From: Prolixibacteraceae bacterium
GTDB lineage: Bacteria > Bacteroidota > Bacteroidia > Bacteroidales > Prolixibacteraceae
Length of the DNA stretch: 64,000 nucleotides
Direction of reading: 5' to 3'
NCBI GenBank assembly: GCA_028683385.1
Contig: JAQUIJ010000016.1
Coordinates: forward strand, 1-64,000
Of the stretch, positions 1 to 64,000 are shown piece after piece. Within the stretch, counting starts at the first letter, position 1. Every line of letters begins with the position of its first letter. The notes under the pieces are model-generated. The model was not told the origin of the DNA, searched no databases, and saw only the letters and a list, made by a program, of their open reading frames with translations. Both the position numbers and the translations under genes were made by a program.

Positions 1-163
1 ATATACAAACTGACATCTTGCATTGCCTCTTTGACAGACGTTTCCACATTACTAACTTCATCTCTCCATCAAAAATCTGCTCAAAAATTTGCTTTTTATT
101 ATAGTATCTTGCATTCCCCTCTTTCATGAGATTCCCCTCCCCTCTTTAGACTTCCTTTTCAAC

Positions 164-205
164 CAAAAAGACAGGAAAAACCGTTTAAAATTCTTCCCGT
201 CTTTA
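164..205 (-). terminator. Rho-independent-like terminator of the tra operon
   Basis: On the minus strand AAAGAC-g-GGAA pairs with TTCC-t-GTCTTT, and the second arm runs into a short T tract. It lies about 30 bp beyond the stop codon of the DUF3945-type gene, the last minus-strand gene of the operon. One internal mismatch makes it a moderate-strength call. Confidence 0.45.
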
Positions 206-235
206 ATGACTTTTCACTTTTGAAAACTGGAAAGT

Positions 236-928
236 TTAACTGACACTTTGCTTCGCACCCTGGTGTTTTCCTTCCTGCTTTTCCTGTTTGGCAGTTTCGG
301 ATTGGCCTTGTTTTTCCTGCTTAAAATCAGAAAACCCAATTCTCCGGGAGGCGGCATCAATCTGTAGTGCAGCCGAAAACTTCTTTTCATCCTTACCGGT
401 CATGCCTTCAACTGTCACTTTTTTCCCAGCAGCCAGGGTTTCTTTCTGTTCTGCGGATAAGTTGGCTCCCTTAATCTTTTCCGGAACCTGGATGTAACTG
501 GACCGAAGTGGTATCAATTCATTCGTTTTTGAATCAATACTCAGATAATAATTATCCTTCTTTCCATCCCTTCCGGTCAGTTCTACCGTTTTGCCCAGGT
601 TTTTGTCATTGAGCAAAGCCCCCTTTTCTTCTTTGGAAAACTTATGCCCCATGTATTCATCCGGAATGTTCAATCGTTGGATCGGGTGAACTTTAATACC
701 GACTGATCCATCTTCATTGCTTTGCAAACGGATTTTGGCAGGAATCCTGTAATCCTCTCCATTGATTTTTGCATTGACTGTGTAGAGTTTGTCCGAACGG
801 AAACCATTCAGGAAATCGGTCATTTCCTGTTTTTCCATTTTCTGAATCAGGTCGCGGTTAATTCCTACTTTTTCCAGTTTCTCAAACGGAACCTGGTCCA
901 TGCTCATGCGTGTTTTCTGCTGTTCCAT
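236..928 (-). CDS. DUF4099/DUF3945-type mobile-element protein
   Basis: This soluble 230-residue protein is typical of Bacteroidota conjugative elements. Its N-terminal part (about residues 10-60, PFEKLEKVGINRDLIQKM) resembles DUF4099. The rest contains repeated DUF3945-like units with the pattern IRLQ...IPDEYMGHKFSKEE and IQVPEKIKGANLSAEQ, each followed by a GKxVxLTG strand. The C-terminus is Lys/Gln/Glu-rich and disordered. It ends the tra operon, 24 bp after the PH-domain gene. The molecular role of the family is not established; location beside the coupling protein suggests a part in DNA processing or transfer. The family assignment is by pattern recognition only. Confidence 0.7.
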   Translation of the reverse strand: MEQQKTRMSMDQVPFEKLEKVGINRDLIQKMEKQEMTDFLNGFRSDKLYTVNAKINGEDYRIPAKIRLQSNEDGSVGIKVHPIQRLNIPDEYMGHKFSKEEKGALLNDKNLGKTVELTGRDGKKDNYYLSIDSKTNELIPLRSSYIQVPEKIKGANLSAEQKETLAAGKKVTVEGMTGKDEKKFSAALQIDAASRRIGFSDFKQEKQGQSETAKQEKQEGKHQGAKQSVS

Positions 929-952
929 AATTTTTAATTTTTAAATGGTTAA

Positions 953-1468
953 TTAATCAACTTCAAATACATGTTTCTCCCTGCGGTTCAGTTCAACCAA
1001 ACCACGAAGGATTTTATATTTTTCTTCCGGGTCCCGGATGGCATCCAACCGAAATACAGGAGTCGTTTTATCTGAGGTGTAAATAATCAGATTGCCCAGC
1101 CCAAAGAATCGATAGATAAAGGGCTTTTCCACACGGTAATCTTTGATCCGATAGTTTTCTATAAACTCGTGTTTCCTTATGAATATTCCTGAATAGCATC
1201 TAAGTTCTTCAGTATGAATCTCGTATCGGATGCAGTAAACCCGAAGGACTTGATAAGCCAGGTTTAGCACGGCAAATCCACCCAGATAATAGGGTAACCT
1301 GAAAAGGTGGATTGTCAATCTTTGAGGGATAAAATGGATCAGGAGTTGCTGTTTCAGAATCTCATCCATTAACAGGATAACCGGAACTGCCAGAATAGTC
1401 AGCAGAAAGGTTTCCAGGTTAATCAATTGGGATGGCCTGCTTTTGAAATAAACGGTATTTTCAATCAT
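953..1468 (-). CDS. PH-domain (bPH2/YdbS-like) membrane protein
   Basis: A 171-residue protein with two hydrophobic segments (about residues 18-38 and 52-72) followed by a basic, beta-rich domain. That domain reads IRYEIHTEELRCYSGIF, then RIKDYRVEKPFIYRFFGLGN, then LIIYTSDKTTPVFRL, the layout of bacterial PH (DUF304/YdbS) domains. The start codon overlaps the coupling-protein stop by 8 bp, so the two are translationally coupled. Its job in conjugation is unknown; it may help to anchor or organise the coupling protein in the inner membrane. The fold assignment is moderately sure, the role is inference. Confidence 0.6.
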   Translation of the reverse strand: MIENTVYFKSRPSQLINLETFLLTILAVPVILLMDEILKQQLLIHFIPQRLTIHLFRLPYYLGGFAVLNLAYQVLRVYCIRYEIHTEELRCYSGIFIRKHEFIENYRIKDYRVEKPFIYRFFGLGNLIIYTSDKTTPVFRLDAIRDPEEKYKILRGLVELNRREKHVFEVD

Positions 1469-3536
1469 GGTTTTTGGGATTTTTAGTAGTTAAAGTTTTT
1501 TGATTGGTTTGATCCAGTTGGTTGATTTGATCAGGTTGATCGGGTTCCGATCTCTGAAGGGTAATTGTCCGAATGTCGTTCTGTATTTTGGTGCGGTTAC
1601 GTTCCAGCAAGGCCGGGATATTGTCAAACTGGTAAAAATCGGGGATCGGCACAAAACGCTTTTCTTCCAGTTCCTGGGCTTTCACATCGACATTGATCAG
1701 GCAATTGAAGTTTTTCTGTGCAATGGCTTCTCCGAAGTTATCGGCAACCTGCCCCACCATATAGCCTTGTGGCAAGGTGGCTATCTTGCCTTCGGGCACC
1801 AGGTCATCCAGTTGGGTTGAAAAGGTTGAGGACTGAACATTCCGATTGATGTTCACGGATTGACGTTCCTGCAGGATTTTGCCCATCCTCCCCTGTATAA
1901 ACTTCGCCGTTTCCCCGGCAGCCTGGCCTGAAAACACATTGCCGATGTTGCTGGTAATGGCATTGGCGTGTTCTTTCCCGTAATCCCGGATCAGTTGATC
2001 GATGGTCTGAACTCCAAGTAATGTAGAAATCCGGTTGCTCCGTGCTGTGGCAATCAAAGTATCCAGTCCCCGAAAGTAGATGGTTGGCAGCTCATCAAAG
2101 ATCAGCGATGACGGTTGCTGATCCTTTTTGTTGATCACCTTCAGCATCCGGGTAATGTACAGTGAAAGGACTGCTCCGTACATTTCCACCCGAAGCGGAT
2201 TATTGGCCAGACAAAGGATTTTGGGTGATTCGGGATTGTTGATGTCCAGTGAAAAATCATCGCCTGAACAGATCCAGTAAATCTCCGGGCTGATGATCTT
2301 GGAAATGGCAATCTTTAAGCTTCCCAATTGTCCTTCGAGCTGTTCCCTCGCACCGCGTTTGTGTGCATTGATAAAAGGATTGATAATGTTGGCCACATCT
2401 TTTTCCTGTTCCATTACCGCAAACAGATCATCGTAGTCCATCTGGAGCAATTCAATAGCATGTGGCAAAGTGCAAAACTGACCATCCTTGTATTTTTTCA
2501 AAAACCAGATCACGGCAGCAAAAAAGGATACGGCCGATTCGGAGAAAAACTCACCCTGCTTTCTTATCCAATCCCTGTTCAGGTTATACAGGACCGTCCG
2601 GGAAGATTCAAAGGCATCAATGGGGCTTTCCATCCACTGCGGTGCCAATGGATTGCACCGGTAGGATTTCTGGATGTTCTCAAAATTGATCACATAGAAA
2701 CGGGTGGTGTCTGGTAACTTTCCGTTTTGCCTGGCTCTCAGAAAATGGTTGTAGGTAACCAGCGATAAATCCGGATACTTAAAGTCATAAACACACATCG
2801 AAAAACCCTTTTTCAGATGCTGCCGAATAAATGGAAGAACCACTGAAAATGATTTTCCGGAACCTGGTGTTCCAATAACCATCGATGACCGGAATGGATT
2901 GATAATGTTGATCCAGCCTTCCTGTTGTTTGTCTTTGTAGAGATACCGTGTCGGCAGGTTCACCGAATATTTGTTTTCCTTTAGTGTCTGTTCCTGTGGA
3001 AAACTCTCGTTCTCCACATTAAAACGGTCTTTCATCAGGTTGACATTGATCAGTTTGGAGACGTTGTCAAAACCGATGTTCAGAAGTACAAAGCCAAAGA
3101 ATGTCATTGTCAGATAGGATACCGGATAAGATTTGAACAGGATCAGGCTTCCCCAATACAGAATCAGACCGGCAATCACTTGCCCAATAATGGATGAAAC
3201 GGTGAGTTCCCGATCCTTGTGGGCTTTGGTTCCCACACAGGTAATGGCCAGAAACACCAGGCAGACAGTCTTGGATTTATAAACATTAGCTAAAAATCCC
3301 AGGTTTTGAAGCTTTGCCACCAGCGAACCAAATGCCGGAATGTGTATCCCATGTGCAATAAAGTAACCCAACTGGTTCAGGTACATCGACATGAACAGCA
3401 ACAGGTAACTAAAGAACCGAAATCCTTCATGTAATTTCTCCAAATCTTTATCTTCGGTCATGGACATGATTTTAGGAACTAACATTGAATACCTTTTCAT
3501 CCCCCTTCCAGGGGGATGAAGGGACAGAGCTTTCAA
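1461..3536 (-). CDS. Type IV coupling protein (VirD4/TraG family ATPase)
   Basis: This inner-membrane ATPase connects the relaxosome to the type IV secretion channel and energises DNA export. Hydrophobic segments lie near residues 40-60, 95-115, 120-140 and 145-160. The Walker A motif is VIGTPGSGKSFSVVLPF (about residues 220-235), the Walker B-like strand is SSLIFDELPTIYF, and the TraG/VirD4 signatures TARSNRISTLLGVQ and SNIGNVFSGQAAGETAKF follow. The last 30 residues are an Asn/Gln/Asp-rich tail (QPDQINQLDQTNQ) encoded by short DNA repeats. The far upstream start falls inside a GC-rich hairpin (3499-3520), so the true start may be the MSMTEDKD methionine at 3467. It sits between TraN and the PH-domain gene; the Bacteroides counterpart is MobC/TraG-like. 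Confidence 0.88.
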   Translation of the reverse strand: MKALSLHPPGRGMKRYSMLVPKIMSMTEDKDLEKLHEGFRFFSYLLLFMSMYLNQLGYFIAHGIHIPAFGSLVAKLQNLGFLANVYKSKTVCLVFLAITCVGTKAHKDRELTVSSIIGQVIAGLILYWGSLILFKSYPVSYLTMTFFGFVLLNIGFDNVSKLINVNLMKDRFNVENESFPQEQTLKENKYSVNLPTRYLYKDKQQEGWINIINPFRSSMVIGTPGSGKSFSVVLPFIRQHLKKGFSMCVYDFKYPDLSLVTYNHFLRARQNGKLPDTTRFYVINFENIQKSYRCNPLAPQWMESPIDAFESSRTVLYNLNRDWIRKQGEFFSESAVSFFAAVIWFLKKYKDGQFCTLPHAIELLQMDYDDLFAVMEQEKDVANIINPFINAHKRGAREQLEGQLGSLKIAISKIISPEIYWICSGDDFSLDINNPESPKILCLANNPLRVEMYGAVLSLYITRMLKVINKKDQQPSSLIFDELPTIYFRGLDTLIATARSNRISTLLGVQTIDQLIRDYGKEHANAITSNIGNVFSGQAAGETAKFIQGRMGKILQERQSVNINRNVQSSTFSTQLDDLVPEGKIATLPQGYMVGQVADNFGEAIAQKNFNCLINVDVKAQELEEKRFVPIPDFYQFDNIPALLERNRTKIQNDIRTITLQRSEPDQPDQINQLDQTNQKTLTTKNPKNHD
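3499..3520. repeat. GC-rich hairpin TCATCCCCC/GGGGGATGA
   Basis: A near-perfect inverted repeat, TCATCCCCC-ttcc-GGGGGATGA, lies between traN and the coupling-protein gene, overlapping the longest possible start of the latter. It resembles other GC-rich palindromes in this window (18123-18139, 46854-46939). It may modulate translation of the coupling protein or be a dispersed repeat. Confidence 0.5.
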
Positions 3537-3578
3537 AATGGGATTACTTTTGAGGAAATTGCAGATCAGATGTTCTCG

Positions 3579-4382
3579 TTATCTCAAAGATTTGGCTTTC
3601 ATTATATCCTTATTCTTCAGGTTAAAGCTGAGTTTTCGCCCGGTGTTGCCCATGGCTTTTTCATTGAGTTCGATCTTCAGGGTACGCTGATCCGGAATGG
3701 TCATCTTTTCGATCACAAATACTTCTCGAACAGTGACTTCGCCTGGAATACGCTGCACCTTGTTCTGCTGATACTGCGGAAAAACCTGGTATTCCTGAAC
3801 ATTGGTGGCTTTGGCCTTTCTCTTATCGGTAATCCAGAAATTAAAGCTTTCGACATCATAGGCCATATTGGTCCTATTGGTGATCTCCAGTTCAAAAAAG
3901 AGTGCATCATTTTTCAGGCTGATTGAGTTCAGGCGAACCTTAATCCCGTCTTTTTCTGATTTGCGTTTACGAAACTGAACTTTGTGTTTGTCCAGAACCT
4001 GATCACACAGGTCTTTCAGGAGATAATCAGGCATCATCTTTCCGGAAAAAGTCATGGCTTTTTGCGAATCAAAAGTTTCAATCGGGTAAGTGATCGGGGC
4101 ATCATTTCCATACTGCAATTCGAAAGAATAAATTTGGTCAGCACAAACAACCGTTAGTGAAGTTGGTTTGTCAAAAGGCTGCACAGCTTTCACCCGGATC
4201 AGGTTCGAAAGCTCAGGAACAATCTCGGCCTGGACAATCGAATAATCTCCAGCTTGTACGTAGTTCACTTTATCGGGGCAAACCAGGTGGCTGGTTTTGC
4301 TATCGGATATTTTTAAGATATTTTGTGCGCTAACTGAAAACTGAATCAGTACGCAGATAATTAGTATCAAAATGGTTTTCAT
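3579..4382 (-). CDS. traN: Conjugative transposon protein TraN (DUF4138)
   Basis: A 267-residue exported protein with an N-terminal signal peptide (MKTILILIICVLIQFSVSAQ). The DUF4138 core is visible in KVNYVQAGDYSIVQAEIVPE, LIRVKAVQPFDKPTSLTVVC and LKNDALFFELEITNRTNMAYD. TraN is an outer-membrane/periplasmic core component in CTnDOT-type systems, comparable in role to VirB9, and partners TraM. It starts 2 bp after the traM stop, the usual traM-traN order. The family call is firm; the VirB9 analogy comes from published models of this system. Confidence 0.85.
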   Translation of the reverse strand: MKTILILIICVLIQFSVSAQNILKISDSKTSHLVCPDKVNYVQAGDYSIVQAEIVPELSNLIRVKAVQPFDKPTSLTVVCADQIYSFELQYGNDAPITYPIETFDSQKAMTFSGKMMPDYLLKDLCDQVLDKHKVQFRKRKSEKDGIKVRLNSISLKNDALFFELEITNRTNMAYDVESFNFWITDKRKAKATNVQEYQVFPQYQQNKVQRIPGEVTVREVFVIEKMTIPDQRTLKIELNEKAMGNTGRKLSFNLKNKDIMKAKSLR

Positions 4383-4384
4383 TG

Positions 4385-5572
4385 TTATTTGCTTTTGTTG
4401 ATTAAATAAACGAGGGTATTTTTCTTGATAGTCACCTTTTTGAGCCTGACCATCTTCAATAGTGTCTGGGCTGTCCGGTCGGCTGCCTGCATTCCCATAT
4501 AAGTCAGTGGATTGTTGCTTACACCGAACATGGAGGACGTATTGGCGCTGCTGCCAACCTCTTTGGCAACCTTACGGGAGGCATTGTCGGGAACATACAA
4601 TCCGGGCAATCCGTCCAGATCGCAAACGGTAACTTCTACCGGAACAAACTTTTCGCCTACCGGGATTTGCAGCACTTCGATCTGAAGGCGTTCGTTGCTG
4701 ACTTCACAGATGCCATACAAAAAAGTGTTAGCTGGGATTTTTACCCCATTTAGCCTGGCTTCTTCCAACAATCTCAACTTAACCCGGTTGCCGGTTAGTA
4801 CCGTGGTGGTCTCGTATACTTCAGCTTCAATAACCGGAATGGCTGTATCTTTGGGTTTAAACCCTGACTTACCGCCTTTCTCCAGGGTAAAGCGCTTGTT
4901 TTTTTCAGCTTCCAGTTTTTCGTTTTTAACTGAGGTTTCTTTTAGCCGGATATTCAGGGAATCATTCTGTTTGGCCAGTTTGCTGTTTTGCCGGAAAACC
5001 TTATCCAGTTCTTCAATACCGGTTGGAGCAATTGCAATTGATCCTTTTTGATCATCGGACTGTTTTTTGTTTTGCTCAGCCTGATTTAAGTCGGCATCCT
5101 CATTTTTTGATTTTGTTTCTGTTTGGCTATTTTCCAGATCTTCCCTGACTGTCTTCTCCTTTTGCCGGATGTGTGCCAGCAAATCGGTGGGAACATCGGC
5201 ATTCAGTTCAGGAACCGGGTCGTTTTTATACAGATTCTTCTTTTCAGAAAGTAGCCGTTCTTCTGTCAGAACTTCTTCGGGTTGGGTTTCCTCATTGGTG
5301 GAATCGGCCTCCCCTGCAATGTTGTAATCATGACTGGTCGCGACTTCCTTTTTAGAGGAATAGTTGTCCATCTTGTCGTAAATCGCGACGCTTTTATCAG
5401 CATCTGGAAGGGTGTAATTGGCACCCTTTGCCACTTGCTGTTCTCTTTGCTTTTGTTCTTCCTTTTCCTTCTTTTCTCCCCCTCCCAATACATAAAAGAT
5501 CAGGACAATAAAAGGGATCAAAACCAACGGAAGGAAAAGCAGTGGCTTATTTTTTTTCAGGTATACTTTCAT
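4385..5572 (-). CDS. traM: Conjugative transposon protein TraM (VirB10-like)
   Basis: A 395-residue bitopic inner-membrane protein. One TM segment (about residues 11-30, LLFLPLVLIPFIVLIFYVLG) is followed by a long charged, Gln/Glu/Lys-rich periplasmic linker with coiled-coil tendency (residues 40-240). The C-terminal domain has the VirB10/TraM pattern AEVYETTTVLTGNRVKLRLL, then IPANTFLYGICEVS and LPGLYVPDN. The start overlaps the upstream TraL-like gene by 26 bp. It is expected to bridge inner and outer membranes of the secretion channel together with TraN. Confidence 0.85.
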   Translation of the reverse strand: MKVYLKKNKPLLFLPLVLIPFIVLIFYVLGGGEKKEKEEQKQREQQVAKGANYTLPDADKSVAIYDKMDNYSSKKEVATSHDYNIAGEADSTNEETQPEEVLTEERLLSEKKNLYKNDPVPELNADVPTDLLAHIRQKEKTVREDLENSQTETKSKNEDADLNQAEQNKKQSDDQKGSIAIAPTGIEELDKVFRQNSKLAKQNDSLNIRLKETSVKNEKLEAEKNKRFTLEKGGKSGFKPKDTAIPVIEAEVYETTTVLTGNRVKLRLLEEARLNGVKIPANTFLYGICEVSNERLQIEVLQIPVGEKFVPVEVTVCDLDGLPGLYVPDNASRKVAKEVGSSANTSSMFGVSNNPLTYMGMQAADRTAQTLLKMVRLKKVTIKKNTLVYLINKSK

Positions 5573-5900
5573 GTATTTCTTGTTTTAGAATGGTTTCAAA
5601 CGAGTCAACGGGCATTTCAAAGGAGAGGGATTTCTTATACTTTAGGGTTTTCGCTATATCCGGGGTCCCTTCACTGACCGGCTGGATGGGTTCGTAGGTG
5701 ATGGCCGGTTTTGGGAAAACAAAGAACGAAATCAGGTACAGAAGGAACGATGCACACATGATGATGGTCCATTTCTTCTTCCGTTTGGCCGGATCAAGTT
5801 TTTGATCCTTCTGGTCCAACCGGTTGATCCATTCATTGAAGCGGATTGCTTCACCGATTCGCATCACAAGGTTTTTGGATTGCTTATTTTCAGTATTCAT
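5547..5900 (-). CDS. TraL-like small inner-membrane transfer protein
   Basis: A 117-residue protein with a basic cytoplasmic N-terminus (KLDPAKRKKKW), one TM helix (about residues 45-65, IIMCASFLLYLISFFVF) and a short periplasmic tail. Size, topology and position between traK and traM match TraL of CTnDOT-type systems, though sequence similarity cannot be tested here. It overlaps traM by 26 bp. Confidence 0.6.
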   Translation of the reverse strand: MNTENKQSKNLVMRIGEAIRFNEWINRLDQKDQKLDPAKRKKKWTIIMCASFLLYLISFFVFPKPAITYEPIQPVSEGTPDIAKTLKYKKSLSFEMPVDSFETILKQEIHESIPEKK

Positions 5901-5918
5901 AATCGTTGTTTTTTAGGA

Positions 5919-6545
5919 TTAAAAGGACTTTCGCTTCATCGTTTCCAAGTCTTTGTTGTCAGTTATAAGCCAGTCCTCGATCATAAACCCGTGCGGGTTA
6001 TTGTCTGTCCGGGAAATGTTGCGCAGCCTCCCGGAGGTTTCCAGGTTGCGAATAGTGATATTGGATTTGCGGACAATTTTCTGACGTCCGAAAAACCGGA
6101 ACTGATAAGGATAAGCTGAGAAATCGATTTGCACCGAATCGGTTGTCAGGGTCATGCTGATGTCGGAAGCAATGATCTGATTATAAACATTGTTTTCCTT
6201 GTAGGATTGATACTGCTTCATGGCCGAACCATCTGCCAGATACAGTGCTTCCCTGGCATTGTTTTCAATGTATTGTTTGTCGGGTTCCATCGTAAAAAAC
6301 AGCTCATGAAAACGTTTTACGTGGTCTTTGGCTTCTGAAGGCCGGTTGTCCGTGATGTCGGCACGAAGAGCCAGCAAAAGGGATTTGCCGTTGTCCAGCA
6401 CATAGATTTTCTGCCGGGAACGTTCGACCAGCCCCATTGAACGAGTAAAAACAAAGGTGCTGAAACCTGTCATCAGCAGGCTGACGGCAAAAAGGATATA
6501 AACAGTAAAGCGGAATTTGCGCTGTATATCAAATATCTTATTCAT
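5919..6545 (-). CDS. traK: Conjugative transposon protein TraK (VirB8-like)
   Basis: A 208-residue bitopic membrane protein: a short cytoplasmic N-terminus (MNKIFDIQRKFRF), one TM (residues about 12-32) and a periplasmic domain. The domain contains the TraK patterns YVLDNGKSLLLALRADITDN, HVKRFHELFFTMEPD and RQKIVRKSNITIRNLETSG. VirB8-type proteins nucleate assembly of the secretion channel. It lies between traJ and traL in the canonical order. Confidence 0.85.
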   Translation of the reverse strand: MNKIFDIQRKFRFTVYILFAVSLLMTGFSTFVFTRSMGLVERSRQKIYVLDNGKSLLLALRADITDNRPSEAKDHVKRFHELFFTMEPDKQYIENNAREALYLADGSAMKQYQSYKENNVYNQIIASDISMTLTTDSVQIDFSAYPYQFRFFGRQKIVRKSNITIRNLETSGRLRNISRTDNNPHGFMIEDWLITDNKDLETMKRKSF

Positions 6546-6597
6546 CTTTTGATTGATTTTTTTAGTATTGATTAATGATAATTGGAGATTCAGCGAA

Positions 6598-7557
6598 TTA
6601 TTTCATTGCGCCTTTGGTGATCATCATCATGGCCGCAGTTTTCACCATCCGTCCCCCACCGCTTCCTGTTCCTGATGCGCTAACAATCCACGATGCAATT
6701 TTGGGCACCATCATTAGGCCCACAATGCCGCAAACCGGAACCACCATATTGGAAACGTAGTAAAGCGAAGGCTGGTAGATCAGCGAAGCTTTGGTCGAGG
6801 CAATCTCTGCATCCAGCACATAAATCAGTACTTCCTGAACCAGTGAAAGGACAATCAAAGCGATGGGCAGATACAGGTTCACATTCACGAACCGGGCAAT
6901 CCATTGCAGGTAGTTCTCCTGAAAACCATCGAAAATGGAAACGGCAAACACCAGCGGCCCAAAGATGATCAGCAGCACACAAAAGACCGTTCGTAAAAAA
7001 GCAATCAGGTAAACCAGCGCCTCAAAAAAGGATTCCAAAAGCTGCCGGACACTGTCCATCAAATAAAAATTGATCTGGTGCTGCAAAGCCCTTCCGGAAA
7101 CAATGTTGTAGGTGGTCAAAAGCAGGTTGACCCCTTTGTCCCAAAGTGAGGCTTCTTTTTCTTCGTTTTCCTGAAAAGAGGGCAAATCGACTGCCAGGAT
7201 CGCATCTTGCTTTTCTTCCAGTTTGGCTGCTACAATGTGTTTTTTGTCGGCATAAATGGCTTCAGAGAGTTTGGTCAGCCCTTTGGTAGGAACCATCAGC
7301 AATTGAACAAAGGGAGCCCAGAAAGTGATCACCAGCACCAGTGCAAAAGGCCGGAGTAAGGGTAATAGGGAGATGGGATTATCAGCAATCAGCTGTTCGT
7401 AGATGCGTTTGGAGATGTACAGGAAAGCGGCAATCCCGCCAATAGCGCGGGCCATGTTGACCAGGAGCTGGGCATTGTCCAGGCCCCCGCGGACCAATAC
7501 ATCGGTAAATTGAAAAAAGCTTTGGGTACTCATTACTTGTAAAAGCATACAATTCAA
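6598..7557 (-). CDS. traJ: Conjugative transposon protein TraJ (VirB6-like)
   Basis: A 319-residue polytopic inner-membrane protein. Hydrophobic stretches lie at about residues 33-50, 62-85, 180-210, 215-240 and 270-290. Typical TraJ text includes RAIGGIAAFLYISKRIYEQL, IFGPLVFAVSIFDGFQENYL and NVNLYLPIALIVLSLVQEVL. TraJ/VirB6 proteins form part of the DNA export path in the inner membrane. A 50 bp AT-rich gap separates it from the preceding secreted protein gene. Confidence 0.85.
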   Translation of the reverse strand: MNCMLLQVMSTQSFFQFTDVLVRGGLDNAQLLVNMARAIGGIAAFLYISKRIYEQLIADNPISLLPLLRPFALVLVITFWAPFVQLLMVPTKGLTKLSEAIYADKKHIVAAKLEEKQDAILAVDLPSFQENEEKEASLWDKGVNLLLTTYNIVSGRALQHQINFYLMDSVRQLLESFFEALVYLIAFLRTVFCVLLIIFGPLVFAVSIFDGFQENYLQWIARFVNVNLYLPIALIVLSLVQEVLIYVLDAEIASTKASLIYQPSLYYVSNMVVPVCGIVGLMMVPKIASWIVSASGTGSGGGRMVKTAAMMMITKGAMK

Positions 7558-7607
7558 GGATTAATGGTAAATGATTAATTATTAATGGGATAATGGGATA
7601 TGCAGTT

Positions 7608-8321
7608 TCAATTTTTCAGGAAAGTATAGGACTGGGGCACATTGTTGTTGAATGCCTGAAGGTGTAACACCTTTCGATAAGTGTAGTCCGTCTCGCCGAT
7701 TTGTTTGTTTAGTTCGGAACGGATTTCGTCAAAGGCTTCCAGTTTTTTGCCATGATCGGTCAAAAACAGGTTGACGGAAATAAACCGGGAAAGTAGTTCA
7801 TCGGCCTCCTTCTGGTAAGTTTGCCGGAGCCATTGGCAATTATCCAGCTTGTCCATGTTATCGATGCTGATGTATAGCCGGATAAAACCGGAAGCAAGGC
7901 TGTACACATCGGGCAACTGATCAGAATTGGCATCGAAGATTTTCTTTTCGATGTCACGCTGGATTTCTGTATTGCTTTTGATCTGCCCAGTTTCCTCATG
8001 CCTGCTTTTCATCTGGGCTTTTTCAATAAGCCTTTCGATGATCTTCAGCAGATTGACTTTAAGCATTCCGGCGTATCCTTCCGTATCAGACACGGGCAGT
8101 GCACCAACTTCCACATAATAGTGTGTTGGCCAGGTCCGGATAAACACATGAGGAACCGGTATTAACCAACCTTTGAAGGCAATAAAGGAAAGCGGATAAG
8201 TTCCCTGCATGTCGGGATAAGTGCCATCCCAGGGCTTGATGTCAAAAACCTGAGCTTTCAATTCCTTCCCCGGCAGCAATGCTGCCAAGGGAAAGATGAG
8301 AATGAAAAGTATTGTTTTCAT
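7608..8321 (-). CDS. Secreted protein of the tra operon, unknown function
   Basis: A protein of about 237 residues with a signal peptide (MKTILFILIFPLAALLPG...ELKAQ) followed by a globular region. That region has KPWDGTYPDMQGTYPLSFIA, PHVFIRTWPTHYYVEVGALP and an amphipathic helical C-terminal half. The in-frame start at 8363 would add a basic leader before the signal peptide, so 8321 is preferred. It sits between the TraI-like gene and traJ, where CTnDOT itself has no extra gene; it could be a second periplasmic TraI-like (VirB5-type) component. I do not recognise a named family. Confidence 0.7.
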   Translation of the reverse strand: MKTILFILIFPLAALLPGKELKAQVFDIKPWDGTYPDMQGTYPLSFIAFKGWLIPVPHVFIRTWPTHYYVEVGALPVSDTEGYAGMLKVNLLKIIERLIEKAQMKSRHEETGQIKSNTEIQRDIEKKIFDANSDQLPDVYSLASGFIRLYISIDNMDKLDNCQWLRQTYQKEADELLSRFISVNLFLTDHGKKLEAFDEIRSELNKQIGETDYTYRKVLHLQAFNNNVPQSYTFLKN

Positions 8322-8365
8322 GGACTTTGTTTTTTGTTTCTGATGTTTCGATTGGTGGATCATCT

Positions 8366-9022
8366 TTAATCGTAAAGCGTGTAGTAAAAGGCGAACTTCT
8401 CGATCTGTCCGGTATTGAAACTGCGCTGGTAGGAAGCCCAGGCCAGCTTGTTGTAGAGGTAACAGATGGTTCCGTAGTGTTTTTTCACTTCGTTGTAGAT
8501 CCCGTTGATGGTGTCATACCGCTGTTTGTCGTCCATCATAAACAGGTCGTCTGCAACGATGGTATTCAAAATGGTGGTGACCAGTTGTCGGCTGTCATCC
8601 AATACCAGGTCAAAAGATTCGACAATCACTGCTGCCTGACGGGTAGTGAAGTTTTCGTCCTGGACCAGCAAGGGTAATTTGGTGGTATAGATGTAGATGA
8701 TCTTATCCAGCATCTCTTTGGTCTGCTTAATGCGCTTGTAATCTTTGATCAGGTATGATACCTTTTGAAGGCTTGCCAGCTTCTGCTGATCAATCCCGAC
8801 CAGTTCTGAGGTTAACCCTTTGATGTCGCCGTTCAGGATTTTAATCAGCACATTGTACCAGTTGATTTCAGACAGGATTCCTTTTTCCTGATCCCAAAGC
8901 GCTTCGCGTTGAATGCCTGCCCCAACGTCGGTTACCGGAGCCTGGGCATAGGTGTTTTTTGGGATGAGTATGTTGAATAAAACAACTATCCCGAGGATTA
9001 AAAATGTTGCTTTTGTTTTCAT
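8366..9022 (-). CDS. TraI-like exported transfer protein (DUF4141-type)
   Basis: A 218-residue exported protein with a signal peptide (MKTKATFLILGIVVLFNILI...TYAQ). The mature part is alpha-helical and has the layout of Bacteroides TraI (DUF4141): helices around LASLQKVSYLIKDYKRIKQT, a central QAAVIVESFDLVLDDSRQLV and a C-terminal IYNEVKKHYGTICYLYNKLA. Proteins at this position may be periplasmic VirB5-like components. It lies between traG and traJ, in the canonical place. Confidence 0.65.
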   Translation of the reverse strand: MKTKATFLILGIVVLFNILIPKNTYAQAPVTDVGAGIQREALWDQEKGILSEINWYNVLIKILNGDIKGLTSELVGIDQQKLASLQKVSYLIKDYKRIKQTKEMLDKIIYIYTTKLPLLVQDENFTTRQAAVIVESFDLVLDDSRQLVTTILNTIVADDLFMMDDKQRYDTINGIYNEVKKHYGTICYLYNKLAWASYQRSFNTGQIEKFAFYYTLYD

Positions 9023-9041
9023 GGTTGTAATTGTTGATGTT

Positions 9042-11477
9042 TTACATGGATTTGAGGGTTTCGATGAAGGATTGATCCCGATTCTGATCCAGTTTCTTGA
9101 GGATCATCTCCTTTTCTCTTTGTTCAGAGGTGTAGCAGTAGTATTCCGGTTTACTGACTTCCAAGGCATAAACCTGGGAGTAAGTTCCCAGCCCGATAAA
9201 GACTTCTTTGAGTTTTCTTCCGGATGGCAGGTTTTTGTTGATCGAAAGGATCTGGTCTTTCTGGAAGTCGGACAATCCAAGGGTGTCGCTAATGCTCTGG
9301 AACTTGTTCCGGAATTTGTTCATATCAAGCAGGATTCGGGTGTCTGCATTGTTGATGATCGCATCGCGGATCACCGGAGAGGAAATCACATCATCCACTT
9401 CCTGTGTAACGACCATTGCCTCGCCAAAGTGTTTCCGAATAGTCTTGTAGAAGTATTTGATGTAAGCTGCCATCTGGGGAGTGGCAATGGCTTTCCACGC
9501 TTCTTCGATGCAGATGACTTTTCGTACTCCTTTTAGCCTCCGCATTTTCTGCATGAAAATGTCGATGATAATCAGGGTCGCGACCGGGAAAATTGTTGCA
9601 TGGTCCTTGATGTTATCCAATTCGAAAACAATAAACGGACAATGGAAAAACACATCGGTGTCCATCTCTTTATTCAGCAAATAGTCATATTCTCCACCGC
9701 GATAATATTTGCCCAGGATAAAGAAAAATTCATTGCTGTTGAACTGGATGGATTGCTCCTTAACCAGTTCCGGAATGTAGTTTTGGCTGAATTCGTAAAA
9801 ATCATTAAAGGATCTTTCTGCTGAATATGTTGCGAAATATTCAGTGACGGAATGGGCAATCACATCCTTTTCCATCTCCGACAGGTTTTCCTTGTAAATA
9901 GTGTATATCACTGACAGGATGGTTTGTTTGCGCTCAATGTCCAGTTCTCCTTCCAGGATAAATGGATTAAACGAAATCGGGTTTTCAGTGGTAAACTCTA
10001 CCATCATAGCCCCGCCCTGATCTTTGAGGCGTTCGTTCAGGTAGATGGCCAACAGCTCATAGCTTCGGCCAACATCCAGCAAAACGATGTGACAATTGCC
10101 GCTTTCAGCATACTGCCGGAGTAAGTGGTTCGTGAAAAAGGATTTCCCTGAGCCAGAGCCTCCAATAATAATTTTGTTCTGGTTATGGATCAGGTGTTTG
10201 TGCGTCGGCTCATCCGATATGTCAATCTTCACCGGGCAACCTTCCAGCCGGTCTGAAAGCCGGATGGTAAAGTCCGAATCACTGTTCTTAAGTTCACCTT
10301 CGAAGTTGGTCAAACAACAAGCCTGCGGAACCTGGGTGATGAACAATTCGGTTTCCGGTAGCTGGGTGGAAAAAGGAACACAGGAGAAAAACAGCATCGG
10401 CAGATCATGGGTGTGCTGGTAAGGGAAACTGTTCATCATCGAAAAAGCGGAACTTGTTTCGCTTTTGTGTTGCTTCAAATCTTTCAGTGCAGAATCAAAA
10501 AGCATCACATTAAAGTGTGTTTTCACAATCTTTTCTCCGGAAGTTTGTACCTGGTCCAGAAAGGATTCAATCAATCCCGCGTTGACTTTGTTCTCAGATG
10601 AGAACTTGGAGAGGCTGAAAATCTTTTTGTAGCTGCCTTCCAAAAATCCTTTGATCTCCTGCTGATCGGGAATGTAGATAAACTGGTTGGTGATGTGCGA
10701 AAACGGCAGGTGATAACTTACCGGATAGACCAATGAAACGGGAAGTCCGGTCTGCGGATGTTCCGAAGCTGGCCGGAGCTCTGCCGGGATGTGGGAATAA
10801 TCGCTTAATGACAATATTTCCACAAACTGATCCATCACTTTGAGCCGGTCCCGAAAATCAATTCCTCCCAAAGCCGGATGGTTTTCGGTAAAGTTCAGGC
10901 TCAAAAAACGTTCAATCAGTCCCAATGACTTATCGTTGCCTGTGGCTTCCTCTCTTGATATGGGGTCGCATCCTATTCCGTTCTGATTAAAGATGGCTAT
11001 CACATTACTCCGCAGTTCATTGATCTTGTCGTATTGCAATTTTTCCAGGTTGCGATCTTTCCGGGAAAAGATCAGGGCAGATTCCAGATAACTTTTCAGA
11101 AGACCTTTATTCAGCAAGCTGATGTAAAAACAGCAGTCATGCTTGAGGTAATGCCGTCCGTCAAAGTGTTGCAGGTAGGAATCATTAAGGCTTTCATTGC
11201 CGTTTTCAACAGGTTGTTCTGCCTGATTGTCCTGATTAGTCGGATGGAATTCGTTGATCAGGAAAAAGTCTTGTTTATGGATAAAACTTCCGGCAGGCAA
11301 AAGGTTGATCATTCGCTGAAAAGTATCGTGCAGCATATACAGTTGTTCGGTACTGCATGAGAGCACTTCTGGCAACTGAAGCCGAAACCCGATGGTCAGA
11401 TCCAGGTTATTGGAAACCTGAATGTCGTTGTTGAATCCCAGTATTGGGAGAATCGTTTCAAGGTTCTTGATCTTCAT
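9042..11477 (-). CDS. traG: TraG conjugation ATPase (VirB4 family)
   Basis: An 811-residue cytoplasmic ATPase that powers assembly and operation of the type IV secretion system. The N-terminal half is the VirB4-type domain (FHPTNQDNQ..., PVSYHLPFSHITNQFIYIPD). The Walker A motif is IIGGSGSGKSFFTN (about residues 436-449), and Walker B is VRKVICIEEAWKAIATPQ. The VirB4 C-terminal motif AMVVTQEVDDVISSPVIRDA follows. Length is usual for Bacteroidota TraG. It begins 2 bp after the traF stop and is followed by the TraI-like gene. Confidence 0.9.
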   Translation of the reverse strand: MKIKNLETILPILGFNNDIQVSNNLDLTIGFRLQLPEVLSCSTEQLYMLHDTFQRMINLLPAGSFIHKQDFFLINEFHPTNQDNQAEQPVENGNESLNDSYLQHFDGRHYLKHDCCFYISLLNKGLLKSYLESALIFSRKDRNLEKLQYDKINELRSNVIAIFNQNGIGCDPISREEATGNDKSLGLIERFLSLNFTENHPALGGIDFRDRLKVMDQFVEILSLSDYSHIPAELRPASEHPQTGLPVSLVYPVSYHLPFSHITNQFIYIPDQQEIKGFLEGSYKKIFSLSKFSSENKVNAGLIESFLDQVQTSGEKIVKTHFNVMLFDSALKDLKQHKSETSSAFSMMNSFPYQHTHDLPMLFFSCVPFSTQLPETELFITQVPQACCLTNFEGELKNSDSDFTIRLSDRLEGCPVKIDISDEPTHKHLIHNQNKIIIGGSGSGKSFFTNHLLRQYAESGNCHIVLLDVGRSYELLAIYLNERLKDQGGAMMVEFTTENPISFNPFILEGELDIERKQTILSVIYTIYKENLSEMEKDVIAHSVTEYFATYSAERSFNDFYEFSQNYIPELVKEQSIQFNSNEFFFILGKYYRGGEYDYLLNKEMDTDVFFHCPFIVFELDNIKDHATIFPVATLIIIDIFMQKMRRLKGVRKVICIEEAWKAIATPQMAAYIKYFYKTIRKHFGEAMVVTQEVDDVISSPVIRDAIINNADTRILLDMNKFRNKFQSISDTLGLSDFQKDQILSINKNLPSGRKLKEVFIGLGTYSQVYALEVSKPEYYCYTSEQREKEMILKKLDQNRDQSFIETLKSM

Positions 11478-11479
11478 CT

Positions 11480-11779
11480 TTAAGAAATTTGATGGATTCG
11501 ACGTTTGCAGCTAATGAATTGAGGCAATTTTCGGGCGGTCTGTTTCTTGCCCCATCCATCCGGACCGTATTTCTTCTGGATAGTATTTAGCCGGTAGAGA
11601 TAGCCGAAAAAGGCAGGGACTCCGATCAGCACAGCCGGAAAAACCCCAACCAGAATGTACAGCGCTGAGAACAAAAAGAAGGTAGCAATGATGCCATACA
11701 GTGCCCGGAATACCAAAGGGCCGGAAAGCCCTTTGATATACAACCGGGTATCCACCTTTTTGACTGGGTAGCCCTGCAT
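11480..11779 (-). CDS. traF: Conjugative transposon protein TraF (DUF4133, VirB3-like)
   Basis: A small 99-residue membrane protein starting MQGYPVKKVDTRLYIKGLSG, with two TM segments (FRALYGIIATFFLFSALYIL and GVFPAVLIGVPAFFGYLYRL). This matches DUF4133 TraF, the VirB3-like subunit that works with the VirB4-type ATPase TraG. The chosen start overlaps the traE stop as TGATG, supporting translational coupling; an upstream in-frame extension would run inside traE and is rejected. Confidence 0.85.
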   Translation of the reverse strand: MQGYPVKKVDTRLYIKGLSGPLVFRALYGIIATFFLFSALYILVGVFPAVLIGVPAFFGYLYRLNTIQKKYGPDGWGKKQTARKLPQFISCKRRIHQIS

Positions 11780-12093
11780 CAGACAAAGAATGCTTTGATC
11801 ACTACACCCACCAAAATCAGGAACAGGCAGGCACCAAACCAACCCATGATGGCTTTCTGGGTATCCTGATCACCACTCTGCCACTTGATGTAAACGCGGA
11901 CACCGCCAATCAATCCGACCACGGCTCCGATAGCAATAATCAGGTTGGAGATGGGATCCACGTAGGAACTAACTTCGGCTGTGGCCTGATCAATACCGGC
12001 AGCGGACTGGGCCAAAGTCTGGTAAATACTAAGAATGAGCAAAGCAACAAAGGCTTCTGCCCGTTTGAAAAAAAGCTGAACTTTTGTTTTCAT
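11779..12093 (-). CDS. traE: Conjugative transposon protein TraE (DUF4134, pilin-like)
   Basis: A 104-residue protein with a signal sequence or first TM (residues about 14-30) and two further TM helices (LIIAIGAVVGLIGGVRVYIK and FGACLFLILVGVVIKAFFV). It carries the DUF4134 signature around AAGIDQATAEVSSYVDP and WQSGDQDTQKAIMGWFG. TraE is the VirB2-like pilin candidate of CTnDOT-type elements. The stop overlaps the traF start. Confidence 0.88.
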   Translation of the reverse strand: MKTKVQLFFKRAEAFVALLILSIYQTLAQSAAGIDQATAEVSSYVDPISNLIIAIGAVVGLIGGVRVYIKWQSGDQDTQKAIMGWFGACLFLILVGVVIKAFFV

Positions 12094-12132
12094 GAAACTT
12101 TGAGTTTTTAAGAATGAATAATTGAGTATGAA

Positions 12133-12495
12133 TTATGACTGAAACTGGATGTTCTCCAGGATTTCCGGATTGTGGGAAAGATGGTCTTCGTAGAATTGTT
12201 CGACGTTGTAGCCTTCATCAATGCCGTTATCGCGATAAAAGTCCACTTTCAGATCAACAGGTTCAATGTGGTTGAAAGGGATCAGTTCTCCGGGATAATC
12301 GGTAGCTGAGACTAAAATGGGAAGCATCCGTTCAGGGTGGATGTCTGTTTCATCGGCATTCTCGAACAGGTTGCCGGATGTCCGGCCTGAGCGGCTGAGC
12401 CAGGCCCGGATGAAAACTGCGGCGTAATAGACGCTGCAAAGCAGAAAAAGCATGGTGGTAAATTTGGTCCAGCTGATGGTGTCCAATCCAAACAT
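12133..12495 (-). CDS. Small membrane protein, first gene of tra operon
   Basis: A 120-residue protein with one N-terminal TM (FTTMLFLLCSVYYAAVFIRAW) and an acidic soluble tail (ENADETDIHPERMLPILVSA, then VDLKVDFYRDNGIDEGYNVE). No family was recognised. It is 39 bp upstream of traE and is the first gene behind the operon's upstream repeat, so it is probably part of the transfer system (position comparable to traD in other elements). Confidence 0.65.
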   Translation of the reverse strand: MFGLDTISWTKFTTMLFLLCSVYYAAVFIRAWLSRSGRTSGNLFENADETDIHPERMLPILVSATDYPGELIPFNHIEPVDLKVDFYRDNGIDEGYNVEQFYEDHLSHNPEILENIQFQS

Positions 12496-12622
12496 AAGGC
12501 TTCAATTTTAAAGGTGAATACTGGGTTGTTCTTCCCGGATCGAATCATGGTCTGCTCATGATCAGGAGTTACTTTTCCGAAACCGGACACCGCAAAATTG
12601 AAGTATCGAAAATTATAAATTA

Positions 12623-12660
12623 CCCAAGGTGTTCCCAAGTTGGGTGTTTTATATGGTTAA
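12623..12660 (-). promoter_or_regulatory. Shared upstream element, copy 1 (tra operon)
   Basis: A 38-bp block that recurs at 22860-22897 with only two differences. Read on the minus strand it contains CCCAACTTGGG, an 11-bp near-palindrome, plus a further CCTTGGG half-site, so it looks like an operator or activator site. It precedes the first tra-operon gene by about 130 bp. Weaker similarity continues for about 60 bp on the plus-strand right side. Confidence 0.65.
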
Positions 12661-13509
12661 CCAAATTATGTTGGGATTATTTAATTTGATCTGTTTTGAT
12701 TGAATTCAGAGGTAGCTTTGTTAAACAGACTGCTTAGATTAAAAAAGTTTGAGTTGGTTTGTTTGAGTTTGAACAAGCCAAAATATTTTCAAAAGAGGAA
12801 GAAAAAACGACAAAAAAGAAAAAGAAAGTCCTTTTCATTGCCGGTTGTGGCAAAAATGCAAGGCTGTTCTGGTTAACTTTTTAAAATATTGATTGAAAAA
12901 CAAACGAAAATGGATAAAAAGCCGGAACACTCGCACTGGCCTTGCAGTTTTACGGTGAGTAGACCATGTGGGGAGACCGGCTAAATTTGAGTTTCTTTTT
13001 TGCACTTGACGTGCGGAGTCTAGCTTACAAAACAATTACTGTAACCTTACAAAAAAGTGTGGCAAAAGGCAAGTGTGGTACCTGCACTGGAATGGAGCGA
13101 TTGGATGGGATGAGATGAAGCTTGTTTCCGGCCTTTTTGTGTGGTTTGTGCGTTTGGGAAAGGACGGGGCCGGCGTAATGGAATTAGGGCTAGAAATCGC
13201 GAAATGCAAGGTAAGGGATCACTCTTGCCGTGGGGTCAAATCCGGCTTATGAGCTGAACTAGCGGACTGAGCGACCGATTCCGGTGGGGCACGAACGGGT
13301 TTAGGGAGCGAAAAAGCGAGGGAAGCGAATGTGCCGGATGAAATGGGGTGAAGGAATAACTACCTTACAATTTTTCGAACTTTAAAAAGTCGAAAACCTA
13401 AAAAAAACAGAAAGTGTGACCAAGAACGGAGAAAGTCAATGCAGGCATGGAATGCCCGGAATTGAGCTTTAAACCGGCTTGAATCACTCTTTCCTGCTTA
13501 ATCGAGGCT

Positions 13510-13542
13510 TGTTCGCGCCCTGGCGAAGCCAAAGCGCGAACA
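13510..13542. repeat. Nested perfect hairpin TGTTCGCGC ... GCGCGAACA
   Basis: Nine-base arms TGTTCGCGC and GCGCGAACA enclose a second hairpin TGGC-gaa-GCCA, separated by symmetrical two-base bulges (CC and AA). No T tract follows on either strand, so it is not a classical terminator. It lies between the FtsX cargo and the transfer operon. An origin-of-transfer, protein-binding or REP-type role is possible. Confidence 0.5.
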
Positions 13543-13636
13543 GGCCGCAGTTCTGGTATCGATGAAAGTCATAGATAATTATTAAGCAAAGATATGACAC
13601 CATCTTTTATAACCTATTGATGATAAGACTTTAGAC

Positions 13637-15958
13637 TTATTCGTACCTCAGTGCCTCTACCGGATTTCTCGTTGCTGCCCTCCAACTTTGCCAACTCACA
13701 GTGAGCAGGGCAATACCCAATGCCAGCAAGCCGGCTAGTGCGAAAATCCACCAACTTAGATCGGTCTTGTAAGCAAAACTTTCGAGCCATTTGCTCATGA
13801 TGTAATATGAAACAGGGGTGGCAATTACAAAAGCGATAGCTACCCATTTCACAAAATCGCGGTTGAGCATAGTCATTACTTCTGAGATTTTTGCTCCGTT
13901 AACTTTGCGGATGCCGATTTCTTTGGTTCGGTATCGACTACTCTGAAATGAAATGGCGAATAAGCCAATCATCGATAAGAAGACACTGATAACACTACAG
14001 GCTCCAATTAATTGGAGGTATTTTTTATTTTCCTGATGCAGGAATTCATAGCGGTCTCCAATGGTTTCCATATTTAGGGGATAATCAGGAATAAGCTTCT
14101 TCCAGGTTTTCGCAATGGCAACTTGAGCTTGTGCAAGTTGATTTTCCGATGCTTTCACTATCAGGTGTAGTCCTCTCGGATCATAAGCGATTAAAGCAGG
14201 TTCAACCAACGATTTTAAACTGGAATAATGAAAATCTTTTACAATGCCTGTCACAATTTTATTTTCCATTCCCGGAAGTCCTTTCCCGATCAGGTTTTGA
14301 TCTGAAAACAATCGGGCGAACGATTCGTTAACCAGGCATTTATTTTTATCCGATTCCGGATTTCCTGAAAACCCGGTTCCTTCAACAATCTGGATTCCAA
14401 GCGTAGCGATATAATTTTCGTCTCCAGTAAATCCTGAAGGAGAATACTCTTTTTCAACACCATTTTCATTATAGTGTAATAAAAACATGAAGTGTTCCAG
14501 AACCGGCGATGCGCCTGCAATTGAAACCATTCCAACCGAAGAATTAGTCCTCAGTTCTTCCTTAAAAACAGATACTCTACTGGCATACTGAGCTGGAATT
14601 TTAACCTCAAAAACTTGCTTGTCGATACCAATTGGCTTTTGGGTAATATAGCTTGTTTGCTTGACAATGATGATGGAAAAAATAATGAGCACAAGAGAAC
14701 TGGCTAGTTGAAATATATTGAAAGCAGGCATTTGAACTCGTTTACCTATTTGATTGCCTCCCGGTTTTAAGGCATTAAGATATTTGTTCTTGCGGATTCG
14801 AAAGACAACAAACAATAAGGTAATGATTAGGAGAACTGCAACAACCTCAGAAAGAATCAGGATTTGCTTTGGGTTAAATATAAATCCAGATGTAATGTTT
14901 GTGCTCGTCAAGTGATTGAAAAACGGAACCATCCAAAGCATCAAAATCAGACTTAAAAGAAACGAAATGCCAACCACAATCAGGCTTTCGACCATAAAAT
15001 TGATTACAAAACCAAATTTTGATCCGCCGTTTACCCGCTGTACGGCATAAGCCTTGTTTTTTTCGATCAGGTTATTATTGACCAATCCGAGGTAATTGAA
15101 CGACGCAATACCGATAATCACCAATCCAATCACAAGGGCGATCCACAAATCAGTTTTATCGCGGCTGGCTTCGAAGCTTATATGCCGTGACGTGTCGAAA
15201 TAAGTATCCTGAAAAGGTTTCAGGGAATATTGACCGGGTGTTCCGTCGTTAATCGAAGGAATGGCAGCCTTGTTCGATGCAAGAAGCTTATCAAGCTCCT
15301 GCGGCTTGGCGCCACTGGCCAATCTGACAAAGCAACGGCTGTTCTTTCCTTTTGTTGGACGAACCATATCAAATCTAATTTGAGTATTTTCAACAGGTTT
15401 CCTGAAAACCCCCGTTACCATCATCGGTTCTTCTTTTTCGCCATTCACCAATGTGATAATTTGCCCGACAGCATTGCCTGTTCCGAAGTACTTTTGGGAT
15501 AAATCTTCCGAAATAACCAGACTATTCTCGGCTTCCAATGTTGTTTTAGGATTATTCGTCAGAAGCTGATAACTAAAAAAGCCGAAGAAATTTTTGGAAG
15601 CGGCAATGACTCCCGGACGATCATAGTAGGTTTCGTTGTTTACTACCACCTTTTGTGCTGAAGCTGGACTCACTCTACAGTAATCTTCAACCTGAATAAA
15701 ATTGTCTTTGATATATTCAACCGAACCTTCACGACATAGATACGTTTGTTGACCTTTGCCTTTGTTGAACAGATCGTCGCATCTTAGGGCATACATCTGT
15801 TCTTTCTGCTTGTGAAAAGCATCGGTATTCAATTCGCGGTTTATAAACAGAGTAATGAGGTTCACACATGCCATTCCTATGGCCAGACTAATAATGATGA
15901 TGCCTGTGTTCAACTTTTGTCTGAAGAGGCCTCGGATAATGATGTTTATTTTTATCAT
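13637..15958 (-). CDS. FtsX/MacB-type ABC transporter permease
   Basis: A 773-residue inner-membrane protein. It has an N-terminal TM (about 20-40), a large periplasmic MacB-PCD-like domain (about 45-270) and three TM segments near 275-400. A second periplasmic domain (about 450-650) and three C-terminal TMs in an FtsX fold follow. The FtsX signature is seen in RYRTKEIGIRKVNGAKISEV and the terminus ATRNPVEALRYE. Such duplicated permeases are common in Bacteroidota, usually with a separate ATPase, which is not in this window. It follows the esterase gene by 12 bp, so they form an operon. It is a paralogue of the gene at 18175-20550; the last 80 residues are nearly identical. Confidence 0.88.
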   Translation of the reverse strand: MIKINIIIRGLFRQKLNTGIIIISLAIGMACVNLITLFINRELNTDAFHKQKEQMYALRCDDLFNKGKGQQTYLCREGSVEYIKDNFIQVEDYCRVSPASAQKVVVNNETYYDRPGVIAASKNFFGFFSYQLLTNNPKTTLEAENSLVISEDLSQKYFGTGNAVGQIITLVNGEKEEPMMVTGVFRKPVENTQIRFDMVRPTKGKNSRCFVRLASGAKPQELDKLLASNKAAIPSINDGTPGQYSLKPFQDTYFDTSRHISFEASRDKTDLWIALVIGLVIIGIASFNYLGLVNNNLIEKNKAYAVQRVNGGSKFGFVINFMVESLIVVGISFLLSLILMLWMVPFFNHLTSTNITSGFIFNPKQILILSEVVAVLLIITLLFVVFRIRKNKYLNALKPGGNQIGKRVQMPAFNIFQLASSLVLIIFSIIIVKQTSYITQKPIGIDKQVFEVKIPAQYASRVSVFKEELRTNSSVGMVSIAGASPVLEHFMFLLHYNENGVEKEYSPSGFTGDENYIATLGIQIVEGTGFSGNPESDKNKCLVNESFARLFSDQNLIGKGLPGMENKIVTGIVKDFHYSSLKSLVEPALIAYDPRGLHLIVKASENQLAQAQVAIAKTWKKLIPDYPLNMETIGDRYEFLHQENKKYLQLIGACSVISVFLSMIGLFAISFQSSRYRTKEIGIRKVNGAKISEVMTMLNRDFVKWVAIAFVIATPVSYYIMSKWLESFAYKTDLSWWIFALAGLLALGIALLTVSWQSWRAATRNPVEALRYE

Positions 15959-15970
15959 GATGTATTGATT

Positions 15971-17188
15971 TTACTTTTTTTCTGCTTTGATACTTTCAAG
16001 TCTGCGCTTTAAAAACTCTAAATTTCCGGTTTTAAAGTGTACAGCAAGCTCCACTGCTTTTTCATATGATTTAACCGCGAGATCAATATTTCCAGCTCTT
16101 AAATACCCCTCTGCAAGATAATTGTACGCATCAGGTGAATCAGGGAATCTGCGGGTATTTTCCCTAAAAATATTCATAGCTTCATCCTGTTTGCCAGTGC
16201 GCAAAAGTCCCCACCCAATAGTATTGAAAGTGCTTACGTCCGGGGAAATCCGGTATCCATATCTTTCTGATTGATTAGTATAAAAATCGTCGATTGCTCT
16301 TATTCCACCAGCCATCAGTTTGTCAGTATCATATTTCCAGCCATCGAAAATAAATTTCAACCCGTTAATGAGACCAATAGTTGCGCCGCTACCATGGTCT
16401 TCATTTTCCAGATAGTCGAATTTCCACCTCAGATCTGCGGATGATTTCAGCTTTAAAATTGCTGCAAAAGTATGAGCGTCTCCAACAGTGGAAGGAACTT
16501 CATTTCCCCCAACGCTGAAATAAAACTGTTTGTATTTCAGGTTTATGCCTGCAAGTTTTTCCTCTGCTATTTTCATAAGCAACCCGTCATCCCAGTAAAG
16601 AGAAGGACTAAGTGCAATATAGGCACTGAACATATTGGTGCGCGACAGGAAAGCGTGAGTTACGCAAAGTCCACCCTTTGAATGACCTGAACAGATTCGG
16701 TAAGGAAGAGTACGGTAGTTTTTTTCGACAAAGGGGAAAAGCTCTGTTTCAACAAATGAGAGGAATTTATCAGACTCGCCCACTTTTTCATCAGGCCGAT
16801 ATACTTTTAGTTCATCGTCGTCTTTTTTATTATACCAGGGTTCCGCTGGAGACAGGCCTCTTCTATACTTGGGCTTTGATGGAAACATATCTCTTGAAGG
16901 GTTGACCTCTTGAATAACAACAATGATCATTTCGGGACACACATTATAGGCAGATAAATAATTTACCACTCCTATAACCCCAGTCGATCCATCCAAGACA
17001 TACAGAACCGGATATGAATCCATCGATTCTGCATAGCCGGAGGGAATGGAAACGGAAATGGTACGTTCCTCTCCAAGTACTGTCGAGTTTATACTGATTC
17101 TTTTCGCAATAACTACATCATCAGCGCTTTGTGAGTAAGTCATTTTCGATAGGAGTAAAATGAATAGGATCAATTTAACTACTTTCAT
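15971..17188 (-). CDS. Exported esterase (Fes/EntD-like alpha/beta hydrolase) with TPR tail
   Basis: A 405-residue protein with a signal peptide (MKVVKLILFILLLSKMTYSQ). The esterase domain (about 30-290) shows SVSIPSGYAESMDSYPVLYV and the nucleophile elbow CSGHSKGG, with Ser in a GxSxG context. The candidate His is in ENEDHGSGA. The C-terminal 90 residues form two TPR-like repeats (DEAMNIFRENTRRFPDSPDA, DLAVKSYEKAVELAVHFKTG). The family includes siderophore and other serine esterases; the substrate is unknown. It is co-transcribed with the downstream FtsX permease. Confidence 0.8.
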   Translation of the reverse strand: MKVVKLILFILLLSKMTYSQSADDVVIAKRISINSTVLGEERTISVSIPSGYAESMDSYPVLYVLDGSTGVIGVVNYLSAYNVCPEMIIVVIQEVNPSRDMFPSKPKYRRGLSPAEPWYNKKDDDELKVYRPDEKVGESDKFLSFVETELFPFVEKNYRTLPYRICSGHSKGGLCVTHAFLSRTNMFSAYIALSPSLYWDDGLLMKIAEEKLAGINLKYKQFYFSVGGNEVPSTVGDAHTFAAILKLKSSADLRWKFDYLENEDHGSGATIGLINGLKFIFDGWKYDTDKLMAGGIRAIDDFYTNQSERYGYRISPDVSTFNTIGWGLLRTGKQDEAMNIFRENTRRFPDSPDAYNYLAEGYLRAGNIDLAVKSYEKAVELAVHFKTGNLEFLKRRLESIKAEKK

Positions 17189-17411
17189 GAGTTTTCAGTT
17201 TTAAAACGGACGTAAATTATTTATTCATTATTCCAGAGCCCCAAATTTCCAAAAGGGGGTCTTTGAGCCGGATATCGTTTCGCAAATACACGCAGGGCGG
17301 GAGTGAACCGATGAACTTCCTACGAAGAATTGCTTTTCAAAATTCTAATTTCCAGTCAACGAAGCACAGAAACCCGGTTTGCGGATATTTATTGTTGTGT
17401 ACAGTGCTTGG

Positions 17412-18104
17412 TTATTTTTTCATTACAATATAAGCTGTTAGTAATTTACCCTCAATCCGCAACGCTTTACAAATAACCAATCCATTATTTGTCAACATGC
17501 TTTTAAAATCTTGAAAGCTCCATTTATTAACAACCTTAAATCCACTAATAAAACCAATTACTGTCGCTATAATTTTGCTTTTGGTATTTTCACCAACACA
17601 GAGTGTAGGGGCAATAAAAATTCCATCGTCTTTCATTACTCTTTTGATCTCTTTTATAGGCTTTTCCGGTTCGTAAAGTAGATGGAATAAGTTAGAAGCG
17701 ATCACTATGTCAAACGATTTATCTGGGAACGTCAAATTATATGAATCCTGAATTTGAAAATCTACGTTTTCAATTTTTGATTTTTTCAATTTTTGTTTGG
17801 CAATACGAACCATCTCGGGTGAAATGTCTGTTGCAATTATAGAAGAGACTTTTGAGTGAATTGAAAAAGGAATAATCCCTGTTCCAGTTCCTATCTCAAG
17901 AACATTGTGACTTAAGTTTAGGTCTGAATCAATGTTCTCAAGAATAGTCTTATATGTTTTTCTGAAAACTTTATCTATGAAAGAGTCATAGAAGTTTGCA
18001 AACCTATCCCAAAATTTTCTTTCTTTTTTCTGTCGATTATTCATATGCTTATGATGTATTAGATGGTCTTTGCATTGTACACAACTATTTCCTTTATCCA
18101 TCAT
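17412..18104 (-). CDS. Class I SAM-dependent methyltransferase
   Basis: A protein of up to 230 residues. The SAM-binding motif I is NVLEIGTGTGIIPF, motif II region IIATDISPEMVRIAKQKLKK, and later SFDIVIASNLFHLLYEPEKP. This is the UbiE/Methyltransf_11 type of small-molecule methyltransferase. An internal start, MNNRQKKERKFW at 18044, gives a more typical N-terminus than the Cys-rich extension that precedes it. It lies alone between the esterase and an FtsX gene. Substrate cannot be deduced. Confidence 0.8.
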   Translation of the reverse strand: MMDKGNSCVQCKDHLIHHKHMNNRQKKERKFWDRFANFYDSFIDKVFRKTYKTILENIDSDLNLSHNVLEIGTGTGIIPFSIHSKVSSIIATDISPEMVRIAKQKLKKSKIENVDFQIQDSYNLTFPDKSFDIVIASNLFHLLYEPEKPIKEIKRVMKDDGIFIAPTLCVGENTKSKIIATVIGFISGFKVVNKWSFQDFKSMLTNNGLVICKALRIEGKLLTAYIVMKK

Positions 18105-18122
18105 TAACTATTGCTCCCAGTT

Positions 18123-18164
18123 CTCCCCCTTAGGGGGAGCTACCAGCCTGCCGGCGTGGCAGGG
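18123..18164. repeat. Paired GC-rich hairpins between FtsX and methyltransferase genes
   Basis: Two adjacent inverted repeats are seen: CTCCCCC-tta-GGGGGAG (18123-18139) and CCTGCC-ggcgt-GGCAGG (18148-18164). They lie directly after the stop of the FtsX gene on the minus strand. The first could help to end transcription, but no U tract follows. They resemble dispersed Bacteroidota palindromic elements. Confidence 0.5.
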
Positions 18165-18174
18165 AGGGGGCTTC

Positions 18175-20550
18175 CTACTCATACCTCAACGCCTCCACCG
18201 GATTCCTTGTTGCGGCTTTCCAACTTTGCCAGCTTACGGTTAGTAGCGCAATTCCAAGTGCCAGCACACCTGCGAGGGCAAAAATCCACCAACTCAGGTT
18301 GGTTTTGTAGGCAAAGCTTTCGAGCCATTTGTTCATGGCGTACCAGGCAACGGGCGTGGCAATTACAAAAGCAACGACTACCCACTTTACTAAGTCCCGG
18401 TTGAGCATGGTTAATATTTCAGAAACACGTGCCCCATTGACTTTGCGGATGCCGATTTCTTTAGTGCGGCGTTTGGCAATATGCGTTATCAACCCAAACA
18501 GGCCAAGGCATGAAATAAAAATTGAAAGAATGGAACAGAACCCAATAAGCCTGCTGAATGTCACCTCCGATTTATACAGGCTCGCATACGATTCGTCCAA
18601 AAAATGATATTCAAAAGGTATGTCGGGCGATATTTCAGCCCATATTTTCTGAACGCTTTCAATTGAGTTCTCAAAATCTATCGGGTTTATTTTCATGTTG
18701 ATAATACCAATTCCGCAGACCTTGGGTGCGTACCATAACAAAGATGGTTCAATGGTTTTATGAAACGATTCAGCATGAAAATCATTCATTACCCCGATAA
18801 CTTTTGCTTTGATATTTGACGACATCGTGATTTCTTTATCGATGGCAGGATCCAATCCAAACTCTTTTGCCATGGTTTTATTAATTATCACACTGCGGTA
18901 CTTATCGCTCTTGGTGTCCCAGGAGAAATTTCGGCCTTCACGTAAATTAATATTCATTGTTTTCACAAAATCAGGATCGACGGTTAATACTTTAAATGAT
19001 TTTGTTTCGCCATTAAACTCACTGTTGATTTCCATATTAAATCCGTTGCCGAGTTCCATGCTTGAAGCCGTAATATCAGTGATTCCAGGATGTTCAAGAA
19101 CCTTTTGCCTGAACAGGTCATACTTGTCTGCAATTTGTTTGTTCGGTTGGATACTGATCACATTTTTATCATTAAAACCGAGATCTTTTGATTTCAAAAA
19201 ATCTACCTGTTTTTGTATGAGTATGGTACTCGATATCAGGATTATTGCAATCAGAAACTGAAGAATGACCAATCCATAATTGAATATCGAACCTTTTTTC
19301 GTGTTCGTACTCTCATTTCTGATGATCTTTAAAGGTTTAAAAGATGAAAAGTAGATGGCTGGGTATGTTCCCGCTATAATTCCAATGAGTATAGCTCCTG
19401 CAAGGAGTAACGGAATAATCAGAGGCTGCCCCCAATAATCGATAGAAAGCCGTAACCCGATCAGTTGGGTGGCCAATGGCTTAATGAGTTCAGCCAGTAG
19501 TATTGCTATGATTACAGCAAAAAGGCTAACAACCAGGGTTTCAACCATAATTTGACTGATGAGCTTTATTTTGCTCGATCCCAATAGCTTTCGAACGCCA
19601 ATTTCTTTTGCACTGGCTGGAAATTTAGCAATGGTAAGGTTTACAAAATTTATAATGGCGATAGCAACAATTAGCAATCCGATACCCGCGAGCAGATAGA
19701 TGAACGAGCGTTTATTGTTGTTGTGAAACGGAACTTTATTCAGCGCAACAAGGCTTAACGAACTTACTATATCGGAGTTATTAGTCTTTAGTTTTTCAGA
19801 TTTCGAAATCCAAAAGGTATTGACTTTTTGTTCAAATTCATGAATATTGGTTGCATTGTTAAGGAGAATATAGGTGTCATATCCCCAGTTATACCAATCG
19901 TCGTTCACATCGCTCCCGTTTGGCTTCATCAACGATAAAGAACTAAACGATGCGAGTCCGTTGAAATTTATAGATGAATTTGCCGGAACATCTTCAATTA
20001 CCGCAGTTACAACATAGTTCTGGTTATATCGCCCCCTTTCATCAATTGCCCCAATCGTTTTTCCAATTGGGTTAAGGTTTCCGAACAATTTACTGGCTGT
20101 GTTTTGAGTGAGCACAATTGTGTAGGGCGATTTTAATGCAGTTTCAAGATTTCCATACACAGAATTAAAACTGAATATGTTGAAGAATGAACTGTCGGCG
20201 AAAACAATGTTTTTGATAGTAATGCTCTTCGGATTTATAGCAGTTCGATCTGTTAAAGTGACTTTTTCGCCAAATCCATAATTGCGGTCAAGTCGGGTAA
20301 TATTTTTTATTTCGGGGAACTGATTATGCAAAAGATGTCCGAGTGGCGCGAGTGTTGAGAAATCCTTATCTAAACAAACCTTGTATATATTATCCGAATT
20401 CTTATGGAAGTTATCGTAGCTCAACTCATTGGTTATGTACGACATTATTAGGATAAACGCAGAAATGCCAACTGCCAATCCTAAAATATTAATTATCGTA
20501 TGCTGTAAGTTTTTACGAAGGACACGAAATGTATTTTTCAAATAGTTCAT
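18175..20550 (-). CDS. FtsX/MacB-type ABC transporter permease (paralogue)
   Basis: A 791-residue inner-membrane permease of the same architecture as the 13637-15958 product: N-terminal TM (about 20-40), MacB-PCD-like periplasmic domain, three TMs (about 285-405) carrying NFVNLTIAKFPASAKEIGVR, second periplasmic domain, and three C-terminal TMs with RRTKEIGIRKVNGARVSEIL. It ends ATRNPVEALRYE. The 3' 250 bp closely match the paralogue, consistent with recent duplication or gene conversion. No ATPase subunit is nearby. Substrate unknown. Confidence 0.88.
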   Translation of the reverse strand: MNYLKNTFRVLRKNLQHTIINILGLAVGISAFILIMSYITNELSYDNFHKNSDNIYKVCLDKDFSTLAPLGHLLHNQFPEIKNITRLDRNYGFGEKVTLTDRTAINPKSITIKNIVFADSSFFNIFSFNSVYGNLETALKSPYTIVLTQNTASKLFGNLNPIGKTIGAIDERGRYNQNYVVTAVIEDVPANSSINFNGLASFSSLSLMKPNGSDVNDDWYNWGYDTYILLNNATNIHEFEQKVNTFWISKSEKLKTNNSDIVSSLSLVALNKVPFHNNNKRSFIYLLAGIGLLIVAIAIINFVNLTIAKFPASAKEIGVRKLLGSSKIKLISQIMVETLVVSLFAVIIAILLAELIKPLATQLIGLRLSIDYWGQPLIIPLLLAGAILIGIIAGTYPAIYFSSFKPLKIIRNESTNTKKGSIFNYGLVILQFLIAIILISSTILIQKQVDFLKSKDLGFNDKNVISIQPNKQIADKYDLFRQKVLEHPGITDITASSMELGNGFNMEINSEFNGETKSFKVLTVDPDFVKTMNINLREGRNFSWDTKSDKYRSVIINKTMAKEFGLDPAIDKEITMSSNIKAKVIGVMNDFHAESFHKTIEPSLLWYAPKVCGIGIINMKINPIDFENSIESVQKIWAEISPDIPFEYHFLDESYASLYKSEVTFSRLIGFCSILSIFISCLGLFGLITHIAKRRTKEIGIRKVNGARVSEILTMLNRDLVKWVVVAFVIATPVAWYAMNKWLESFAYKTNLSWWIFALAGVLALGIALLTVSWQSWKAATRNPVEALRYE

Positions 20551-20577
20551 AGCTGTGTGTTTATAGTTTTATCTTAT

Positions 20578-20662
20578 TTATTCATACCTCAAGGCTTCCA
20601 CCGAGTTCCGGGTTGCTGTCTTCCAACTAACCGTCAACAAAGTAATGCCCAGAGTCAGCAAA
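20578..20662 (-). pseudogene. 3' remnant of a third FtsX permease gene
   Basis: On the minus strand this stretch reads TGLLTLGITLLTVSWKTATR followed by NSVEALRYE and a TAA stop. It is clearly homologous to the C-termini of the two intact FtsX genes. Upstream of about 20662 the homology stops abruptly and the sequence changes to unrelated AT-rich DNA. The gene was therefore truncated, probably when the mobile-element segment to its right was joined here. Confidence 0.8.
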
Positions 20663-20852
20663 CCTGTTTTCGTATAGATTCAGCAACTTCGCAAAGATTT
20701 TCAAAGATTGAATTTACCATAAACCGTACCACAATCACAATACACTGTTTTTCAATACACTAATTTCTTAATTCAATATCAGGTTGTCAAACTTTTTTAC
20801 GATATAGTGTATAATTCTTAGTCATCATTTTATACAAGCATGAATAAAAAGG

Positions 20853-21581
20853 CTAAGTCCGCTTATCCATGGTGTTCCTGTCAAAGGCCACCAGGTTAAA
20901 CATTTCGCGCATCCGGCTTCTGATCCGGTTGCCGTAGATCTCCTCCAACTCTGATGCAGAAAGGTTGGTGGTGATGTGTGTTAGCATCCGTTTTGAAATG
21001 AAAAGATCGTAACGGTTCAGCAATATTTCGGCCATTACGTTGCATTCGTTGCCGTAATATTTCGGGGTTTGTTCCAATCCCAGATCATCAAAACAATATA
21101 CTTTGGGCAGGAAAGGCATATTGGCATATCGAACAAATGATCCTTTGCTGTAATGGTTGATCACTGCAAACCCGTCTTTTTCAAACTCAAAGCTGATTTC
21201 TCTTGTTGGCTTGACTTGGTATTGGGTCTCTCGTGGGAAAAAGTAGCTGACCAGCTGCATCAGGCTTGTTTTTCCACAGCCTATTGGGCCTGTCAGGAGG
21301 ATTCCTTTTCTCAGACTGATGCCGTGATTCGTAGCATTTTCATGGTCCCCGATGGCGTAAACCAGCAGCTTGTAAATCAGCTCGAAGTCTGATTCAGCTA
21401 GTGAAAAATGGTTCCCGAACAGGATCTTGCCCCGCTCGTCCATCCATTGCAGGCTGGCCGGGAAGCTGAAATTGAATACTCCGCCGCGATAATCAGCGAT
21501 CTGCTCATAAGGGTTCAGAATAATTTTTGTTGACGGTGACGCTAAGTTTGCTAGTCCCGACTTGATTGGGTTCTCGTTCAT
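20853..21581 (-). CDS. DnaC/IstB-like AAA+ ATPase (helicase-loader type)
   Basis: A 242-residue P-loop ATPase. Walker A is LLTGPIGCGKTSLMQ (about residues 93-107) and Walker B is KVYCFDDLGLEQ; the sensor-like text THITTNLSASELEEIYGNRI and the arginine-finger region RSRMREMF follow. This is the layout of DnaC-type loaders found in replication modules of Bacteroidota elements. The start overlaps the Rep-like gene by about 77 bp, longer than usual. It probably loads the replicative helicase at the element origin together with the upstream protein. Confidence 0.75.
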   Translation of the reverse strand: MNENPIKSGLANLASPSTKIILNPYEQIADYRGGVFNFSFPASLQWMDERGKILFGNHFSLAESDFELIYKLLVYAIGDHENATNHGISLRKGILLTGPIGCGKTSLMQLVSYFFPRETQYQVKPTREISFEFEKDGFAVINHYSKGSFVRYANMPFLPKVYCFDDLGLEQTPKYYGNECNVMAEILLNRYDLFISKRMLTHITTNLSASELEEIYGNRIRSRMREMFNLVAFDRNTMDKRT

Positions 21582-22500
21582 CTGGTTTAAAACTTTGGGT
21601 GTTCATCCATTTCCGGGCAACGGCCTGCCAGGAAAGTATTTTCATCTGATCCCCGGTCTTCCAGCCTGACGACTGGTAGTGGGCGTAAAACTTCTGCGCC
21701 TCGCTGCGCGGAAACTGGTTCTGTTCAAAAAATTGTTCAACTTCGGATAAATCCGGAACCGGAGATTTCTCATCCGGAGGATTTTCGGAATTGGTCGTTC
21801 TAAATCGTTTTTGTTTTTTTTCGTTTTCATCAACATCAAATTTTTGATTTCTTCTGACTGACTCTTCTTCTTGTTTGTTTTTGTTTAAACTGTTTATAAA
21901 AGGTGTATCAGTTCCTGTATTCCTTGCTGTATCATTTTTGATACCGGCACCTTCAATTTTGTCGCTTGCAGTATTCCTTGCAGTATCACTTTTGAGATCG
22001 CTGGAAATACCGGTATCACATGTAGTATCAGTTCCTGTATTTCTTGTAGTATCATTTTCAATACCGGTATCAGTTCCTGTATCGGTTGCTGTATCATTTA
22101 TGAGATCGCTGGAAGTACCAGTATTCCTTCCGGTATCGGTTCCTGTATCACCAGCGGTATCATTTTCGATACCGGTATTCCTTGTTGTATCAGTTCCGGT
22201 ATCACTTGCAGTATCAAATCTGATACAGGTGACCCGGCTGCCTGCATGTATATTGGATGAAGGGATGTATTGGATATACCCCCACTGGGAAAGTTCCTTC
22301 ATGCACCGGGCATAAGTATTGACCGAACCCAGACGTGACATATCCATTGTTTCTGTCCGACTAATGACAAACTGTTCACCAAACCGGTCTGCATTCCACT
22401 GCTGGAACAAGGAAAAATACAGGCTGATGTGATAGGATGACATGCGCTTGTCTTCAGCCAGCCGTGCAAAAAAGCCGTTCAGGTGCCTGATGTAGTTCAT
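21505..22500 (-). CDS. Replication-initiator-like protein with internal repeat linker
   Basis: A 331-residue protein of three parts. The N-terminal winged-helix-like domain (1-95) includes MSSYHISLYFSLFQQWN and TYARCMKELSQWGYIQYI. The middle (about 98-205) is a low-complexity Thr/Asp/Gly/Asn-rich repeat region (units like DTGTDTTRNTGIEND). The C-terminal part has VEQFFEQNQFPRSEAQKFYA and ILSWQAVARKWM, as in DnaD/phage-type replication proteins. Its start overlaps the HTH gene stop (ATGA). With the DnaC-like gene next, a role in element replication is likely. The repeat region is unusual because its DNA is iteron-like. Confidence 0.65.
   Translation of the reverse strand: MNYIRHLNGFFARLAEDKRMSSYHISLYFSLFQQWNADRFGEQFVISRTETMDMSRLGSVNTYARCMKELSQWGYIQYIPSSNIHAGSRVTCIRFDTASDTGTDTTRNTGIENDTAGDTGTDTGRNTGTSSDLINDTATDTGTDTGIENDTTRNTGTDTTCDTGISSDLKSDTARNTASDKIEGAGIKNDTARNTGTDTPFINSLNKNKQEEESVRRNQKFDVDENEKKQKRFRTTNSENPPDEKSPVPDLSEVEQFFEQNQFPRSEAQKFYAHYQSSGWKTGDQMKILSWQAVARKWMNTQSFKPDEREPNQVGTSKLSVTVNKNYSEPL
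21900..22225. repeat. Iteron-like GTATC repeats within the Rep-like gene
   Basis: Over about 320 bp the plus strand carries roughly 16 copies of GTATC(A/G), often grouped as TCAGTTCCTGTATTCCTTG. Three perfect ATACCGGTAT palindromes lie near 22009, 22061 and 22167, and several one-mismatch variants are present. They encode the Thr/Asp-rich linker of the Rep-like protein. Iterons inside a rep gene are known for RepA_N-type plasmid initiators, so this may be the origin; it could also be simple coding repeats. Confidence 0.55.
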
Positions 22501-22832
22501 CGCTTCAAATCGAAGCTAAACTTTTTTTGTTTCTGGGTGGGCTCCAGCATTTTCCGGATATCCTCGTAATCGTAAAACATCTGTCCCCCAATTTTAGTAA
22601 ACGGAAGGGTTCCGTTTATTCGAAGGTTCTGAAGGGTTCCAGGAGAAATACTTAGTAGTTTTTTTACTTCGTAGGACTTTAACCATTTTTTGGCGGGCTG
22701 ACCACGTTGCTCGTTGAGCATCTTTCTGAACTCAGTAAGTAATTCGATCTTGAATTCCCGGAGGTCGTCTGTTGTAATAATTTCTGATGGCATAACGTTT
22801 AGTTTTGAATGATACATTTTGAATGCCTCCAA
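22497..22832 (-). CDS. Helix-turn-helix (excisionase/MerR-like) protein
   Basis: A 111-residue protein with a C-terminal DNA-binding domain: KKWLKSYEVKKLLSISPGTL, then QNLRINGTLPFTKIGGQMFY and DYEDIRKML, the usual HTH_17 form of Bacteroidota element regulators and excisionases. It is the first gene of the replication-like operon, with ATGA overlap to the Rep-like gene, and lies 28 bp behind the shared 38-bp upstream element. It may be the regulator that binds there, but this is inference. Confidence 0.78.
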   Translation of the reverse strand: MEAFKMYHSKLNVMPSEIITTDDLREFKIELLTEFRKMLNEQRGQPAKKWLKSYEVKKLLSISPGTLQNLRINGTLPFTKIGGQMFYDYEDIRKMLEPTQKQKKFSFDLKR

Positions 22833-22859
22833 AAATCAAAATTTCAGAACGATTCTTTT

Positions 22860-22897
22860 CCCAAGGTGTACCCAAGTTGGGTGTTTTATATAGTTAA
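22860..22897 (-). promoter_or_regulatory. Shared upstream element, copy 2 (replication operon)
   Basis: This is the second copy of the 38-bp block at 12623-12660, with CCCAACTTGGG and a CCTTGGG half-site on the minus strand. It is 28 bp before the HTH gene start. The plus-strand right flank (TCTGATCTATTTTGAT) also resembles the flank of copy 1, so the homologous unit is about 100 bp. Confidence 0.65.
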
Positions 22898-23166
22898 ATA
22901 ATTTATAGTTTAATCATTTTATCTGATCTATTTTGATGTAATTTGATCAGGACATTGTTAATCTGTCGTTCCGGATTAATTGAACTTGATCGAATTTGGT
23001 TGGATTTACTAAAGACGATATTTTCTTTAAAAAAGTGAGAAAAGCATAGCTCATTGCTGATAATGGGAATGGGTAGGATCATTCAAGAAAATTAGAGATA
23101 ACAAATTGAGCAAGAAGCCAAAAAATTTGGTTGAAATGGATAACGTTTTTCTTTTTAACGACTAAA

Positions 23167-23195
23167 AAAATGGGGAGGCTTTGCCTCCCCATTTT
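23167..23195 (-). terminator. Rho-independent terminator
   Basis: On the minus strand AAAATGGGGAGGC-aaa-GCCTCCCCATTTT is followed by further T residues (TTTTTTTAG). It begins at the stop codon of the 23195-23554 gene. Because the stem has A and T on its flanks it can act in both directions. Confidence 0.85.
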
Positions 23196-23554
23196 CAGAA
23201 CTTGATCTGGATTTCAACTTCCTTGATCCGTTCATCCAGAGTCGTTTTGATTTCTTCCATCACAGCGGATACTACCGGAGTAGTAGATGTTTTAAACTCT
23301 TTTCCAGATGCATCCCGCAGGAATACTGTTGCACCCAACCCGTCAGCTCCCAGGGAGAAGGTTTGCAGGTTTCTTCTGGTTTCGGTGAGCTTGCGCCACT
23401 TCTCAATGAGCATGCTCAAATCTTCCACTTTCTGGATGCGCTTTTCCAATGAAGGAACTTCAATAACTTCTTTTTCATCTTTCTTTACAACTTCCAAAGA
23501 AGTTTTAGGTTGTTCTACAATCTCAGCATCGAGTTTTTTAGCTGCATTATTCAT
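23195..23554 (-). CDS. Mobile-element protein of unknown function
   Basis: A 119-residue protein starting MNNAAKKLDAEIVEQPKTSL. The middle is a charged coiled-coil-like segment (SLEKRIQKVEDLSMLIEKWR), and the rest has a small beta region (RNLQTFSLGADGLGATVFLR, then SGKEFKTSTTPVV) and a C-terminal amphipathic helix. Similar small proteins occur in accessory parts of Bacteroidota conjugative elements. An upstream in-frame extension runs through the structured leader and is not favoured. It is a single-gene unit with its own leader and terminator. Confidence 0.6.
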   Translation of the reverse strand: MNNAAKKLDAEIVEQPKTSLEVVKKDEKEVIEVPSLEKRIQKVEDLSMLIEKWRKLTETRRNLQTFSLGADGLGATVFLRDASGKEFKTSTTPVVSAVMEEIKTTLDERIKEVEIQIKF

Positions 23555-23844
23555 ATTAGAGTACTCCTGCCCTGGAGATTTGTATTGGCACCCTTCGATG
23601 TAACTCAGGGTATATCTGGCACGCCGGTTAAAATTTCGGCATACCGGACATTGAGCTGTCACGGATCAGGTCAACGGGGTGCATGTCAGTTTCATGCCCG
23701 AAATGGGCAATCCATGAAACTGAACGCATCCGAAGGACAGTTGCCATTGAAAAGCAACTGCCCCTTTACCGTTCCATGAAGCGATCAATAACTTTGCTCG
23801 CAATTTTAAATGGAGTGATTTTACCTGATAAAAAATTGAACGAA
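23555..23844 (-). promoter_or_regulatory. Structured leader, copy 1
   Basis: This 290-bp stretch precedes the 23195-23554 gene. It shares 90 identical bases (23648-23737) with the leader of ardC (25641-25730), plus more diverged matches on both sides (CAAAGTTATTGATCGCTTC at the distal end, GGCGTGCC near the gene). The identical part folds as CAGTTTCATG ... CATGAAACTG with inner GCCCATTTCGGGC. A second hairpin GCAGTTGC/GCAACTG lies upstream. Confidence 0.65.
23628..23729 (-). CDS. Possible 33-residue leader peptide
   Basis: Within leader copy 1 a short frame reads MRSVSWIAHFGHETDMHPVD, then LIRDSSMSGMPKF and stop. The first 27 residues are encoded identically in leader copy 2, where the frame continues over the ardC start. 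Identity at the DNA level may instead reflect RNA structure, so coding is uncertain. Confidence 0.3.
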   Translation of the reverse strand: MRSVSWIAHFGHETDMHPVDLIRDSSMSGMPKF

Positions 23845-23867
23845 CAAAAAAGGGGCATCGCCCCTAG
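23845..23867 (-). terminator. Rho-independent terminator after methylase-like gene
   Basis: On the minus strand AGGGGC-gat-GCCCCT is followed by TTTTTTG. It starts at the stop codon region of the 23864-24571 gene. Confidence 0.85.
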
Positions 23868-24571
23868 AATTCAAACATTAACTGCTGAGTTACTTTAGTT
23901 ACTGGTGTTTGTTGGGTAATGAGTTCCTGTTTCTTTTCAGGTAGCCTTAAAACCATGTAGCTTTCTGTTTCGGTGATTTCCCCGATATACGGAACTCCCT
24001 TCTCGGGGTGAAGTTCGACTCGCCAACCAGCATAAAAGCGGTTCATCAGGGTATCCATCCAACAAACTTCTCCCAAAAGCCCATTCAGGCAAAGGTTGAT
24101 CAAACACATCATTGCACAGGTGCGGTCAATATCAGCCCCGAAGAATAACGAGTTTCGGCTTATCTTTGCTGCTGCTAGCAACATCCTTCCTGAGCCACAA
24201 CAACAATCAGCAACCCTTTCCCCAAAACCTGCTGGGTTCAATATCCGGGCCATCATATCGCATATTGGCTCCGGAGTGAAAAATTGTCCATTCCTTCCAT
24301 AGCTTAGATATTCCATGTAAAAGTCACCAAAGCCATCTTTAAGACCTTCGCCGTTATTATCCATCTCGACTACTAGCGCTCCGAAAGCCTCAGCCATCAG
24401 GTAGGCATCCGGTTTCTCATAATTACGGACAATCTCATGGTAGCGATCTTCCTTTGCTCCCAATGATAAAGCGCAAACTACCATTTCCAAGAAATCATCG
24501 AATACGGAATGCAAACCATATTTGTATCCGATTTGCAGGATATACTGTGAAAAACTTTTAAACTGTTCCAT
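23864..24571 (-). CDS. Orphan N6-adenine methylase-like protein, catalytic motif IV missing
   Basis: A 235-residue protein related to HsdM-type methylases: GRNGQFFTPEPICDMMARIL, the SAM-binding motif VADCCCGSGRMLLAA (about residues 138-152) and GADIDRTCAMMCLINLCLNG. In active enzymes an NPPF/NPPY motif follows this helix; here it is absent and the chain continues GEVCWMDTLMNRFYAGWRVE. Such truncated methylases are frequent on Bacteroidota conjugative elements. It may bind SAM without methylating DNA, or act with other subunits. It follows ardC by 57 bp, across a weak terminator. Confidence 0.72.
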   Translation of the reverse strand: MEQFKSFSQYILQIGYKYGLHSVFDDFLEMVVCALSLGAKEDRYHEIVRNYEKPDAYLMAEAFGALVVEMDNNGEGLKDGFGDFYMEYLSYGRNGQFFTPEPICDMMARILNPAGFGERVADCCCGSGRMLLAAAKISRNSLFFGADIDRTCAMMCLINLCLNGLLGEVCWMDTLMNRFYAGWRVELHPEKGVPYIGEITETESYMVLRLPEKKQELITQQTPVTKVTQQLMFEF

Positions 24572-24613
24572 ATCTTGAATCTTTACTTGTTTCTAACTGT
24601 GAAATTTTGAGCT

Positions 24614-24644
24614 AAAAAAAGGCGAAGGCTAAACTGCCTCCGCC
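24614..24644 (-). terminator. Terminator-like hairpin overlapping ardC stop
   Basis: On the minus strand GGCGGAGGC-agttta-GCCTTCGCC (one G-T pair) is followed by seven T residues. The first arm is within the last codons of ardC, so it may end most transcripts before the downstream methylase-like gene. Confidence 0.7.
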
Positions 24645-25543
24645 AAATTATCAACCAAAGCGGCACTTGCCGCCTGGTTGGGATGGACCTGATGTTCCAG
24701 TATATAATCAACAGCCTTCTGTGCCTGTGAAGAAGCAATCAGCAACATCTTTTTATCTTCCTTGAATTTACCAATCCAACTTTTGATGTAGGCTGCACTG
24801 TTGTCTATCGTGGCATTCTGGATACCGGTCATGTAGCACAGGTAGGCGGCTCCCAATTCGGCAACCAGTTCTTCCTGGCTGTAATCCTGAGAACCGAACT
24901 TGTGATCCGACAGCTTTTCATGCCTCCCGGTTCGGTTGATATGCCCTGTCGAATGGACCAGTTCATGGTAAAGTGTCGAATAATACTGCTCGTCCCGGAA
25001 AAAAGTCCGTGGATTTGGCATCCCGACATAATCACCAGTTGGTGAGTAAAAAGCGTGTGACTGGTCAAGCCTGATTTCCGGGCTATCGTACCAAAACTCG
25101 ATTAACTGCTCTGCATCGCCAATCGGATCAAATACGTGGTCATGAGCTTCAGTCGCGGGGATCTTACTTTCATCAATTCCTTCAGTTTGTTTCAGGTTAA
25201 AAACGGTGTAATACCGAAGTAAGGGGATGTGATCAATACTGCCGTCTTTTTCTTCCGTATCCAGCAGTTTCCAGAACACGACCGGGAAACCTTTTTCACC
25301 TTTCAAAACATGCCCACCCAATTCTTTGATCTGGTTGAAGGTAAGAAAGAAAGGAGAACCAAACTTATCGGCCACAGTAAGCAGCAACCAGAAATTAAAT
25401 CCGCGGTAAGCTTTTTTGTGGACCATGTTTTGCGGAAACCCAGTTTCAGCTTTCCAGGGCATCTGCCAAGGGACAACACCTGCTTCAAGGCGTTCAATAA
25501 TCAGGTTGGTAACCATTTCATAAATGTCGAATGAAGTATTCAT
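24629..25543 (-). CDS. ArdC-like antirestriction protein
   Basis: A 304-residue protein of the ArdC family. The N-terminal ssDNA-binding domain has IIERLEAGVVPWQMPWKAET and RGFNFWLLLTVADKFGSPFF. The C-terminal zincin-like metallopeptidase domain has TLYHELVHSTGHINRTGRHE, the HExxH zinc site, and EELVAELGAAYLCYMTGI, which would supply the third ligand. ArdC proteins protect incoming plasmid DNA against restriction. It is preceded by a structured leader shared with another gene of the element, suggesting common control on entry to a new host. Confidence 0.85.
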   Translation of the reverse strand: MNTSFDIYEMVTNLIIERLEAGVVPWQMPWKAETGFPQNMVHKKAYRGFNFWLLLTVADKFGSPFFLTFNQIKELGGHVLKGEKGFPVVFWKLLDTEEKDGSIDHIPLLRYYTVFNLKQTEGIDESKIPATEAHDHVFDPIGDAEQLIEFWYDSPEIRLDQSHAFYSPTGDYVGMPNPRTFFRDEQYYSTLYHELVHSTGHINRTGRHEKLSDHKFGSQDYSQEELVAELGAAYLCYMTGIQNATIDNSAAYIKSWIGKFKEDKKMLLIASSQAQKAVDYILEHQVHPNQAASAALVDNLAEAV

Positions 25544-25848
25544 GGGAAAGTGCCGATGCCTTTCGGACTTATTTTGGCTCCCTTGGATTTAACTAAGGAA
25601 ATATCAGGCACGCCGTTAAACTTAAATTTTTGGCGTACCAACATTGAGCTGTCACGGATCAGGTCAACGGGGTGCATGTCAGTTTCATGCCCGAAATGGG
25701 CAATCCATGAAACTGAACGCATCCGAAGGAAACGAGCCATGAAAAGCGAGTTCCCCTTTACCGTTCCGGGAAGCGATCAATAACTTTGTCGGAAATTTGA
25801 GTGTAACACATAACCTTATAACACAATTTTGTTAACTGACTAAGCACG
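25544..25848 (-). promoter_or_regulatory. Structured leader, copy 2 (ardC)
   Basis: This stretch of about 300 bp is the ardC leader. Positions 25641-25730 are identical to 23648-23737; outside them the two leaders share shorter blocks (CCCCTTTACCGTTCC, GAAGCGATCAATAACTTTG on the plus strand). The hairpin CAGTTTCATG ... CATGAAACTG is retained. Confidence 0.65.
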
Positions 25849-25877
25849 AACAAAAAAGGGGCAAAAAGCCCCAATCA
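25849..25877 (-). terminator. Rho-independent terminator
   Basis: On the minus strand GGGGC-ttttt-GCCCC is followed by TTTTTTG. It lies immediately downstream of the 70-residue zinc-ribbon gene. Confidence 0.85.
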
Positions 25878-25879
25878 GT

Positions 25880-26092
25880 CTATAATGGATTTCCATTTCC
25901 GGCATAAACATCTTCGTCTGCTGCTGCCGAAAGAAAACTGCGGTATTCCGGTTCTCCGCAATCCGAGCACAATAAGGTTTGTGTTCGTGGCCAATAATAA
26001 GCTATGGTTCCTTTGGGTAGGCGAGTTTGGCACTTCGCACAGCAACTGGGATAACGGACAACAATTTGTCTTGGATCATCTTTATATCGCAT
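25880..26092 (-). CDS. Small zinc-ribbon protein
   Basis: A 70-residue protein with two CxxC pairs: SCCAKCQTRL (residues about 17-26) and LLCSDCGEP (about 40-48), a treble-clef or zinc-ribbon arrangement. The rest is short and acidic. It follows the DUF6573-like gene by 50 bp and is ended by a strong terminator. Small proteins like this are common on conjugative elements; the function is unknown. Confidence 0.65.
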   Translation of the reverse strand: MRYKDDPRQIVVRYPSCCAKCQTRLPKGTIAYYWPRTQTLLCSDCGEPEYRSFLSAAADEDVYAGNGNPL

Positions 26093-26142
26093 AATAAATA
26101 CCTCCTATGATTTTGTTTTAGAAAATTATTTGCTTGGATTCA

Positions 26143-26577
26143 CTAATCTTCGTTTGGTTTCATGATGAAAATGGCAGGTGACGGATCGTCGAAATCCTGT
26201 GCCTGAATGACAGCTTTGAGAGTAACCAACCGGTTAAAACGATTCTCAGGCGTTTCAAGCTTTTCGTTGGGTTCCCAGTTACCTTCATCTGGCAGATAGC
26301 TGATAAAATCATACTGTAAAAAATTGGAAGAAACGTTCCGGGCATGAAACGCAAACATATACAGCAAATCCCAAAGGCGACCTGAAAGGTTTTGAAGCTG
26401 CTCCATTCCTTTAGGAACTTCAACGTACTTGTCCCATACAGCACTAGTCAGGTAAACAGGAAATTTAATGCCTGCTTCTTCGGAAGCCTTGCTGTCAACT
26501 TTTACCAGAAAGCCATCTACCACAGCTTCTTTGGTCGAATACGTGGAAACAATTTCCCATTCGTTTGAATCTTTCAT
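26143..26577 (-). CDS. DUF6573-like mobile-element protein
   Basis: A 144-residue soluble protein. The N-terminal pattern VSTYSTKEAVVDGFLVKVDS and the central LTSAVWDKYVEVPKG and GRLWDLLYMFAFHARN match the DUF6573 family, seen on plasmids and conjugative elements beside ArdC. No catalytic residues are evident. It is the first gene of a two-gene unit with its own long leader. Confidence 0.6.
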   Translation of the reverse strand: MKDSNEWEIVSTYSTKEAVVDGFLVKVDSKASEEAGIKFPVYLTSAVWDKYVEVPKGMEQLQNLSGRLWDLLYMFAFHARNVSSNFLQYDFISYLPDEGNWEPNEKLETPENRFNRLVTLKAVIQAQDFDDPSPAIFIMKPNED

Positions 26578-26880
26578 TGATTTTGCTGCTGCCCTACAGA
26601 CTTATTTTGGCACCTGGCTCGCCGGTTAATTTTGAACCGTGAACCATTGAGCAGACAGGATTCTAGTCAAGGGCAAATGTCACAAAACAGAACGTTCGCT
26701 GAGCGCGAAGCTGTGGAGGGGCGTTCGGTTTTTGAACGAGCGCGAAGCGTGGCGAGGTGATCCGTTCCCTGAGTAGCCGATAGGCGTACCGAAGGGAAAA
26801 GGATTACCGAAGCCACCCTTGACTTTTCCAGGATGCGTAAATACCTTTGTGATAAATTAAGTGAGAGTAGTACTTCTCTA
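26578..26880 (-). promoter_or_regulatory. Structured leader, copy 3 (diverged)
   Basis: No gene is seen here. Read on the minus strand it shares the leader-family ends (ACAAAGGTATTTACGCATCC near the distal end; CTGCTCAATG and CCGGCGAGCCAGGTGCCAAA near the gene). The middle is replaced by a GC-rich, hairpin-rich segment with repeated GCGAAGC/GCTTCGCGCTC units. CAAGGGTGGC and GCCCTTGAC can pair across this middle. Confidence 0.5.
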
Positions 26881-26958
26881 AATTTTGTTTAGAAAGAGAA
26901 CTAAAATAGAAACTTTATGCAAGATGAATACTTTTCTTTTACGTCATCTTCTGAACGC

Positions 26959-26986
26959 AAAAAACCCCAGTCAATGACCAGGGTTT
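26959..26986 (-). terminator. Rho-independent terminator of the hsd locus
   Basis: On the minus strand AAAACCCTGG-tcattga-CTGGGGTTTT is followed by TTG. It lies about 170 bp beyond the stop of the GHKL-nuclease gene. The remaining 26987-27156 is AT-rich without recognisable features. Confidence 0.75.
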
Positions 26987-27156
26987 TCAAATTTCACCTC
27001 TATAACAAAAGAAAAGCTGCATTAATTCTTTTTACTGTGATAAAAAATCTACCCTAAATTAACGATAATATTTGACAAAAACAGTCAATATTTTTTTGAT
27101 TTGTATATTGACCTGCTCCATAATCCGAATGATGAAATCCTACGAATTGCTGCTAT

Positions 27157-29298
27157 TTATGACTGAGGCTTCATCAATTTTTCAATGAAAATCTTATTTC
27201 TCAATATTGCACGTTTGAGAAGAGTGGAATATTTTAAGACCTCAGTGTATAAGGAACCGTCATTTTTTCCAGATTCATCCGGTATTTTCTTTGAAGGACG
27301 AAATTGATAATCAAAATGATACGAATCTAAAAAGTCGCCATCAAAGGCACGGACTTCTTTCGCATTTATTCCTTCACCAATTAAATACCCATAAAAAGTA
27401 ACAATCTGAAAATCTTCGTTCGTGAAATTTCTAATCAACGAAGCATATCTGTTAATTTGATTTAGGTGAACCGAAACATTTACATTTGGGTTCTTAAACT
27501 CTATAATTATACATTTACCCTCATCTGGGAATAACAGAATGTCTGGCTTTTTGATTTTTCTATTTTCTCCTAAAGAATTTAGATATTCCTCCTCTTCTTG
27601 CGTAAATTCAGTCTTCAAAAGCTTCTGTCCATCAATCTCGATTTCATTAAGTCGATACTCTGAATTCCCTTTAAAATATATAAAATCTTCATTAATAAGC
27701 CAAAGATCACTATCCTCTGGATTGTCTGAACTTTGTTGAAATATGAGGTTGTGCAATAATTTTTCGTCGATATTTCGTTCTTCAGCTTTCTGAATTTCCA
27801 ATTGCTTTTTCAGGATCTTGTCGAAAAGATCTAAAACAAGTTTCCGCCTGGCAACATAATGAGTTAATGCGGTACGATTTTGTAATGGAATTGCTTTAAC
27901 GAGTTCGTCAATTTGATCTTTTAATTCATTATCATAACTTGATGATGCAGGATTCAGTTCTTCTATAACTTTTACTTGTTCTTTTAAAAATGCATCTCCC
28001 TTTGCTGTAATTTTTGCGTCAGCCTGATAAACTTTTTCAAGAATCTTATCATCCGTATCGTTTAGTCCTATTTTAATCGATTTTAGTGTTTCATTGTTGA
28101 GCAGAAACATTTTTTGAAGTTTATCAACATCATGCTGCTTCTGTTCTTTTTTGATCCTGATTTCCTGGTAAAGCTCTTCTATAACCCGATTTGCAGTTTC
28201 CTGAATATCATCTAATAAAACTACTTCTTTTTGAAATAGTGGTTGGTTGAAATTCTTTTTAAACTCTTCCTTCGTTGGTATATTTAGTTCTCCTCTGGTA
28301 TCCCCGTCCATTTTGTCAATATAATCTCCAGATAATAAAAACAAATACCTTTGATCATCTATCTGATCTTTATGCAATAAGGAGTTTAAGCATATCTCTT
28401 TGGCAATTTGACCTTTACTTGTTAGCATTAAGCCATTCTTTTCAAGCTTAAACGATGAAATCACAAACGATTTAAGATTGAGAGTTTCTTTTTTAGCTGT
28501 TCTTTCTATTTCCGATCCATCAAATGAAAGCTTGCTGTATTGAATTGAAATATCCTTATCCTGATCGTGTTCCGGAATATCAGCAGAGGTTATTTTTTCT
28601 TCATTAACCACCTTGCCATTTAATAAATACTGGAGTTCTATTAAAGGTAAATTTTCCCTATTCTCACAGAAATACGCTAAATAATGGCTTACCAGATTTT
28701 CTTTTAATTCCTGAACTGAAAGGCCAGTAAAAAATTTGGCATCCTTTTTTGACAGAGGGTTTTTAAAGGAAAGTGTAGTATAAGATGATTGCGCATCAAT
28801 CTCATTGATTTCATCAATTCGAATTATTGCATTTTTATCCAAATACGCCTTTGATTTTGATAAAGAAAACTTTAGCTGCCTGTATCCTGTTTTAGAACTT
28901 CCATCCTGATATACACTCTCGTAGATTACCTTATCAAAGAAATGCAAAAATTGGATTCTTCCTGACCCTTTATTTGAAAACCCCTTGCTAATATCATTTA
29001 AGGCTATTAATCGTCCAAATTCTTTTTCGTTAAATCCAATTCCGGAATCTTCAATTATAATCTCCTGAAATTCGTCTCCACCTTCATCAAAGGAGTACAA
29101 AGTTTCATTAAAAACGAGCTTTATCGTTATTTTACCAGCGTCAGAATCTTGACATTCGAGCTGTTTTATTTTTATTGCTTCCAATGCATTTGTAAACGCT
29201 TCAAAGATGGATTGCAATTGATTTTCCGACTTATTTACTTTGGGTAAAGTACCGGCATAATTGATACCAACTCCTGATATGAATCCTTTTTTTAACAT
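27157..29298 (-). CDS. GHKL (HSP90-like) ATPase fused to PD-(D/E)xK-like nuclease
   Basis: A 713-residue protein starting MLKKGFISGVGINYAGTLPK, 1 bp after the hsdS stop. The N-terminal GHKL domain (1-190) has the N box IFEAFTNALEAIK, G1 motif IIEDSGIGFNEKEF and G2-like SNKGSGRIQFLHFF. A long helical middle (about 350-550) is rich in charged coiled-coil text. The C-terminal domain (about 575-690) has KKPDILLFPDEG and CIIIEFKNPN, a D...ExK nuclease pattern, then HLNQINRYASLI. Coupling of a GHKL switch to a nuclease is typical of defence proteins. Its place as last gene of the type I locus suggests an added defence or regulatory function; I know no named system it matches. Confidence 0.75.
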   Translation of the reverse strand: MLKKGFISGVGINYAGTLPKVNKSENQLQSIFEAFTNALEAIKIKQLECQDSDAGKITIKLVFNETLYSFDEGGDEFQEIIIEDSGIGFNEKEFGRLIALNDISKGFSNKGSGRIQFLHFFDKVIYESVYQDGSSKTGYRQLKFSLSKSKAYLDKNAIIRIDEINEIDAQSSYTTLSFKNPLSKKDAKFFTGLSVQELKENLVSHYLAYFCENRENLPLIELQYLLNGKVVNEEKITSADIPEHDQDKDISIQYSKLSFDGSEIERTAKKETLNLKSFVISSFKLEKNGLMLTSKGQIAKEICLNSLLHKDQIDDQRYLFLLSGDYIDKMDGDTRGELNIPTKEEFKKNFNQPLFQKEVVLLDDIQETANRVIEELYQEIRIKKEQKQHDVDKLQKMFLLNNETLKSIKIGLNDTDDKILEKVYQADAKITAKGDAFLKEQVKVIEELNPASSSYDNELKDQIDELVKAIPLQNRTALTHYVARRKLVLDLFDKILKKQLEIQKAEERNIDEKLLHNLIFQQSSDNPEDSDLWLINEDFIYFKGNSEYRLNEIEIDGQKLLKTEFTQEEEEYLNSLGENRKIKKPDILLFPDEGKCIIIEFKNPNVNVSVHLNQINRYASLIRNFTNEDFQIVTFYGYLIGEGINAKEVRAFDGDFLDSYHFDYQFRPSKKIPDESGKNDGSLYTEVLKYSTLLKRAILRNKIFIEKLMKPQS

Positions 29299-29299
29299 C

Positions 29300-30529
29300 T
29301 TATAAATCTCCTTTAAACGCCCAATCAAGTAAACTCGATTTCAGGGCTTTAAGATAAGTGAGCTTGGATTGTTGCTCCTTTATTATTTTTGAATTTACCT
29401 CTTTTATCATTTGAATGTGATTAATAATCCTTTCTTGGACTTTAACATCAGGAACAGGAACATCCAGGTTTTCAATCATTGATTTGGTAATAGCTTCTCT
29501 CGTTGCACCGCCACTTGAATTGAAAAGCAATTTTGATTTAGTCTCGGGACTAATCAAATACGCTTGTAAAAAATGAGAATTCAGTATTTTTGTAGGCCGT
29601 ATTATTGAAACATGTTGATTCACCCTTGCCGGTAAAATTGATTCATCAACAATGGAACATCTGGCAACGGATGCACCAGTAATATTGAGTAGTACATCAT
29701 CTTTTTCAATAGCCACATTAGCCAATTTTTTAGCCTGTTCATCATCAATAAAAGCCAATCCATTATGCCTGAATTCTCCGTCATGAACATTCATACTTCT
29801 AATCAGAGAAATCCCAGATGTTTTGTATGAGTCATGACCTCCTCTTGGTGTTGCTCCACTACCAATTTTTGAAGTTATTAATTTCAGCTTTTTGAATTTC
29901 CATTTGGTTTCTGCATCCCGAAATACCTCTTCCAGCACACTCGCCATCAATGCTTTTGTATGTTTGATGTTTTCTTCGAGCAGGGCAATGCTTTTGTCGA
30001 TGCGGTCAAACAGGGCATCGAGCTTGGATACAATACGGGTTTGCTCGGAAAGGGGGGGGAGCGGAATTTGAATTGCTTTTAAATCATTAATGGATAGATT
30101 TGGCTGATTCAATGATTTAGATTTCTCTTGAATGTAATTGTATGCAACGCTTGATGTAAGAAAATAATAAATGAAACTATTCATATTATTTTTTGATTTT
30201 ATGGCCGCAACACGTTGATTTAATAATGAATTATCATACGACTTTGGGACAATAGCAACCTTTAATCCATCGTTAATTATTGAACGTGTTAATGCAATAA
30301 CAAGATCGTTTGTATTAATTCGGAATGAAGAAAATTTATCATCATATTTCAAAGGCAATCGATCATCATTTACTATCTCGATAAATTTTTGTACCCCAAC
30401 ATTAGTAATCTTAATTGTTTTGTAAACTCCTTCTTTACTAAAGTCATTGCTAGGAAAGGCATACCCAGAAACCACCTTAGAGATAATATCAAGTCTTTTA
30501 TAATTCCACCCCTTTGGCAATTTATTCAT
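29300..30529 (-). CDS. hsdS: Type I restriction specificity subunit HsdS
   Basis: A 409-residue DNA-recognition subunit with two target-recognition domains (about 1-175 and 205-375). Each is followed by a conserved helix, first PLPPLSEQTRIVSKLDALFD-RIDKSIALLEENIKHTKALM, then VPDVKVQERIINHIQMI. The chosen start MNKLPKGWNYKRL overlaps hsdM by 8 bp. HsdS determines the asymmetrical DNA target of the HsdRMS complex. Confidence 0.88.
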   Translation of the reverse strand: MNKLPKGWNYKRLDIISKVVSGYAFPSNDFSKEGVYKTIKITNVGVQKFIEIVNDDRLPLKYDDKFSSFRINTNDLVIALTRSIINDGLKVAIVPKSYDNSLLNQRVAAIKSKNNMNSFIYYFLTSSVAYNYIQEKSKSLNQPNLSINDLKAIQIPLPPLSEQTRIVSKLDALFDRIDKSIALLEENIKHTKALMASVLEEVFRDAETKWKFKKLKLITSKIGSGATPRGGHDSYKTSGISLIRSMNVHDGEFRHNGLAFIDDEQAKKLANVAIEKDDVLLNITGASVARCSIVDESILPARVNQHVSIIRPTKILNSHFLQAYLISPETKSKLLFNSSGGATREAITKSMIENLDVPVPDVKVQERIINHIQMIKEVNSKIIKEQQSKLTYLKALKSSLLDWAFKGDL

Positions 30530-32000
30530 TGTACCCTTCCTCCAAAATTTGTTCAACTTCGGCCATCAGGCGGGCAATTTCAGTATCGTTCTTTTTGATG
30601 TGTGCCATGATTTCACGCGGTGGCAGGTGGTCAATATCGGTTTGGGTATTAGGGTTTTTGGCCGAAATATCCGTATCCACAATGTCAGCAACCTTTAGCA
30701 ACCAGGAATTTGCAGACAATGCCCGCGTCGCTGACAGTTCAACAAACTCTTGTAATTGCTCGTACTGTATCGGTTTGTTTTTGGTAAGCTTTTGTTCAGG
30801 ATTACACTCGTAATACCAGATTTCGGTGGTTGCCCCGGTGCGGTCGAAAAACAGCACATTGGTTTTTACGCCGCTGTAAGGTAGAAAAACGCCTGCCGGA
30901 AGGCTCAAAATGGTGTGTACATTAAAATTGGCCAGCAACTCTTCTTTTACATTTTTAAAAGCGTTACCGGTCTGAAAAAGAATACCTTCTGGTACTACAA
31001 TAGCCGCCTTTCCTCCTTTTTTCAGGCTTTTCATAAAATGTTGCAAAAACAACAGTTCGGTGGCATTGCTCTGTATCGGGAAATTCTGTTGAATTTGTGG
31101 TTTTTCTTTTCCCCCGAATGGCGGATTGGCTACAATAATATCGTATCGGTCTTTTTCCTGTATGTCGCGAATGTTGGCTGTAAGCGTGTTCTGCTTTAAA
31201 ATATTGGGGCTCTCAATGCCATGCAAAATCATGTTCATCACGCCCATGGTGTATGCCAGTGGCGTTTTTTCGTTGCCAAAAAAGGTATTCTCGTGCAAAA
31301 ACTGCCATTGTTCGGTCGATAGTTTGTTCCGGTACTTGTTAATGATGTAATCAAATGCTTCGATCAGGAAACCGCAACTACCGGCAGCGCCGTCGTAAAC
31401 CGTTTGTCCGGGCTGTGGTGCAAGGGCTTCAACTACGGCCTTAATTACCGCTCGCGGGGTGTAAAATTCGCCCGAGTTACCACCATCGTTTCCCATTCCC
31501 TGCAACAGGTTTTCGTACACATGCGACAACTCAAACAATTCGTCCTGCGACTGGAAATTCAGCGTGTCGATAATATCGAGCACCTCGCGCAAAGTGTGTC
31601 CACTAGCTATGCGGTTATCCAGAAACTCGAAGATGTTCCCGATTTTGTATTTCACCGATTTCAGATCGCTTAGGCTATTTTTAAAACCTTTCAGATAAGG
31701 AAACAATTGCCCGTTTACAAACTGAGTCAAATCTCCTCCGGTCTTGGATGTTTTCACATCTGGCTTTCCTTCTTCTGTTTTTGGGCAAGCCCAATGGTTC
31801 CAACGATATTCATTGGAAATAATCCGCTCATATTTGGTATTGTTGAGCAAAGCTTCGCCTTCTTTCTCCTCTTCAAAGTCGTTCAGGAATTTGAGAAATA
31901 AAATCCACGAAATCTGTTCGGTATAGTGCATAGCTCCGCTTATACCATCATCGCGGCGCAGGATATCGGTGATCCGATCTATTTTTTGTTGAAGTTCCAT
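30522..32000 (-). CDS. hsdM: Type I restriction-modification DNA methylase HsdM
   Basis: A 492-residue N6-adenine methyltransferase. It has the N-terminal HsdM helical domain (ITDILRRDDGISGAMHYTEQ), motif I DGAAGSCGFLIEAFDY and the catalytic motif IV ANPPFGGKEK. The middle text GEFYTPRAVIKAVVEALAPQ is highly typical. All active-site motifs are present. An operator-like palindrome lies 39 bp upstream of its start. The partner HsdR is not adjacent but lies beyond two inserted genes. Confidence 0.92.
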   Translation of the reverse strand: MELQQKIDRITDILRRDDGISGAMHYTEQISWILFLKFLNDFEEEKEGEALLNNTKYERIISNEYRWNHWACPKTEEGKPDVKTSKTGGDLTQFVNGQLFPYLKGFKNSLSDLKSVKYKIGNIFEFLDNRIASGHTLREVLDIIDTLNFQSQDELFELSHVYENLLQGMGNDGGNSGEFYTPRAVIKAVVEALAPQPGQTVYDGAAGSCGFLIEAFDYIINKYRNKLSTEQWQFLHENTFFGNEKTPLAYTMGVMNMILHGIESPNILKQNTLTANIRDIQEKDRYDIIVANPPFGGKEKPQIQQNFPIQSNATELLFLQHFMKSLKKGGKAAIVVPEGILFQTGNAFKNVKEELLANFNVHTILSLPAGVFLPYSGVKTNVLFFDRTGATTEIWYYECNPEQKLTKNKPIQYEQLQEFVELSATRALSANSWLLKVADIVDTDISAKNPNTQTDIDHLPPREIMAHIKKNDTEIARLMAEVEQILEEGYNE

Positions 32001-32038
32001 TCTGAAATTTATGGGTTGATTAATTGTGACCTGTACTT

Positions 32039-32060
32039 TTATCGGTTATTTTACCAATAA
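32039..32060. promoter_or_regulatory. Operator-like palindrome upstream of hsdM
   Basis: TTATCGGTT-N4-TACCAATAA matches the two palindromes in front of satD (TTATCGGTA-N4-TACCGATAA) at all but two arm positions. It lies 39 bp upstream of the hsdM start, in the 89-bp gap after the DUF3307 gene. A further half-site GCCGATAA follows at about 32082. Confidence 0.7.
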
Positions 32061-32089
32061 AAGGTATTTATGGGTATTAGAGCCGATAA

Positions 32090-32806
32090 TTACAACGGAC
32101 TCACTAAAACTCCGATTAATACTGCAATAGAAAAACTCAACAGCGTGCCTACCAAAACATACTCGTTTTTATCAGTAGAAGTAAAACGAAGGATTGATTT
32201 TGCTGCAATAATAAATCCAACGGCTGTATATTGACCCGAAAGAACCAACACCAAAACCAGAAACCGTTCAACTATGCCTATCAGCTTACCCGCATTTGGC
32301 AAGCTTTTATCTGGATTTTCACCTGATTTATCTTCCGGAGTTGAGATTGAATAAAACGATAGAATTTCCTTAATAATAATATTACCCGGCTTTGCACATA
32401 GAATAAAACCGGCAATAATTGCTATATTTTTTAGAGGAACGTTTATTTCAAAATTAATTTCACACCATTTGAAATAGGCTATTGAAACCAGTATAAGAAT
32501 TATGAGATGAATGATTTGGTCTAAAAAGAACAGGTATTTTTTCGTTGAGTGGTCTGCCAATTTTTGAAGGAAATAACTCTTTATAACATCAATCACAAGG
32601 TGAAGGCCTGCTATTAGTAATGCAGCTTTCCAGAAACCATAGTCCAGGGACAGCAGCCAGGAAAGAATAAAAACAACCATAATATGCCATAAGTGATGCC
32701 ATGATACTATTTCATTGCTTTTTCGATCGCTCCATGCTTGTGGCTGAAAAATAAAGTCGGCTAATAAATGAGCCGCAAATTGCAGAATGATAAGTTGATA
32801 CAGCAT
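32090..32806 (-). CDS. DUF3307 membrane protein
   Basis: A 238-residue polytopic membrane protein with seven or so hydrophobic segments. The first part carries the DUF3307 signature LAAHLLADFIFQPQAWSDRK and HHLWHIMVVFILSWL with His residues at the membrane face, then GLHLVIDVIKSYFLQK. The family has no assigned reaction. It is paired with SatD (stop and start adjacent), an association frequent in bacteria. The pair is inserted between hsdR and hsdM. Confidence 0.8.
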   Translation of the reverse strand: MLYQLIILQFAAHLLADFIFQPQAWSDRKSNEIVSWHHLWHIMVVFILSWLLSLDYGFWKAALLIAGLHLVIDVIKSYFLQKLADHSTKKYLFFLDQIIHLIILILVSIAYFKWCEINFEINVPLKNIAIIAGFILCAKPGNIIIKEILSFYSISTPEDKSGENPDKSLPNAGKLIGIVERFLVLVLVLSGQYTAVGFIIAAKSILRFTSTDKNEYVLVGTLLSFSIAVLIGVLVSPL

Positions 32807-33492
32807 TATTTTATATTATTTTCGAAATAGTTTACTGTTTTTTCAATCGCATTCCATCCAACAGCAGTTGAATGCTGACTGATGGTAGATTGATTTCGAT
32901 TTAGTTTCTGGCTAATATCTTTTTCGCTAATACCAAGAAGTTTGTAGTGAAGAACCTCACATTGTTTCGAAGAGCATCTGGAAATGATATTATCCAGCAA
33001 TGATATCATGGTGTCATATTTGTTTTGTTCATGCTTATCAGGACTACAAAAAAACATGCTGCTTTTAATAACGACTTTTTGTTTATCCGATGTACTCAAT
33101 TCTTTAATAGCTCTTCCCGACAGATAAATTGCTTCACCATCAATAATACCATTTTTTGAATCCAGAATAGCCAGCGGTGCAACAGCCATTGCAATACGAA
33201 TCCCATATTCCTTAAAGTATTTGGTTCGTTTATTACTTTTGATATTCTCTGATAATTCAAAGGATTTAACGAGTGTTTTCAGTAATAACGCGATGCGCAT
33301 CGCATGAACAGGTGAATTCAATGCACATTCGATGTAATCACCTTGTATTATTCTACCAAAGAAACCATCATCCCTGTATTTCTCTGTTAAATCACTGATA
33401 AGCAACTTTATCTGCAATTCAATTTTTCTTTTATCCTCATCATTTAATGAGGTAAATGAAACTATATCTGCTGAAATGGTTGAACTGTTCAT
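32806..33492 (-). CDS. SatD-like protein with C-terminal HTH
   Basis: A 228-residue protein. The N-terminal 130 residues resemble the SatD/nucleotidyl-cyclase-like fold: SADIVSFTSLNDEDKRK, then FGRIIQGDYIECALNS and YGIRIAMAVAPLA. The C-terminal 60 residues form a sigma-70-region-4/LuxR-like HTH (CEVLHYKLLGISEKDISQKL and NRNQSTISQHSTAVG). It probably binds the palindromes directly upstream and represses or activates its own operon. A matching site upstream of hsdM suggests it controls modification too. Confidence 0.75.
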   Translation of the reverse strand: MNSSTISADIVSFTSLNDEDKRKIELQIKLLISDLTEKYRDDGFFGRIIQGDYIECALNSPVHAMRIALLLKTLVKSFELSENIKSNKRTKYFKEYGIRIAMAVAPLAILDSKNGIIDGEAIYLSGRAIKELSTSDKQKVVIKSSMFFCSPDKHEQNKYDTMISLLDNIISRCSSKQCEVLHYKLLGISEKDISQKLNRNQSTISQHSTAVGWNAIEKTVNYFENNIK

Positions 33493-33504
33493 CTTGTAAT
33501 TGTT

Positions 33505-33554
33505 TTATCGGTAAATATACCGATAAAATACATTTATCGGTATATTTACCGATA
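33505..33554. promoter_or_regulatory. Two palindromic operators upstream of satD
   Basis: Two palindromes lie with centres 29 bp apart: TTATCGGTA-aata-TACCGATAA (33505-33526) and TATCGGTA-tatt-TACCGATA (33535-33554). They fill the space between the hsdR stop and the satD start and are probably the binding sites of the SatD HTH. Confidence 0.8.
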
Positions 33555-33556
33555 TT

Positions 33557-35875
33557 TTATGAAGCATAAAGGTTTTCCTGCAATTTATAAAAAGCCTCAA
33601 TCAGGTTTTGTGCGCTTCCAAAGACCGTTGCAGCTTCTTTGGTTGTCCCCAGATTGTTGAGTTCAATCAACGATGAAAGCCGTTCGCGTTTCAGTTCTTT
33701 GATGCCATCGGTTTCGTAGCGTTCGAGAATAAAACGTAAAAAATCCCTTGCTTTCAGGTTGGCAAATACTTCGAAAAAAGCGTTATCCTCTTTGACATGT
33801 GTGGCTCGCTGGATGCGGGTAATCAAACTACACTCGTACGAAATATGAAGAAGAACATCGAACACATCGCTGTTTTCGGCTTCAAAAATCTTTTTCAGGA
33901 TATCGAGTTGCTCTTCGTCAATTCCCGATTCGGCCAGTTTAATCAGTAGTTCTTCACGGGTTTCGGGCTTCGACCACAACCTACGCAATTCGTCTTCACT
34001 TTGGTATAAATCGGGGATAAAGCCGATCAGTTTTTCAAGAAACTGCAGTGTTGTCAATGGTTTCCCGCTTTCGTCAATGTATCGGGTTTCAATGTCTAGC
34101 ACTTTCAATTTCCGGCCATTCGAAAGTTCGATTACAATTTTGGGTGGTCGTGGTGGTCTAGGTGGAGGTGGTTCTTCGCCACCGCCGGTATTTCCTCCAC
34201 CGCGTCCGGTGTTTCCTCCGGTTCGGGAGCCACCTTCGCCGGTTTCACCTTCGGGCAAACCGTCCCAATCAGGATCATAAAAATGGTCGGTAGCTTCTTC
34301 CGAAAAGTCGATAATGGTAAAGAAGTCTTTGCCTTCGAACAAGCGGGTGCCACGCCCTACAATCTGCTTAAATTCAACGATTGACTCTATTTCGCGAACG
34401 ATGATAATGTTCCGCACGTTTCGGGCATCAACTCCGGTAGTGAGCATTTGCGACGAGGTAAGAATTACAGGAATATCGCGGTCGTTGTTCTGAAACTGTT
34501 CCAGTAAATCACGACCCGGTTTTCCTTCATCGCTGGTAATGCGTACACAATAATTCGGGTCGCTTACTTTTTTGAATTTATTAATGGCATCGCGCATGTT
34601 CAACGCATGAGGCTGATCGACACAAAAAACAATGGATTTATCCATCGGGTTGATGTTGTCGAGAATGGCTTGGGTAACCAGTTCAATTTGTTTGGGAATA
34701 ATGATCACCTTGTTGAATTCCCGTTTGCGATAAACCCTCCGGTCTTCTACAGCGCCTTCCAAAACCTTGTCTGCATCAGTATAAATATAGCTGTCGATAT
34801 TGGTGCGAACTTTTTTAACCTTGTAAGGACTCAGGTAACCATCGTTGATGCCGTCTTTCAGCGAATATTCATAAACTGGCTTCTTAAAGTAATTATAAGT
34901 GTCCACATTGTCATCACGCTTGGGTGTTGCTGTTAGTCCGAGATGTACAGCTGAGCCAAAATAATCGAGAATTTCGCGCCACGAACCTGCTTCGTTGGCG
35001 CTTCCACGATGACACTCGTCAATAATTATCAGGTCAAAGAAATCTTTGGGGTATTGCCTGAAATAACCATCGATATTCTCCTTTTCACTAATGGCCTGAT
35101 AAATGGCAAAGAAGATAAAAGCATTGGTGGGAACGACTCCGTTTCGGGCACGGACTTCAGAACCATCAATTTTTACCAAATCCTTTTCGTACGGATCGTT
35201 AAAGGTATTGATGGCCTGATCGGCCAGGATATTGCGGTCGGCCAGAAACAATATTTTTGGGCGACGGTCGGCCTGGTCTAAATTCCATTTCACCGTCAGT
35301 AATTTGTGTACAATCTGAAAAGCAATAAAAGTCTTTCCAGTTCCAGTAGCCAAGGTCAGTAAAACTCGCTTTTTGTCATCAGCAATGGCTTCAATGGCTT
35401 TGTTCACGGCTATTTCCTGATAATACCGGGGCTGCTTGTCGCCCACCAAATAAAAAGGAACTGCAAGCAGTTGCTTTTTCAATGAAGTAAGGTTATCTAC
35501 CGATTCCTGAAAAAGAGTTTCAGGCGTTGGAAAGTAGTCGATGTAATCGCCCGTTCCGGTTCTCATATCGAACTGGTAAATCTGCTCTCCGTTGGTTGCA
35601 AAAATAAACTTCACCTTGAGTTTGTCGGCATATCTAATAGCCTGTTGCAGTCCATCGGTTGGATGTTTACCCAATTTTTTGGCTTCAATAATGGCAAGGT
35701 TGGTGTTTTTATAGCGGAGCAGGTAATCGGCAAAAAGTCGTTGGCTCCGTTTACCTCCCAGAAGTTTTCTTCCGTCGGTAAAATAATGCTCGCGAATAAC
35801 AAACTCTTCCCATCCACTTTCTTTTAGTTTAGGGTCAATGTGTTTGGCACGGGTGTCAGATTCGGAAAGGTGCAT
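33557..35875 (-). CDS. hsdR: Type I restriction endonuclease subunit HsdR
   Basis: A 772-residue translocase-nuclease. The N-terminal nuclease domain has RLFADYLLRYKNTNLAIIEA with the D...ExK pattern (EAKKLG). Helicase motifs are LLTLATGTGKTFIAFQ (I), LIIIDECHRG (II), HLGLTATPKRDD (III), VILTSSQMLTTGVDARNVRN (V) and EFKQIVGRGTRLF (VI). A Gly/Pro-rich linker (about residues 540-575) separates the motor from the C-terminal helical domain that binds the methylase. It is the first gene of the locus, separated from hsdM by satD and DUF3307. Confidence 0.92.
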   Translation of the reverse strand: MHLSESDTRAKHIDPKLKESGWEEFVIREHYFTDGRKLLGGKRSQRLFADYLLRYKNTNLAIIEAKKLGKHPTDGLQQAIRYADKLKVKFIFATNGEQIYQFDMRTGTGDYIDYFPTPETLFQESVDNLTSLKKQLLAVPFYLVGDKQPRYYQEIAVNKAIEAIADDKKRVLLTLATGTGKTFIAFQIVHKLLTVKWNLDQADRRPKILFLADRNILADQAINTFNDPYEKDLVKIDGSEVRARNGVVPTNAFIFFAIYQAISEKENIDGYFRQYPKDFFDLIIIDECHRGSANEAGSWREILDYFGSAVHLGLTATPKRDDNVDTYNYFKKPVYEYSLKDGINDGYLSPYKVKKVRTNIDSYIYTDADKVLEGAVEDRRVYRKREFNKVIIIPKQIELVTQAILDNINPMDKSIVFCVDQPHALNMRDAINKFKKVSDPNYCVRITSDEGKPGRDLLEQFQNNDRDIPVILTSSQMLTTGVDARNVRNIIIVREIESIVEFKQIVGRGTRLFEGKDFFTIIDFSEEATDHFYDPDWDGLPEGETGEGGSRTGGNTGRGGGNTGGGEEPPPPRPPRPPKIVIELSNGRKLKVLDIETRYIDESGKPLTTLQFLEKLIGFIPDLYQSEDELRRLWSKPETREELLIKLAESGIDEEQLDILKKIFEAENSDVFDVLLHISYECSLITRIQRATHVKEDNAFFEVFANLKARDFLRFILERYETDGIKELKRERLSSLIELNNLGTTKEAATVFGSAQNLIEAFYKLQENLYAS

Positions 35876-36173
35876 TTATATTTCTTGCTTTTCTTCCTGT
35901 TAGTTTGAAACTTTAGGAAAGATGATTAATTCAATATTAAAATCATTCTTTCCAAAATTAGTTATTAATCTTTTAAACAAACATAAAGTTCCTAATATTA
36001 TTAGGATTTGATTTTGTAATATATAAGTAACTACCAAATAAAACACACCTATATGTAAATATTCTCCAAAAATGACGTCCAAAAAAGAAAACTCCACTAT
36101 AATTAATTGATTTTGACTTGTTTTGATTCAATTTAACACTTTCATATTTTAAAGAGATGACCTAGCTTTAAGG
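35876..36173. other. AT-rich intergenic region between hsdR and relaxase
   Basis: About 300 bp without a convincing gene. It must hold the minus-strand promoter of hsdR and the plus-strand promoter of the relaxase. A 65-codon minus-strand frame (35900-36097) gives hydrophobic text but has no similarity that I recognise. Confidence 0.4.
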
Positions 36174-36278
36174 ATGAAAACATCAGAAAAGCGTGTACAA
36201 AAATGTTGGTGTCTACATATGAACCACCTTCACCTGAACGCTCCAGTTGCTAACCTTGTTGAACCATTTCCACAATGA
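36174..36278 (+). CDS. 34-residue ORF coupled to the relaxase
   Basis: A short frame starting MKTSEKRVQKCWCLHMNHLH and ending VEPFPQ overlaps the relaxase start as ATGA. In Bacteroidota mobilization loci a small accessory protein normally precedes and overlaps the relaxase, so this may be a remnant of that gene or a leader for translational coupling. Confidence 0.35.
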   Translation: MKTSEKRVQKCWCLHMNHLHLNAPVANLVEPFPQ

Positions 36279-37012
36279 TAAGCAAGATTGGTAAGGCGCA
36301 AGAATTCAGAAGCGTAGTCAATTACATCCTTGAGCAGGGTAAAGGAACCGAAATTCTGGATAGTGACGGCGTGATGCTATATAGTCCTGATTCTATTATT
36401 CATACCTTCAACTTTCAGACAGAACTAAATCCTCAGTTGTCGAAACCAGTAGGTCATATTTCCCTGAATTTTTCTGTTCAGGATAAAAAGAAGCTATCCA
36501 ATGAACTTATGGTTCAAATAGCCCATGATTACATGATCCGAATGGGAATATCTGAAACACAATACCTTATTGGCCGTCATTACGACAAAGAACACCCACA
36601 CCTTCACCTAATTTTTAATCGCGTTAATAACTATGGGCGCACCATCTCTGACAGGTTTGATCATAGCCGGAGTGAAAAAATATGCAAAGAACTGACGATA
36701 AAATACAGTCTATATTTTGCTCAAGGAAAAGAGAAAGTCAATGAGCACCGTTTGTGGGAGCCGGATAAAACCAAATACGAGATTTACAATTGTTTGAAAT
36801 CAATTATACCACAATCTCAAAACTGGGATCAGATTATTTGCGCTTTACAAGATGAAAACATTGGTGTGGCTTTTAATTTCAAAGAAAAAACGGATGAGAT
36901 TCAGGGGATTATCTTCAATAAGAATGGCTACTTCTTTTCAGGTGCAAAAGTGCATCGTCAGTTCAGTTATTTCAGAATTGACCATCAACTAAAATTGAGC
37001 GGACAGAAATAA
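36275..37012 (+). CDS. Relaxase/mobilization nuclease (short)
   Basis: A 245-residue protein of the Relaxase (MobA/VirD2) family. The start MISKIGKAQEFRSVVNYILE is typical, with the metal-binding motif HPHLHLIFNRVNNYG and the relaxase text FDHSRSEKICKELTIKYSLY. Tyr residues in the first 20 positions (Tyr17) are candidates for the DNA attack. Full relaxases of this type are usually longer, with a helical tail; here the protein ends soon after the nuclease domain, so it may be a reduced version. It probably nicks the element oriT, expected just upstream. Confidence 0.8.
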   Translation: MISKIGKAQEFRSVVNYILEQGKGTEILDSDGVMLYSPDSIIHTFNFQTELNPQLSKPVGHISLNFSVQDKKKLSNELMVQIAHDYMIRMGISETQYLIGRHYDKEHPHLHLIFNRVNNYGRTISDRFDHSRSEKICKELTIKYSLYFAQGKEKVNEHRLWEPDKTKYEIYNCLKSIIPQSQNWDQIICALQDENIGVAFNFKEKTDEIQGIIFNKNGYFFSGAKVHRQFSYFRIDHQLKLSGQK

Positions 37013-37126
37013 AGCAAATCACACTAATAACAACACAACAGATAATACTAAATAACATACAACTTCATTTACTAAATTTGATCTTCAATTCATGCAAGTG
37101 ATAACCAATTTAGATAAAAAAGTATT

Positions 37127-37357
37127 ATGGCAACACCATTTGAAAAACTAGCTCAATCATTGGAGCACCTCATATATGAATGGCAACGGATAAATTTCGG
37201 ATTTTTGAAGAATGCGATGCTGGCATCAGGAGGAAATTCATGGATGATTATTCCTGTCAAATTGCGAAATGAATATCTGTCGGCATTGGAACAAGTTAGT
37301 GTTGATCAGGATATTTCCGAATTCGCAGAATTCTTAGTCAAACTCATCAGAAATTAA
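37127..37357 (+). pseudogene. C-terminal remnant of a Fic-family protein
   Basis: A 76-codon frame with LKNAMLASGGNSWMIIPVKL, RNEYLSALEQVSVDQDISEF and AEFLVKLIRN, which closely follows the C-terminal end of Fic/DUF4172-type proteins (LASGGYPWTVIPV...). The catalytic Fic motif (HPFxDGNGR) and the rest of the protein are missing, so this is a gene stump, possibly left by element insertion. Confidence 0.6.
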
Positions 37358-37937
37358 GGATATAAAGTCTAATTCAATTTGGTTTAAAATCTAATAATTT
37401 GTACTTTTGAATTGTAAAAGTTCTTCAATTTCGAGGCAGGGTATTTATCGAGGCCATAAAAAATATAGTCTTCTAATTACTTGAATATAAGCACACTACA
37501 AAACATAAAATGCCCTTGTTCTGGGCACTAAAGAGAGTTAGAAATAACTCTCTTTTTTATTTCACATCAGTGTGTTGCGAATTTTCATCTCTACGACAAC
37601 TTCAAAAGTGGAAACATGATGACAAAGAAAAGCTTGTTGGTATTTATGATATATTTTCTTTTCTATTCATTTCGTTCTATAAACCGACAATTTTAGGCAC
37701 AACAAACACGACAGAAAAATAAAGTATCGTGCAAAGACACCAATATTTATGATTCAGGTGCTTTTTAATTAAACAATAAACATTAAAATCCTGTTCTATA
37801 TTTCAGTAATGAGGTTGCAATTTATTTCGTATCGCTTTTCTCAGAGTTAATTAGTATATTTATTTCGCTGTAATTTCAATCGTGCACTTAAATTTTGACA
37901 AAAAGTCTGATTATACGAAACTAAAAAAACAATTGAT
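37358..37937. other. Intergenic region between mobile element and stress island
   Basis: About 580 bp without a convincing gene. It contains a hairpin TGCCC-N7-GGGCA (37511-37527), a terminator (37529-37560) and the AT-rich promoter region of the first AraC gene. The eight-copy stress-promoter motif is not present here. Confidence 0.5.
37529..37560 (+). terminator. Rho-independent terminator
   Basis: AAAGAGAGTTA-gaa-ATAACTCTCTTT is followed by a T tract (TTTTTTAT). It can stop transcription from the relaxase/Fic-remnant side before the stress island. Confidence 0.8.
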
Positions 37938-38498
37938 TTGAAGCTCTTCATTAAATATATGGTCTCGATGCGTTGTAAGATGGTTGTAAAATCTGAGTTA
38001 GATAAACTTGGCTTACATTATACAAAGATAGAACTGGGCGAAGTCGAAGTCATGGAAAATCTCACTGAGGAACAACTGAAACTATTAAAATATTCATTAC
38101 TACAATCAGGACTTGAGTTGATGGACAATCAAAAGTCAATACTGATTGAGAAAATCAAAAATACCATTTTAGAAATGGTACTTTATAATGAAGAAATGCC
38201 AAAAATAAATTTCTCCGAACATCTCAGCAATAAACTCAAGCACGACTATACATACCTGGCCAATCTTTTTTCAGAAGTAACCGGTGTCACCATAGAGCAT
38301 TACATTATTATTCATAAAATTGAACGGGTTAAAGAATTGATACTCTTTGACGAGCTCAATTTGACCGAAATAGCTTTTAAATTAAACTACAGCAGCGTTG
38401 CTCATCTATCCAATCAATTTAAAAAGATAACCGGACTAACACCTACTTTCTTTAAATATCTCAGAAATAAAAAGATAACTGCACTAAATGATGTGTGA
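37938..38498 (+). CDS. AraC-family transcriptional regulator (first copy)
   Basis: A 186-residue regulator read from a TTG start (MKLFIKYMVSMRCKMVVKSE); an ATG at codon 8 is the alternative. The N-terminal 80 residues form a small domain of alternating strands and helices (GLHYTKIELGEVEVMENLTE). The C-terminal double HTH (about 95-180) has VKELILFDELNLTEIAFKLN and SSVAHLSNQFKKITGLTPTF. No sugar-binding cupin is present, so it probably senses another signal. It lacks the eight-copy promoter itself, but copy P1 starts over its stop codon. It is a paralogue of the 39210-39791 product, and one or both may bind the repeated promoter. Confidence 0.85.
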   Translation: MKLFIKYMVSMRCKMVVKSELDKLGLHYTKIELGEVEVMENLTEEQLKLLKYSLLQSGLELMDNQKSILIEKIKNTILEMVLYNEEMPKINFSEHLSNKLKHDYTYLANLFSEVTGVTIEHYIIIHKIERVKELILFDELNLTEIAFKLNYSSVAHLSNQFKKITGLTPTFFKYLRNKKITALNDV

Positions 38499-38557
38499 AT
38501 CATGTAAGTATTTTTGGAAATTGTGTAACAGCAAAATCTGAATTGTAATGACCTTTG
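38493..38557 (+). promoter_or_regulatory. Stress-island promoter P1
   Basis: Box 1 GTGTGAATCATGTAA, box 2 TTGTGTAAC starting 28 bp later, and a GACCTTTG -7 box (ACCTTTG at 38551, 30 bp after box 2). Box 1 overlaps the stop codon of the first AraC gene. It drives the Lmo0937-like gene at 38588. Confidence 0.8.
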
Positions 38558-38587
38558 ATTTGTTCAAATAAATCTAAATTAAAAATC

Positions 38588-38743
38588 ATGGGAAATCTAC
38601 TTTATTTGGTTGCAGTCATATTAATTATTGCCTGGTTAATTGGCTTTGTTGGTTACAATGCAGGAGGTATTATTCACATTCTTTTGGTAATTGCCATTGT
38701 TGCAATCATTCTTCGGGTAATCCAGGGACGAAGAGTGCTTTAA
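38588..38743 (+). CDS. Lmo0937-family small membrane protein
   Basis: A 51-residue protein starting MGNLLYLVAVILIIAWLIGF, with two TM helices and the family's GGIIHILLVIAIVAIILRVI and terminal QGRR. The ATG at 38588 lies about 30 bp after the -7 box of P1; the longer TTG-started reading would begin inside the promoter and is rejected. A near-copy lies at 48305-48460. The family is associated with envelope stress; the biochemical role is unknown. Confidence 0.85.
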   Translation: MGNLLYLVAVILIIAWLIGFVGYNAGGIIHILLVIAIVAIILRVIQGRRVL

Positions 38744-38872
38744 AAGCCGCTGCTCTCCTATATTTTGCTTTGTTTTTCCTGTTGGTGTTCTCGCCAGCAG
38801 GAAAAACTCAATATTTCTATACGCTTCACAAAACCATTTCTTTTCAACAAACACATTTTTAAAATTTAAATC

Positions 38873-39094
38873 ATGCGATTAAGAACATTAGGAATTATCC
38901 TGGGTATCATTGGAATAGTAATGATAATATACACCGGGTTCAATTATGTAACTACCGAAAAAGTAGTTGATTTAGGCCCTATTAAAATAAATGCAGAAAA
39001 AAACCACCCTGTACAATGGTCGCCAATTGTTGGTATTGCATTGCTCGTTGGAGGTATTGTGATTGTATTAACCGACAAAAAAGGCAAAGCATAA
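38873..39094 (+). CDS. Small two-TM membrane protein
   Basis: A 73-residue protein: TM1 LGIILGIIGIVMIIYTGFNY, a periplasmic loop with TTEKVVDLGPIKINAEK, and TM2 WSPIVGIALLVGGIVIVLTD. Similar unnamed proteins accompany CsbD and UspA genes in Bacteroidota. It shares a transcript with the Lmo0937-like gene (129 bp apart) under P1. Confidence 0.75.
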   Translation: MRLRTLGIILGIIGIVMIIYTGFNYVTTEKVVDLGPIKINAEKNHPVQWSPIVGIALLVGGIVIVLTDKKGKA

Positions 39095-39116
39095 AAAACC
39101 AGTATTTAGCCTAAAT

Positions 39117-39181
39117 GTGTGAATTGTGTAACTTATTTAAAGAGTTGTGTAATATTCCGGAAATAAATAAGTGCACCTTTG
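39117..39181 (+). promoter_or_regulatory. Stress-island promoter P2 (AraC/kinase operon)
   Basis: Box 1 GTGTGAATTGTGTAAC, box 2 TTGTGTAA at +28, and CACCTTTG (ACCTTTG at 39175, 30 bp after box 2). It precedes the second AraC gene, so the regulator may activate its own synthesis. Confidence 0.8.
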
Positions 39182-39209
39182 ACCATCTCAGGTTAAAATA
39201 AAAGAAAAA

Positions 39210-39791
39210 TTGAAACTATACATCAAATACATGGTAAGTAACCGTTGTAAAATAGCGGTGAAAGATGAGTTGAAAAAACTTGGATTGCATTTTATTGTGG
39301 TTGATTTAGGTGAAGTAGAAATCATGGAGAGCCTCACTCCTGAAAAGCGTGAACAGGTGAAAATGGCTCTATTTGACTCAGGATTTGAGCTAATGGACGA
39401 CAAGCGCGCGGTTTTGATTGAACGAATAAAAAATACAATTATTGAAATGGTTCATCATACTGATGAGCTAATTAAAACAAACTTCTCTATTTATCTTAGC
39501 GAAAAGCTTAACCACGATTACACCTATCTGGCCAACTTATTTTCCGAAGTACAGGGAACTACCATCGAACAATTTATCATCTCGCATAAAATTGAACGGA
39601 TTAAAGAGTTGATTATATATGGAGAAGAGAACATTACAGAAATTGCATGGCGGATGAATTACAGTAGTGTCGCTCATTTATCCAATCAGTTTAAAAAAGT
39701 AACAGGCCTTTCGCCGTCGCATTTTAAGCAATTGAAGGATAAAAGACGAAGCCCCATTGAAGAAATCGGGAATTCAAACGAAATAAATTAA
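39210..39791 (+). CDS. AraC-family transcriptional regulator (second copy, autoregulated)
   Basis: A 193-residue regulator read from a TTG start (MKLYIKYMVSNRCKIAVKDE), conserved in frame and position with the first copy; ATG at codon 8 is the alternative. The same short N-terminal domain is followed by the double HTH (IKELIIYGEENITEIAWRMN and SSVAHLSNQFKKVTGLSPSH). It is the first gene of an operon with the hybrid kinase and a REC-only protein and is preceded by promoter copy P2. It is a good candidate for the activator that binds all eight promoters. Confidence 0.88.
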   Translation: MKLYIKYMVSNRCKIAVKDELKKLGLHFIVVDLGEVEIMESLTPEKREQVKMALFDSGFELMDDKRAVLIERIKNTIIEMVHHTDELIKTNFSIYLSEKLNHDYTYLANLFSEVQGTTIEQFIISHKIERIKELIIYGEENITEIAWRMNYSSVAHLSNQFKKVTGLSPSHFKQLKDKRRSPIEEIGNSNEIN

Positions 39792-39805
39792 CAGAAGAAT
39801 TATTC

Positions 39806-42800
39806 ATGAAAATCAGATCTAAAAATCAGATAAATCTCTTCTATATCTTTACTGTTGTTCTACTTGTGTGCTTTTTGTTGATTTTCTATACCAACTTTAA
39901 AAAAATCAAATCATCAAATAATATGGTGGAACATACTCAGGAAGTGTTCCGCATGAGTGATGGAGTCCTTCTGGATATTCTAAATATGTCAATCAATACC
40001 AGGGGCTATTTATTAACCGGAAATGATAGCATTTTGAAGGATGATGAAATTGCAATTCCTAAATTGTATCAGAACATCTCAAAATTGGCTTTGCTCACCA
40101 CAGACAACCCAGAACAGCAAGCACGTATTGATTCATTGAAAAAGTTAGTGGATGAAAGATTCGTTTTATCGAAAAAAATGATTTCTGACTGGAAGAAGAT
40201 TGAATTGTATAAGAATGAAAAAAAAGAAATCATTCAGTTAGGGAAAATTGGAAACGAAAAAATCAGAAGTATAATTTCTGATTTTAATTTGGCTGAGTTT
40301 AACATGCTTAAACAAATTAAAATAGAAAATGAAAAGAGTGCTAAAAATTCAGAAATAATATTTTTATTACTTATAGTTTCGATTTTGGTAATTTTTGGAT
40401 TAATAATAATATCAATTACCAATCAGAAAATCAGGTTAAAAGAAATGCGGGCATTTACTACTGCCCAAAAATCACTCTCCAAATATTCGTTGAGTTTAAT
40501 TGAAGCGAGTCTTGATCCTTTGGTCACGATTAGTAATGAAGGTAAGATCACTGATATGAATGAGGCACTGGTGAATATCACAGGTATATCCCGAGAAGAA
40601 TTCACTGGTACCGACTTTCTGAATTATTTCACAGAACCACAAAAGGCTCGCGAAGTATATCAGGAAGTATTTGCAAAAGGATCTGTTGCTAATTCGCCCC
40701 TCACACTTCGCCATAAAGATGGTAAATTAACTGATGTATCATTTAACGGATCAGTTTATAAAGATGACCAGGGAAATGTACTTGGAGCAGTAGTTGTAGC
40801 CAGAGACACTGCTGAACAAAAATGGGCCATGGAGCTTCAAATAGCCAATAAAGAGCTTGCTTTCCAAAACGATGAAAAGGAAAAACGCGCTGAAGAGTTA
40901 CAAATTGCAAACAAAGAACTTGCCTTCCAAAATAAAGAAAAGGAGAAACGGGCTGATGAACTACAAATTGCCAACAAAGAACTTGCTTTCCAAAACGATG
41001 AAAAGGAGAAACGGGCTGATGAGTTAAGCCTTGCCAATAAAGAACTTGTCTTTCAAAACAAAGAGAAAGAAAAACGAGCAAAAGAGTTAATTATAACTGA
41101 CAACGAACTTGAATATCAAACCAGAGAAAAAGAAAAAAGCGAATTTGCTAATTTAGAACTGGAAGCATTCAGTAATTCCTTAAAACTGGCATCTCAGTAT
41201 TCGCTAAGCCTTATAGAAGCAAGCCTTGATCCACTGGTTACCATTAGCGGTAAAGGTAAGATAATGGATATGAATGAGGCATTGGCCAACATAACCGGGT
41301 TGACACGTACCGAATTAATAGGTACCGACTTCCTGAATTATTTCACAGAACCACAAAAAGCTCGCGAAGTGTATCAGCAAGTATTTGCAAAAGGATCTGT
41401 TGCCGATTCGCCACTTACAATATGCCACAAAGATGGCAAGCTGACTGATGTATTGTTCAACGGATCGGTATATAAAGATGATTTGGGCGAAGTATTGGGT
41501 GCCGTAATTGTTGCGCGTGACGTAACGGCCCAAAAATTATTGTCCCAATATTCACTGAGTTTAATAGAAGCTAGCCTCGATCCTTTGGTGACTATCAATA
41601 TAGAAGGAAAGATTACCGATGTGAATGAAGCTACTGTAAACATTACTGGTCTGGAACGCGAAAAACTTAAAGGAACTGATTTCTTCGATTATTTTACCGA
41701 ACCAGAAAAAGCGCGTAACGTTTACCGAGAAGTTTTTGCAAAAGGATCTGTTATCGATTCACCACTTACTCTTCGTCACCAAAATGGCAAGTTGACCGAC
41801 GTATTGTTTAACGGATCGGTTTATACAGATGACCATGAAAATGTACTTGGAGTTGTAATTGTTGCTCGTGATGTAACCGAACAGAAAAGAGCTGCAACAG
41901 AACTGACAGAGGCTATTGTATTTGCCGAAATGGCGACATTGATTGCGGAAGAAGCAAAAAGCAAGGCTGAAAGTGCCACCAAAATTGCTGAAGATGCGGT
42001 GAAAGCAAAACAACAATTCCTTTCGAACATGAGTCACGAAATCCGAACGCCAATGAATGCGATTATCGGATTTACGAAAGTGGTACTAAAAACCGATTTA
42101 TCAGTAAAACAAAAAGAATATTTACAGGCCATAAAGTTAAGTGGTGATGCATTAATCGTGCTCATAAACGACATACTCGATCTAGCCAAAGTTGACGCCG
42201 GGAAAATGACATTTGAGCAAGCGCCTTTTAAAATGGCTTTATCCATATCGGCCATGCTCCATTTGTTTGAGCCTAAAATACAGGAAAAAAATTTAAAACT
42301 GATAAAAGAATACGACCACAGAATTCCGGAGGTGTTACTTGGCGATCCGGTGCGATTACACCAAATCATATTAAATCTGGTAAGTAATGCTGTAAAGTTC
42401 ACAACAAGAGGAAAGATTACCGTGAGTGTCAATCTGGTCGATGAAAATGATGATAAAGTAACCATCGAATTTATAGTTTCTGATACCGGTATTGGAATAC
42501 CTGAATCTAAAATAGAAAAGATTTTCGAAAACTTTCAGCAGGCATCCAGTGGCACAACCCGTTTATACGGAGGAACCGGACTTGGACTTGCCATTGTAAA
42601 ACAATTAGTTGAAGCTCAGGATGGAAGTATTAGCGTAAGCAGTAAAATTAATGAAGGCTCCAGCTTTAGTTTTAAATTAAGTTTTCAGAAAACCGGATCT
42701 AAAGTTGAATCTGACATTGAACTGATTGAATTGAATAATGAAGCTATTAATATCGACGTACTGGTTGTTGAAGACATTGCACTCAATCAATTATTGATGA

Positions 42801-43522
42801 GAACATTACTAGATGATTTTGGATTTGGATGTGACATAGCTGACAACGGAAAAATAGCCATCGAAAAAATGCGCATCAAACAGTACGACGTTATTCTGAT
42901 GGATCTGCAAATGCCTGAAATGAATGGTTTTGAAGCTACCGATTACATTCGGAACCTAATGAATTGCGACATCCCCATCATCGCATTAACTGCTGATGTA
43001 ACAACGGTTGATCTGGCTAAATGCAAATCGGTTGGAATGAACGATTACATTGCAAAACCGGTGGATGAAAGATTGTTGTACACTAAAATAATCAGCTTAG
43101 TAAAAAAAACCTCACTGGTTATAGATCCTGAAGTGAGTATAGTTGATAAAGCAATGCACATAAAATGTACGAACCTGGAATATTTAAATATTCGAACCAA
43201 ATCAAATAAGTTATTGATGATGGAAATGATTTCACTCTATTTGAAACAGACTCCACCACTGATTATTTCGATGAAACAAGGGTTGCGCGAAAAAGATTGG
43301 AATTTATTATACTCGGCTGTTCATAAAATGATTCCATCCTTTTCAATCATGGGAATTAATTCCGATTTCGAAGATATGGCCAAAAAAGTTCAGGAATATG
43401 CCAGCAACCAACAGCATTCAGAAGGAATACCCGAAATGGTGCTTCAGCTCGAAGAAGTATGTGAGCAGGCATGTGTTGAATTAACTGAGGAATATGATAC
43501 GTTTAAAACTAATAAGTTATGA
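39806..43522 (+). CDS. Hybrid histidine kinase (CHASE3-PAS3-HisKA-HATPase-REC-HPt)
   Basis: A 1238-residue membrane sensor kinase. Two TMs (about 10-30 and 180-205) flank a CHASE3-type helical sensor. Three near-identical PAS domains follow (starting about residues 225, 462 and 578, each with YSLSLIEASLDPLVTI). PAS1 and PAS2 are separated by five 21-residue coiled-coil repeats (ELQIANKELAFQN...EKEKRA). HisKA has His744 in NMSHEIRTPMN, and the ATPase has DTGIGIPESK and GGTGLGLAIVK. The REC domain has Asp1033 (ILMDLQMPEMNGF), and a C-terminal HPt has His1173 (AVHKMIPSFS). Its stop overlaps the next gene (ATGA). It can relay phosphate to the REC-only partner. Confidence 0.92.
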   Translation: MKIRSKNQINLFYIFTVVLLVCFLLIFYTNFKKIKSSNNMVEHTQEVFRMSDGVLLDILNMSINTRGYLLTGNDSILKDDEIAIPKLYQNISKLALLTTDNPEQQARIDSLKKLVDERFVLSKKMISDWKKIELYKNEKKEIIQLGKIGNEKIRSIISDFNLAEFNMLKQIKIENEKSAKNSEIIFLLLIVSILVIFGLIIISITNQKIRLKEMRAFTTAQKSLSKYSLSLIEASLDPLVTISNEGKITDMNEALVNITGISREEFTGTDFLNYFTEPQKAREVYQEVFAKGSVANSPLTLRHKDGKLTDVSFNGSVYKDDQGNVLGAVVVARDTAEQKWAMELQIANKELAFQNDEKEKRAEELQIANKELAFQNKEKEKRADELQIANKELAFQNDEKEKRADELSLANKELVFQNKEKEKRAKELIITDNELEYQTREKEKSEFANLELEAFSNSLKLASQYSLSLIEASLDPLVTISGKGKIMDMNEALANITGLTRTELIGTDFLNYFTEPQKAREVYQQVFAKGSVADSPLTICHKDGKLTDVLFNGSVYKDDLGEVLGAVIVARDVTAQKLLSQYSLSLIEASLDPLVTINIEGKITDVNEATVNITGLEREKLKGTDFFDYFTEPEKARNVYREVFAKGSVIDSPLTLRHQNGKLTDVLFNGSVYTDDHENVLGVVIVARDVTEQKRAATELTEAIVFAEMATLIAEEAKSKAESATKIAEDAVKAKQQFLSNMSHEIRTPMNAIIGFTKVVLKTDLSVKQKEYLQAIKLSGDALIVLINDILDLAKVDAGKMTFEQAPFKMALSISAMLHLFEPKIQEKNLKLIKEYDHRIPEVLLGDPVRLHQIILNLVSNAVKFTTRGKITVSVNLVDENDDKVTIEFIVSDTGIGIPESKIEKIFENFQQASSGTTRLYGGTGLGLAIVKQLVEAQDGSISVSSKINEGSSFSFKLSFQKTGSKVESDIELIELNNEAINIDVLVVEDIALNQLLMRTLLDDFGFGCDIADNGKIAIEKMRIKQYDVILMDLQMPEMNGFEATDYIRNLMNCDIPIIALTADVTTVDLAKCKSVGMNDYIAKPVDERLLYTKIISLVKKTSLVIDPEVSIVDKAMHIKCTNLEYLNIRTKSNKLLMMEMISLYLKQTPPLIISMKQGLREKDWNLLYSAVHKMIPSFSIMGINSDFEDMAKKVQEYASNQQHSEGIPEMVLQLEEVCEQACVELTEEYDTFKTNKL
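40833..41150 (+). repeat. 63-bp tandem repeats in the kinase gene
   Basis: Five consecutive 63-bp units encode 21-residue coiled-coil repeats (ELQIANKELAFQN, then (D/K)EKEKRA). Units 1-3 are nearly identical and 4-5 are more diverged. Three heptads per unit make a register-preserving signalling helix; copy number may vary between strains. Confidence 0.85.
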
Positions 43523-43953
43523 AAAATAAGGATAAAATAAAGCTCTTTCTTGTTGATGATGATGCTGTATTTCTCAAATTATTGGAAATTGAATTTCTGG
43601 AACATGGCGATTTTGATATTGAAACCTTTGCAACGGGAGAACTGTGCATCGAAAATTTATCGCATAATCCGGATGTAATCGTCTTGGATTATTACCTGGA
43701 TGGCGTCGACCGTGATGCGATCAATGGAATCGACACACTGGATCAGATCAGAGCTTTCAATCCCGAGATTCCTGTGGTCATGCTATCATCTCAGGATAAA
43801 ATTGATGTCGCCATCAATTGCATGCACCACAAGGCATTCGATTATGTAGTGAAAAGCGAAACTGCATTCATGCGTTTAAAAAAAATCATTACAACAATAC
43901 TGGAAACTCAAAAACTCGAAAAACAACTGAATTGGTATATGGAACGGATGTAA
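43519..43953 (+). CDS. Single-domain response regulator (REC only)
   Basis: A 144-residue receiver protein with no output domain. Acidic pair in LVDDDAV (residues 12-15), phosphoacceptor Asp57 in IVLDYYLDG, the switch Ser90 in VVMLSSQD and Lys112 in VVKSE are all present. It overlaps the kinase gene by 4 bp. It probably accepts phosphate from the kinase's HPt domain and acts by protein contact, perhaps with an AraC regulator; this partner is inferred. Confidence 0.88.
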   Translation: MKNKDKIKLFLVDDDAVFLKLLEIEFLEHGDFDIETFATGELCIENLSHNPDVIVLDYYLDGVDRDAINGIDTLDQIRAFNPEIPVVMLSSQDKIDVAINCMHHKAFDYVVKSETAFMRLKKIITTILETQKLEKQLNWYMERM

Positions 43954-44028
43954 AAATTTCTTCAAAAAAGATAGCTGAGAACCTCTGGATACAGAGGTTT
44001 TCTTATTTATACCCGATTGCCTTCGAAT

Positions 44029-44094
44029 GTGTGAATGATATAACTCTTAACCGGAATTGTGTAACACTTACCAGAAGTATCCTGACGATCTTTG
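44029..44094 (+). promoter_or_regulatory. Stress-island promoter P3
   Basis: Box 1 GTGTGAATGATATAAC, box 2 TTGTGTAAC at +28, -7 box GATCTTTG (ATCTTTG at 44088, 31 bp after box 2). The central part is nearly identical to P5 at 47522. It drives the small-protein genes 44132-44918. Confidence 0.8.
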
Positions 44095-44131
44095 AATAGT
44101 GAAAATGGTTTCACCAAACAAAAATCTCCTC

Positions 44132-44515
44132 ATGAAGAAATTAACGCTTATTACTCTTTCAGCATTTCTGATGTTATCGGTTATCCCAAACCAAATCAAA
44201 GCCGCAACAAATGCTGAGGCTGAAAAAACAGTAACAATATCAACCGAAACAATAAAAAGCAATGATCAGTTAAACGAAATCAAATCGATTGATTTAACGG
44301 CATTAAGCACTTCTGAAAATAAAGAAGTTTTGAAGGAAGCAAGCCCGCTATTAAACGAGCAAGGTCGTCACAATGGCAGATACAATCACCGACGCAATAG
44401 AGACGTTGACGTTACCATACAATCAGACCGCACTTATGGACATCGCCATAATGGAGCATACATTGGCGGTGGTGGAGTATTGGTTCTGATTCTGATTTTA
44501 ATTCTGGTACTTTAA
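44132..44515 (+). CDS. Exported small protein with hydrophobic C-terminal anchor
   Basis: A 127-residue protein with a signal peptide (MKKLTLITLSAFLMLSVIPN...IKA). The mature N-terminal part is Thr/Glu/Ser-rich, then comes a His/Arg/Asn-rich part (GRHNGRYNHRRNRDVDVTIQ). The C-terminus is GGGGVLVLILILILVL, a Gly/Leu membrane anchor. A GTG 33 bp upstream would give an extended N-terminus, but the signal peptide supports this ATG. No family was recognised. First gene behind P3. Confidence 0.7.
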   Translation: MKKLTLITLSAFLMLSVIPNQIKAATNAEAEKTVTISTETIKSNDQLNEIKSIDLTALSTSENKEVLKEASPLLNEQGRHNGRYNHRRNRDVDVTIQSDRTYGHRHNGAYIGGGGVLVLILILILVL

Positions 44516-44527
44516 AAATTAAGCATT

Positions 44528-44713
44528 ATGCCATTATTAACTATTTTACTAGTAATAATTGTTGTGGGAGTCCTGCTTTGGCTGGTTAATTCATTCCTTC
44601 CCATGGATCACAACATCAAAAAAATTCTGAATGTTGTAGTTATCATTATTCTAATCGTCTGGCTGCTCAAAGTATTTGGAATATTCAGTAGCCTAATGGA
44701 CATCCACATCTAA
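44528..44713 (+). CDS. Thivi_2564-family small membrane protein
   Basis: A 61-residue protein with two TMs: MPLLTILLVIIVVGVLLWLV and NVVVIIILIVWLLKVFGIF, separated by PMDHNIKKILN. This is the layout of the Thivi_2564 family. It lies 12 bp after the previous gene and is under P3. Confidence 0.75.
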   Translation: MPLLTILLVIIVVGVLLWLVNSFLPMDHNIKKILNVVVIIILIVWLLKVFGIFSSLMDIHI

Positions 44714-44723
44714 CACACACAAT

Positions 44724-44918
44724 ATGAATCTGAAAAGAATCTTTGGCGGCCTCCTTACTTTACTCGGAACGGGTGCTCTTATTTATGCTGCTGTATTATT
44801 TGTCAATGAATCAGCTGGTAAAAATGATACCAGAGCACTTATTATATATGGTATTCTTGGGTTCGTTTTCTTTATTGCAGGCATCAACCTAATACGCACA
44901 ACAAAAGATGAAGCATAA
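44724..44918 (+). CDS. Small two-TM membrane protein
   Basis: A 64-residue protein with two TMs (FGGLLTLLGTGALIYAAVLF and LIIYGILGFVFFIAGINLIR) and a short charged loop (NESAGKNDTRA). No family recognised. Third gene of the P3 operon; a strong hairpin follows 75 bp later. Confidence 0.7.
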   Translation: MNLKRIFGGLLTLLGTGALIYAAVLFVNESAGKNDTRALIIYGILGFVFFIAGINLIRTTKDEA

Positions 44919-44993
44919 GTTGCAAATTCCAATATGATCAGAATTGTTTTCAGATTAAGTTAATTATCGTTTGGAAAATGCAACAAGTTACAA

Positions 44994-45032
44994 GTGCAAA
45001 AGTCTCTCCCGCTTTGGGATAGACTTTTGCAC
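44994..45032. terminator. Long perfect hairpin after the P3 operon
   Basis: Arms GTGCAAAAGTCT and AGACTTTTGCAC pair perfectly, and an inner TCCC/GGGA extends the stem. No T tract follows on the plus strand. It could be a terminator of unusual type, an RNA-stability element or an operator, placed between the small-protein operon and the GH130 gene. Confidence 0.55.
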
Positions 45033-45158
45033 ATTACATCGATATCAAAGGTATTTTGATGTCGAATTTTAATAACTCACGAAAAGAGCTGATTGCAAAT
45101 TCGTAAACACTACCTTCGGAAAAATAGTACACGAAATTTACTATACAAAACTAGAATC

Positions 45159-46754
45159 ATGCAAGTTGCCGTTACCCGAAAAAAGTATTTATTTTCACCT
45201 GATCCTTCCCGAATAATTGCCCGATTTTTATACTTAAATGATGAACGATCGGCTAATATTATCCGGAAGGTTCTGGCTATGCCTGAACAGGAAGTTAATA
45301 TAGCAATAAGCCAATTATTGAGAAGATATTCGAGGCGGCACCGGAACATTTCACGGATATTTGAGAAACATTTTGCGCGACTTGCCCCAATTTTCGATAA
45401 AATAGAGGTGAACGAGGAGGATCTTAGTCCTTCGCAGAAATCGTTGATTGGATCCTATTTCACCATGGAATATTCCATCGAATCGGCTGCATTTTTTAAT
45501 CCGTCAGTTATCGAAGACCTGGATCAATCGGGAACCAGATCCGATGAAAAGAGGGTAATTTTTAGCTTCCGGGCGACCGGCGAAGGTCACATTTCATCCA
45601 TTGTCTTTCGTACCGGAATTCTCGACCGAAATAACAATCTAAGCCTTGAACCCGTGGGCAAAATGCTTGCTGAGGCCGATGTAATTAAACGAAATTTCTA
45701 CGACAAAAAGACTTTTCGGGAAAAATTAGTAGAAATGAGTAAGGCAGAAAATACAGTTCCTCCAGTCATTCTCGACAAAGACAATGCAATTTCTGACCAC
45801 GCCAATGTTATTCCTCCGATTGTTGTTGATCCACCTGATGCCAAAAAGCAGACCCAGCAAATAGCTTCATACGCATTTATACTGGATAAACTTGGTGAAA
45901 ATTTCACCTATGGCGAATTGATGAAGAACCTTGCTATCGCAATAAAAAACCCAGATATTTCAGAAGACCAGATTAAAATATTAAACCACATGATGTGGTT
46001 GGCATCATCTCACTACGAGATTAATTTTTCCATTGATTCGGCTATTTCTGAACGGGTAATTTTCCCTGTTTCGGCCACCGAACAGAAAGGTATCGAAGAT
46101 GCACGATTTGTCAAATTCACCGATGACAATGGGAATGTAACCTATTATGCCACCTACACGGCTTATGATGGAAGTTCAATTCTTCCGAAATTAATCAGCA
46201 CAAAAGACTTTTACAATTTCAAAATTTTACCCATCAACGGCCAGCTTGCCCACGATAAAGGAATGGCTTTATTTCCTCGAAAAATAAAAGGTAAATATGC
46301 GATGTTGTGCCGGATAGACGGAGTGAATAATTACATCGCCTATTCTGATAGCATTAATATCTGGAACGATGCCAAAATAATACAGCGACCGAAATACTCC
46401 TGGGATTTGGTACAAATGGGCAACGCGGGGTCACCAATTGAAACGGAATCAGGATGGCTGGTAATTACTCATGCGGTTGGTCCCATGCGCGAATACTCGT
46501 TGGGTGCGTCCCTTTTTGATCTGGAGAATCCGGAGATAGAAATTGGCAGGTTAAATAAACCTTTAATGATGTCGAACGAAGAAGAGAGAGAAGGTTATGT
46601 TCCGAATGTGATTTATTCCTGCGGTTCAATTATCCATAATCACGATCTGATTATTCCTTATGCCATGTCAGACCATTCGTCGACCTATGCCACTGTAAAT
46701 TTGAAAGAATTGCTCAATGTTTTGGTAACCTCCGGAAAAACTGAAAAAGAATAA
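45159..46754 (+). CDS. GH130-type glycoside phosphorylase/hydrolase
   Basis: A 531-residue cytoplasmic protein starting MQVAVTRKKYLFSPDPSRII. The N-terminal 200 residues are helical, and the C-terminal five-bladed propeller has the GH130 pattern: GIEDARFVKFTDDNGNVTYY, HDKGMALFPRKIKGKYAML, WDLVQMGNAGSPIETESGWL and IIPYAMSDHSSTY. GH130 enzymes act on beta-mannosides, mostly as phosphorylases. The neighbouring GT4 fusion gene suggests a mannose-containing storage or protective glycan. A TTG 66 bp upstream could extend the protein. Confidence 0.8.
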   Translation: MQVAVTRKKYLFSPDPSRIIARFLYLNDERSANIIRKVLAMPEQEVNIAISQLLRRYSRRHRNISRIFEKHFARLAPIFDKIEVNEEDLSPSQKSLIGSYFTMEYSIESAAFFNPSVIEDLDQSGTRSDEKRVIFSFRATGEGHISSIVFRTGILDRNNNLSLEPVGKMLAEADVIKRNFYDKKTFREKLVEMSKAENTVPPVILDKDNAISDHANVIPPIVVDPPDAKKQTQQIASYAFILDKLGENFTYGELMKNLAIAIKNPDISEDQIKILNHMMWLASSHYEINFSIDSAISERVIFPVSATEQKGIEDARFVKFTDDNGNVTYYATYTAYDGSSILPKLISTKDFYNFKILPINGQLAHDKGMALFPRKIKGKYAMLCRIDGVNNYIAYSDSINIWNDAKIIQRPKYSWDLVQMGNAGSPIETESGWLVITHAVGPMREYSLGASLFDLENPEIEIGRLNKPLMMSNEEEREGYVPNVIYSCGSIIHNHDLIIPYAMSDHSSTYATVNLKELLNVLVTSGKTEKE

Positions 46755-46853
46755 TGCATTTTGAATCCGTTTTGCATTTAAGGACACAAAATTAAATAAG
46801 TACTAAGTTAATGGAATGAAATAATGTCGTATATATTATTGGTCAAAATCTTG

Positions 46854-46939
46854 ACTCACCCCATCGCATCTTCGATGCTCTGCCCCTCTCTACGCGTAGA
46901 GAGGGGAAAAGCACTCCGCAAGGAGGGCTCGGGGTGAGT
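46854..46939. repeat. Cloverleaf-like palindromic element
   Basis: An outer stem ACTCACCCC (46854-46862) / GGGGTGAGT (46931-46939) encloses three hairpins: GCATC-ttc-GATGC (46866-46878), a perfect 24-bp palindrome with arms CCCCTCTCTACG (46883-46906), and CTCC-gcaa-GGAG (46914-46925). It is flanked by ATGTCG and CGACAT and by near-repeats TATATTATTGGTC and TATATTGGTC. It looks like a non-autonomous mobile or REP-type element. Confidence 0.7.
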
Positions 46940-47001
46940 GAATTTAAAATGCGACATTATATTGGTCTAATTACTTAAATTGTCACATTGTCAATGTTAA
47001 T

Positions 47002-47067
47002 GTGAGAATAATGTAAATTTTAAGTGGAATTATGCAACATGAATGAGTGTTGCAATCTTCAACTTTG
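47002..47067 (+). promoter_or_regulatory. Stress-island promoter P4 (diverged)
   Basis: Box 1 GTGAGAATAATGTAA (two mismatches to the common form), box 2 TTATGCAAC at +28, -7 box CAACTTTG (AACTTTG at 47061, 31 bp after box 2). Spacing is conserved although the boxes are weaker. It precedes the CsbD-like gene at 47105. Confidence 0.6.
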
Positions 47068-47104
47068 TAATGTGAAAATGTTTTCACCTCCTAAGTCTAT
47101 AAAC

Positions 47105-47290
47105 ATGGACACTAAAACATTTAAAGCTAATTTGGGGGCAGAAAAAGGCAAACTTAAACAGAAGTTTGCAAACCTGACCGATGATGATTTACTACTCGAA
47201 GAAGGAAGAAAAGAAGAGGTAGAAGGGAAAAATGAAGCCTTATTTTTTCAAAACGAAGAGGAATTGAAAAAATTTCTTACTTCATGGTAA
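47105..47290 (+). CDS. CsbD-like stress protein (first copy)
   Basis: A 61-residue protein starting MDTKTFKANLGAEKGKLKQK, with the CsbD core KGKLKQKFANLTDDDLLLEE and a charged C-terminus (EELKKFLTSW). The chosen ATG lies 38 bp after the -7 box of P4; earlier starts would fall in the promoter. CsbD proteins are general-stress proteins of unknown biochemistry. It diverges from the copy at 47629 after the core. Confidence 0.8.
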   Translation: MDTKTFKANLGAEKGKLKQKFANLTDDDLLLEEGRKEEVEGKNEALFFQNEEELKKFLTSW

Positions 47291-47628
47291 TTCTTAACTT
47301 AAGTTCAGGCTTGCAAATAATTCCCAATAATTGACCTGAAAAGTGATCCCCAATAGGAAGTAAAAAAAGTGGTCTTTCGATACACATTTTTTATTTCGAA
47401 AAAATCTGAATCCACCATTCCTCATCGTTTTGAATTTACTTTCAAGAATTTCGGAATAAACCCGACGAAAAAAACATCAATTCAAAAATTATCCTGATTA
47501 AATCGTTTTTCATCGCCTAATGTGTGAATGATGTAACTCTTAACCGGAATTGTGTAATGCTTTCGGGTACCAGATACGTGACCTTTGAGTAATGAAAATT
47601 TATTCATCCACAGATAAAACGAAAAACA
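47291..47628. other. Intergenic region with promoter P5
   Basis: About 340 bp, AT-rich, no gene. The repeated words CCCAATA (47322-47355) and the promoter copy P5 at 47522-47587 are the only features seen. Confidence 0.6.
47522..47587 (+). promoter_or_regulatory. Stress-island promoter P5
   Basis: Box 1 GTGTGAATGATGTAAC, box 2 TTGTGTAA at +28, -7 box GACCTTTG (ACCTTTG at 47581, 31 bp after box 2). This is the closest to the consensus. It drives the long run of genes from 47629. Confidence 0.85.
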
Positions 47629-47814
47629 ATGAACACATCAGAAGTAACCGGAAACTGGAATACAATCAAAGGCAAGCTCAAACAGAAATTTGCCGGACTA
47701 ACAGACAATGACTTTATGTTTGCTGACGGCATAAACGATGAGATGATTGGCCGACTCCAGATCAAGCTTGGCAAAACCAAGGAAGAAATGAAAAACATAA
47801 TTAATGCACTTTAA
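47629..47814 (+). CDS. CsbD family stress protein (second copy)
   Basis: A 61-residue protein starting MNTSEVTGNWNTIKGKLKQK. It has the full CsbD pattern: GKLKQKFAGLTDNDFMFADG and DEMIGRLQIKLGKTKEEMKN. First gene of the P5 operon. The family is induced by general stress in many bacteria; biochemical function unknown. Confidence 0.9.
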   Translation: MNTSEVTGNWNTIKGKLKQKFAGLTDNDFMFADGINDEMIGRLQIKLGKTKEEMKNIINAL

Positions 47815-47833
47815 ACTCTAAAATTGGCTCAAA

Positions 47834-48277
47834 ATGGGAACAATACAAATAAATACTTTGACGAATAAAATATTCATCGGAGCTTTTGCCCTTCTAATTC
47901 TCTTTTCATTCGATGTATCGGCTAAAAAGGTAAAATTTCTGACCTCAACCTTAGTTCCGGCAGCTCGTGGTTATGTGAAAATAAACCGCGATAAAAACCT
48001 TAATTATAACCTCAGCATCAAAATTTCCAATCTGGCAGAAGCTTTTCGCCTTGAACCATCAAAACTAAATTATATCGTTTGGATGGTAACTGATGACGAA
48101 ACAACCATGAACATGGGGAAAATTAAAAGTACAGTCGGATTCTTATCTAAAGACCTGAAGGCCAAATTCGAGACTGTGACCTCGCTCAAACCTGTAAAAA
48201 TATTTATTACAGCCGAAGACGACCCAAGCCGTCAATATCCAGGGAAAGAAATTGCATTAACAACCAACAGATTTTAA
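47834..48277 (+). CDS. Exported protein of unknown function
   Basis: A 147-residue protein with an N-terminal hydrophobic signal (IFIGAFALLILFSFDVSAKK). The mature domain is beta-rich: LVPAARGYVKINRDKNLNYN, LNYIVWMVTDDETTMNMGKI and VKIFITAEDDPSRQYPGKEI. The text resembles small periplasmic beta-sandwich proteins, but I cannot name a family. Second gene of the P5 operon, 19 bp after CsbD. Confidence 0.7.
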   Translation: MGTIQINTLTNKIFIGAFALLILFSFDVSAKKVKFLTSTLVPAARGYVKINRDKNLNYNLSIKISNLAEAFRLEPSKLNYIVWMVTDDETTMNMGKIKSTVGFLSKDLKAKFETVTSLKPVKIFITAEDDPSRQYPGKEIALTTNRF

Positions 48278-48304
48278 GACTTTACACCATTAAACATAAA
48301 CAAC

Positions 48305-48460
48305 ATGAGCAATCTACTTTACTTAATTGCAGTAATCCTTGTTATCGCATGGGCGATCGGATTTGTCGGCTACAACATTGGCGGCATCATTCACATTCTT
48401 CTTGTTATTGCAATTATTGCAATAATACTTAGAGTTATACAAGGTAGAAACATACTTTAA
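48305..48460 (+). CDS. Lmo0937-family small membrane protein (second copy)
   Basis: A 51-residue protein starting MSNLLYLIAVILVIAWAIGF, almost the same as the product of 38588-38743 (GGIIHILLVIAIIAIILRVI, then QGRNIL). It has two TM helices. It is located 27 bp after the preceding gene in the P5 operon. Confidence 0.85.
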   Translation: MSNLLYLIAVILVIAWAIGFVGYNIGGIIHILLVIAIIAIILRVIQGRNIL

Positions 48461-48497
48461 TACAAATGCATTAATAACATTCATTAAAACAAAAATT

Positions 48498-48773
48498 ATG
48501 AGTTCAGGAAAAGTATTACTAGGCTTATTGGTTGGTGCCACCGCAGGTGCATTGGCCGGAATTTTATTAGCTCCACACAAAGGAACAATTACCCGCAAGA
48601 AAATAAAGAGATCAAGTAACGCTTTTGCCGATGGGGTAAAAGAAAAATTTGATGGTTTGCTTGAGGATATCTCCGAAAAATTTGAAAAAGTGAAAAGTGA
48701 AGTGACTGACTTTACCGAGAAAAAAATGGCAAAATCAGTCGACATTAAAGACTCAAAAACTGTACAGAATTGA
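48498..48773 (+). CDS. YtxH-domain protein
   Basis: A 91-residue protein with the YtxH start: VLLGLLVGATAGALAGILLA, then PHKGTITRKKIKRSSNAFAD and a helical charged tail (ISEKFEKVKSEVTDFTEKKM). One TM plus a coiled-coil tail. YtxH proteins are general-stress membrane proteins. It is followed by a hairpin before the holin-like gene. Confidence 0.85.
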   Translation: MSSGKVLLGLLVGATAGALAGILLAPHKGTITRKKIKRSSNAFADGVKEKFDGLLEDISEKFEKVKSEVTDFTEKKMAKSVDIKDSKTVQN

Positions 48774-48797
48774 AATGTTGCTGAGGTATTTTAAGTT

Positions 48798-48850
48798 TTG
48801 AATCTGCTTCGTGGATGGTTTCATAGACGCTCCGAAGTGGATTCAATTTT
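48798..48850 (+). terminator. Hairpin with T tract between ytxH-like and holin-like genes
   Basis: TTGAATC-TG-CTTCG pairs with CGAAG-TG-GATTCAA around a 21-nt loop, with mirror-placed TG/TG mismatches, followed by TTTTT. It may reduce read-through into the rest of the operon or protect the 5' small-protein mRNA. Confidence 0.5.
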
Positions 48851-48888
48851 TAAATCAACAACACACCCTTTGAATATAAAATATCATC

Positions 48889-49242
48889 ATGACCAAAGCC
48901 ATGGAAGATACGACGAGCACAATTGAAACACTGCTGGAAAAAGCTACTGAATATGGAAAATCCAGCTATGAATTGGCAAAACTTAAGACTTTGGATAAAA
49001 CATCGGATGTGGTATCCACGCTTCTGGCTAATTCGGTTGTTTGGGTCATCCTTTCGTCGTTTATGCTTTTCCTGAATTTGGGATTGGCTTTCTGGCTGGG
49101 CGAAATCCTTGGAAAAATTTATTTCGGATTCTTTGTTGTAGCTGTCTTTTACGGCATTTTAGGAGTTCTGATCTACTTATTTATGCACGATTGGATTAGA
49201 AAAGTTGTCAGTAATAATTTCATTAAACAGATGCTTAAATGA
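48889..49242 (+). CDS. Holin-like (phage_holin_3_6 type) membrane protein
   Basis: A 117-residue protein: an amphipathic N-terminal helix (TSTIETLLEKATEYGKSSYE), then two TMs (NSVVWVILSSFMLFLNLGLA and IYFGFFVVAVFYGILGVLIY) and a basic tail. This is the layout of the small 'phage holin family' stress membrane proteins, found next to YtxH genes; there is no sign of a phage. The upstream start ATG at 48889 or the internal MEDTT are both possible. Confidence 0.75.
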   Translation: MTKAMEDTTSTIETLLEKATEYGKSSYELAKLKTLDKTSDVVSTLLANSVVWVILSSFMLFLNLGLAFWLGEILGKIYFGFFVVAVFYGILGVLIYLFMHDWIRKVVSNNFIKQMLK

Positions 49243-49248
49243 AAGACT

Positions 49249-49647
49249 ATGGAAAATATCACTACATCTGCGGAGCTTAAAGAAGCCATTCAACTTTTGG
49301 AATTTGAACATACCTATAAGGGACAAGTATTAAAGGAACAATTACTACTTACCGGAGAAAGTTTAAAACCTGCGAACCTGATTAAAAACGCTTTTTCCGA
49401 AGTTATTTCATCACCTTACCTGATGGATAATATTTTGGGAGCAACAGTTGGTTTGGCTTCCGGATATATTTCAAGAGTTATAGCTGTTGGTTCATCAGAA
49501 AATAAATTCAAAAAACTCCTTGGTACGATCCTTCAATTTGGCGTTACAAATTTAGTAGCCCAGCATACTGACACTATAAAATCAGTTGGTCAGTTTATCT
49601 ATCAACATTTTATCCAAAGGAAAGAAATGAACGGTAAAATCCGATGA
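49249..49647 (+). CDS. Conserved protein of the YtxH-holin cluster
   Basis: A 132-residue protein starting MENITTSAELKEAIQLLEFE. The N-terminal half is helical (TYKGQVLKEQLLLTGESLKP), and the middle is a Gly-rich hydrophobic segment (NILGATVGLASGYISRVIAV). It begins 6 bp after the holin-like gene and overlaps the next by 4 bp. No named family; co-occurrence with YtxH and holin-like genes is typical in Bacteroidota. Confidence 0.7.
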   Translation: MENITTSAELKEAIQLLEFEHTYKGQVLKEQLLLTGESLKPANLIKNAFSEVISSPYLMDNILGATVGLASGYISRVIAVGSSENKFKKLLGTILQFGVTNLVAQHTDTIKSVGQFIYQHFIQRKEMNGKIR

Positions 49648-50744
49648 TTACCAGAGAAATACAATTGCCATTCTATGTTAAGGCCTCTCTATTCCTGATA
49701 GGCATTTTTGCATTGATCGCTATGCTTTACATCACACAGGGAATCATTGTCCCATTCGTTTTCTCCATCATTATGGCAATCGTCCTTCATCCCGTCGTCA
49801 ATTTCTTAGTCGAAAAAAAAATAAACAGGGTTATAGCAATTATAATTACTATGATTCTGACCTTACTGGTAATTGCCACATTTGGAGTATTTCTGGTTTC
49901 GCAAGCCATTAGATTTAGCGAAACATGGCCCAAAATGGTCATAAAATTCACAGAGCTTTTCAATGAAAGCACATCCTGGGCTTCTGGTTATTTCGAAATA
50001 AGTCCAGAGAAAATCACCGAATGGTTTATAAAGTCAAAAAGCGAAGTCATAAACTCAAGCGGTACAACAATAAGTAAAACACTGGTTAATGTAGGCAACG
50101 TACTGGTTGTCCTGTTTATAATTCCGGTGTATATTTTCATGTTACTGTTTTACCATCCACTCTTGATTGAATTCGTACGGAGAGTATTTGGCGCTACCAA
50201 TCGAAATATGGTAAGTCAAATAGTTTCGGAGGTAAAAAATGTCATTCAGAAATACCTGACCGGATTATTTATGGAGGTTGTCATTGTATCAGTTCTTCAT
50301 TCGGTTGGCCTTTTATTGCTTGGAGTTCCGTATGCGATTCTGCTTGGTATTATTGGCGCCTTGCTTAATCTCATTCCATATGTGGGAGGAATTGTCTCGG
50401 TGGCATTACCTATGATTATTGCTTTAGCAACTAAAACATCACCCTGGGTAGCATTTTATGTTCTTATGGTTTATTATGTCATCCAGTTAATCGATAATAA
50501 TTACATCATCCCCAAGATTGTTGCATCAAAAGTTCGGATCAATGCGCTCGTTTCCATCATTGTAGTTCTGGCATTCGGTGCATTGTGGGGTATTGCCGGA
50601 ATGTTTATTTCCATACCCATAACAGCCATTATCAAAGTTATTTTCGACCACATCGAATCCTTAAAACCATGGGGCTATGTTTTGGGCGACACCATGCCAC
50701 CCAGAATAAATATAAAACCAATTTTAAAGAAAATACTCAAGTAG
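49644..50744 (+). CDS. AI-2E family transporter (TqsA/PerM type)
   Basis: A 366-residue polytopic membrane protein. TMs lie at about 12-30, 32-50, 62-85, 155-175, 215-250, 255-280 and 300-340. Family text includes IMAIVLHPVVNFLVEKKINR, PYAILLGIIGALLNLIPYVG and YVIQLIDNNYIIPKIVASKV. Some members export autoinducer-2, others are sodium/proton antiporters; the substrate here is not known. It overlaps the preceding gene by 4 bp. Confidence 0.88.
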   Translation: MITREIQLPFYVKASLFLIGIFALIAMLYITQGIIVPFVFSIIMAIVLHPVVNFLVEKKINRVIAIIITMILTLLVIATFGVFLVSQAIRFSETWPKMVIKFTELFNESTSWASGYFEISPEKITEWFIKSKSEVINSSGTTISKTLVNVGNVLVVLFIIPVYIFMLLFYHPLLIEFVRRVFGATNRNMVSQIVSEVKNVIQKYLTGLFMEVVIVSVLHSVGLLLLGVPYAILLGIIGALLNLIPYVGGIVSVALPMIIALATKTSPWVAFYVLMVYYVIQLIDNNYIIPKIVASKVRINALVSIIVVLAFGALWGIAGMFISIPITAIIKVIFDHIESLKPWGYVLGDTMPPRINIKPILKKILK

Positions 50745-50758
50745 ATAAATACGAGACC

Positions 50759-53191
50759 ATGAAAAGTAAACCAATAGCTCATGAGATTATTACGAAAAGT
50801 ATCTCTCATCAGGAATTACCGAAACAAATAAAAACCTTCAAAACCGCTAGTACAGCTAGTGATAAAGGAAGAAAATTAAAACCAGAAGGAACAAGCGAAA
50901 AGCACGAAATCCTGATATTATCCTCCTACCCTCCAAGAGAATGCGGCATCGCAACCTATACTATGGATTTGATAAGTTCACTAAATAATAAATTCAGCAA
51001 TTCATTTTCGATCAGTATTTGTGCTTTGGAAACAGGCGATTCAAAATTTCTTTATCCGCGCGAAGTTAAATATACGCTAATCACTACGCTGGATGCTGAA
51101 TACAAAAAAATGGCAACCACAATCAATAATGACAATGATATCAAGATGGTAGTGATCCAGCACGAGTTTGGCTTTTTCGCAAAACAGGAACAAGCACTTC
51201 AGCAATTAATATCCGAACTCTCGAAACCGGTTGTTGTTGTTTTTCATACAGTACTGCCTCATCCCGACCTCAAGTTAAAACTAAATATACAGCGAATTGC
51301 TGCCTTCTGTAAGTCGATTATAGTGATGACGAACACTTCGGCTAAAATTTTAATGAAGGATTACGACATTCCGCAGCAAAAGATTTCGGAAATCGCACAT
51401 GGTACCCACCTGGTGCCCCATTTAAACGAGAAATTTCTGAAGGAAAAATACAATTTAAAAGGGCGAAAAGTCCTTAGCACATTTGGTTTGTTGAGCTCAG
51501 GAAAGGGAATTAAAACTACGCTCGAAGCCTTGCCGGCCATTATTGAGCAATGTCCTGAGGTTATGTTTCTGGTTATTGGTAAAACGCATCCTGAAGTAGT
51601 GAAAACCGAAGGTGAAAAATACCGGGAAATGCTCCACAATGTTGTCACACGATTGAACCTTGAAAAACATGTTCGATTTATAAACAGGTATTTGCCATTA
51701 CCCGAATTACTTGAATATTTACAACTTACAGATATTTACTTATTTACTGCCAACGATCCGCTTCAGGCCGTTTCGGGTACTTTTGCATATGCCATGAGTT
51801 GCGCTTGCCCGATTATCTCGACACCAATACCACATGCGAAGGAAGTTTTGACTGAGGATACTGGAATTATTTTTGATTTCAAGAATTCGCAACAACTTGC
51901 TGATGCCGCAATCCAAATGTTAAGCGACGATGAATTGCGCAGAAATATGAGTGTTAATTCGCTCCAGAAAATAGCATCTACCGCGTGGGAAAATTCCGCA
52001 GTTGCACACGCTACTCTCTTCGATCAGATATTGAATGAAGAGAGACCATTGAAGTTTAATAATCCGGTTATTAATCTGGATCATCTGAAAAAAATGACAA
52101 CCGATACTGGAATTATCCAGTTCTCAAAAATAAATCAACCCGATATCAGTACCGGCTACACCCTTGATGATAATGCCCGTGCAATGATTGCCATGTGTAT
52201 GTATTACCAGGCGACTGGCGATAACGAGAGCATAAAATACATCTGGGAATATCTAACCTTCATCAAACATTGCCAGTTACCCGAAGGCGGTTTCTTGAAT
52301 TATACCGATCGCAATAATCAGTTTACCAACCAAAATGATGATGTCAATTTAGATGATTCCAATGGAAGGGCCATCTGGGCTTTAGGCTATTTATTGTCGT
52401 TAAAAGATATTTTTCCTTTGGAAATTATTTCAGAAGCAGATCATATTATTGAAAAAACATTTCTTCTCATTGAATCGATGCATTCAACACGTGCAATGGC
52501 TTTCTCAATAAAAGGACTATACTACTATCACACTACCATCAAGTCACCCGAAAATCTGGTGCTGATTAAAAAATTAGCGGATCGGCTAGTTCAAATGTAT
52601 AAGCATGAATCAGAAAAAGAATGGGAATGGTTTGAAAGTTACCTGACTTATGCCAATAGTATTTTGCCGGAAGCCTTGTTGTATGCCTGGTTGTTAATCG
52701 GAAACACCACATATAAGAAAATAGCAGTAAAATCCTTTAACTTTTTAATGTCGAAAATTTTTAATGAAAACGGAATTGAAGTTATCTCCAATAGGGAATG
52801 GCTTCAAAAAGGAGAGAAAGCCGCGAGTTTTGGAGAACAACCCATTGATGTTGCCTATACCATTATGACATTAAGTAAATTTTACGATGAATTTCAGGAA
52901 GAAGACTACCGGCTGAAAATGAAAACCGCATTTAATTGGTTTTTAGGGAACAACCGCTTACATCAGATTGTTTATAACCCATGCACCGGAGGTTGTTACG
53001 ATGGATTGGAAGAATTCAATGTGAACCTGAATCAGGGAGCCGAATCAACAGTAAGTTACCTCATGGCGCGCTTAACAATTGGAAAGTACACAAATCCGGA
53101 GAGTTCGGTTAAGGCAGAATTACAAAAACAACTCAAAGTTCATACAAAAAAAAAGAACCCTACCTATTTAACCGATTCTAAAAACGTTTAG
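50759..53191 (+). CDS. GT4 glycosyltransferase fused to C-terminal alpha/alpha-toroid domain
   Basis: An 810-residue cytoplasmic protein starting MKSKPIAHEIITKSISHQEL. The GT4 part (about 45-430) has SSYPPRECGIATYTMDLISS, the acceptor-side VVIQHEFGFF and donor-side motifs TFGLLSSGKGIKTTLEALPA and the EAM-like SGTFAYAMSCACPIISTPIP. The C-terminal part (about 440-790) has DISTGYTLDDNARAMIAMCM and SNGRAIWALGYLLS, typical of six-hairpin glycosidase-like toroids. The fusion with GH130 genes nearby points to a mannose-type glycan pathway. An earlier in-frame reading from 50585 overlaps the previous gene and is rejected. Confidence 0.82.
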   Translation: MKSKPIAHEIITKSISHQELPKQIKTFKTASTASDKGRKLKPEGTSEKHEILILSSYPPRECGIATYTMDLISSLNNKFSNSFSISICALETGDSKFLYPREVKYTLITTLDAEYKKMATTINNDNDIKMVVIQHEFGFFAKQEQALQQLISELSKPVVVVFHTVLPHPDLKLKLNIQRIAAFCKSIIVMTNTSAKILMKDYDIPQQKISEIAHGTHLVPHLNEKFLKEKYNLKGRKVLSTFGLLSSGKGIKTTLEALPAIIEQCPEVMFLVIGKTHPEVVKTEGEKYREMLHNVVTRLNLEKHVRFINRYLPLPELLEYLQLTDIYLFTANDPLQAVSGTFAYAMSCACPIISTPIPHAKEVLTEDTGIIFDFKNSQQLADAAIQMLSDDELRRNMSVNSLQKIASTAWENSAVAHATLFDQILNEERPLKFNNPVINLDHLKKMTTDTGIIQFSKINQPDISTGYTLDDNARAMIAMCMYYQATGDNESIKYIWEYLTFIKHCQLPEGGFLNYTDRNNQFTNQNDDVNLDDSNGRAIWALGYLLSLKDIFPLEIISEADHIIEKTFLLIESMHSTRAMAFSIKGLYYYHTTIKSPENLVLIKKLADRLVQMYKHESEKEWEWFESYLTYANSILPEALLYAWLLIGNTTYKKIAVKSFNFLMSKIFNENGIEVISNREWLQKGEKAASFGEQPIDVAYTIMTLSKFYDEFQEEDYRLKMKTAFNWFLGNNRLHQIVYNPCTGGCYDGLEEFNVNLNQGAESTVSYLMARLTIGKYTNPESSVKAELQKQLKVHTKKKNPTYLTDSKNV

Positions 53192-53287
53192 CAGCAACGA
53201 TAATTTGAACCGACTCCCTCTGGATAAATGCTACATCATTTAGGTAGTAATGTTAAAAAATCATGTACCAGAAAATAAAATAACATC

Positions 53288-54397
53288 ATGAACAACAATC
53301 CATTAAAAAAACTGGAAAGTTTGGGGCAGTCAATCTGGCTCGACTACATCCGACGAGATTTGATTACAAGTGGCGAACTTCAAAAGCTAATCGATGAAGA
53401 TGGACTGCGGGGGATGACTTCGAACCCGGCCATTTTCGAAAAAGCCATTGCTGAAAGTAATCTCTACGATGATGAAATTAAAAAAATGGCCCTGGATGGA
53501 AAAGATGTAAATACAATCTATGAGGCTATCAGTCAAAAGGATGTTCAAAGTGCAGCCGATGTTTTCAGACCATTATATGAAAAAACTGATGGCAAAGATG
53601 GATATGTGAGTCTGGAAGTAAATCCAAATCTAGCTCATGATACTTTAGGTACAATCGAGGAAGGTCGCCGGTTGTGGATTGCATTGAACAGGCCAAATGT
53701 CTTAATCAAAGTTCCAGCCACAGATGAAGGTTTGCCAGCAATCAGGCAATTAATCAGCGAAGGAATTAATGTAAATGTTACTTTACTTTTCGCATTACCG
53801 CGATACAAAGAGGTAGCCGAAGCTTTTATTGCAGGAATCACAGATCGTATCAATCAAGGCAAGCCAATAAACAATATTGCCTCAGTGGCAAGTTTCTTTT
53901 TAAGTCGCATTGATGCGGTGATTGATCCAAAAGAAGCCGATTTTATCGCTTCGGAAGGAGAACAAGGACATTTTGCCACAAAGATTCGAGGGCAAGTTGC
54001 CATTTCGAGTGCCAAAATTGCTTATAAAATCTATAAAGAAATTTTCGATAACGAACAGTTTCGTAAACTCGGTGCTTCGCCCCAGCGACTGCTTTGGGCC
54101 AGTACCAGTTCAAAGAATCCGAAATACAGCGATGTAAAATACATTGAAGCCTTAATAGGTCCAAATACGGTCAACACTATTCCTCTCAAAACGCTTGAAG
54201 CTTACCGTGATCACGGTGACCCTGCAGATACATTGGAAGTTGATGTGGAGCAGGCATCCTGGATATTGTCAGAACTTACTGAAATAGGCATTGACCTGAA
54301 AAGCATTACCGAAGAATTAAAAAACGATGGAGTCGCTAAATTTATTGAAGCATTTGATAAGCTGATGGAAGCCTTGAAAAATAAGTCAGGCAAGTAA
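53288..54397 (+). CDS. tal: Transaldolase (Tal, mycobacterial-type)
   Basis: A 369-residue TIM-barrel enzyme that moves a dihydroxyacetone unit between sugar phosphates in the pentose phosphate pathway. The Schiff-base Lys141 lies in NVLIKVPATDEGL. Other typical text: GLRGMTSNPAIFEKAI, SVASFFLSRIDAVID and RLLWASTSSKNPKYSDVKY. It is longer than TalB and fits the Tal (pgi-linked) subfamily. It is followed by phosphoketolase 24 bp later and belongs to the sugar-phosphate end of the P5 gene run. Confidence 0.92.
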   Translation: MNNNPLKKLESLGQSIWLDYIRRDLITSGELQKLIDEDGLRGMTSNPAIFEKAIAESNLYDDEIKKMALDGKDVNTIYEAISQKDVQSAADVFRPLYEKTDGKDGYVSLEVNPNLAHDTLGTIEEGRRLWIALNRPNVLIKVPATDEGLPAIRQLISEGINVNVTLLFALPRYKEVAEAFIAGITDRINQGKPINNIASVASFFLSRIDAVIDPKEADFIASEGEQGHFATKIRGQVAISSAKIAYKIYKEIFDNEQFRKLGASPQRLLWASTSSKNPKYSDVKYIEALIGPNTVNTIPLKTLEAYRDHGDPADTLEVDVEQASWILSELTEIGIDLKSITEELKNDGVAKFIEAFDKLMEALKNKSGK

Positions 54398-54421
54398 TTT
54401 TAACCGGGATAACTTCAAAAT

Positions 54422-56842
54422 ATGAAAACGAAAAAAGATTCACACCCAAAAAGTATAGACCTAAAAAAAATAAAGAAAAATCCTCTTTCAAAGGAAATGT
54501 TGGGTAAAATGCATGCCTATTGGCGGGCCGCAAACTACCTTTCTGTCGGACAACTTTATCTGCGCGACAATCCCTTGCTTCGTAAGCCATTGGAACTTTC
54601 GCATGTAAAATCGATGTTACTTGGACATTGGGGCACTACCCCGGGACAAAACTTTATATACGCACACCTTAATCGCGTCATTAAGAAATATGATCTTGAT
54701 ATGTTTTACGTTGCAGGTCCGGGTCACGGTGGCCCGGCTTTGGTAGGAAATGTCTATTTGGAAGGAACTTACAGCGAAATCTATCCAACCATCACGCAAG
54801 ATGAAGCTGGACTAAAAAAACTGTTTACTCAATTTTCTTTTCCTGGTGGAATTCCCAGCCATGTTTCGCCCCATTGCCCCGGATCAATTCACGAAGGAGG
54901 TGAATTGGGATATTCGCTCAGTCATGCTTTTGGAGCTGCATTCGACAATCCTGACCTGATTGTGGCCTGCATTGTTGGAGACGGCGAAGCTGAAACCGGC
55001 CCGCTGGCCACGGCCTGGCACTCCAACAAATTTTTGAATCCAATAACCGACGGTGCCGTATTGCCAATCCTTCACCTCAACGGCTACAAAATTGCCAATC
55101 CCACCATATTTGCCCGAATTCCACACGACGAATTGGAGCAATTGCTGATAGGATATGGCTGGAAACCCTATTTCGTGGAAGGTGATGAACCTGAGAGGAT
55201 GCACCAGTTGATGGCTGCAGCAGTAGAAAAATCCATTCTGAAAATTAAGAAAATACAAGGTCATGCACGAATTAAAAATGATGCTGACCGACCTCTATGG
55301 CCAATGATTGTGCTCAAATCGCCCAAAGGTTGGACCGGTCCAAAAGAAGTTGATGGAATGCCAATTGAAGGGACTTTTCGCTCTCATCAAATTCCGTTGC
55401 AGGTCGATTCCGATCATCCTCATCATTTAAAACTTCTGGAAGAATGGATGAAAAGCTATAAGCCTGAAGAATTATTCGATGAAAATGGCACGCTCCTACC
55501 CGAGTTGGCCGAACTCGCTCCAAAAGGCGAACGCCGGATGGGTGCAAATCCACACGCCAATGGTGGACTTTTATTGCACGATTTGAATATGCCTGACTTC
55601 CGAAAATATGCCGTGGAAGTTCCTTCACCGGGTTCGGTTCAGGCTGCCGATACGCACGAATTGGGAGAATTTCTTCGCGAAGTGGTCACGCTCAATCAAG
55701 AGCAACAAAACTTCAGGATATTTGGTCCAGACGAGACTCTTTCGAATCGATTGAACGCTGTTTTTGAAGTAACTAACCGGCAATGGGAAGCCAAAACAAA
55801 AAAGAACGATGAATTCCTGGCTACCGAAGGTCGTGTAATGGAAGTATTGAGCGAACATCAGTGTGAAGGATGGCTGGAAGGCTATCTCCTCACCGGAAGA
55901 CATGGACTATTTAACTGCTACGAAGCGTTCATTCACATCGTTGATTCGATGTTTAATCAACATGCCAAATGGCTGAAAATTAGCAACAAGTTACCCTGGA
56001 GAAAGGAAATCGCATCGCTGAATTATCTGCTTGCTTCGCATGTCTGGCAGCAGGCACACAATGGCGATACGCATCAGGATCCGGGATTTATCGATCATGT
56101 GGTTAATAAAAAGGCTTCCATTGTGAGGGTCTATCTACCACCCGATGCCAATTGCTTATTATCTGTTTGGGATCATTGTTTAAGAAGCCGTAACTATGTA
56201 AATGTTGTTGTTGCCGGTAAATATCAGGCACCGCAGTGGTTAAGCATGGATGAAGCAATTGAACATTGCACTAAGGGAATTGGAGTATGGAAATGGGCCA
56301 GCAACGATGAAGGTGGCGAACCCGATGTTGTAATGGCCAGTTGCGGCGATGTGCCAACACTCGAATCGTTGGCAGCAGTTTCAATCCTTCGCGAACATTT
56401 GCCCGAGCTGAAAATCAGGGTGGTTAATGTGGTCGATCTGATGAAACTCGAACCCAATACTGAACATCCGCACGGGTTAACAGACACTGAATTCGATGCC
56501 TTGTTTACGAAAGACAAGCCGATTGTTTTTGCTTTTCACGGATATCCTAAACTAATCCACCAATTGGCATACCGTCGCACTAACCACGACAACATGCATG
56601 TTCGTGGTTATAAAGAAGAAGGAACCATAACCACTTTTTTCGACAACCTGGTTCTCAACGACCTTGACCGCTTTCATTTAGTGATAGATGTGATCAATCG
56701 GTTACCACAAATGACTGAAAAAGCAGCTAAACTGAAACGAGTGTTAGAAGATAAGCTTATTAAACACAGGGCATACATTAACAAAAATGGTCAGGATATG
56801 CCTGAAATCCGAAACTGGAAATGGAAACAAAACGCAAAATAG
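54422..56842 (+). CDS. xfp: Phosphoketolase (xylulose 5-P/fructose 6-P)
   Basis: An 806-residue thiamine-diphosphate enzyme that splits xylulose 5-phosphate or fructose 6-phosphate to acetyl phosphate. The ThDP motif is [19 protein letters not shown] (about residues 180-198), with the phosphoketolase signatures [40 protein letters not shown] and the C-terminal [14 protein letters not shown]. Length is normal. It sits between transaldolase and RpiB, forming a three-gene carbon-shunt module. Product acetyl phosphate can give ATP or serve as phosphodonor. Confidence 0.95.
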
Positions 56843-56855
56843 AAAGGGAAATAAT

Positions 56856-57317
56856 ATGCACGATAAAGCAACAATGCGCATTGGAATGGCAGCCGATCAT
56901 GGAGGGTTTGAGTTAAAAGCTCAACTAATCCTGACCCTAACCGTTGCAGGTTACCAGGTAACCGATTTTGGAGCCAATGAATTAATCGCAGGTGACGACT
57001 ATCCTGATTATGTGGTACCACTAGCCAGGGCAGTTTCAAGAGGTGAGATTACCCGCGGGCTGGCCATCTGCGGCAGCGGCGTTGGAGCTTGCGTTGCCGC
57101 CAACAAAGTATCAGGAGTCCGGGCAGCTTTAATTACAGATACTTTCTCTGCTCATCAGGGAGTTGAAGATGATGACATGAATGTAATGTGTCTCGGAGGC
57201 CGCATTACCGGATCTTCGCTTGCCTGGGAATTGGTTCAGGCATTCCTCAATGCTGATTTCAAGACAGAAGAAAAATATACGCGCCGCCTAAATAAGATAT
57301 CCGCTTTGGAAAAGTAA
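56856..57317 (+). CDS. rpiB: Ribose-5-phosphate isomerase B (RpiB/LacAB family)
   Basis: A 153-residue isomerase starting MHDKATMRIGMAADHGGFEL. Active-site text: AADHGGFELK, DFGANELIAGDDYPDYVVPL and the Cys loop AICGSGVGACVAANKVSG, with MNVMCLGGRI at the end. It interconverts ribulose 5-phosphate and ribose 5-phosphate. The ATG lies 13 bp after the phosphoketolase stop, and it completes the pentose-phosphate module. Confidence 0.9.
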   Translation: MHDKATMRIGMAADHGGFELKAQLILTLTVAGYQVTDFGANELIAGDDYPDYVVPLARAVSRGEITRGLAICGSGVGACVAANKVSGVRAALITDTFSAHQGVEDDDMNVMCLGGRITGSSLAWELVQAFLNADFKTEEKYTRRLNKISALEK

Positions 57318-57444
57318 AAAAAGAATTAAACGGGAAAAAATGTGACGAAATCTCGATTTGCCGGATATACCTCCAACAGAAGGACATGCAGATCCCACAA
57401 AAGATACAGAGTAACTTAACTTTCATATCACGAACAAAAATAAA

Positions 57445-57882
57445 ATGGCAACGCAAAAAACCTGGCATGAAAAGCATCATGCCTCATTAAGCTTTGGGGG
57501 TCGTGTGGCTGACGCAGTGGCAAATGGGATGGGTTCCTGGAAGTTCATCATCCTTCAAACGGTCCTAGTTCTTCTTTGGATGGGATTAAATCTTGTCGGA
57601 TTTATGTTTCATTGGGATGTCTATCCTTTCATATTGCTCAATCTACTTTTCTCTACACAGGCAGCTTATGCAGCGCCTATTATCATGATGTCGCAAAACC
57701 GACAAAATGAACGCGACCGAATGCATGCTGAGCAGGACTACAAAACAAACAAAGATGCAAAACAGGAAATAGAGGCTTTAACAATTAAGCTTAAGTCACT
57801 TGAAGTGGACAAACTAGATAAAATCATAGAAATGCTTCAGGAACAAAGAAACAATTCAACAAAAAAGAATCTAGCCAATTAG
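57445..57882 (+). CDS. DUF1003 membrane protein
   Basis: A 145-residue protein with the DUF1003 pattern: FGGRVADAVANGMGSWKFII, two TMs (LQTVLVLLWMGLNLVGFMF and YPFILLNLLFSTQAAYAAPI) and a helical C-terminus (NRQNERDRMHAEQDYKTNKD) ending in a coiled coil. DUF1003 proteins are small inner-membrane proteins associated with stress and ion homeostasis; exact role unknown. 127 bp after rpiB. Confidence 0.85.
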   Translation: MATQKTWHEKHHASLSFGGRVADAVANGMGSWKFIILQTVLVLLWMGLNLVGFMFHWDVYPFILLNLLFSTQAAYAAPIIMMSQNRQNERDRMHAEQDYKTNKDAKQEIEALTIKLKSLEVDKLDKIIEMLQEQRNNSTKKNLAN

Positions 57883-58023
57883 TACTTCATTATTCATATA
57901 GAGTTGAGAGGTCGTTTCGAACTCACTACCAGTTGTCAGTCAGGATTTCGGAATTTACTGCATAGAAATGAGATGCTAAACTAAATTCGGTATGACAATA
58001 CAATTAAAAAGTGTCTCCTAAAT

Positions 58024-58089
58024 GTGTGAATGATGTAACTCCTTTCAAAAACTATGTAACATTTTTCGAAGCGAAAGATCTCACCTTTG
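58024..58089 (+). promoter_or_regulatory. Stress-island promoter P6
   Basis: Box 1 GTGTGAATGATGTAAC, box 2 CTATGTAAC at +28, -7 box CACCTTTG (ACCTTTG at 58083, 31 bp after box 2). It precedes the lipoprotein gene at 58149. Confidence 0.8.
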
Positions 58090-58148
58090 AACAGTGAAAA
58101 TAAGTTCACACCTGTTCCGCCAGAAGCGGTTTACATATACCAAGCGAT

Positions 58149-58955
58149 ATGATCAAAATAAAAAAAGTAATGCTCATGCTATCGATAATGACAGCAGCAA
58201 TTCTGCTGATCACCGGTGGATGTAAAAAAGATAATACACCAGCACAAAGTACAAGCTACGACCTGATGGTTAAAGATGTATTGGGAGTAAGCGGTACGGT
58301 CTCTTTTACAGAGCGTAACAGTTCCTCAGCGATTATAGACATTGTTCTGGTTAATGCACCAGCGGGAACCCATCCGGCCAATCTGTACATGAATTCGGCA
58401 GTTGAAAATGGGGCAGTTGTTATTGCTCTTAATCCGGTTGATGCAAATGGAAAAAGTTCAACCGTAGTAACTGAAATGAATTATTCATCGTTAATCGCGT
58501 ACGATGGATACATTAAAGTATTAAGCAGCAGCGCCGAACCTGATGTAATTCTTGCCCAGGGTGATATCGGTGGAAACGTAATCACAGCAACCAAAAAATC
58601 CTATGTTTTGAACTTGGTTGGTGTATATGGCGTGTCAGGAACTGCCTTATTTGAGAAAAGGGTAAATGGAAATACACTCCTGACGGTTTCACTAACTGGC
58701 ATGATACCAGGTGATACTTATCCGGCAACAATTAATTTGGGTTCCATCGCTTCAGTTGGCGGAGGCCCGGTTGTGATGGTGTTGAGTAACGTGAATGGCA
58801 CTACCGGAAAAAGTTATACGAATATCCAAAAACTGGATGGTGGAACCAACATCACCTACGAAAATTGGCTAGTGTATGACGGTAATTTAAATATCTATAA
58901 AAGCCCTGTCACCGTAGCAAATATTATTTGTCAGGGAAATATAGGAGCAAATTAG
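58149..58955 (+). CDS. Lipoprotein with two CHRD-like repeats
   Basis: A 268-residue lipoprotein: signal and lipobox LLITGGC with the modified Cys near residue 25. Two similar beta domains follow (about 40-145 and 150-265), each with GVSGT at the start, then APAGTHPANLYMNSAVENGA or GDTYPATINLGSIASVGGGP, and ending in IL(A)QGDIG or ICQGNIG. The pattern resembles CHRD domains, which occur in secreted proteins of unknown role. It is a single-gene unit between P6 and a strong terminator. Confidence 0.65.
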   Translation: MIKIKKVMLMLSIMTAAILLITGGCKKDNTPAQSTSYDLMVKDVLGVSGTVSFTERNSSSAIIDIVLVNAPAGTHPANLYMNSAVENGAVVIALNPVDANGKSSTVVTEMNYSSLIAYDGYIKVLSSSAEPDVILAQGDIGGNVITATKKSYVLNLVGVYGVSGTALFEKRVNGNTLLTVSLTGMIPGDTYPATINLGSIASVGGGPVVMVLSNVNGTTGKSYTNIQKLDGGTNITYENWLVYDGNLNIYKSPVTVANIICQGNIGAN

Positions 58956-58987
58956 TCCTCATTTTCTGTGGCTAAAATACAATCAAT

Positions 58988-59036
58988 AAAAACACCCTCA
59001 GGTTCTCTTTTGAATTTCTGAGGGTGTTTTCTTTTA
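58988..59036 (+). terminator. Rho-independent terminator
   Basis: AAAACACCCTCAG and CTGAGGGTGTTTT form a 13-bp stem with a T/C-rich tail (CTTTT). It lies 33 bp after the CHRD-like lipoprotein gene. Confidence 0.88.
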
Positions 59037-59095
59037 AAAGAGTGGCAGTAATTTCTGCATTCAAAGTAGCATTCAGATGGAAACCAAGGGTGAAT

Positions 59096-59161
59096 ATGTG
59101 AATGATGTAATTTCTTCATAAAATTCTGTAACACTTATCAGGCTTAAAAGAATCACATTCG
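59096..59161 (+). promoter_or_regulatory. Stress-island promoter P7
   Basis: Box 1 ATGTGAATGATGTAA, box 2 TTCTGTAAC at +28, -7 box TCACATTCG, the weakest -7 match of the set (ACATTCG at 59155, 31 bp after box 2). It precedes the metal-binding protein gene at 59198. Confidence 0.7.
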
Positions 59162-59197
59162 TGAATTAAAATATTCAAAATTTTAAAAGCGAAAATC

Positions 59198-59665
59198 ATG
59201 AAAAGTAAATTTTTGTTTTCAGTCATCCTTGTAGCCGGATTAATGCTACTGAATTTTTCGGATTCTCAGGTTTATGGTCAAACACAACAAAAGAAAACCG
59301 ATGCAGTGCAAACAGTAAAGTACACCTGCCCGATGCATTCTCAGGTAATTAAGGATAAGCCTGGTAAATGCCCCATCTGTGAAATGAAACTGGTTATCAA
59401 AAAGGAACCTTCAAATAACCTTATGCAACAAATGAACGACTCTACGATGATGAAAAATGATCACATGAAGATGATGCACGATTCAACAAGCATGAAAAAG
59501 GGAGCCATGATGCATGACACAATCCAGATGAAGGGAGGAGGTATGATGAATTACGCAAAGTTGAGGCGCGAAAGGAACATGATGAATGATTCCACCATGA
59601 TGATGAAAGGCCAAATGATGCACGACACCACTTCTATGAAGATGAATCAAATGAAAAAGAAATAA
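59198..59665 (+). CDS. Exported metal-binding protein (heavy-metal-binding YHS-like domain, Met-rich)
   Basis: A 155-residue protein with a signal peptide (MKSKFLFSVILVAGLMLLNF...VYGQ). The domain VKYTCPMHSQVIKDKPGKCP-ICEMKLV has the CPMH/CPxC metal-binding pattern of CzcA/CusA-associated and YHS-like domains. The C-terminal 80 residues are Met/His/Asp-rich with repeated MMHDST, MKKGAMMHD and MMNDSTMMM, plausible copper or silver ligands. It is first behind P7, followed by a SHOCT-protein gene. Confidence 0.8.
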   Translation: MKSKFLFSVILVAGLMLLNFSDSQVYGQTQQKKTDAVQTVKYTCPMHSQVIKDKPGKCPICEMKLVIKKEPSNNLMQQMNDSTMMKNDHMKMMHDSTSMKKGAMMHDTIQMKGGGMMNYAKLRRERNMMNDSTMMMKGQMMHDTTSMKMNQMKKK

Positions 59666-59700
59666 CAATCGGATTAACCCAGAATTTAAATTCAAATATC

Positions 59701-59934
59701 ATGATGAACGGAAACGAAATGACTAATGGTTGGGGAATGGGTTATGGATATGGCTGGATTGTTGGCCTTATCATCCTTATTGTAGTTATTGTAGTAGTTG
59801 CAAGTGCTTTGCGACGTCGCAAAAATTCGCCTGGCATAAAGTATAATTCGCCACACGATATCTTAAAAGTAAGATATGCCAAGGGTGAAATCAGCAAAGA
59901 TGAATATGACGAAAAAAGAAGACATATTTCATAA
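59701..59934 (+). CDS. SHOCT-domain small membrane protein
   Basis: A 77-residue protein: Met/Gly/Trp-rich N-terminus (NGWGMGYGYGW), one TM (IVGLIILIVVIVVVASALRR) and a C-terminal SHOCT motif (DILKVRYAKGEISKDEYDEK). SHOCT domains are short oligomerisation or binding modules at protein ends. 35 bp after the metal-binding gene, same P7 operon. Confidence 0.85.
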   Translation: MMNGNEMTNGWGMGYGYGWIVGLIILIVVIVVVASALRRRKNSPGIKYNSPHDILKVRYAKGEISKDEYDEKRRHIS

Positions 59935-60116
59935 TCAGGTATATGGCTTTAAAAAGTTAAAATAAATATACAATGGTAAAAGCGCTGTCTGAGTTTGTAT
60001 TAAAAGTAAGAACAGGTAGATTATCAGCCATCTGAAAGATTCAGGTTAATGATTTGGCAAATCGATTCGCAATATCGCAAACCAATAATTCACGTTTAAT
60101 TTAAAAATTCAAGCGA

Positions 60117-60668
60117 ATGACAAAATTGTTTATTATAGCCATGTTATTTATCTCGGTTTGTGCTACTGCAAAAACGAAACATCAATCATTCCAAAACGAT
60201 GACTACAGGATTTCTACCGATACTGCGAAAGAAATTACAGCATCACTTACAAAAGAAGAAAGCTATAAGATTTATCTGAATGATTGCAACACAATTATCA
60301 AGGATACGATTCGTGAATCCGGATATATTAATTATGATACAATCAGAGTATCTTCTATCCCGGAAGACATGATCTATTTTGACAAACCGCTTATTAAATC
60401 GGTTCAGCTATCGAAGGGAGTCGCTAACATTATTGTAGCTGACACTATCTGGAATGTAATTGAGGCTCCTGAATATCGTTCAGGCTCCGAAAATAAAGTC
60501 CTTGCAAACAACGCAATGCCTATATCAAATAAAATTATTCCCGACTATTCCAATAAAATCATCATTTTCAGAATGAGAGTGTACTCATGGAAAAAAAGAA
60601 AACCATTGACTTTAAAAGAATGGGATAAAAATATATCAACAACAAGTAATTATCCGGAAAATTACTAA
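60117..60668 (+). CDS. Exported protein of unknown function
   Basis: A 183-residue protein with a signal peptide (MTKLFIIAMLFISVCATAKT). The mature part is mixed: DYRISTDTAKEITASLTKEE, YINYDTIRVSSIPEDMIYFD and VQLSKGVANIIVADTIWNVI. The C-terminus (WKKRKPLTLKEWDKN) is basic. No family recognised. 182 bp separate it from the SHOCT gene and no copy of the repeated promoter lies in front. Confidence 0.6.
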   Translation: MTKLFIIAMLFISVCATAKTKHQSFQNDDYRISTDTAKEITASLTKEESYKIYLNDCNTIIKDTIRESGYINYDTIRVSSIPEDMIYFDKPLIKSVQLSKGVANIIVADTIWNVIEAPEYRSGSENKVLANNAMPISNKIIPDYSNKIIIFRMRVYSWKKRKPLTLKEWDKNISTTSNYPENY

Positions 60669-60681
60669 ACGAACAGTATTT

Positions 60682-60873
60682 CTAAAAATAATGGTTGAGA
60701 CAGTTTAATTTCATTTCATGAATTGCAGGAAATGAGCACTCAAGTTCCCGTACTATCCGTCGTATTCCCTGTCCTCGAAATTTACTCAGTCCGATGATTG
60801 CTGCGGCTGCCATGAGTCTTAGTTCGGCATCGGTTATAGCAGACGCATTGCAGTTAAGGCACAAATGATTCAC
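60682..60873 (-). CDS. Doubtful 63-residue ORF, possible gene remnant
   Basis: A minus-strand frame giving MNHLCLNCNASAITDAELRL and MAAAAIIGLSKFRGQGIRRI. The ITDAELRLMAAAAIIGLS string recalls small ORFs that recur in Bacteroidota genomes, often near repeats. It faces P8 and is opposite to all its neighbours. Coding is uncertain. Confidence 0.3.
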   Translation of the reverse strand: MNHLCLNCNASAITDAELRLMAAAAIIGLSKFRGQGIRRIVRELECSFPAIHEMKLNCLNHYF

Positions 60874-60896
60874 CCCGAATGCATGTTGTTTGAAAT

Positions 60897-60962
60897 GTGT
60901 GAATAATGTAATTCTTTACGAAAGTTTTGTAACAATTAACCTCTCTCTCCTACTTAACTTAG
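60897..60962 (+). promoter_or_regulatory. Stress-island promoter P8
   Basis: Box 1 GTGTGAATAATGTAA, box 2 TTTTGTAAC at +28, -7 candidate TAACTTAG (60955), one mismatch from TANNTTTG. It precedes the acidic-protein/UspA operon. Confidence 0.7.
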
Positions 60963-60988
60963 TTTTCTCAATACTCACCAAGTTTAAG

Positions 60989-61339
60989 ATGAAAGAGAAA
61001 AGCAATAAGTTGAATCCGGCTGAAAGTCAGAATGTCAACGATGATAAAATTAATTTTGAGGGATATCCAACCTATCCCGAGGGCGAAGATATTTACAAAA
61101 ACTTTTGGGAAGAAAAAGATATAAACCCTGAAGATACTTCCAAAACAAAAGAACCAAACAGCACCAATGCTTTAAGAAGGAAAGATCTGGATGAAGAGTC
61201 CGGCGAAAACGGCCTCGATATTCCGGGCTCTGAGTTGGATGACATTCAGGAAGATATTGGAAATGAAGATGAAGAAAATAATTATTACAGTTTAGGCGGT
61301 GACGACCATCTCGATCTGGAAGAGGATCAGGGAGAATAA
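60989..61339 (+). CDS. Highly acidic small protein
   Basis: A 116-residue protein starting MKEKSNKLNPAESQNVNDDK. Almost no hydrophobic core; Asp, Glu and Asn dominate (GSELDDIQEDIGNEDEENNY, then LGGDDHLDLEEDQGE). It probably is intrinsically disordered. No family. The chosen ATG is about 26 bp after the -7 box of P8; a longer reading from 60890 would start in the promoter. First gene of an operon with UspA. Confidence 0.7.
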   Translation: MKEKSNKLNPAESQNVNDDKINFEGYPTYPEGEDIYKNFWEEKDINPEDTSKTKEPNSTNALRRKDLDEESGENGLDIPGSELDDIQEDIGNEDEENNYYSLGGDDHLDLEEDQGE

Positions 61340-61366
61340 AACACATTTTAAATAAAATACATAAAC

Positions 61367-61840
61367 ATGAAAAAAGTATTGATTGCTTTGGATTATGATC
61401 CAAGTTCAATAAAATTAGCCGAAAAAGGTTATTCATTAGCAAAATCGATGGGAGCAGAAGTTATTCTGATGCATGTTATATCCGATCCGGTTTATTATTC
61501 CTCCACAGAATATTCTCCAGTAATGGGATTCACCAATTTTATGGATATGGGAGCTTACCAGTTTGATACGGTTTTTGGGATAAAAAAAGCAGCACAGTAT
61601 TTTTTGGATAAAACAAAACACCACCTCGCTGACGAGTCCATTCAAACCATTATAGAAGAAGGAGATGCTGCTGATTCAATATTGGATGCATGTAAAAAGG
61701 AGAAAGCAGATATAATTGTGATGGGAACTCATAGTCGGAAATGGCTGGAAAATATACTTCTGGGCAGCGTGGCAGAAAGTGTGCTGAAACATTCGACTAC
61801 CCCGCTTTTCATTATTCCAACAAAAAAAATAGCCGAATAA
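61367..61840 (+). CDS. Universal stress protein UspA family
   Basis: A 157-residue single-domain Usp protein. The start MKKVLIALDYDPSSIKLAEK and the ATP-binding loop MGTHSRKWLENILLGSVAES (the G-x2-G-x9-GS pattern in variant form) with the terminal TTPLFIIPTKK are typical. ATP-binding members respond to energy state and stress. Second gene of the P8 operon, 27 bp after the acidic protein. Confidence 0.9.
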   Translation: MKKVLIALDYDPSSIKLAEKGYSLAKSMGAEVILMHVISDPVYYSSTEYSPVMGFTNFMDMGAYQFDTVFGIKKAAQYFLDKTKHHLADESIQTIIEEGDAADSILDACKKEKADIIVMGTHSRKWLENILLGSVAESVLKHSTTPLFIIPTKKIAE

Positions 61841-61889
61841 AAATACCGGGAATGCCTGAATAAATAAGTCATGTTTAAAACAGATTGAT

Positions 61890-62252
61890 ATGCTAAAAAT
61901 AATCAATGATTTACCAGCCAATGTGCTGGGCGTTTCTGCGGAAGGAAAAATTACCGGATCAGATTACGAAAAAGTACTTATTCCTGCTTTAGAAGAAAAA
62001 TTAAACGCAAATAAAAAAGTCCGGATGATCTATCAGCTTGGAAGTGATTTTACCGGTTTTGAGATGAGTGCCATGCTCGATGATGCAAAAGTGGGCTTGA
62101 AATATATCTCTGTCTGGGACCGCATTGCGTTGGTATCCGATCATGAAACGATCAACTCGTTTGCCAAATTCTTTGGGCATTTGATGACCTGTGAGCTACG
62201 GATTTTTAGAAACAATGAATTGGAAGAAGCAAAAAGCTGGGTTACAGAATAA
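61890..62252 (+). CDS. SpoIIAA-like (STAS/DUF3478) protein
   Basis: A 120-residue protein with the SpoIIAA-like pattern: LPANVLGVSAEGKITGSDYE, KVRMIYQLGSDFTGFEMSAM and DRIALVSDHETINSFAKFF. These proteins have a STAS-like fold and bind lipids or partners; no enzyme activity is known. It follows UspA by 49 bp in the P8 operon. Confidence 0.85.
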   Translation: MLKIINDLPANVLGVSAEGKITGSDYEKVLIPALEEKLNANKKVRMIYQLGSDFTGFEMSAMLDDAKVGLKYISVWDRIALVSDHETINSFAKFFGHLMTCELRIFRNNELEEAKSWVTE

Positions 62253-62286
62253 TGTAACTCGTCTTGAAAGGACTGAATTTTAATAA

Positions 62287-62391
62287 CCGTGGGTTTCACT
62301 CACGGCAGAATAAAGAGATGAATCCACAGCCCTGAATGGGCTGAATATTAATCTACTAGAAGTTCAACCCATATCTGGGTGGTGGCTATAA
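62287..62391. repeat. REP-like cluster of three hairpins
   Basis: Three inverted repeats follow one another: CCGTG-N9-CACGG (62287-62305), CAGCCC-tgaat-GGGCTG (62327-62343) and ACCCA-tatc-TGGGT (62367-62380). The words CCGTGGGTTTCACTCACGG and CCCTGAATGGGCTGAATATTA are of a type that recurs many times in Bacteroidota genomes. It lies between the P8 operon and the ATPase gene. Confidence 0.65.
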
Positions 62392-62492
62392 GTACATTTC
62401 TTTTCCATCAGGTTCACTGGTGGTTATTCAAATTTTATTGCTTCGGGATAATTAATCGACTTTTCGAAGTGAACTGAAAAGTGAAAAGTATT

Positions 62493-64000
62493 ATGGAAAA
62501 CAATTCTGCAAAAAAAAATGCGAAGGACGACCTGAAATCCCTTCCCATGCCCGAACTTCAGAAAAAATTAGGTTCGTCACCTGATGGCCTTTCCCAGACA
62601 GAAGCAAAGAAACGTTTAACTCAATATGGCCCCAACGAGATAGAGGAAAAGAAAACTAATATGTTTTTGAAGTTCCTCACTTATTTCTGGGGACCGATTC
62701 CCTGGATGATTGAAGCGGCTGTTATCCTATCGGCTGTTGCCCGCCATTGGCCCGACTTTTTTATCATTCTCGTTTTACTTTTGGCCAATGCCACGATTGG
62801 TTTTTGGGAAGAACGCGAAGCCGGAAATGCCATTGAAGCACTAAAAGCCAAACTGGCCGTCAAAGCACGTGTCAAACGCGATGGAAAATGGATTACCCCT
62901 GAAGCTCGCGATTTGGTTCCAGGCGATATCATCCGCCTTCGGCTCGGCGATATTCTGCCAGCCGATGCACGTTTGCTTGAAGGCGATCCGGTTGAAGTGG
63001 ATCAGTCGGCATTAACAGGCGAATCACTGCCTGCTGAGCGTAAGTCAGGCGAGGCGGTGTTTTCAGGCTCGATTGTTCGGCGGGGAGAAATTGAAGCGCT
63101 GGTTTATGCCACAGGTGCAAACACGTATTTTGGGAAAACGGCACAACTGGTTCAGGAAGCTGCCAGCATCAGCCATTTTCAAAAAGCCGTGCTGAAAATC
63201 GGGAACTACCTTATTATTCTGGCTGTTGCCTTGGTGGCAATAATCATCACGGTCGCCTTAATCCGTGGTGACCAAATTCTAACCACATTACAATTCGCAT
63301 TAGTACTCACCGTGGCAGCAATTCCAGTGGCCATGCCAACCGTGTTGTCGGTGACGATGGCTGTTGGAGCGCGATTGTTGGCAAAGAAAAAGGCGATCGT
63401 CAGTAAGTTGGTGGCCATCGAGGAATTGGCCGGTGTGGACGTACTTTGTGCTGACAAAACCGGCACCCTGACTCAAAACAAACTCACCCTGGGTGATCCG
63501 TTCACTGTAAACAATGTTCCGGCTGATCAGCTTATTCTTTTTGGAGCGTTGGCCTCGCGAGCCGAAAATAACGACACCATCGATCTGGCTGTGCTGGCAG
63601 GTATAAAAGATAAGGACGCCCTGAAAAAATATTCTGTCGAACACTTTCTGCCATTCGATCCGGTACACAAACGCACCGAAGCTACCGTAAAAGATCCGGA
63701 CGGAAAAGAGTTCAAGGTAACCAAAGGCGCGCCTCAGGTAATTCTGGAATTGTCGGCCAATTCAGGAAAAATGAAAGCGGCCGTTGATCAGGCGGTGAAC
63801 GAATTCGCCTCACGTGGTTTTCGTTCGCTGGGCGTTGCGAAAGACGACGGCGACGGCAAATGGCAGTTTATAGGCGTCCTACCTTTGTTTGATCCCCCCC
63901 GCGAAGATGCCAAAGCAACCATCGCAACAGCACTCGCCATGGGCGTAAAGATCAAAATGGTTACCGGTGATGCGCTGGCCATCGCGCAGGAAACAGCCAA
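62493..64000 (+). CDS. P3A-type plasma-membrane proton ATPase (partial, runs off window)
   Basis: The first 502 codons of a P-type ATPase, start MENNSAKKNAKDDLKSLPMP. It has the cation-ATPase N-terminal domain, TMs 1-2 (about 65-110), the actuator motif SALTGESLPAE, TM4 text AAIPVAMPTVLSVTMAVGA and the phosphorylation motif ADKTGTLTQNKL with Asp321. The IPVAMPTVLSV signature points to the proton-pumping P3A class rather than to metal or Ca pumps. The remaining nucleotide-binding part and TMs 5-10 lie outside. It may maintain cytoplasmic pH under stress. Confidence 0.9.
   Translation, partial: MENNSAKKNAKDDLKSLPMPELQKKLGSSPDGLSQTEAKKRLTQYGPNEIEEKKTNMFLKFLTYFWGPIPWMIEAAVILSAVARHWPDFFIILVLLLANATIGFWEEREAGNAIEALKAKLAVKARVKRDGKWITPEARDLVPGDIIRLRLGDILPADARLLEGDPVEVDQSALTGESLPAERKSGEAVFSGSIVRRGEIEALVYATGANTYFGKTAQLVQEAASISHFQKAVLKIGNYLIILAVALVAIIITVALIRGDQILTTLQFALVLTVAAIPVAMPTVLSVTMAVGARLLAKKKAIVSKLVAIEELAGVDVLCADKTGTLTQNKLTLGDPFTVNNVPADQLILFGALASRAENNDTIDLAVLAGIKDKDALKKYSVEHFLPFDPVHKRTEATVKDPDGKEFKVTKGAPQVILELSANSGKMKAAVDQAVNEFASRGFRSLGVAKDDGDGKWQFIGVLPLFDPPREDAKATIATALAMGVKIKMVTGDALAIAQETA

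Follow-up and report, generated by a model that had tools for sequence, protein, structure and literature searches.

The 64,000-nucleotide stretch analysed here (the window; contig JAQUIJ010000016.1 of a Prolixibacteraceae bacterium) carries on its plus strand two genes for paralogous AraC-type regulators, both read from a TTG start. araC1 (37938-38498; motif MVSMRC) encodes an HTH_18 protein with an N-terminal extension and 61% identity to araC2 (39210-39791; motif MVSNRC), the proposed activator of the regulon described below. A gene for a PAS hybrid histidine kinase (39806-43522) lies directly downstream of araC2 and is followed by one for a response-regulator-like protein (43519-43953), both on the plus strand and named by sequence inspection. 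An earlier sequence-only reading had spoken of two AraC proteins, but the genome encodes five such regulators. The AraC-type double helix-turn-helix domain (HTH_18, E = 2e-16, above the cut-off) was detected by Pfam in 35/35 members of the family.

That reading had placed a two-box promoter module at eight sites, and a pattern search of the window recovered all of them: with up to three mismatches, GTGTGAATNATGTAA-N13-TTGTGTAA has exactly eight matches, all on the plus strand, and none in 100 dinucleotide-shuffled windows. Module 1 (38493-38528) lies upstream of a gene for a DUF5670/lmo0937-family membrane protein (38588-38743, family match); because it overlaps the last codons of araC1, which ends at 38498, it is not strictly intergenic. 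Module 2 (39117-39152) precedes araC2 itself, module 3 (44029-44064) a secreted-protein-like gene starting at 44105, and module 4 (47002-47037), the weakest with three mismatches, a gene for a CsbD-like protein below the Pfam cut-off (47105-47290). Module 5 (47522-47557) is followed by a csbD gene (47629-47814, family match) and the genes behind it, and module 6 (58024-58059) by a gene for a lipoprotein-like protein (58149-58955). Module 7 (59096-59131) stands before a gene for a secreted protein with a heavy-metal-binding domain (HMBD, by Pfam; 59198-59665), and module 8 (60897-60932) before genes for an acidic 116-aa protein (60989-61339) and a universal stress protein (Usp; 61367-61840, NCBIfam, below equivalog cut-offs), all of these genes being on the plus strand. 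At E 0.01, Pfam gave no family for three of the eight first genes (44105, 58149 and 60989). The claim that every copy precedes a stress operon on the plus strand holds for the strand of the eight window sites, and the stress label is backed by a family name for part of the targets only.

The geometry of the module is nearly invariant. Box 2 starts at +28 in 8/8 sites and the cores are 21 bp apart, both as proposed, and 21 is also the shift at which the site matrix best aligns to itself as a direct repeat (equal numbers of columns were compared at shifts 15-23, fewer above). Six modules carry CTTTG beginning 24-25 nt past the end of box 2 (38553-38557, 39177-39181, 44090-44094, 47063-47067, 47583-47587 and 58085-58089 for modules 1 to 6), and in this position module 7 reads ATTCG (59157-59161) and module 8 CTTAG (60958-60962). 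The ANNTTTG form suggested for this -7 box proved right, the A three bases before TTTG being conserved in 88% of 231 related sites (239 minus 8 near-identical ones), and 178 of these have TTTG at a distance of 25-27 nt downstream of box 2. Such constant spacing to a -7-like box could also be read as the mark of an alternative or ECF sigma factor recognizing the boxes in place of an activator. This is very improbable, as the 25 nt from the end of box 2 to CTTTG exceed the usual -35/-10 distance, box 1 lies another 21 bp upstream, and of the usual Bacteroidota TAnnTTTG the -7 box retains the A and TTTG; the sigma-factor element was rejected on spacing, and the promoter geometry argues for an activator over a dedicated sigma factor.

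At the expected transcription start, four plus-strand palindromes are found: GTGAAAATGGTTTCAC (44099-44114), GTGAAAATGTTTTCAC (47072-47087), ATGAAAATTTATTCAT (47592-47607) and GTGAAAATAAGTTCAC (58094-58109). The form G[TC]GA-N4..9-TCA[CT] occurs in 22/231 related sites vs 0.66 in shuffles, and hairpins as a general class show no enrichment at this position (25/231 related sites vs 17.8 +/- 4.1 shuffled). The earlier reading had mentioned neither this palindrome nor the full number of copies, the copper-chaperone-like domain and the tie to copper loci described below.

The module extends well beyond the window. Instead of the eight copies first described, the 5.9-Mb genome holds 26, and the reversed pattern gave 0 matches genome-wide, showing that random matches do not occur elsewhere at a similar rate; the shuffles and genome-wide controls together rule out chance or a repeat artefact as the origin of the copies. 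An additional weaker site lies at C9:70834 (33 bits), C9 being the contig that contains the window; the site matrix was built from 24/27 sites (those on contigs C2 and C26, missed by the pattern, were left out). Conservation in related genomes, the other check proposed, was likewise seen, with matches in 31/61 genomes (this one and 60 relatives), up to 42 in each, vs a control total of 3. In the best 80 of 249 loci with araC2 relatives, chosen by araC2 similarity alone, the matrix found 240 hits, and three shuffles gave 0. Among related sites of at least 25 bits (n = 209), 47 precede araC, 135 precede other genes, and 27 have no ORF 70-180 nt downstream. Gene families in the putative regulon include CsbD, DUF5670, Dps-like, bacterioferritin, Usp, OmpA-like and ice-binding-like proteins, and a site lies directly upstream of csbD-like genes in 15 of 21 cases. 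The roughly 26 promoter copies most likely mark a stress-type regulon, 'stress' being a label drawn from the families to which some of the targets could be assigned.

Most copies are concentrated in one island: 23/26 lie within the last 94 kb of C9, two of them on the minus strand (C9:121870 and C9:123515). A relaxase gene and type I restriction genes (the latter named by inspection) adjoin it, and distant relatives of both lie beside the corresponding island of a related genome, G012, to which one segment is 93-99.6% identical and most of the rest 66-88%. No end overlap indicative of a circular contig or plasmid was detected in C9, and no tRNA in this contig or in 70 kb of G012. Together with the patchy presence of the module within the genus, these features could point to mobile stress-island cassettes, spread by duplication and transfer, that brought along a shared promoter with no working common regulator. 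Such an origin is quite unlikely, as the 21-bp and 25-nt distances remain constant although spacers and target genes vary, off-island sites precede an HMA-AraC gene (a regulator of the araC2 family) and a csbD-like gene, and in some relatives (e.g., G006 and G010) several contigs carry sites. araC2 is 83% identical to a Flavobacterium copy vs 49% for one control enzyme, which is no more than suggestive of horizontal transfer.

The distribution of the sites follows that of araC2 relatives. All 23 genomes with 4 or more sites have a close relative, as do 2/38 others (both/sites only/relative only/neither, 23/0/2/36; p = 8e-15), the two being G025 and G036 with 2 sites each. Among 395 genomes across the phylum, thresholds of at least 5 sites and 240 bits gave 8/0/8/379 (p = 9e-13) and looser ones of at least 3 sites and 210 bits 11/2/24/358, the thresholds for both genome sets having been chosen after the values were known. 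Eight of the 16 phylum genomes with an araC relative of at least 240 bits have few sites (e.g., one each in G169 and G327, none in G415), and G081 and G086 have 4 sites with distant araC relatives only; since the reversed control gave about 14 matches across the 395 genomes, single matches there are partly background. Because the sites are clustered in one island, part of the co-occurrence may reflect joint gain or loss. A site lies within 400 bp upstream of araC in 64/79 related loci, and the remaining 15 have none of 10 bits there. The common regulon proposed by the sequence-only reading is supported by the genome-wide specificity, the conservation in relatives and this co-occurrence, and araC2 or one of its paralogues is the most likely regulator. 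The sites could be shared by the three paralogues that the contig encodes (araC1-araC3), any of which may be the binding protein.

The N-terminal part of these regulators may point to a link with metals. Read from its conserved TTG start, araC2 has one more strand, and this completes the predicted copper-chaperone-like (HMA) domain, modelled by AlphaFold2 as beta-alpha-beta-beta-alpha-beta. This predicted fold matches chaperones of the Atx1, GolB and CopZ type (Foldseek probability 0.99-1.00), with TM scores by target length of 0.71-0.74 and E values of 0.03-0.08 against Atx1 and GolB; the E values are weak (0.03-0.09 overall), and further ferredoxin-like folds are listed beside the HMA matches. 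When E values up to 1 were allowed, the Pfam HMA profile hit 3/35 members, with 0.04 as the best E and STAS scoring at least as well, and a sequence search of solved structures returned strong matches to the DNA-binding part only, two heavy-metal-binding proteins appearing at E 0.13 and 0.54. The metal motif MxCxxC is absent from araC1-araC3, which have MxSxxC; SxxC is found in 80/80 loci (the best 80 of 249), and the paralogues on contigs C2 and C34 of the same genome have MxCxxC.

Among 18 divergent relatives, hand-picked from the list of phylum araC matches, MxCxxC is kept in 18 and a copper-type ATPase lies near 14, vs at least 1 of the best 80 stress loci, a lower bound because some of these loci end near araC. 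The 21-bp repeat and its spacing occur in 9/21 MxCxxC loci, mostly upstream of copZ or copA, and 12/21 have no match to the geometry. In 22 loci (the 21 and a Runella plasmid), it gave 12 hits vs 0.05 shuffled; an inner gap of 16 yields these 12 and each other gap from 8 to 27 yields 0 or 1, and a strict CTTTG leaves 2 hits (L189 and L199), both known when the pattern was written. SxxC members form one clade (22/22, support 0.87), in which Ser replaces the first Cys, the second Cys is kept, and box 1 of the sites is extended (GTGTGAAT). The copper-type ATPases near MxCxxC relatives, the shared geometry and the SxxC clade suggest that the stress-type regulon is controlled by members of a copper-linked regulator family, and the HMA-AraC family seems also to run copper loci.

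Another DNA-binding protein, such as a response regulator fed by PAS kinases, could instead bind the repeat, with the HMA-AraC genes as travelling members of the regulon. The kinase and response-regulator-like genes behind araC2 would fit such an arrangement (in 65/73 related loci, an ORF for a PAS/histidine kinase comes after araC), as would the araC genes with no site upstream, araC1 among them. It is nevertheless unlikely, given that the same 21-bp geometry stands upstream of copZ/copA near divergent HMA-AraC genes and that AraC proteins typically use direct repeats set in tandem at 21 bp. The AraC-type regulator first postulated for these repeats is supported by the araC2 co-occurrence, the sites upstream of araC and the same geometry beside divergent family members, and AraC-type relatives of copper-locus regulators most likely run the regulon.

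The reading we consider likely takes the repeated element as a single kind of promoter that depends on an activator and serves a stress-type regulon. The activators would be araC2 and probably also araC1 and araC3. These proteins, each about 190 residues long, would combine an N-terminal HMA fold with a C-terminal AraC DNA-binding domain. Two HMA-AraC monomers would bind the tandem half-sites ([A/G]TGTAAC type), 21 bp (two helical turns) from each other, with the downstream one near -40, beside RNA polymerase at an AnCTTTG -7 element with no conserved -33 element; binding, activation and the position relative to the start are what we infer from sequence. araC2, with the PAS hybrid kinase behind it, would be under its own promoter, giving positive feedback, and family members with MxCxxC seem to run the copZ/copA loci. 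A wider proposal, possible but one from which we lean slightly away, is that the module is the master switch by which environmental Bacteroidota run a general stress response: an HMA-AraC that sensed copper would have been duplicated, lost one metal Cys, gained the extended operator and taken over some 10-40 promoters per genome, partly as an island moving between lineages. The single Cys that is left may act between two monomers, sensing redox state or a shared metal; here we infer both the stress signal and the direction of evolution.

Open-licence full text in PubMed Central contained, among the matches listed, no description of the regulon, of the motif or, for this phylum, of HMA-AraC regulators, and this negative is not proof of absence because some queries matched far more than was listed. 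The retrieved parts of PMC12234377 and PMC11300592 are not relevant to the regulon. General stress control in Bacteroidota is poorly known, and the module may offer a route into it: a promoter code that a simple pattern can pick out and that goes with a single regulator family makes the question directly testable in cultivable Flavobacterium species. If the wider proposal is true, one Cys change would have turned a copper-locus regulator into a stress regulator, a metal-linked family thereby gaining a global role.

Several known systems invite comparison. E. coli AraC on araI1/araI2 exemplifies class II activation by tandem direct repeats, and the module resembles it in its HTH_18 regulator, in half-sites 21 bp apart and in having the downstream one adjoin the core promoter. 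Unlike E. coli AraC, the putative regulator has a predicted copper-chaperone-like domain in place of the arabinose-binding domain and would serve many promoters, not one operon. The Bacteroidota housekeeping promoter consists of a -33 element and a -7 TAnnTTTG; the module keeps the A and TTTG at a fixed distance, whereas at the T of TA 47% of the 231 sites have C and 21% have T, and no -33 TTTG is conserved. Copper efflux is controlled by regulators of the CueR, CsoR and CopY types, with which the MxCxxC branch shares a link to copA and copZ, although the predicted fusion of an HMA domain to an AraC DNA-binding domain would represent a different protein class. We know of no counterpart of RpoS or sigma-B in Bacteroidota; the gene families among the putative targets here (CsbD, Dps-like proteins, bacterioferritin and Usp) are similar to those in the regulons of these factors, but the driver would, on the reading favoured here, be an AraC-type activator rather than an alternative sigma factor.

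All eight sites that the sequence-only reading had described as promoter modules were located at their positions (38493, 39117, 44029, 47002, 47522, 58024, 59096, and 60897), and the pattern GTGTGAATNATGTAA-N13-TTGTGTAA, with at most three mismatches, has exactly 8 matches in the window and 0 in 100 dinucleotide shuffles. The genome-wide scan proposed in that reading returned 26 matches in the 5,906,583 bases (54 contigs) and 0 with the reversed pattern; 23 of them lie on the contig of the window (C9), between 38.5 kb and the contig end at 132 kb, and three on other contigs. On C9, a matrix built from 24 of these own sites yielded 24 plus-strand and 2 minus-strand matches scoring 18 bits or more (0 per shuffled strand); one of them is an additional site at 70834 (33 bits), and two are weak, at ~19 bits. 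The module is confirmed, and its extent is larger than previously described.

Box 2 starts 28 nt after the start of box 1. When the matrix was slid along itself, the best shift was 21 (score -2.1), followed by 28 (-9.2), with the remaining shifts scoring from -18 to -31; the core is therefore a direct repeat, AATNRTGTAAC, with a spacing of two helical turns, relative to which box 1 carries an additional TGTG. Among 231 non-redundant sites from related loci, the CTTTG of the -7 box has its first base 25 nt past box 2 in 124 cases, 24 nt past it in 18, and 26 nt past it in 2, and TTTG occurs at 25-27 nt in 178. The A three bases 5' of TTTG is 88% conserved. The T preceding this A lacks such conservation (C in 47%, T in 21%), and these sites share no conserved -33-type TTTG. 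For 20 of the 23 C9 sites with a gene listed, the first gene begins 76-144 bp downstream of the site start, the exceptions being 73097 (ATG at 106), 65071 (ATG at 393), and 123515 (gene at 217). In sequence terms, the module geometry and gene distance look like those of a promoter. At C9:65071 (L035:1071), ~300 additional bases with a palindromic-looking repeat of the CCTGAACTTGTTTCAGG type lie between the site and a radical-SAM-like gene, and in locus L041 a related gene sits at the normal distance from its site. A long inverted-repeat-like element (CTCACCCC..GGGGTGAG) occupies 46850-46945, between a GH130 gene and the 47002 site.

A palindrome, G[TC]GA-N4..9-TCA[CT], was detected in 22 of the 231 related sites, compared with 0.66 in shuffles. 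In 11 sites, the core word TGAAAAT begins at an offset of 35 nt from box 2, and five own sites have it at this offset (44029, 47002, 47522, 58024, and 123574). In the window, GTGAAAAT..TTCAC is found at 44099-44114, 47072-47087, 47592-47607, and 58094-58109, and it recurs in other genomes with the offset unchanged. This position would coincide with the expected transcription start, and because of this placement the palindrome may, at a subset of sites, act as an operator or form a 5' hairpin.

The first genes after sites on C9 include those for DUF5670/lmo0937 (38588), for AraC2, with a PAS hybrid kinase gene behind it, for CsbD-like proteins (47105, 47629, 71477, and 123676, the last two named by inspection), for a heavy-metal-binding-domain protein (59198), and for an acidic protein, with the Usp gene next (60989, 61367). 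Beyond the window, C9 sites precede genes for Dps-like (75286), bacterioferritin (82705), DUF3108 (90043), HEAT-repeat (102551), MarC (110823), MlaE (120984, minus strand), and OmpA-like proteins (122672, minus strand, and 130641), and an ice-binding-like protein is also under the module (125423-127369; L038:1423-3366). An ice-binding-like protein likewise adjoins an HMA-AraC gene (predicted chaperone-like N-domain plus AraC domain) on a Runella rosea plasmid (L178:10025-11251). Targets on other contigs are an HMA-AraC gene (C2), a csbD-like gene named by inspection (C26), and a patatin-like gene (C51).

The gene set is largely common to this genome and two related ones (G012 and G018), with its order partly kept. 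The region C9:111555-123298 shares 93-99.6% protein identity with G012, against 66-88% for most other genes, which suggests a recent exchange of this segment. A relaxase gene and type I restriction genes (the latter named by inspection) at 29300-37012 form the left border of the regulon cluster, and their distant relatives (22-31% identity) adjoin the G012 island; no tRNA boundary of the island was found. Among the matches listed in open-licence full text, the literature covered here, neither motif string was found, nor any description of the regulon, the motif, or HMA-AraC regulators in the phylum.

Conservation in related genomes, another check proposed in the sequence-only reading, is borne out: module matches occur in 31 of 61 genomes (60 relatives plus own), with 1 to 42 per genome, whereas the reversed control totals 3. 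Nine of ten genomes behind araC loci contain matches, as do 43 of 395 phylum genomes (at least one match; reversed control ~14 matches overall). The best 80 of 249 loci, ranked by araC2 similarity alone and many from named Flavobacterium species, contain 240 matrix matches scoring 18 bits or more across 1.295 Mb (none in three shuffles), with at least one in 75 loci. In counts that rest on simple ATG gene calls, the families that sites in these 80 loci most often directly precede are araC (50/93), csbD-like genes (15/21), two lipoprotein families (18/31 and 11/18), and a secreted family (10/12); for DUF5670-like genes the count is 9/25. A PAS or histidine kinase ORF lies downstream of araC in 65 of 73 loci.

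Sites and regulator co-occur. Across the 61 genomes, at least 4 sites and an araC2 relative scoring 210 bits or more are found together in 23, sites alone in 0, araC alone in 2, and neither in 36 (p = 8e-15); the corresponding numbers for the 395 phylum genomes, at thresholds of at least 5 sites and 240 bits, are 8, 0, 8, and 379 (p = 9e-13). Lowering the thresholds to 3 sites and 210 bits gives 11, 2, 24, and 358 for the phylum set. Eight phylum genomes carry araC with few sites (G099, G169, G220, G323, G327, G362, G415, and G461), and two carry sites with only a distant araC (G081 and G086); these count against a perfect link, even though the site pattern was fitted to the own genome and could overlook AT-rich variants. 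A site of at least 10 bits lies within 400 bp upstream of araC in 64 of the 79 loci having enough upstream sequence; the other 15 have none in that range, two of them having a 10-11-bit match at its edge or farther upstream, and the own araC1 has no site upstream. Together with the copper-branch geometry described below, these observations make the AraC-type regulator proposed earlier well supported as the probable reader of the repeat, with putative binding, activation, and stress signal.

The start codon and six following codons (KLYIKY) 5' of the apparent ATG of these regulators are conserved at the protein level, varying at synonymous positions, across the 80 loci, the start being TTG in 71, ATG in 4, GTG in 3, and CTG in 1; the remaining one, L068, lies close to the end of a contig and diverges from the family in its upstream sequence. 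The window holds two TTG-start genes, at 39210 (araC2) and 37938 (araC1). Unlike this conserved TTG of the stress branch, copper-type relatives mostly have ATG as the first start codon, and the TTG may maintain a low regulator level. With the TTG start included, AlphaFold2 predicted a beta-alpha-beta-beta-alpha-beta fold and, after it, the AraC DNA-binding domain (mean pLDDT 88, versus 86 for the shorter form). In Foldseek, the first domain matched copper chaperones, among them Atx1, GolB, and CopZ-type ones, at probabilities of 0.99-1.00 but E-values of 0.03-0.09, and an acylphosphatase, another ferredoxin-like fold, is close to them in the list. Of 35 members, only 3 gave a Pfam HMA match (best E 0.04), and 3 gave a STAS match. 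The first cysteine of the chaperone motif MxCxxC is a serine in araC1, araC2, and araC3 and in 80 of 80 related loci, which are one clade rather than 80 independent cases because they were selected for araC2 similarity; the second cysteine is invariant in all 35 members.

A relative on a Hymenobacter plasmid (44%) adjoins a heavy-metal P-type ATPase and a cupredoxin gene, and divergent phylum loci were therefore examined: 18 with 44-51% relatives, hand-picked from the phylum list, plus two own paralogues. MxCxxC is present in 18/18, and a copper-type ATPase, called by DKTGT and GMxCxxC motifs, is near 14 (not L181, L183, L192, or L195; that of L182 is cut by the contig end); a DKTGT ATPase lies within 3.7 kb in 1 of 80 stress-type loci. 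A tree of 43 sequences places the SxxC proteins in a single clade (22/22, support 0.87) nested in the CxxC ones, a nesting that depends on the choice of root, here the C34 paralogue.

The pattern TRTAA-N16-TRTAA-N24/25-[ACT]TTTG has 12 matches in the 20 loci plus two plasmid loci, compared with 0.05 in shuffles; it was devised after L189 and L199 were seen, and the other matches played no part. The strict CTTTG version gives 2 (0.03 in shuffles). When the inner gap was varied from 8 to 27, every value except 16 gave 0 or 1, and when the distance to TTTG was varied from 14 to 35, every value except 24 and 25 gave 0. At least one match was found in 9 of 21 MxCxxC loci and none in 12. Matches precede copZ-like genes (L182, L188, L194, and L197), copper-type ATPases (L184, L189, L191, and the own L199), a small HMA-like gene (L184), an HMA-AraC gene (L191), and a 910-aa protein (own L198), and one lies ~365 bp before the ice-binding protein gene of the Runella rosea plasmid (L178). 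The own C2 paralogue has a stress-type site upstream, and its adjoining copper-type ATPase bears the copper-type variant. Independent of the stress genes, the copper connection points to the same regulator family.
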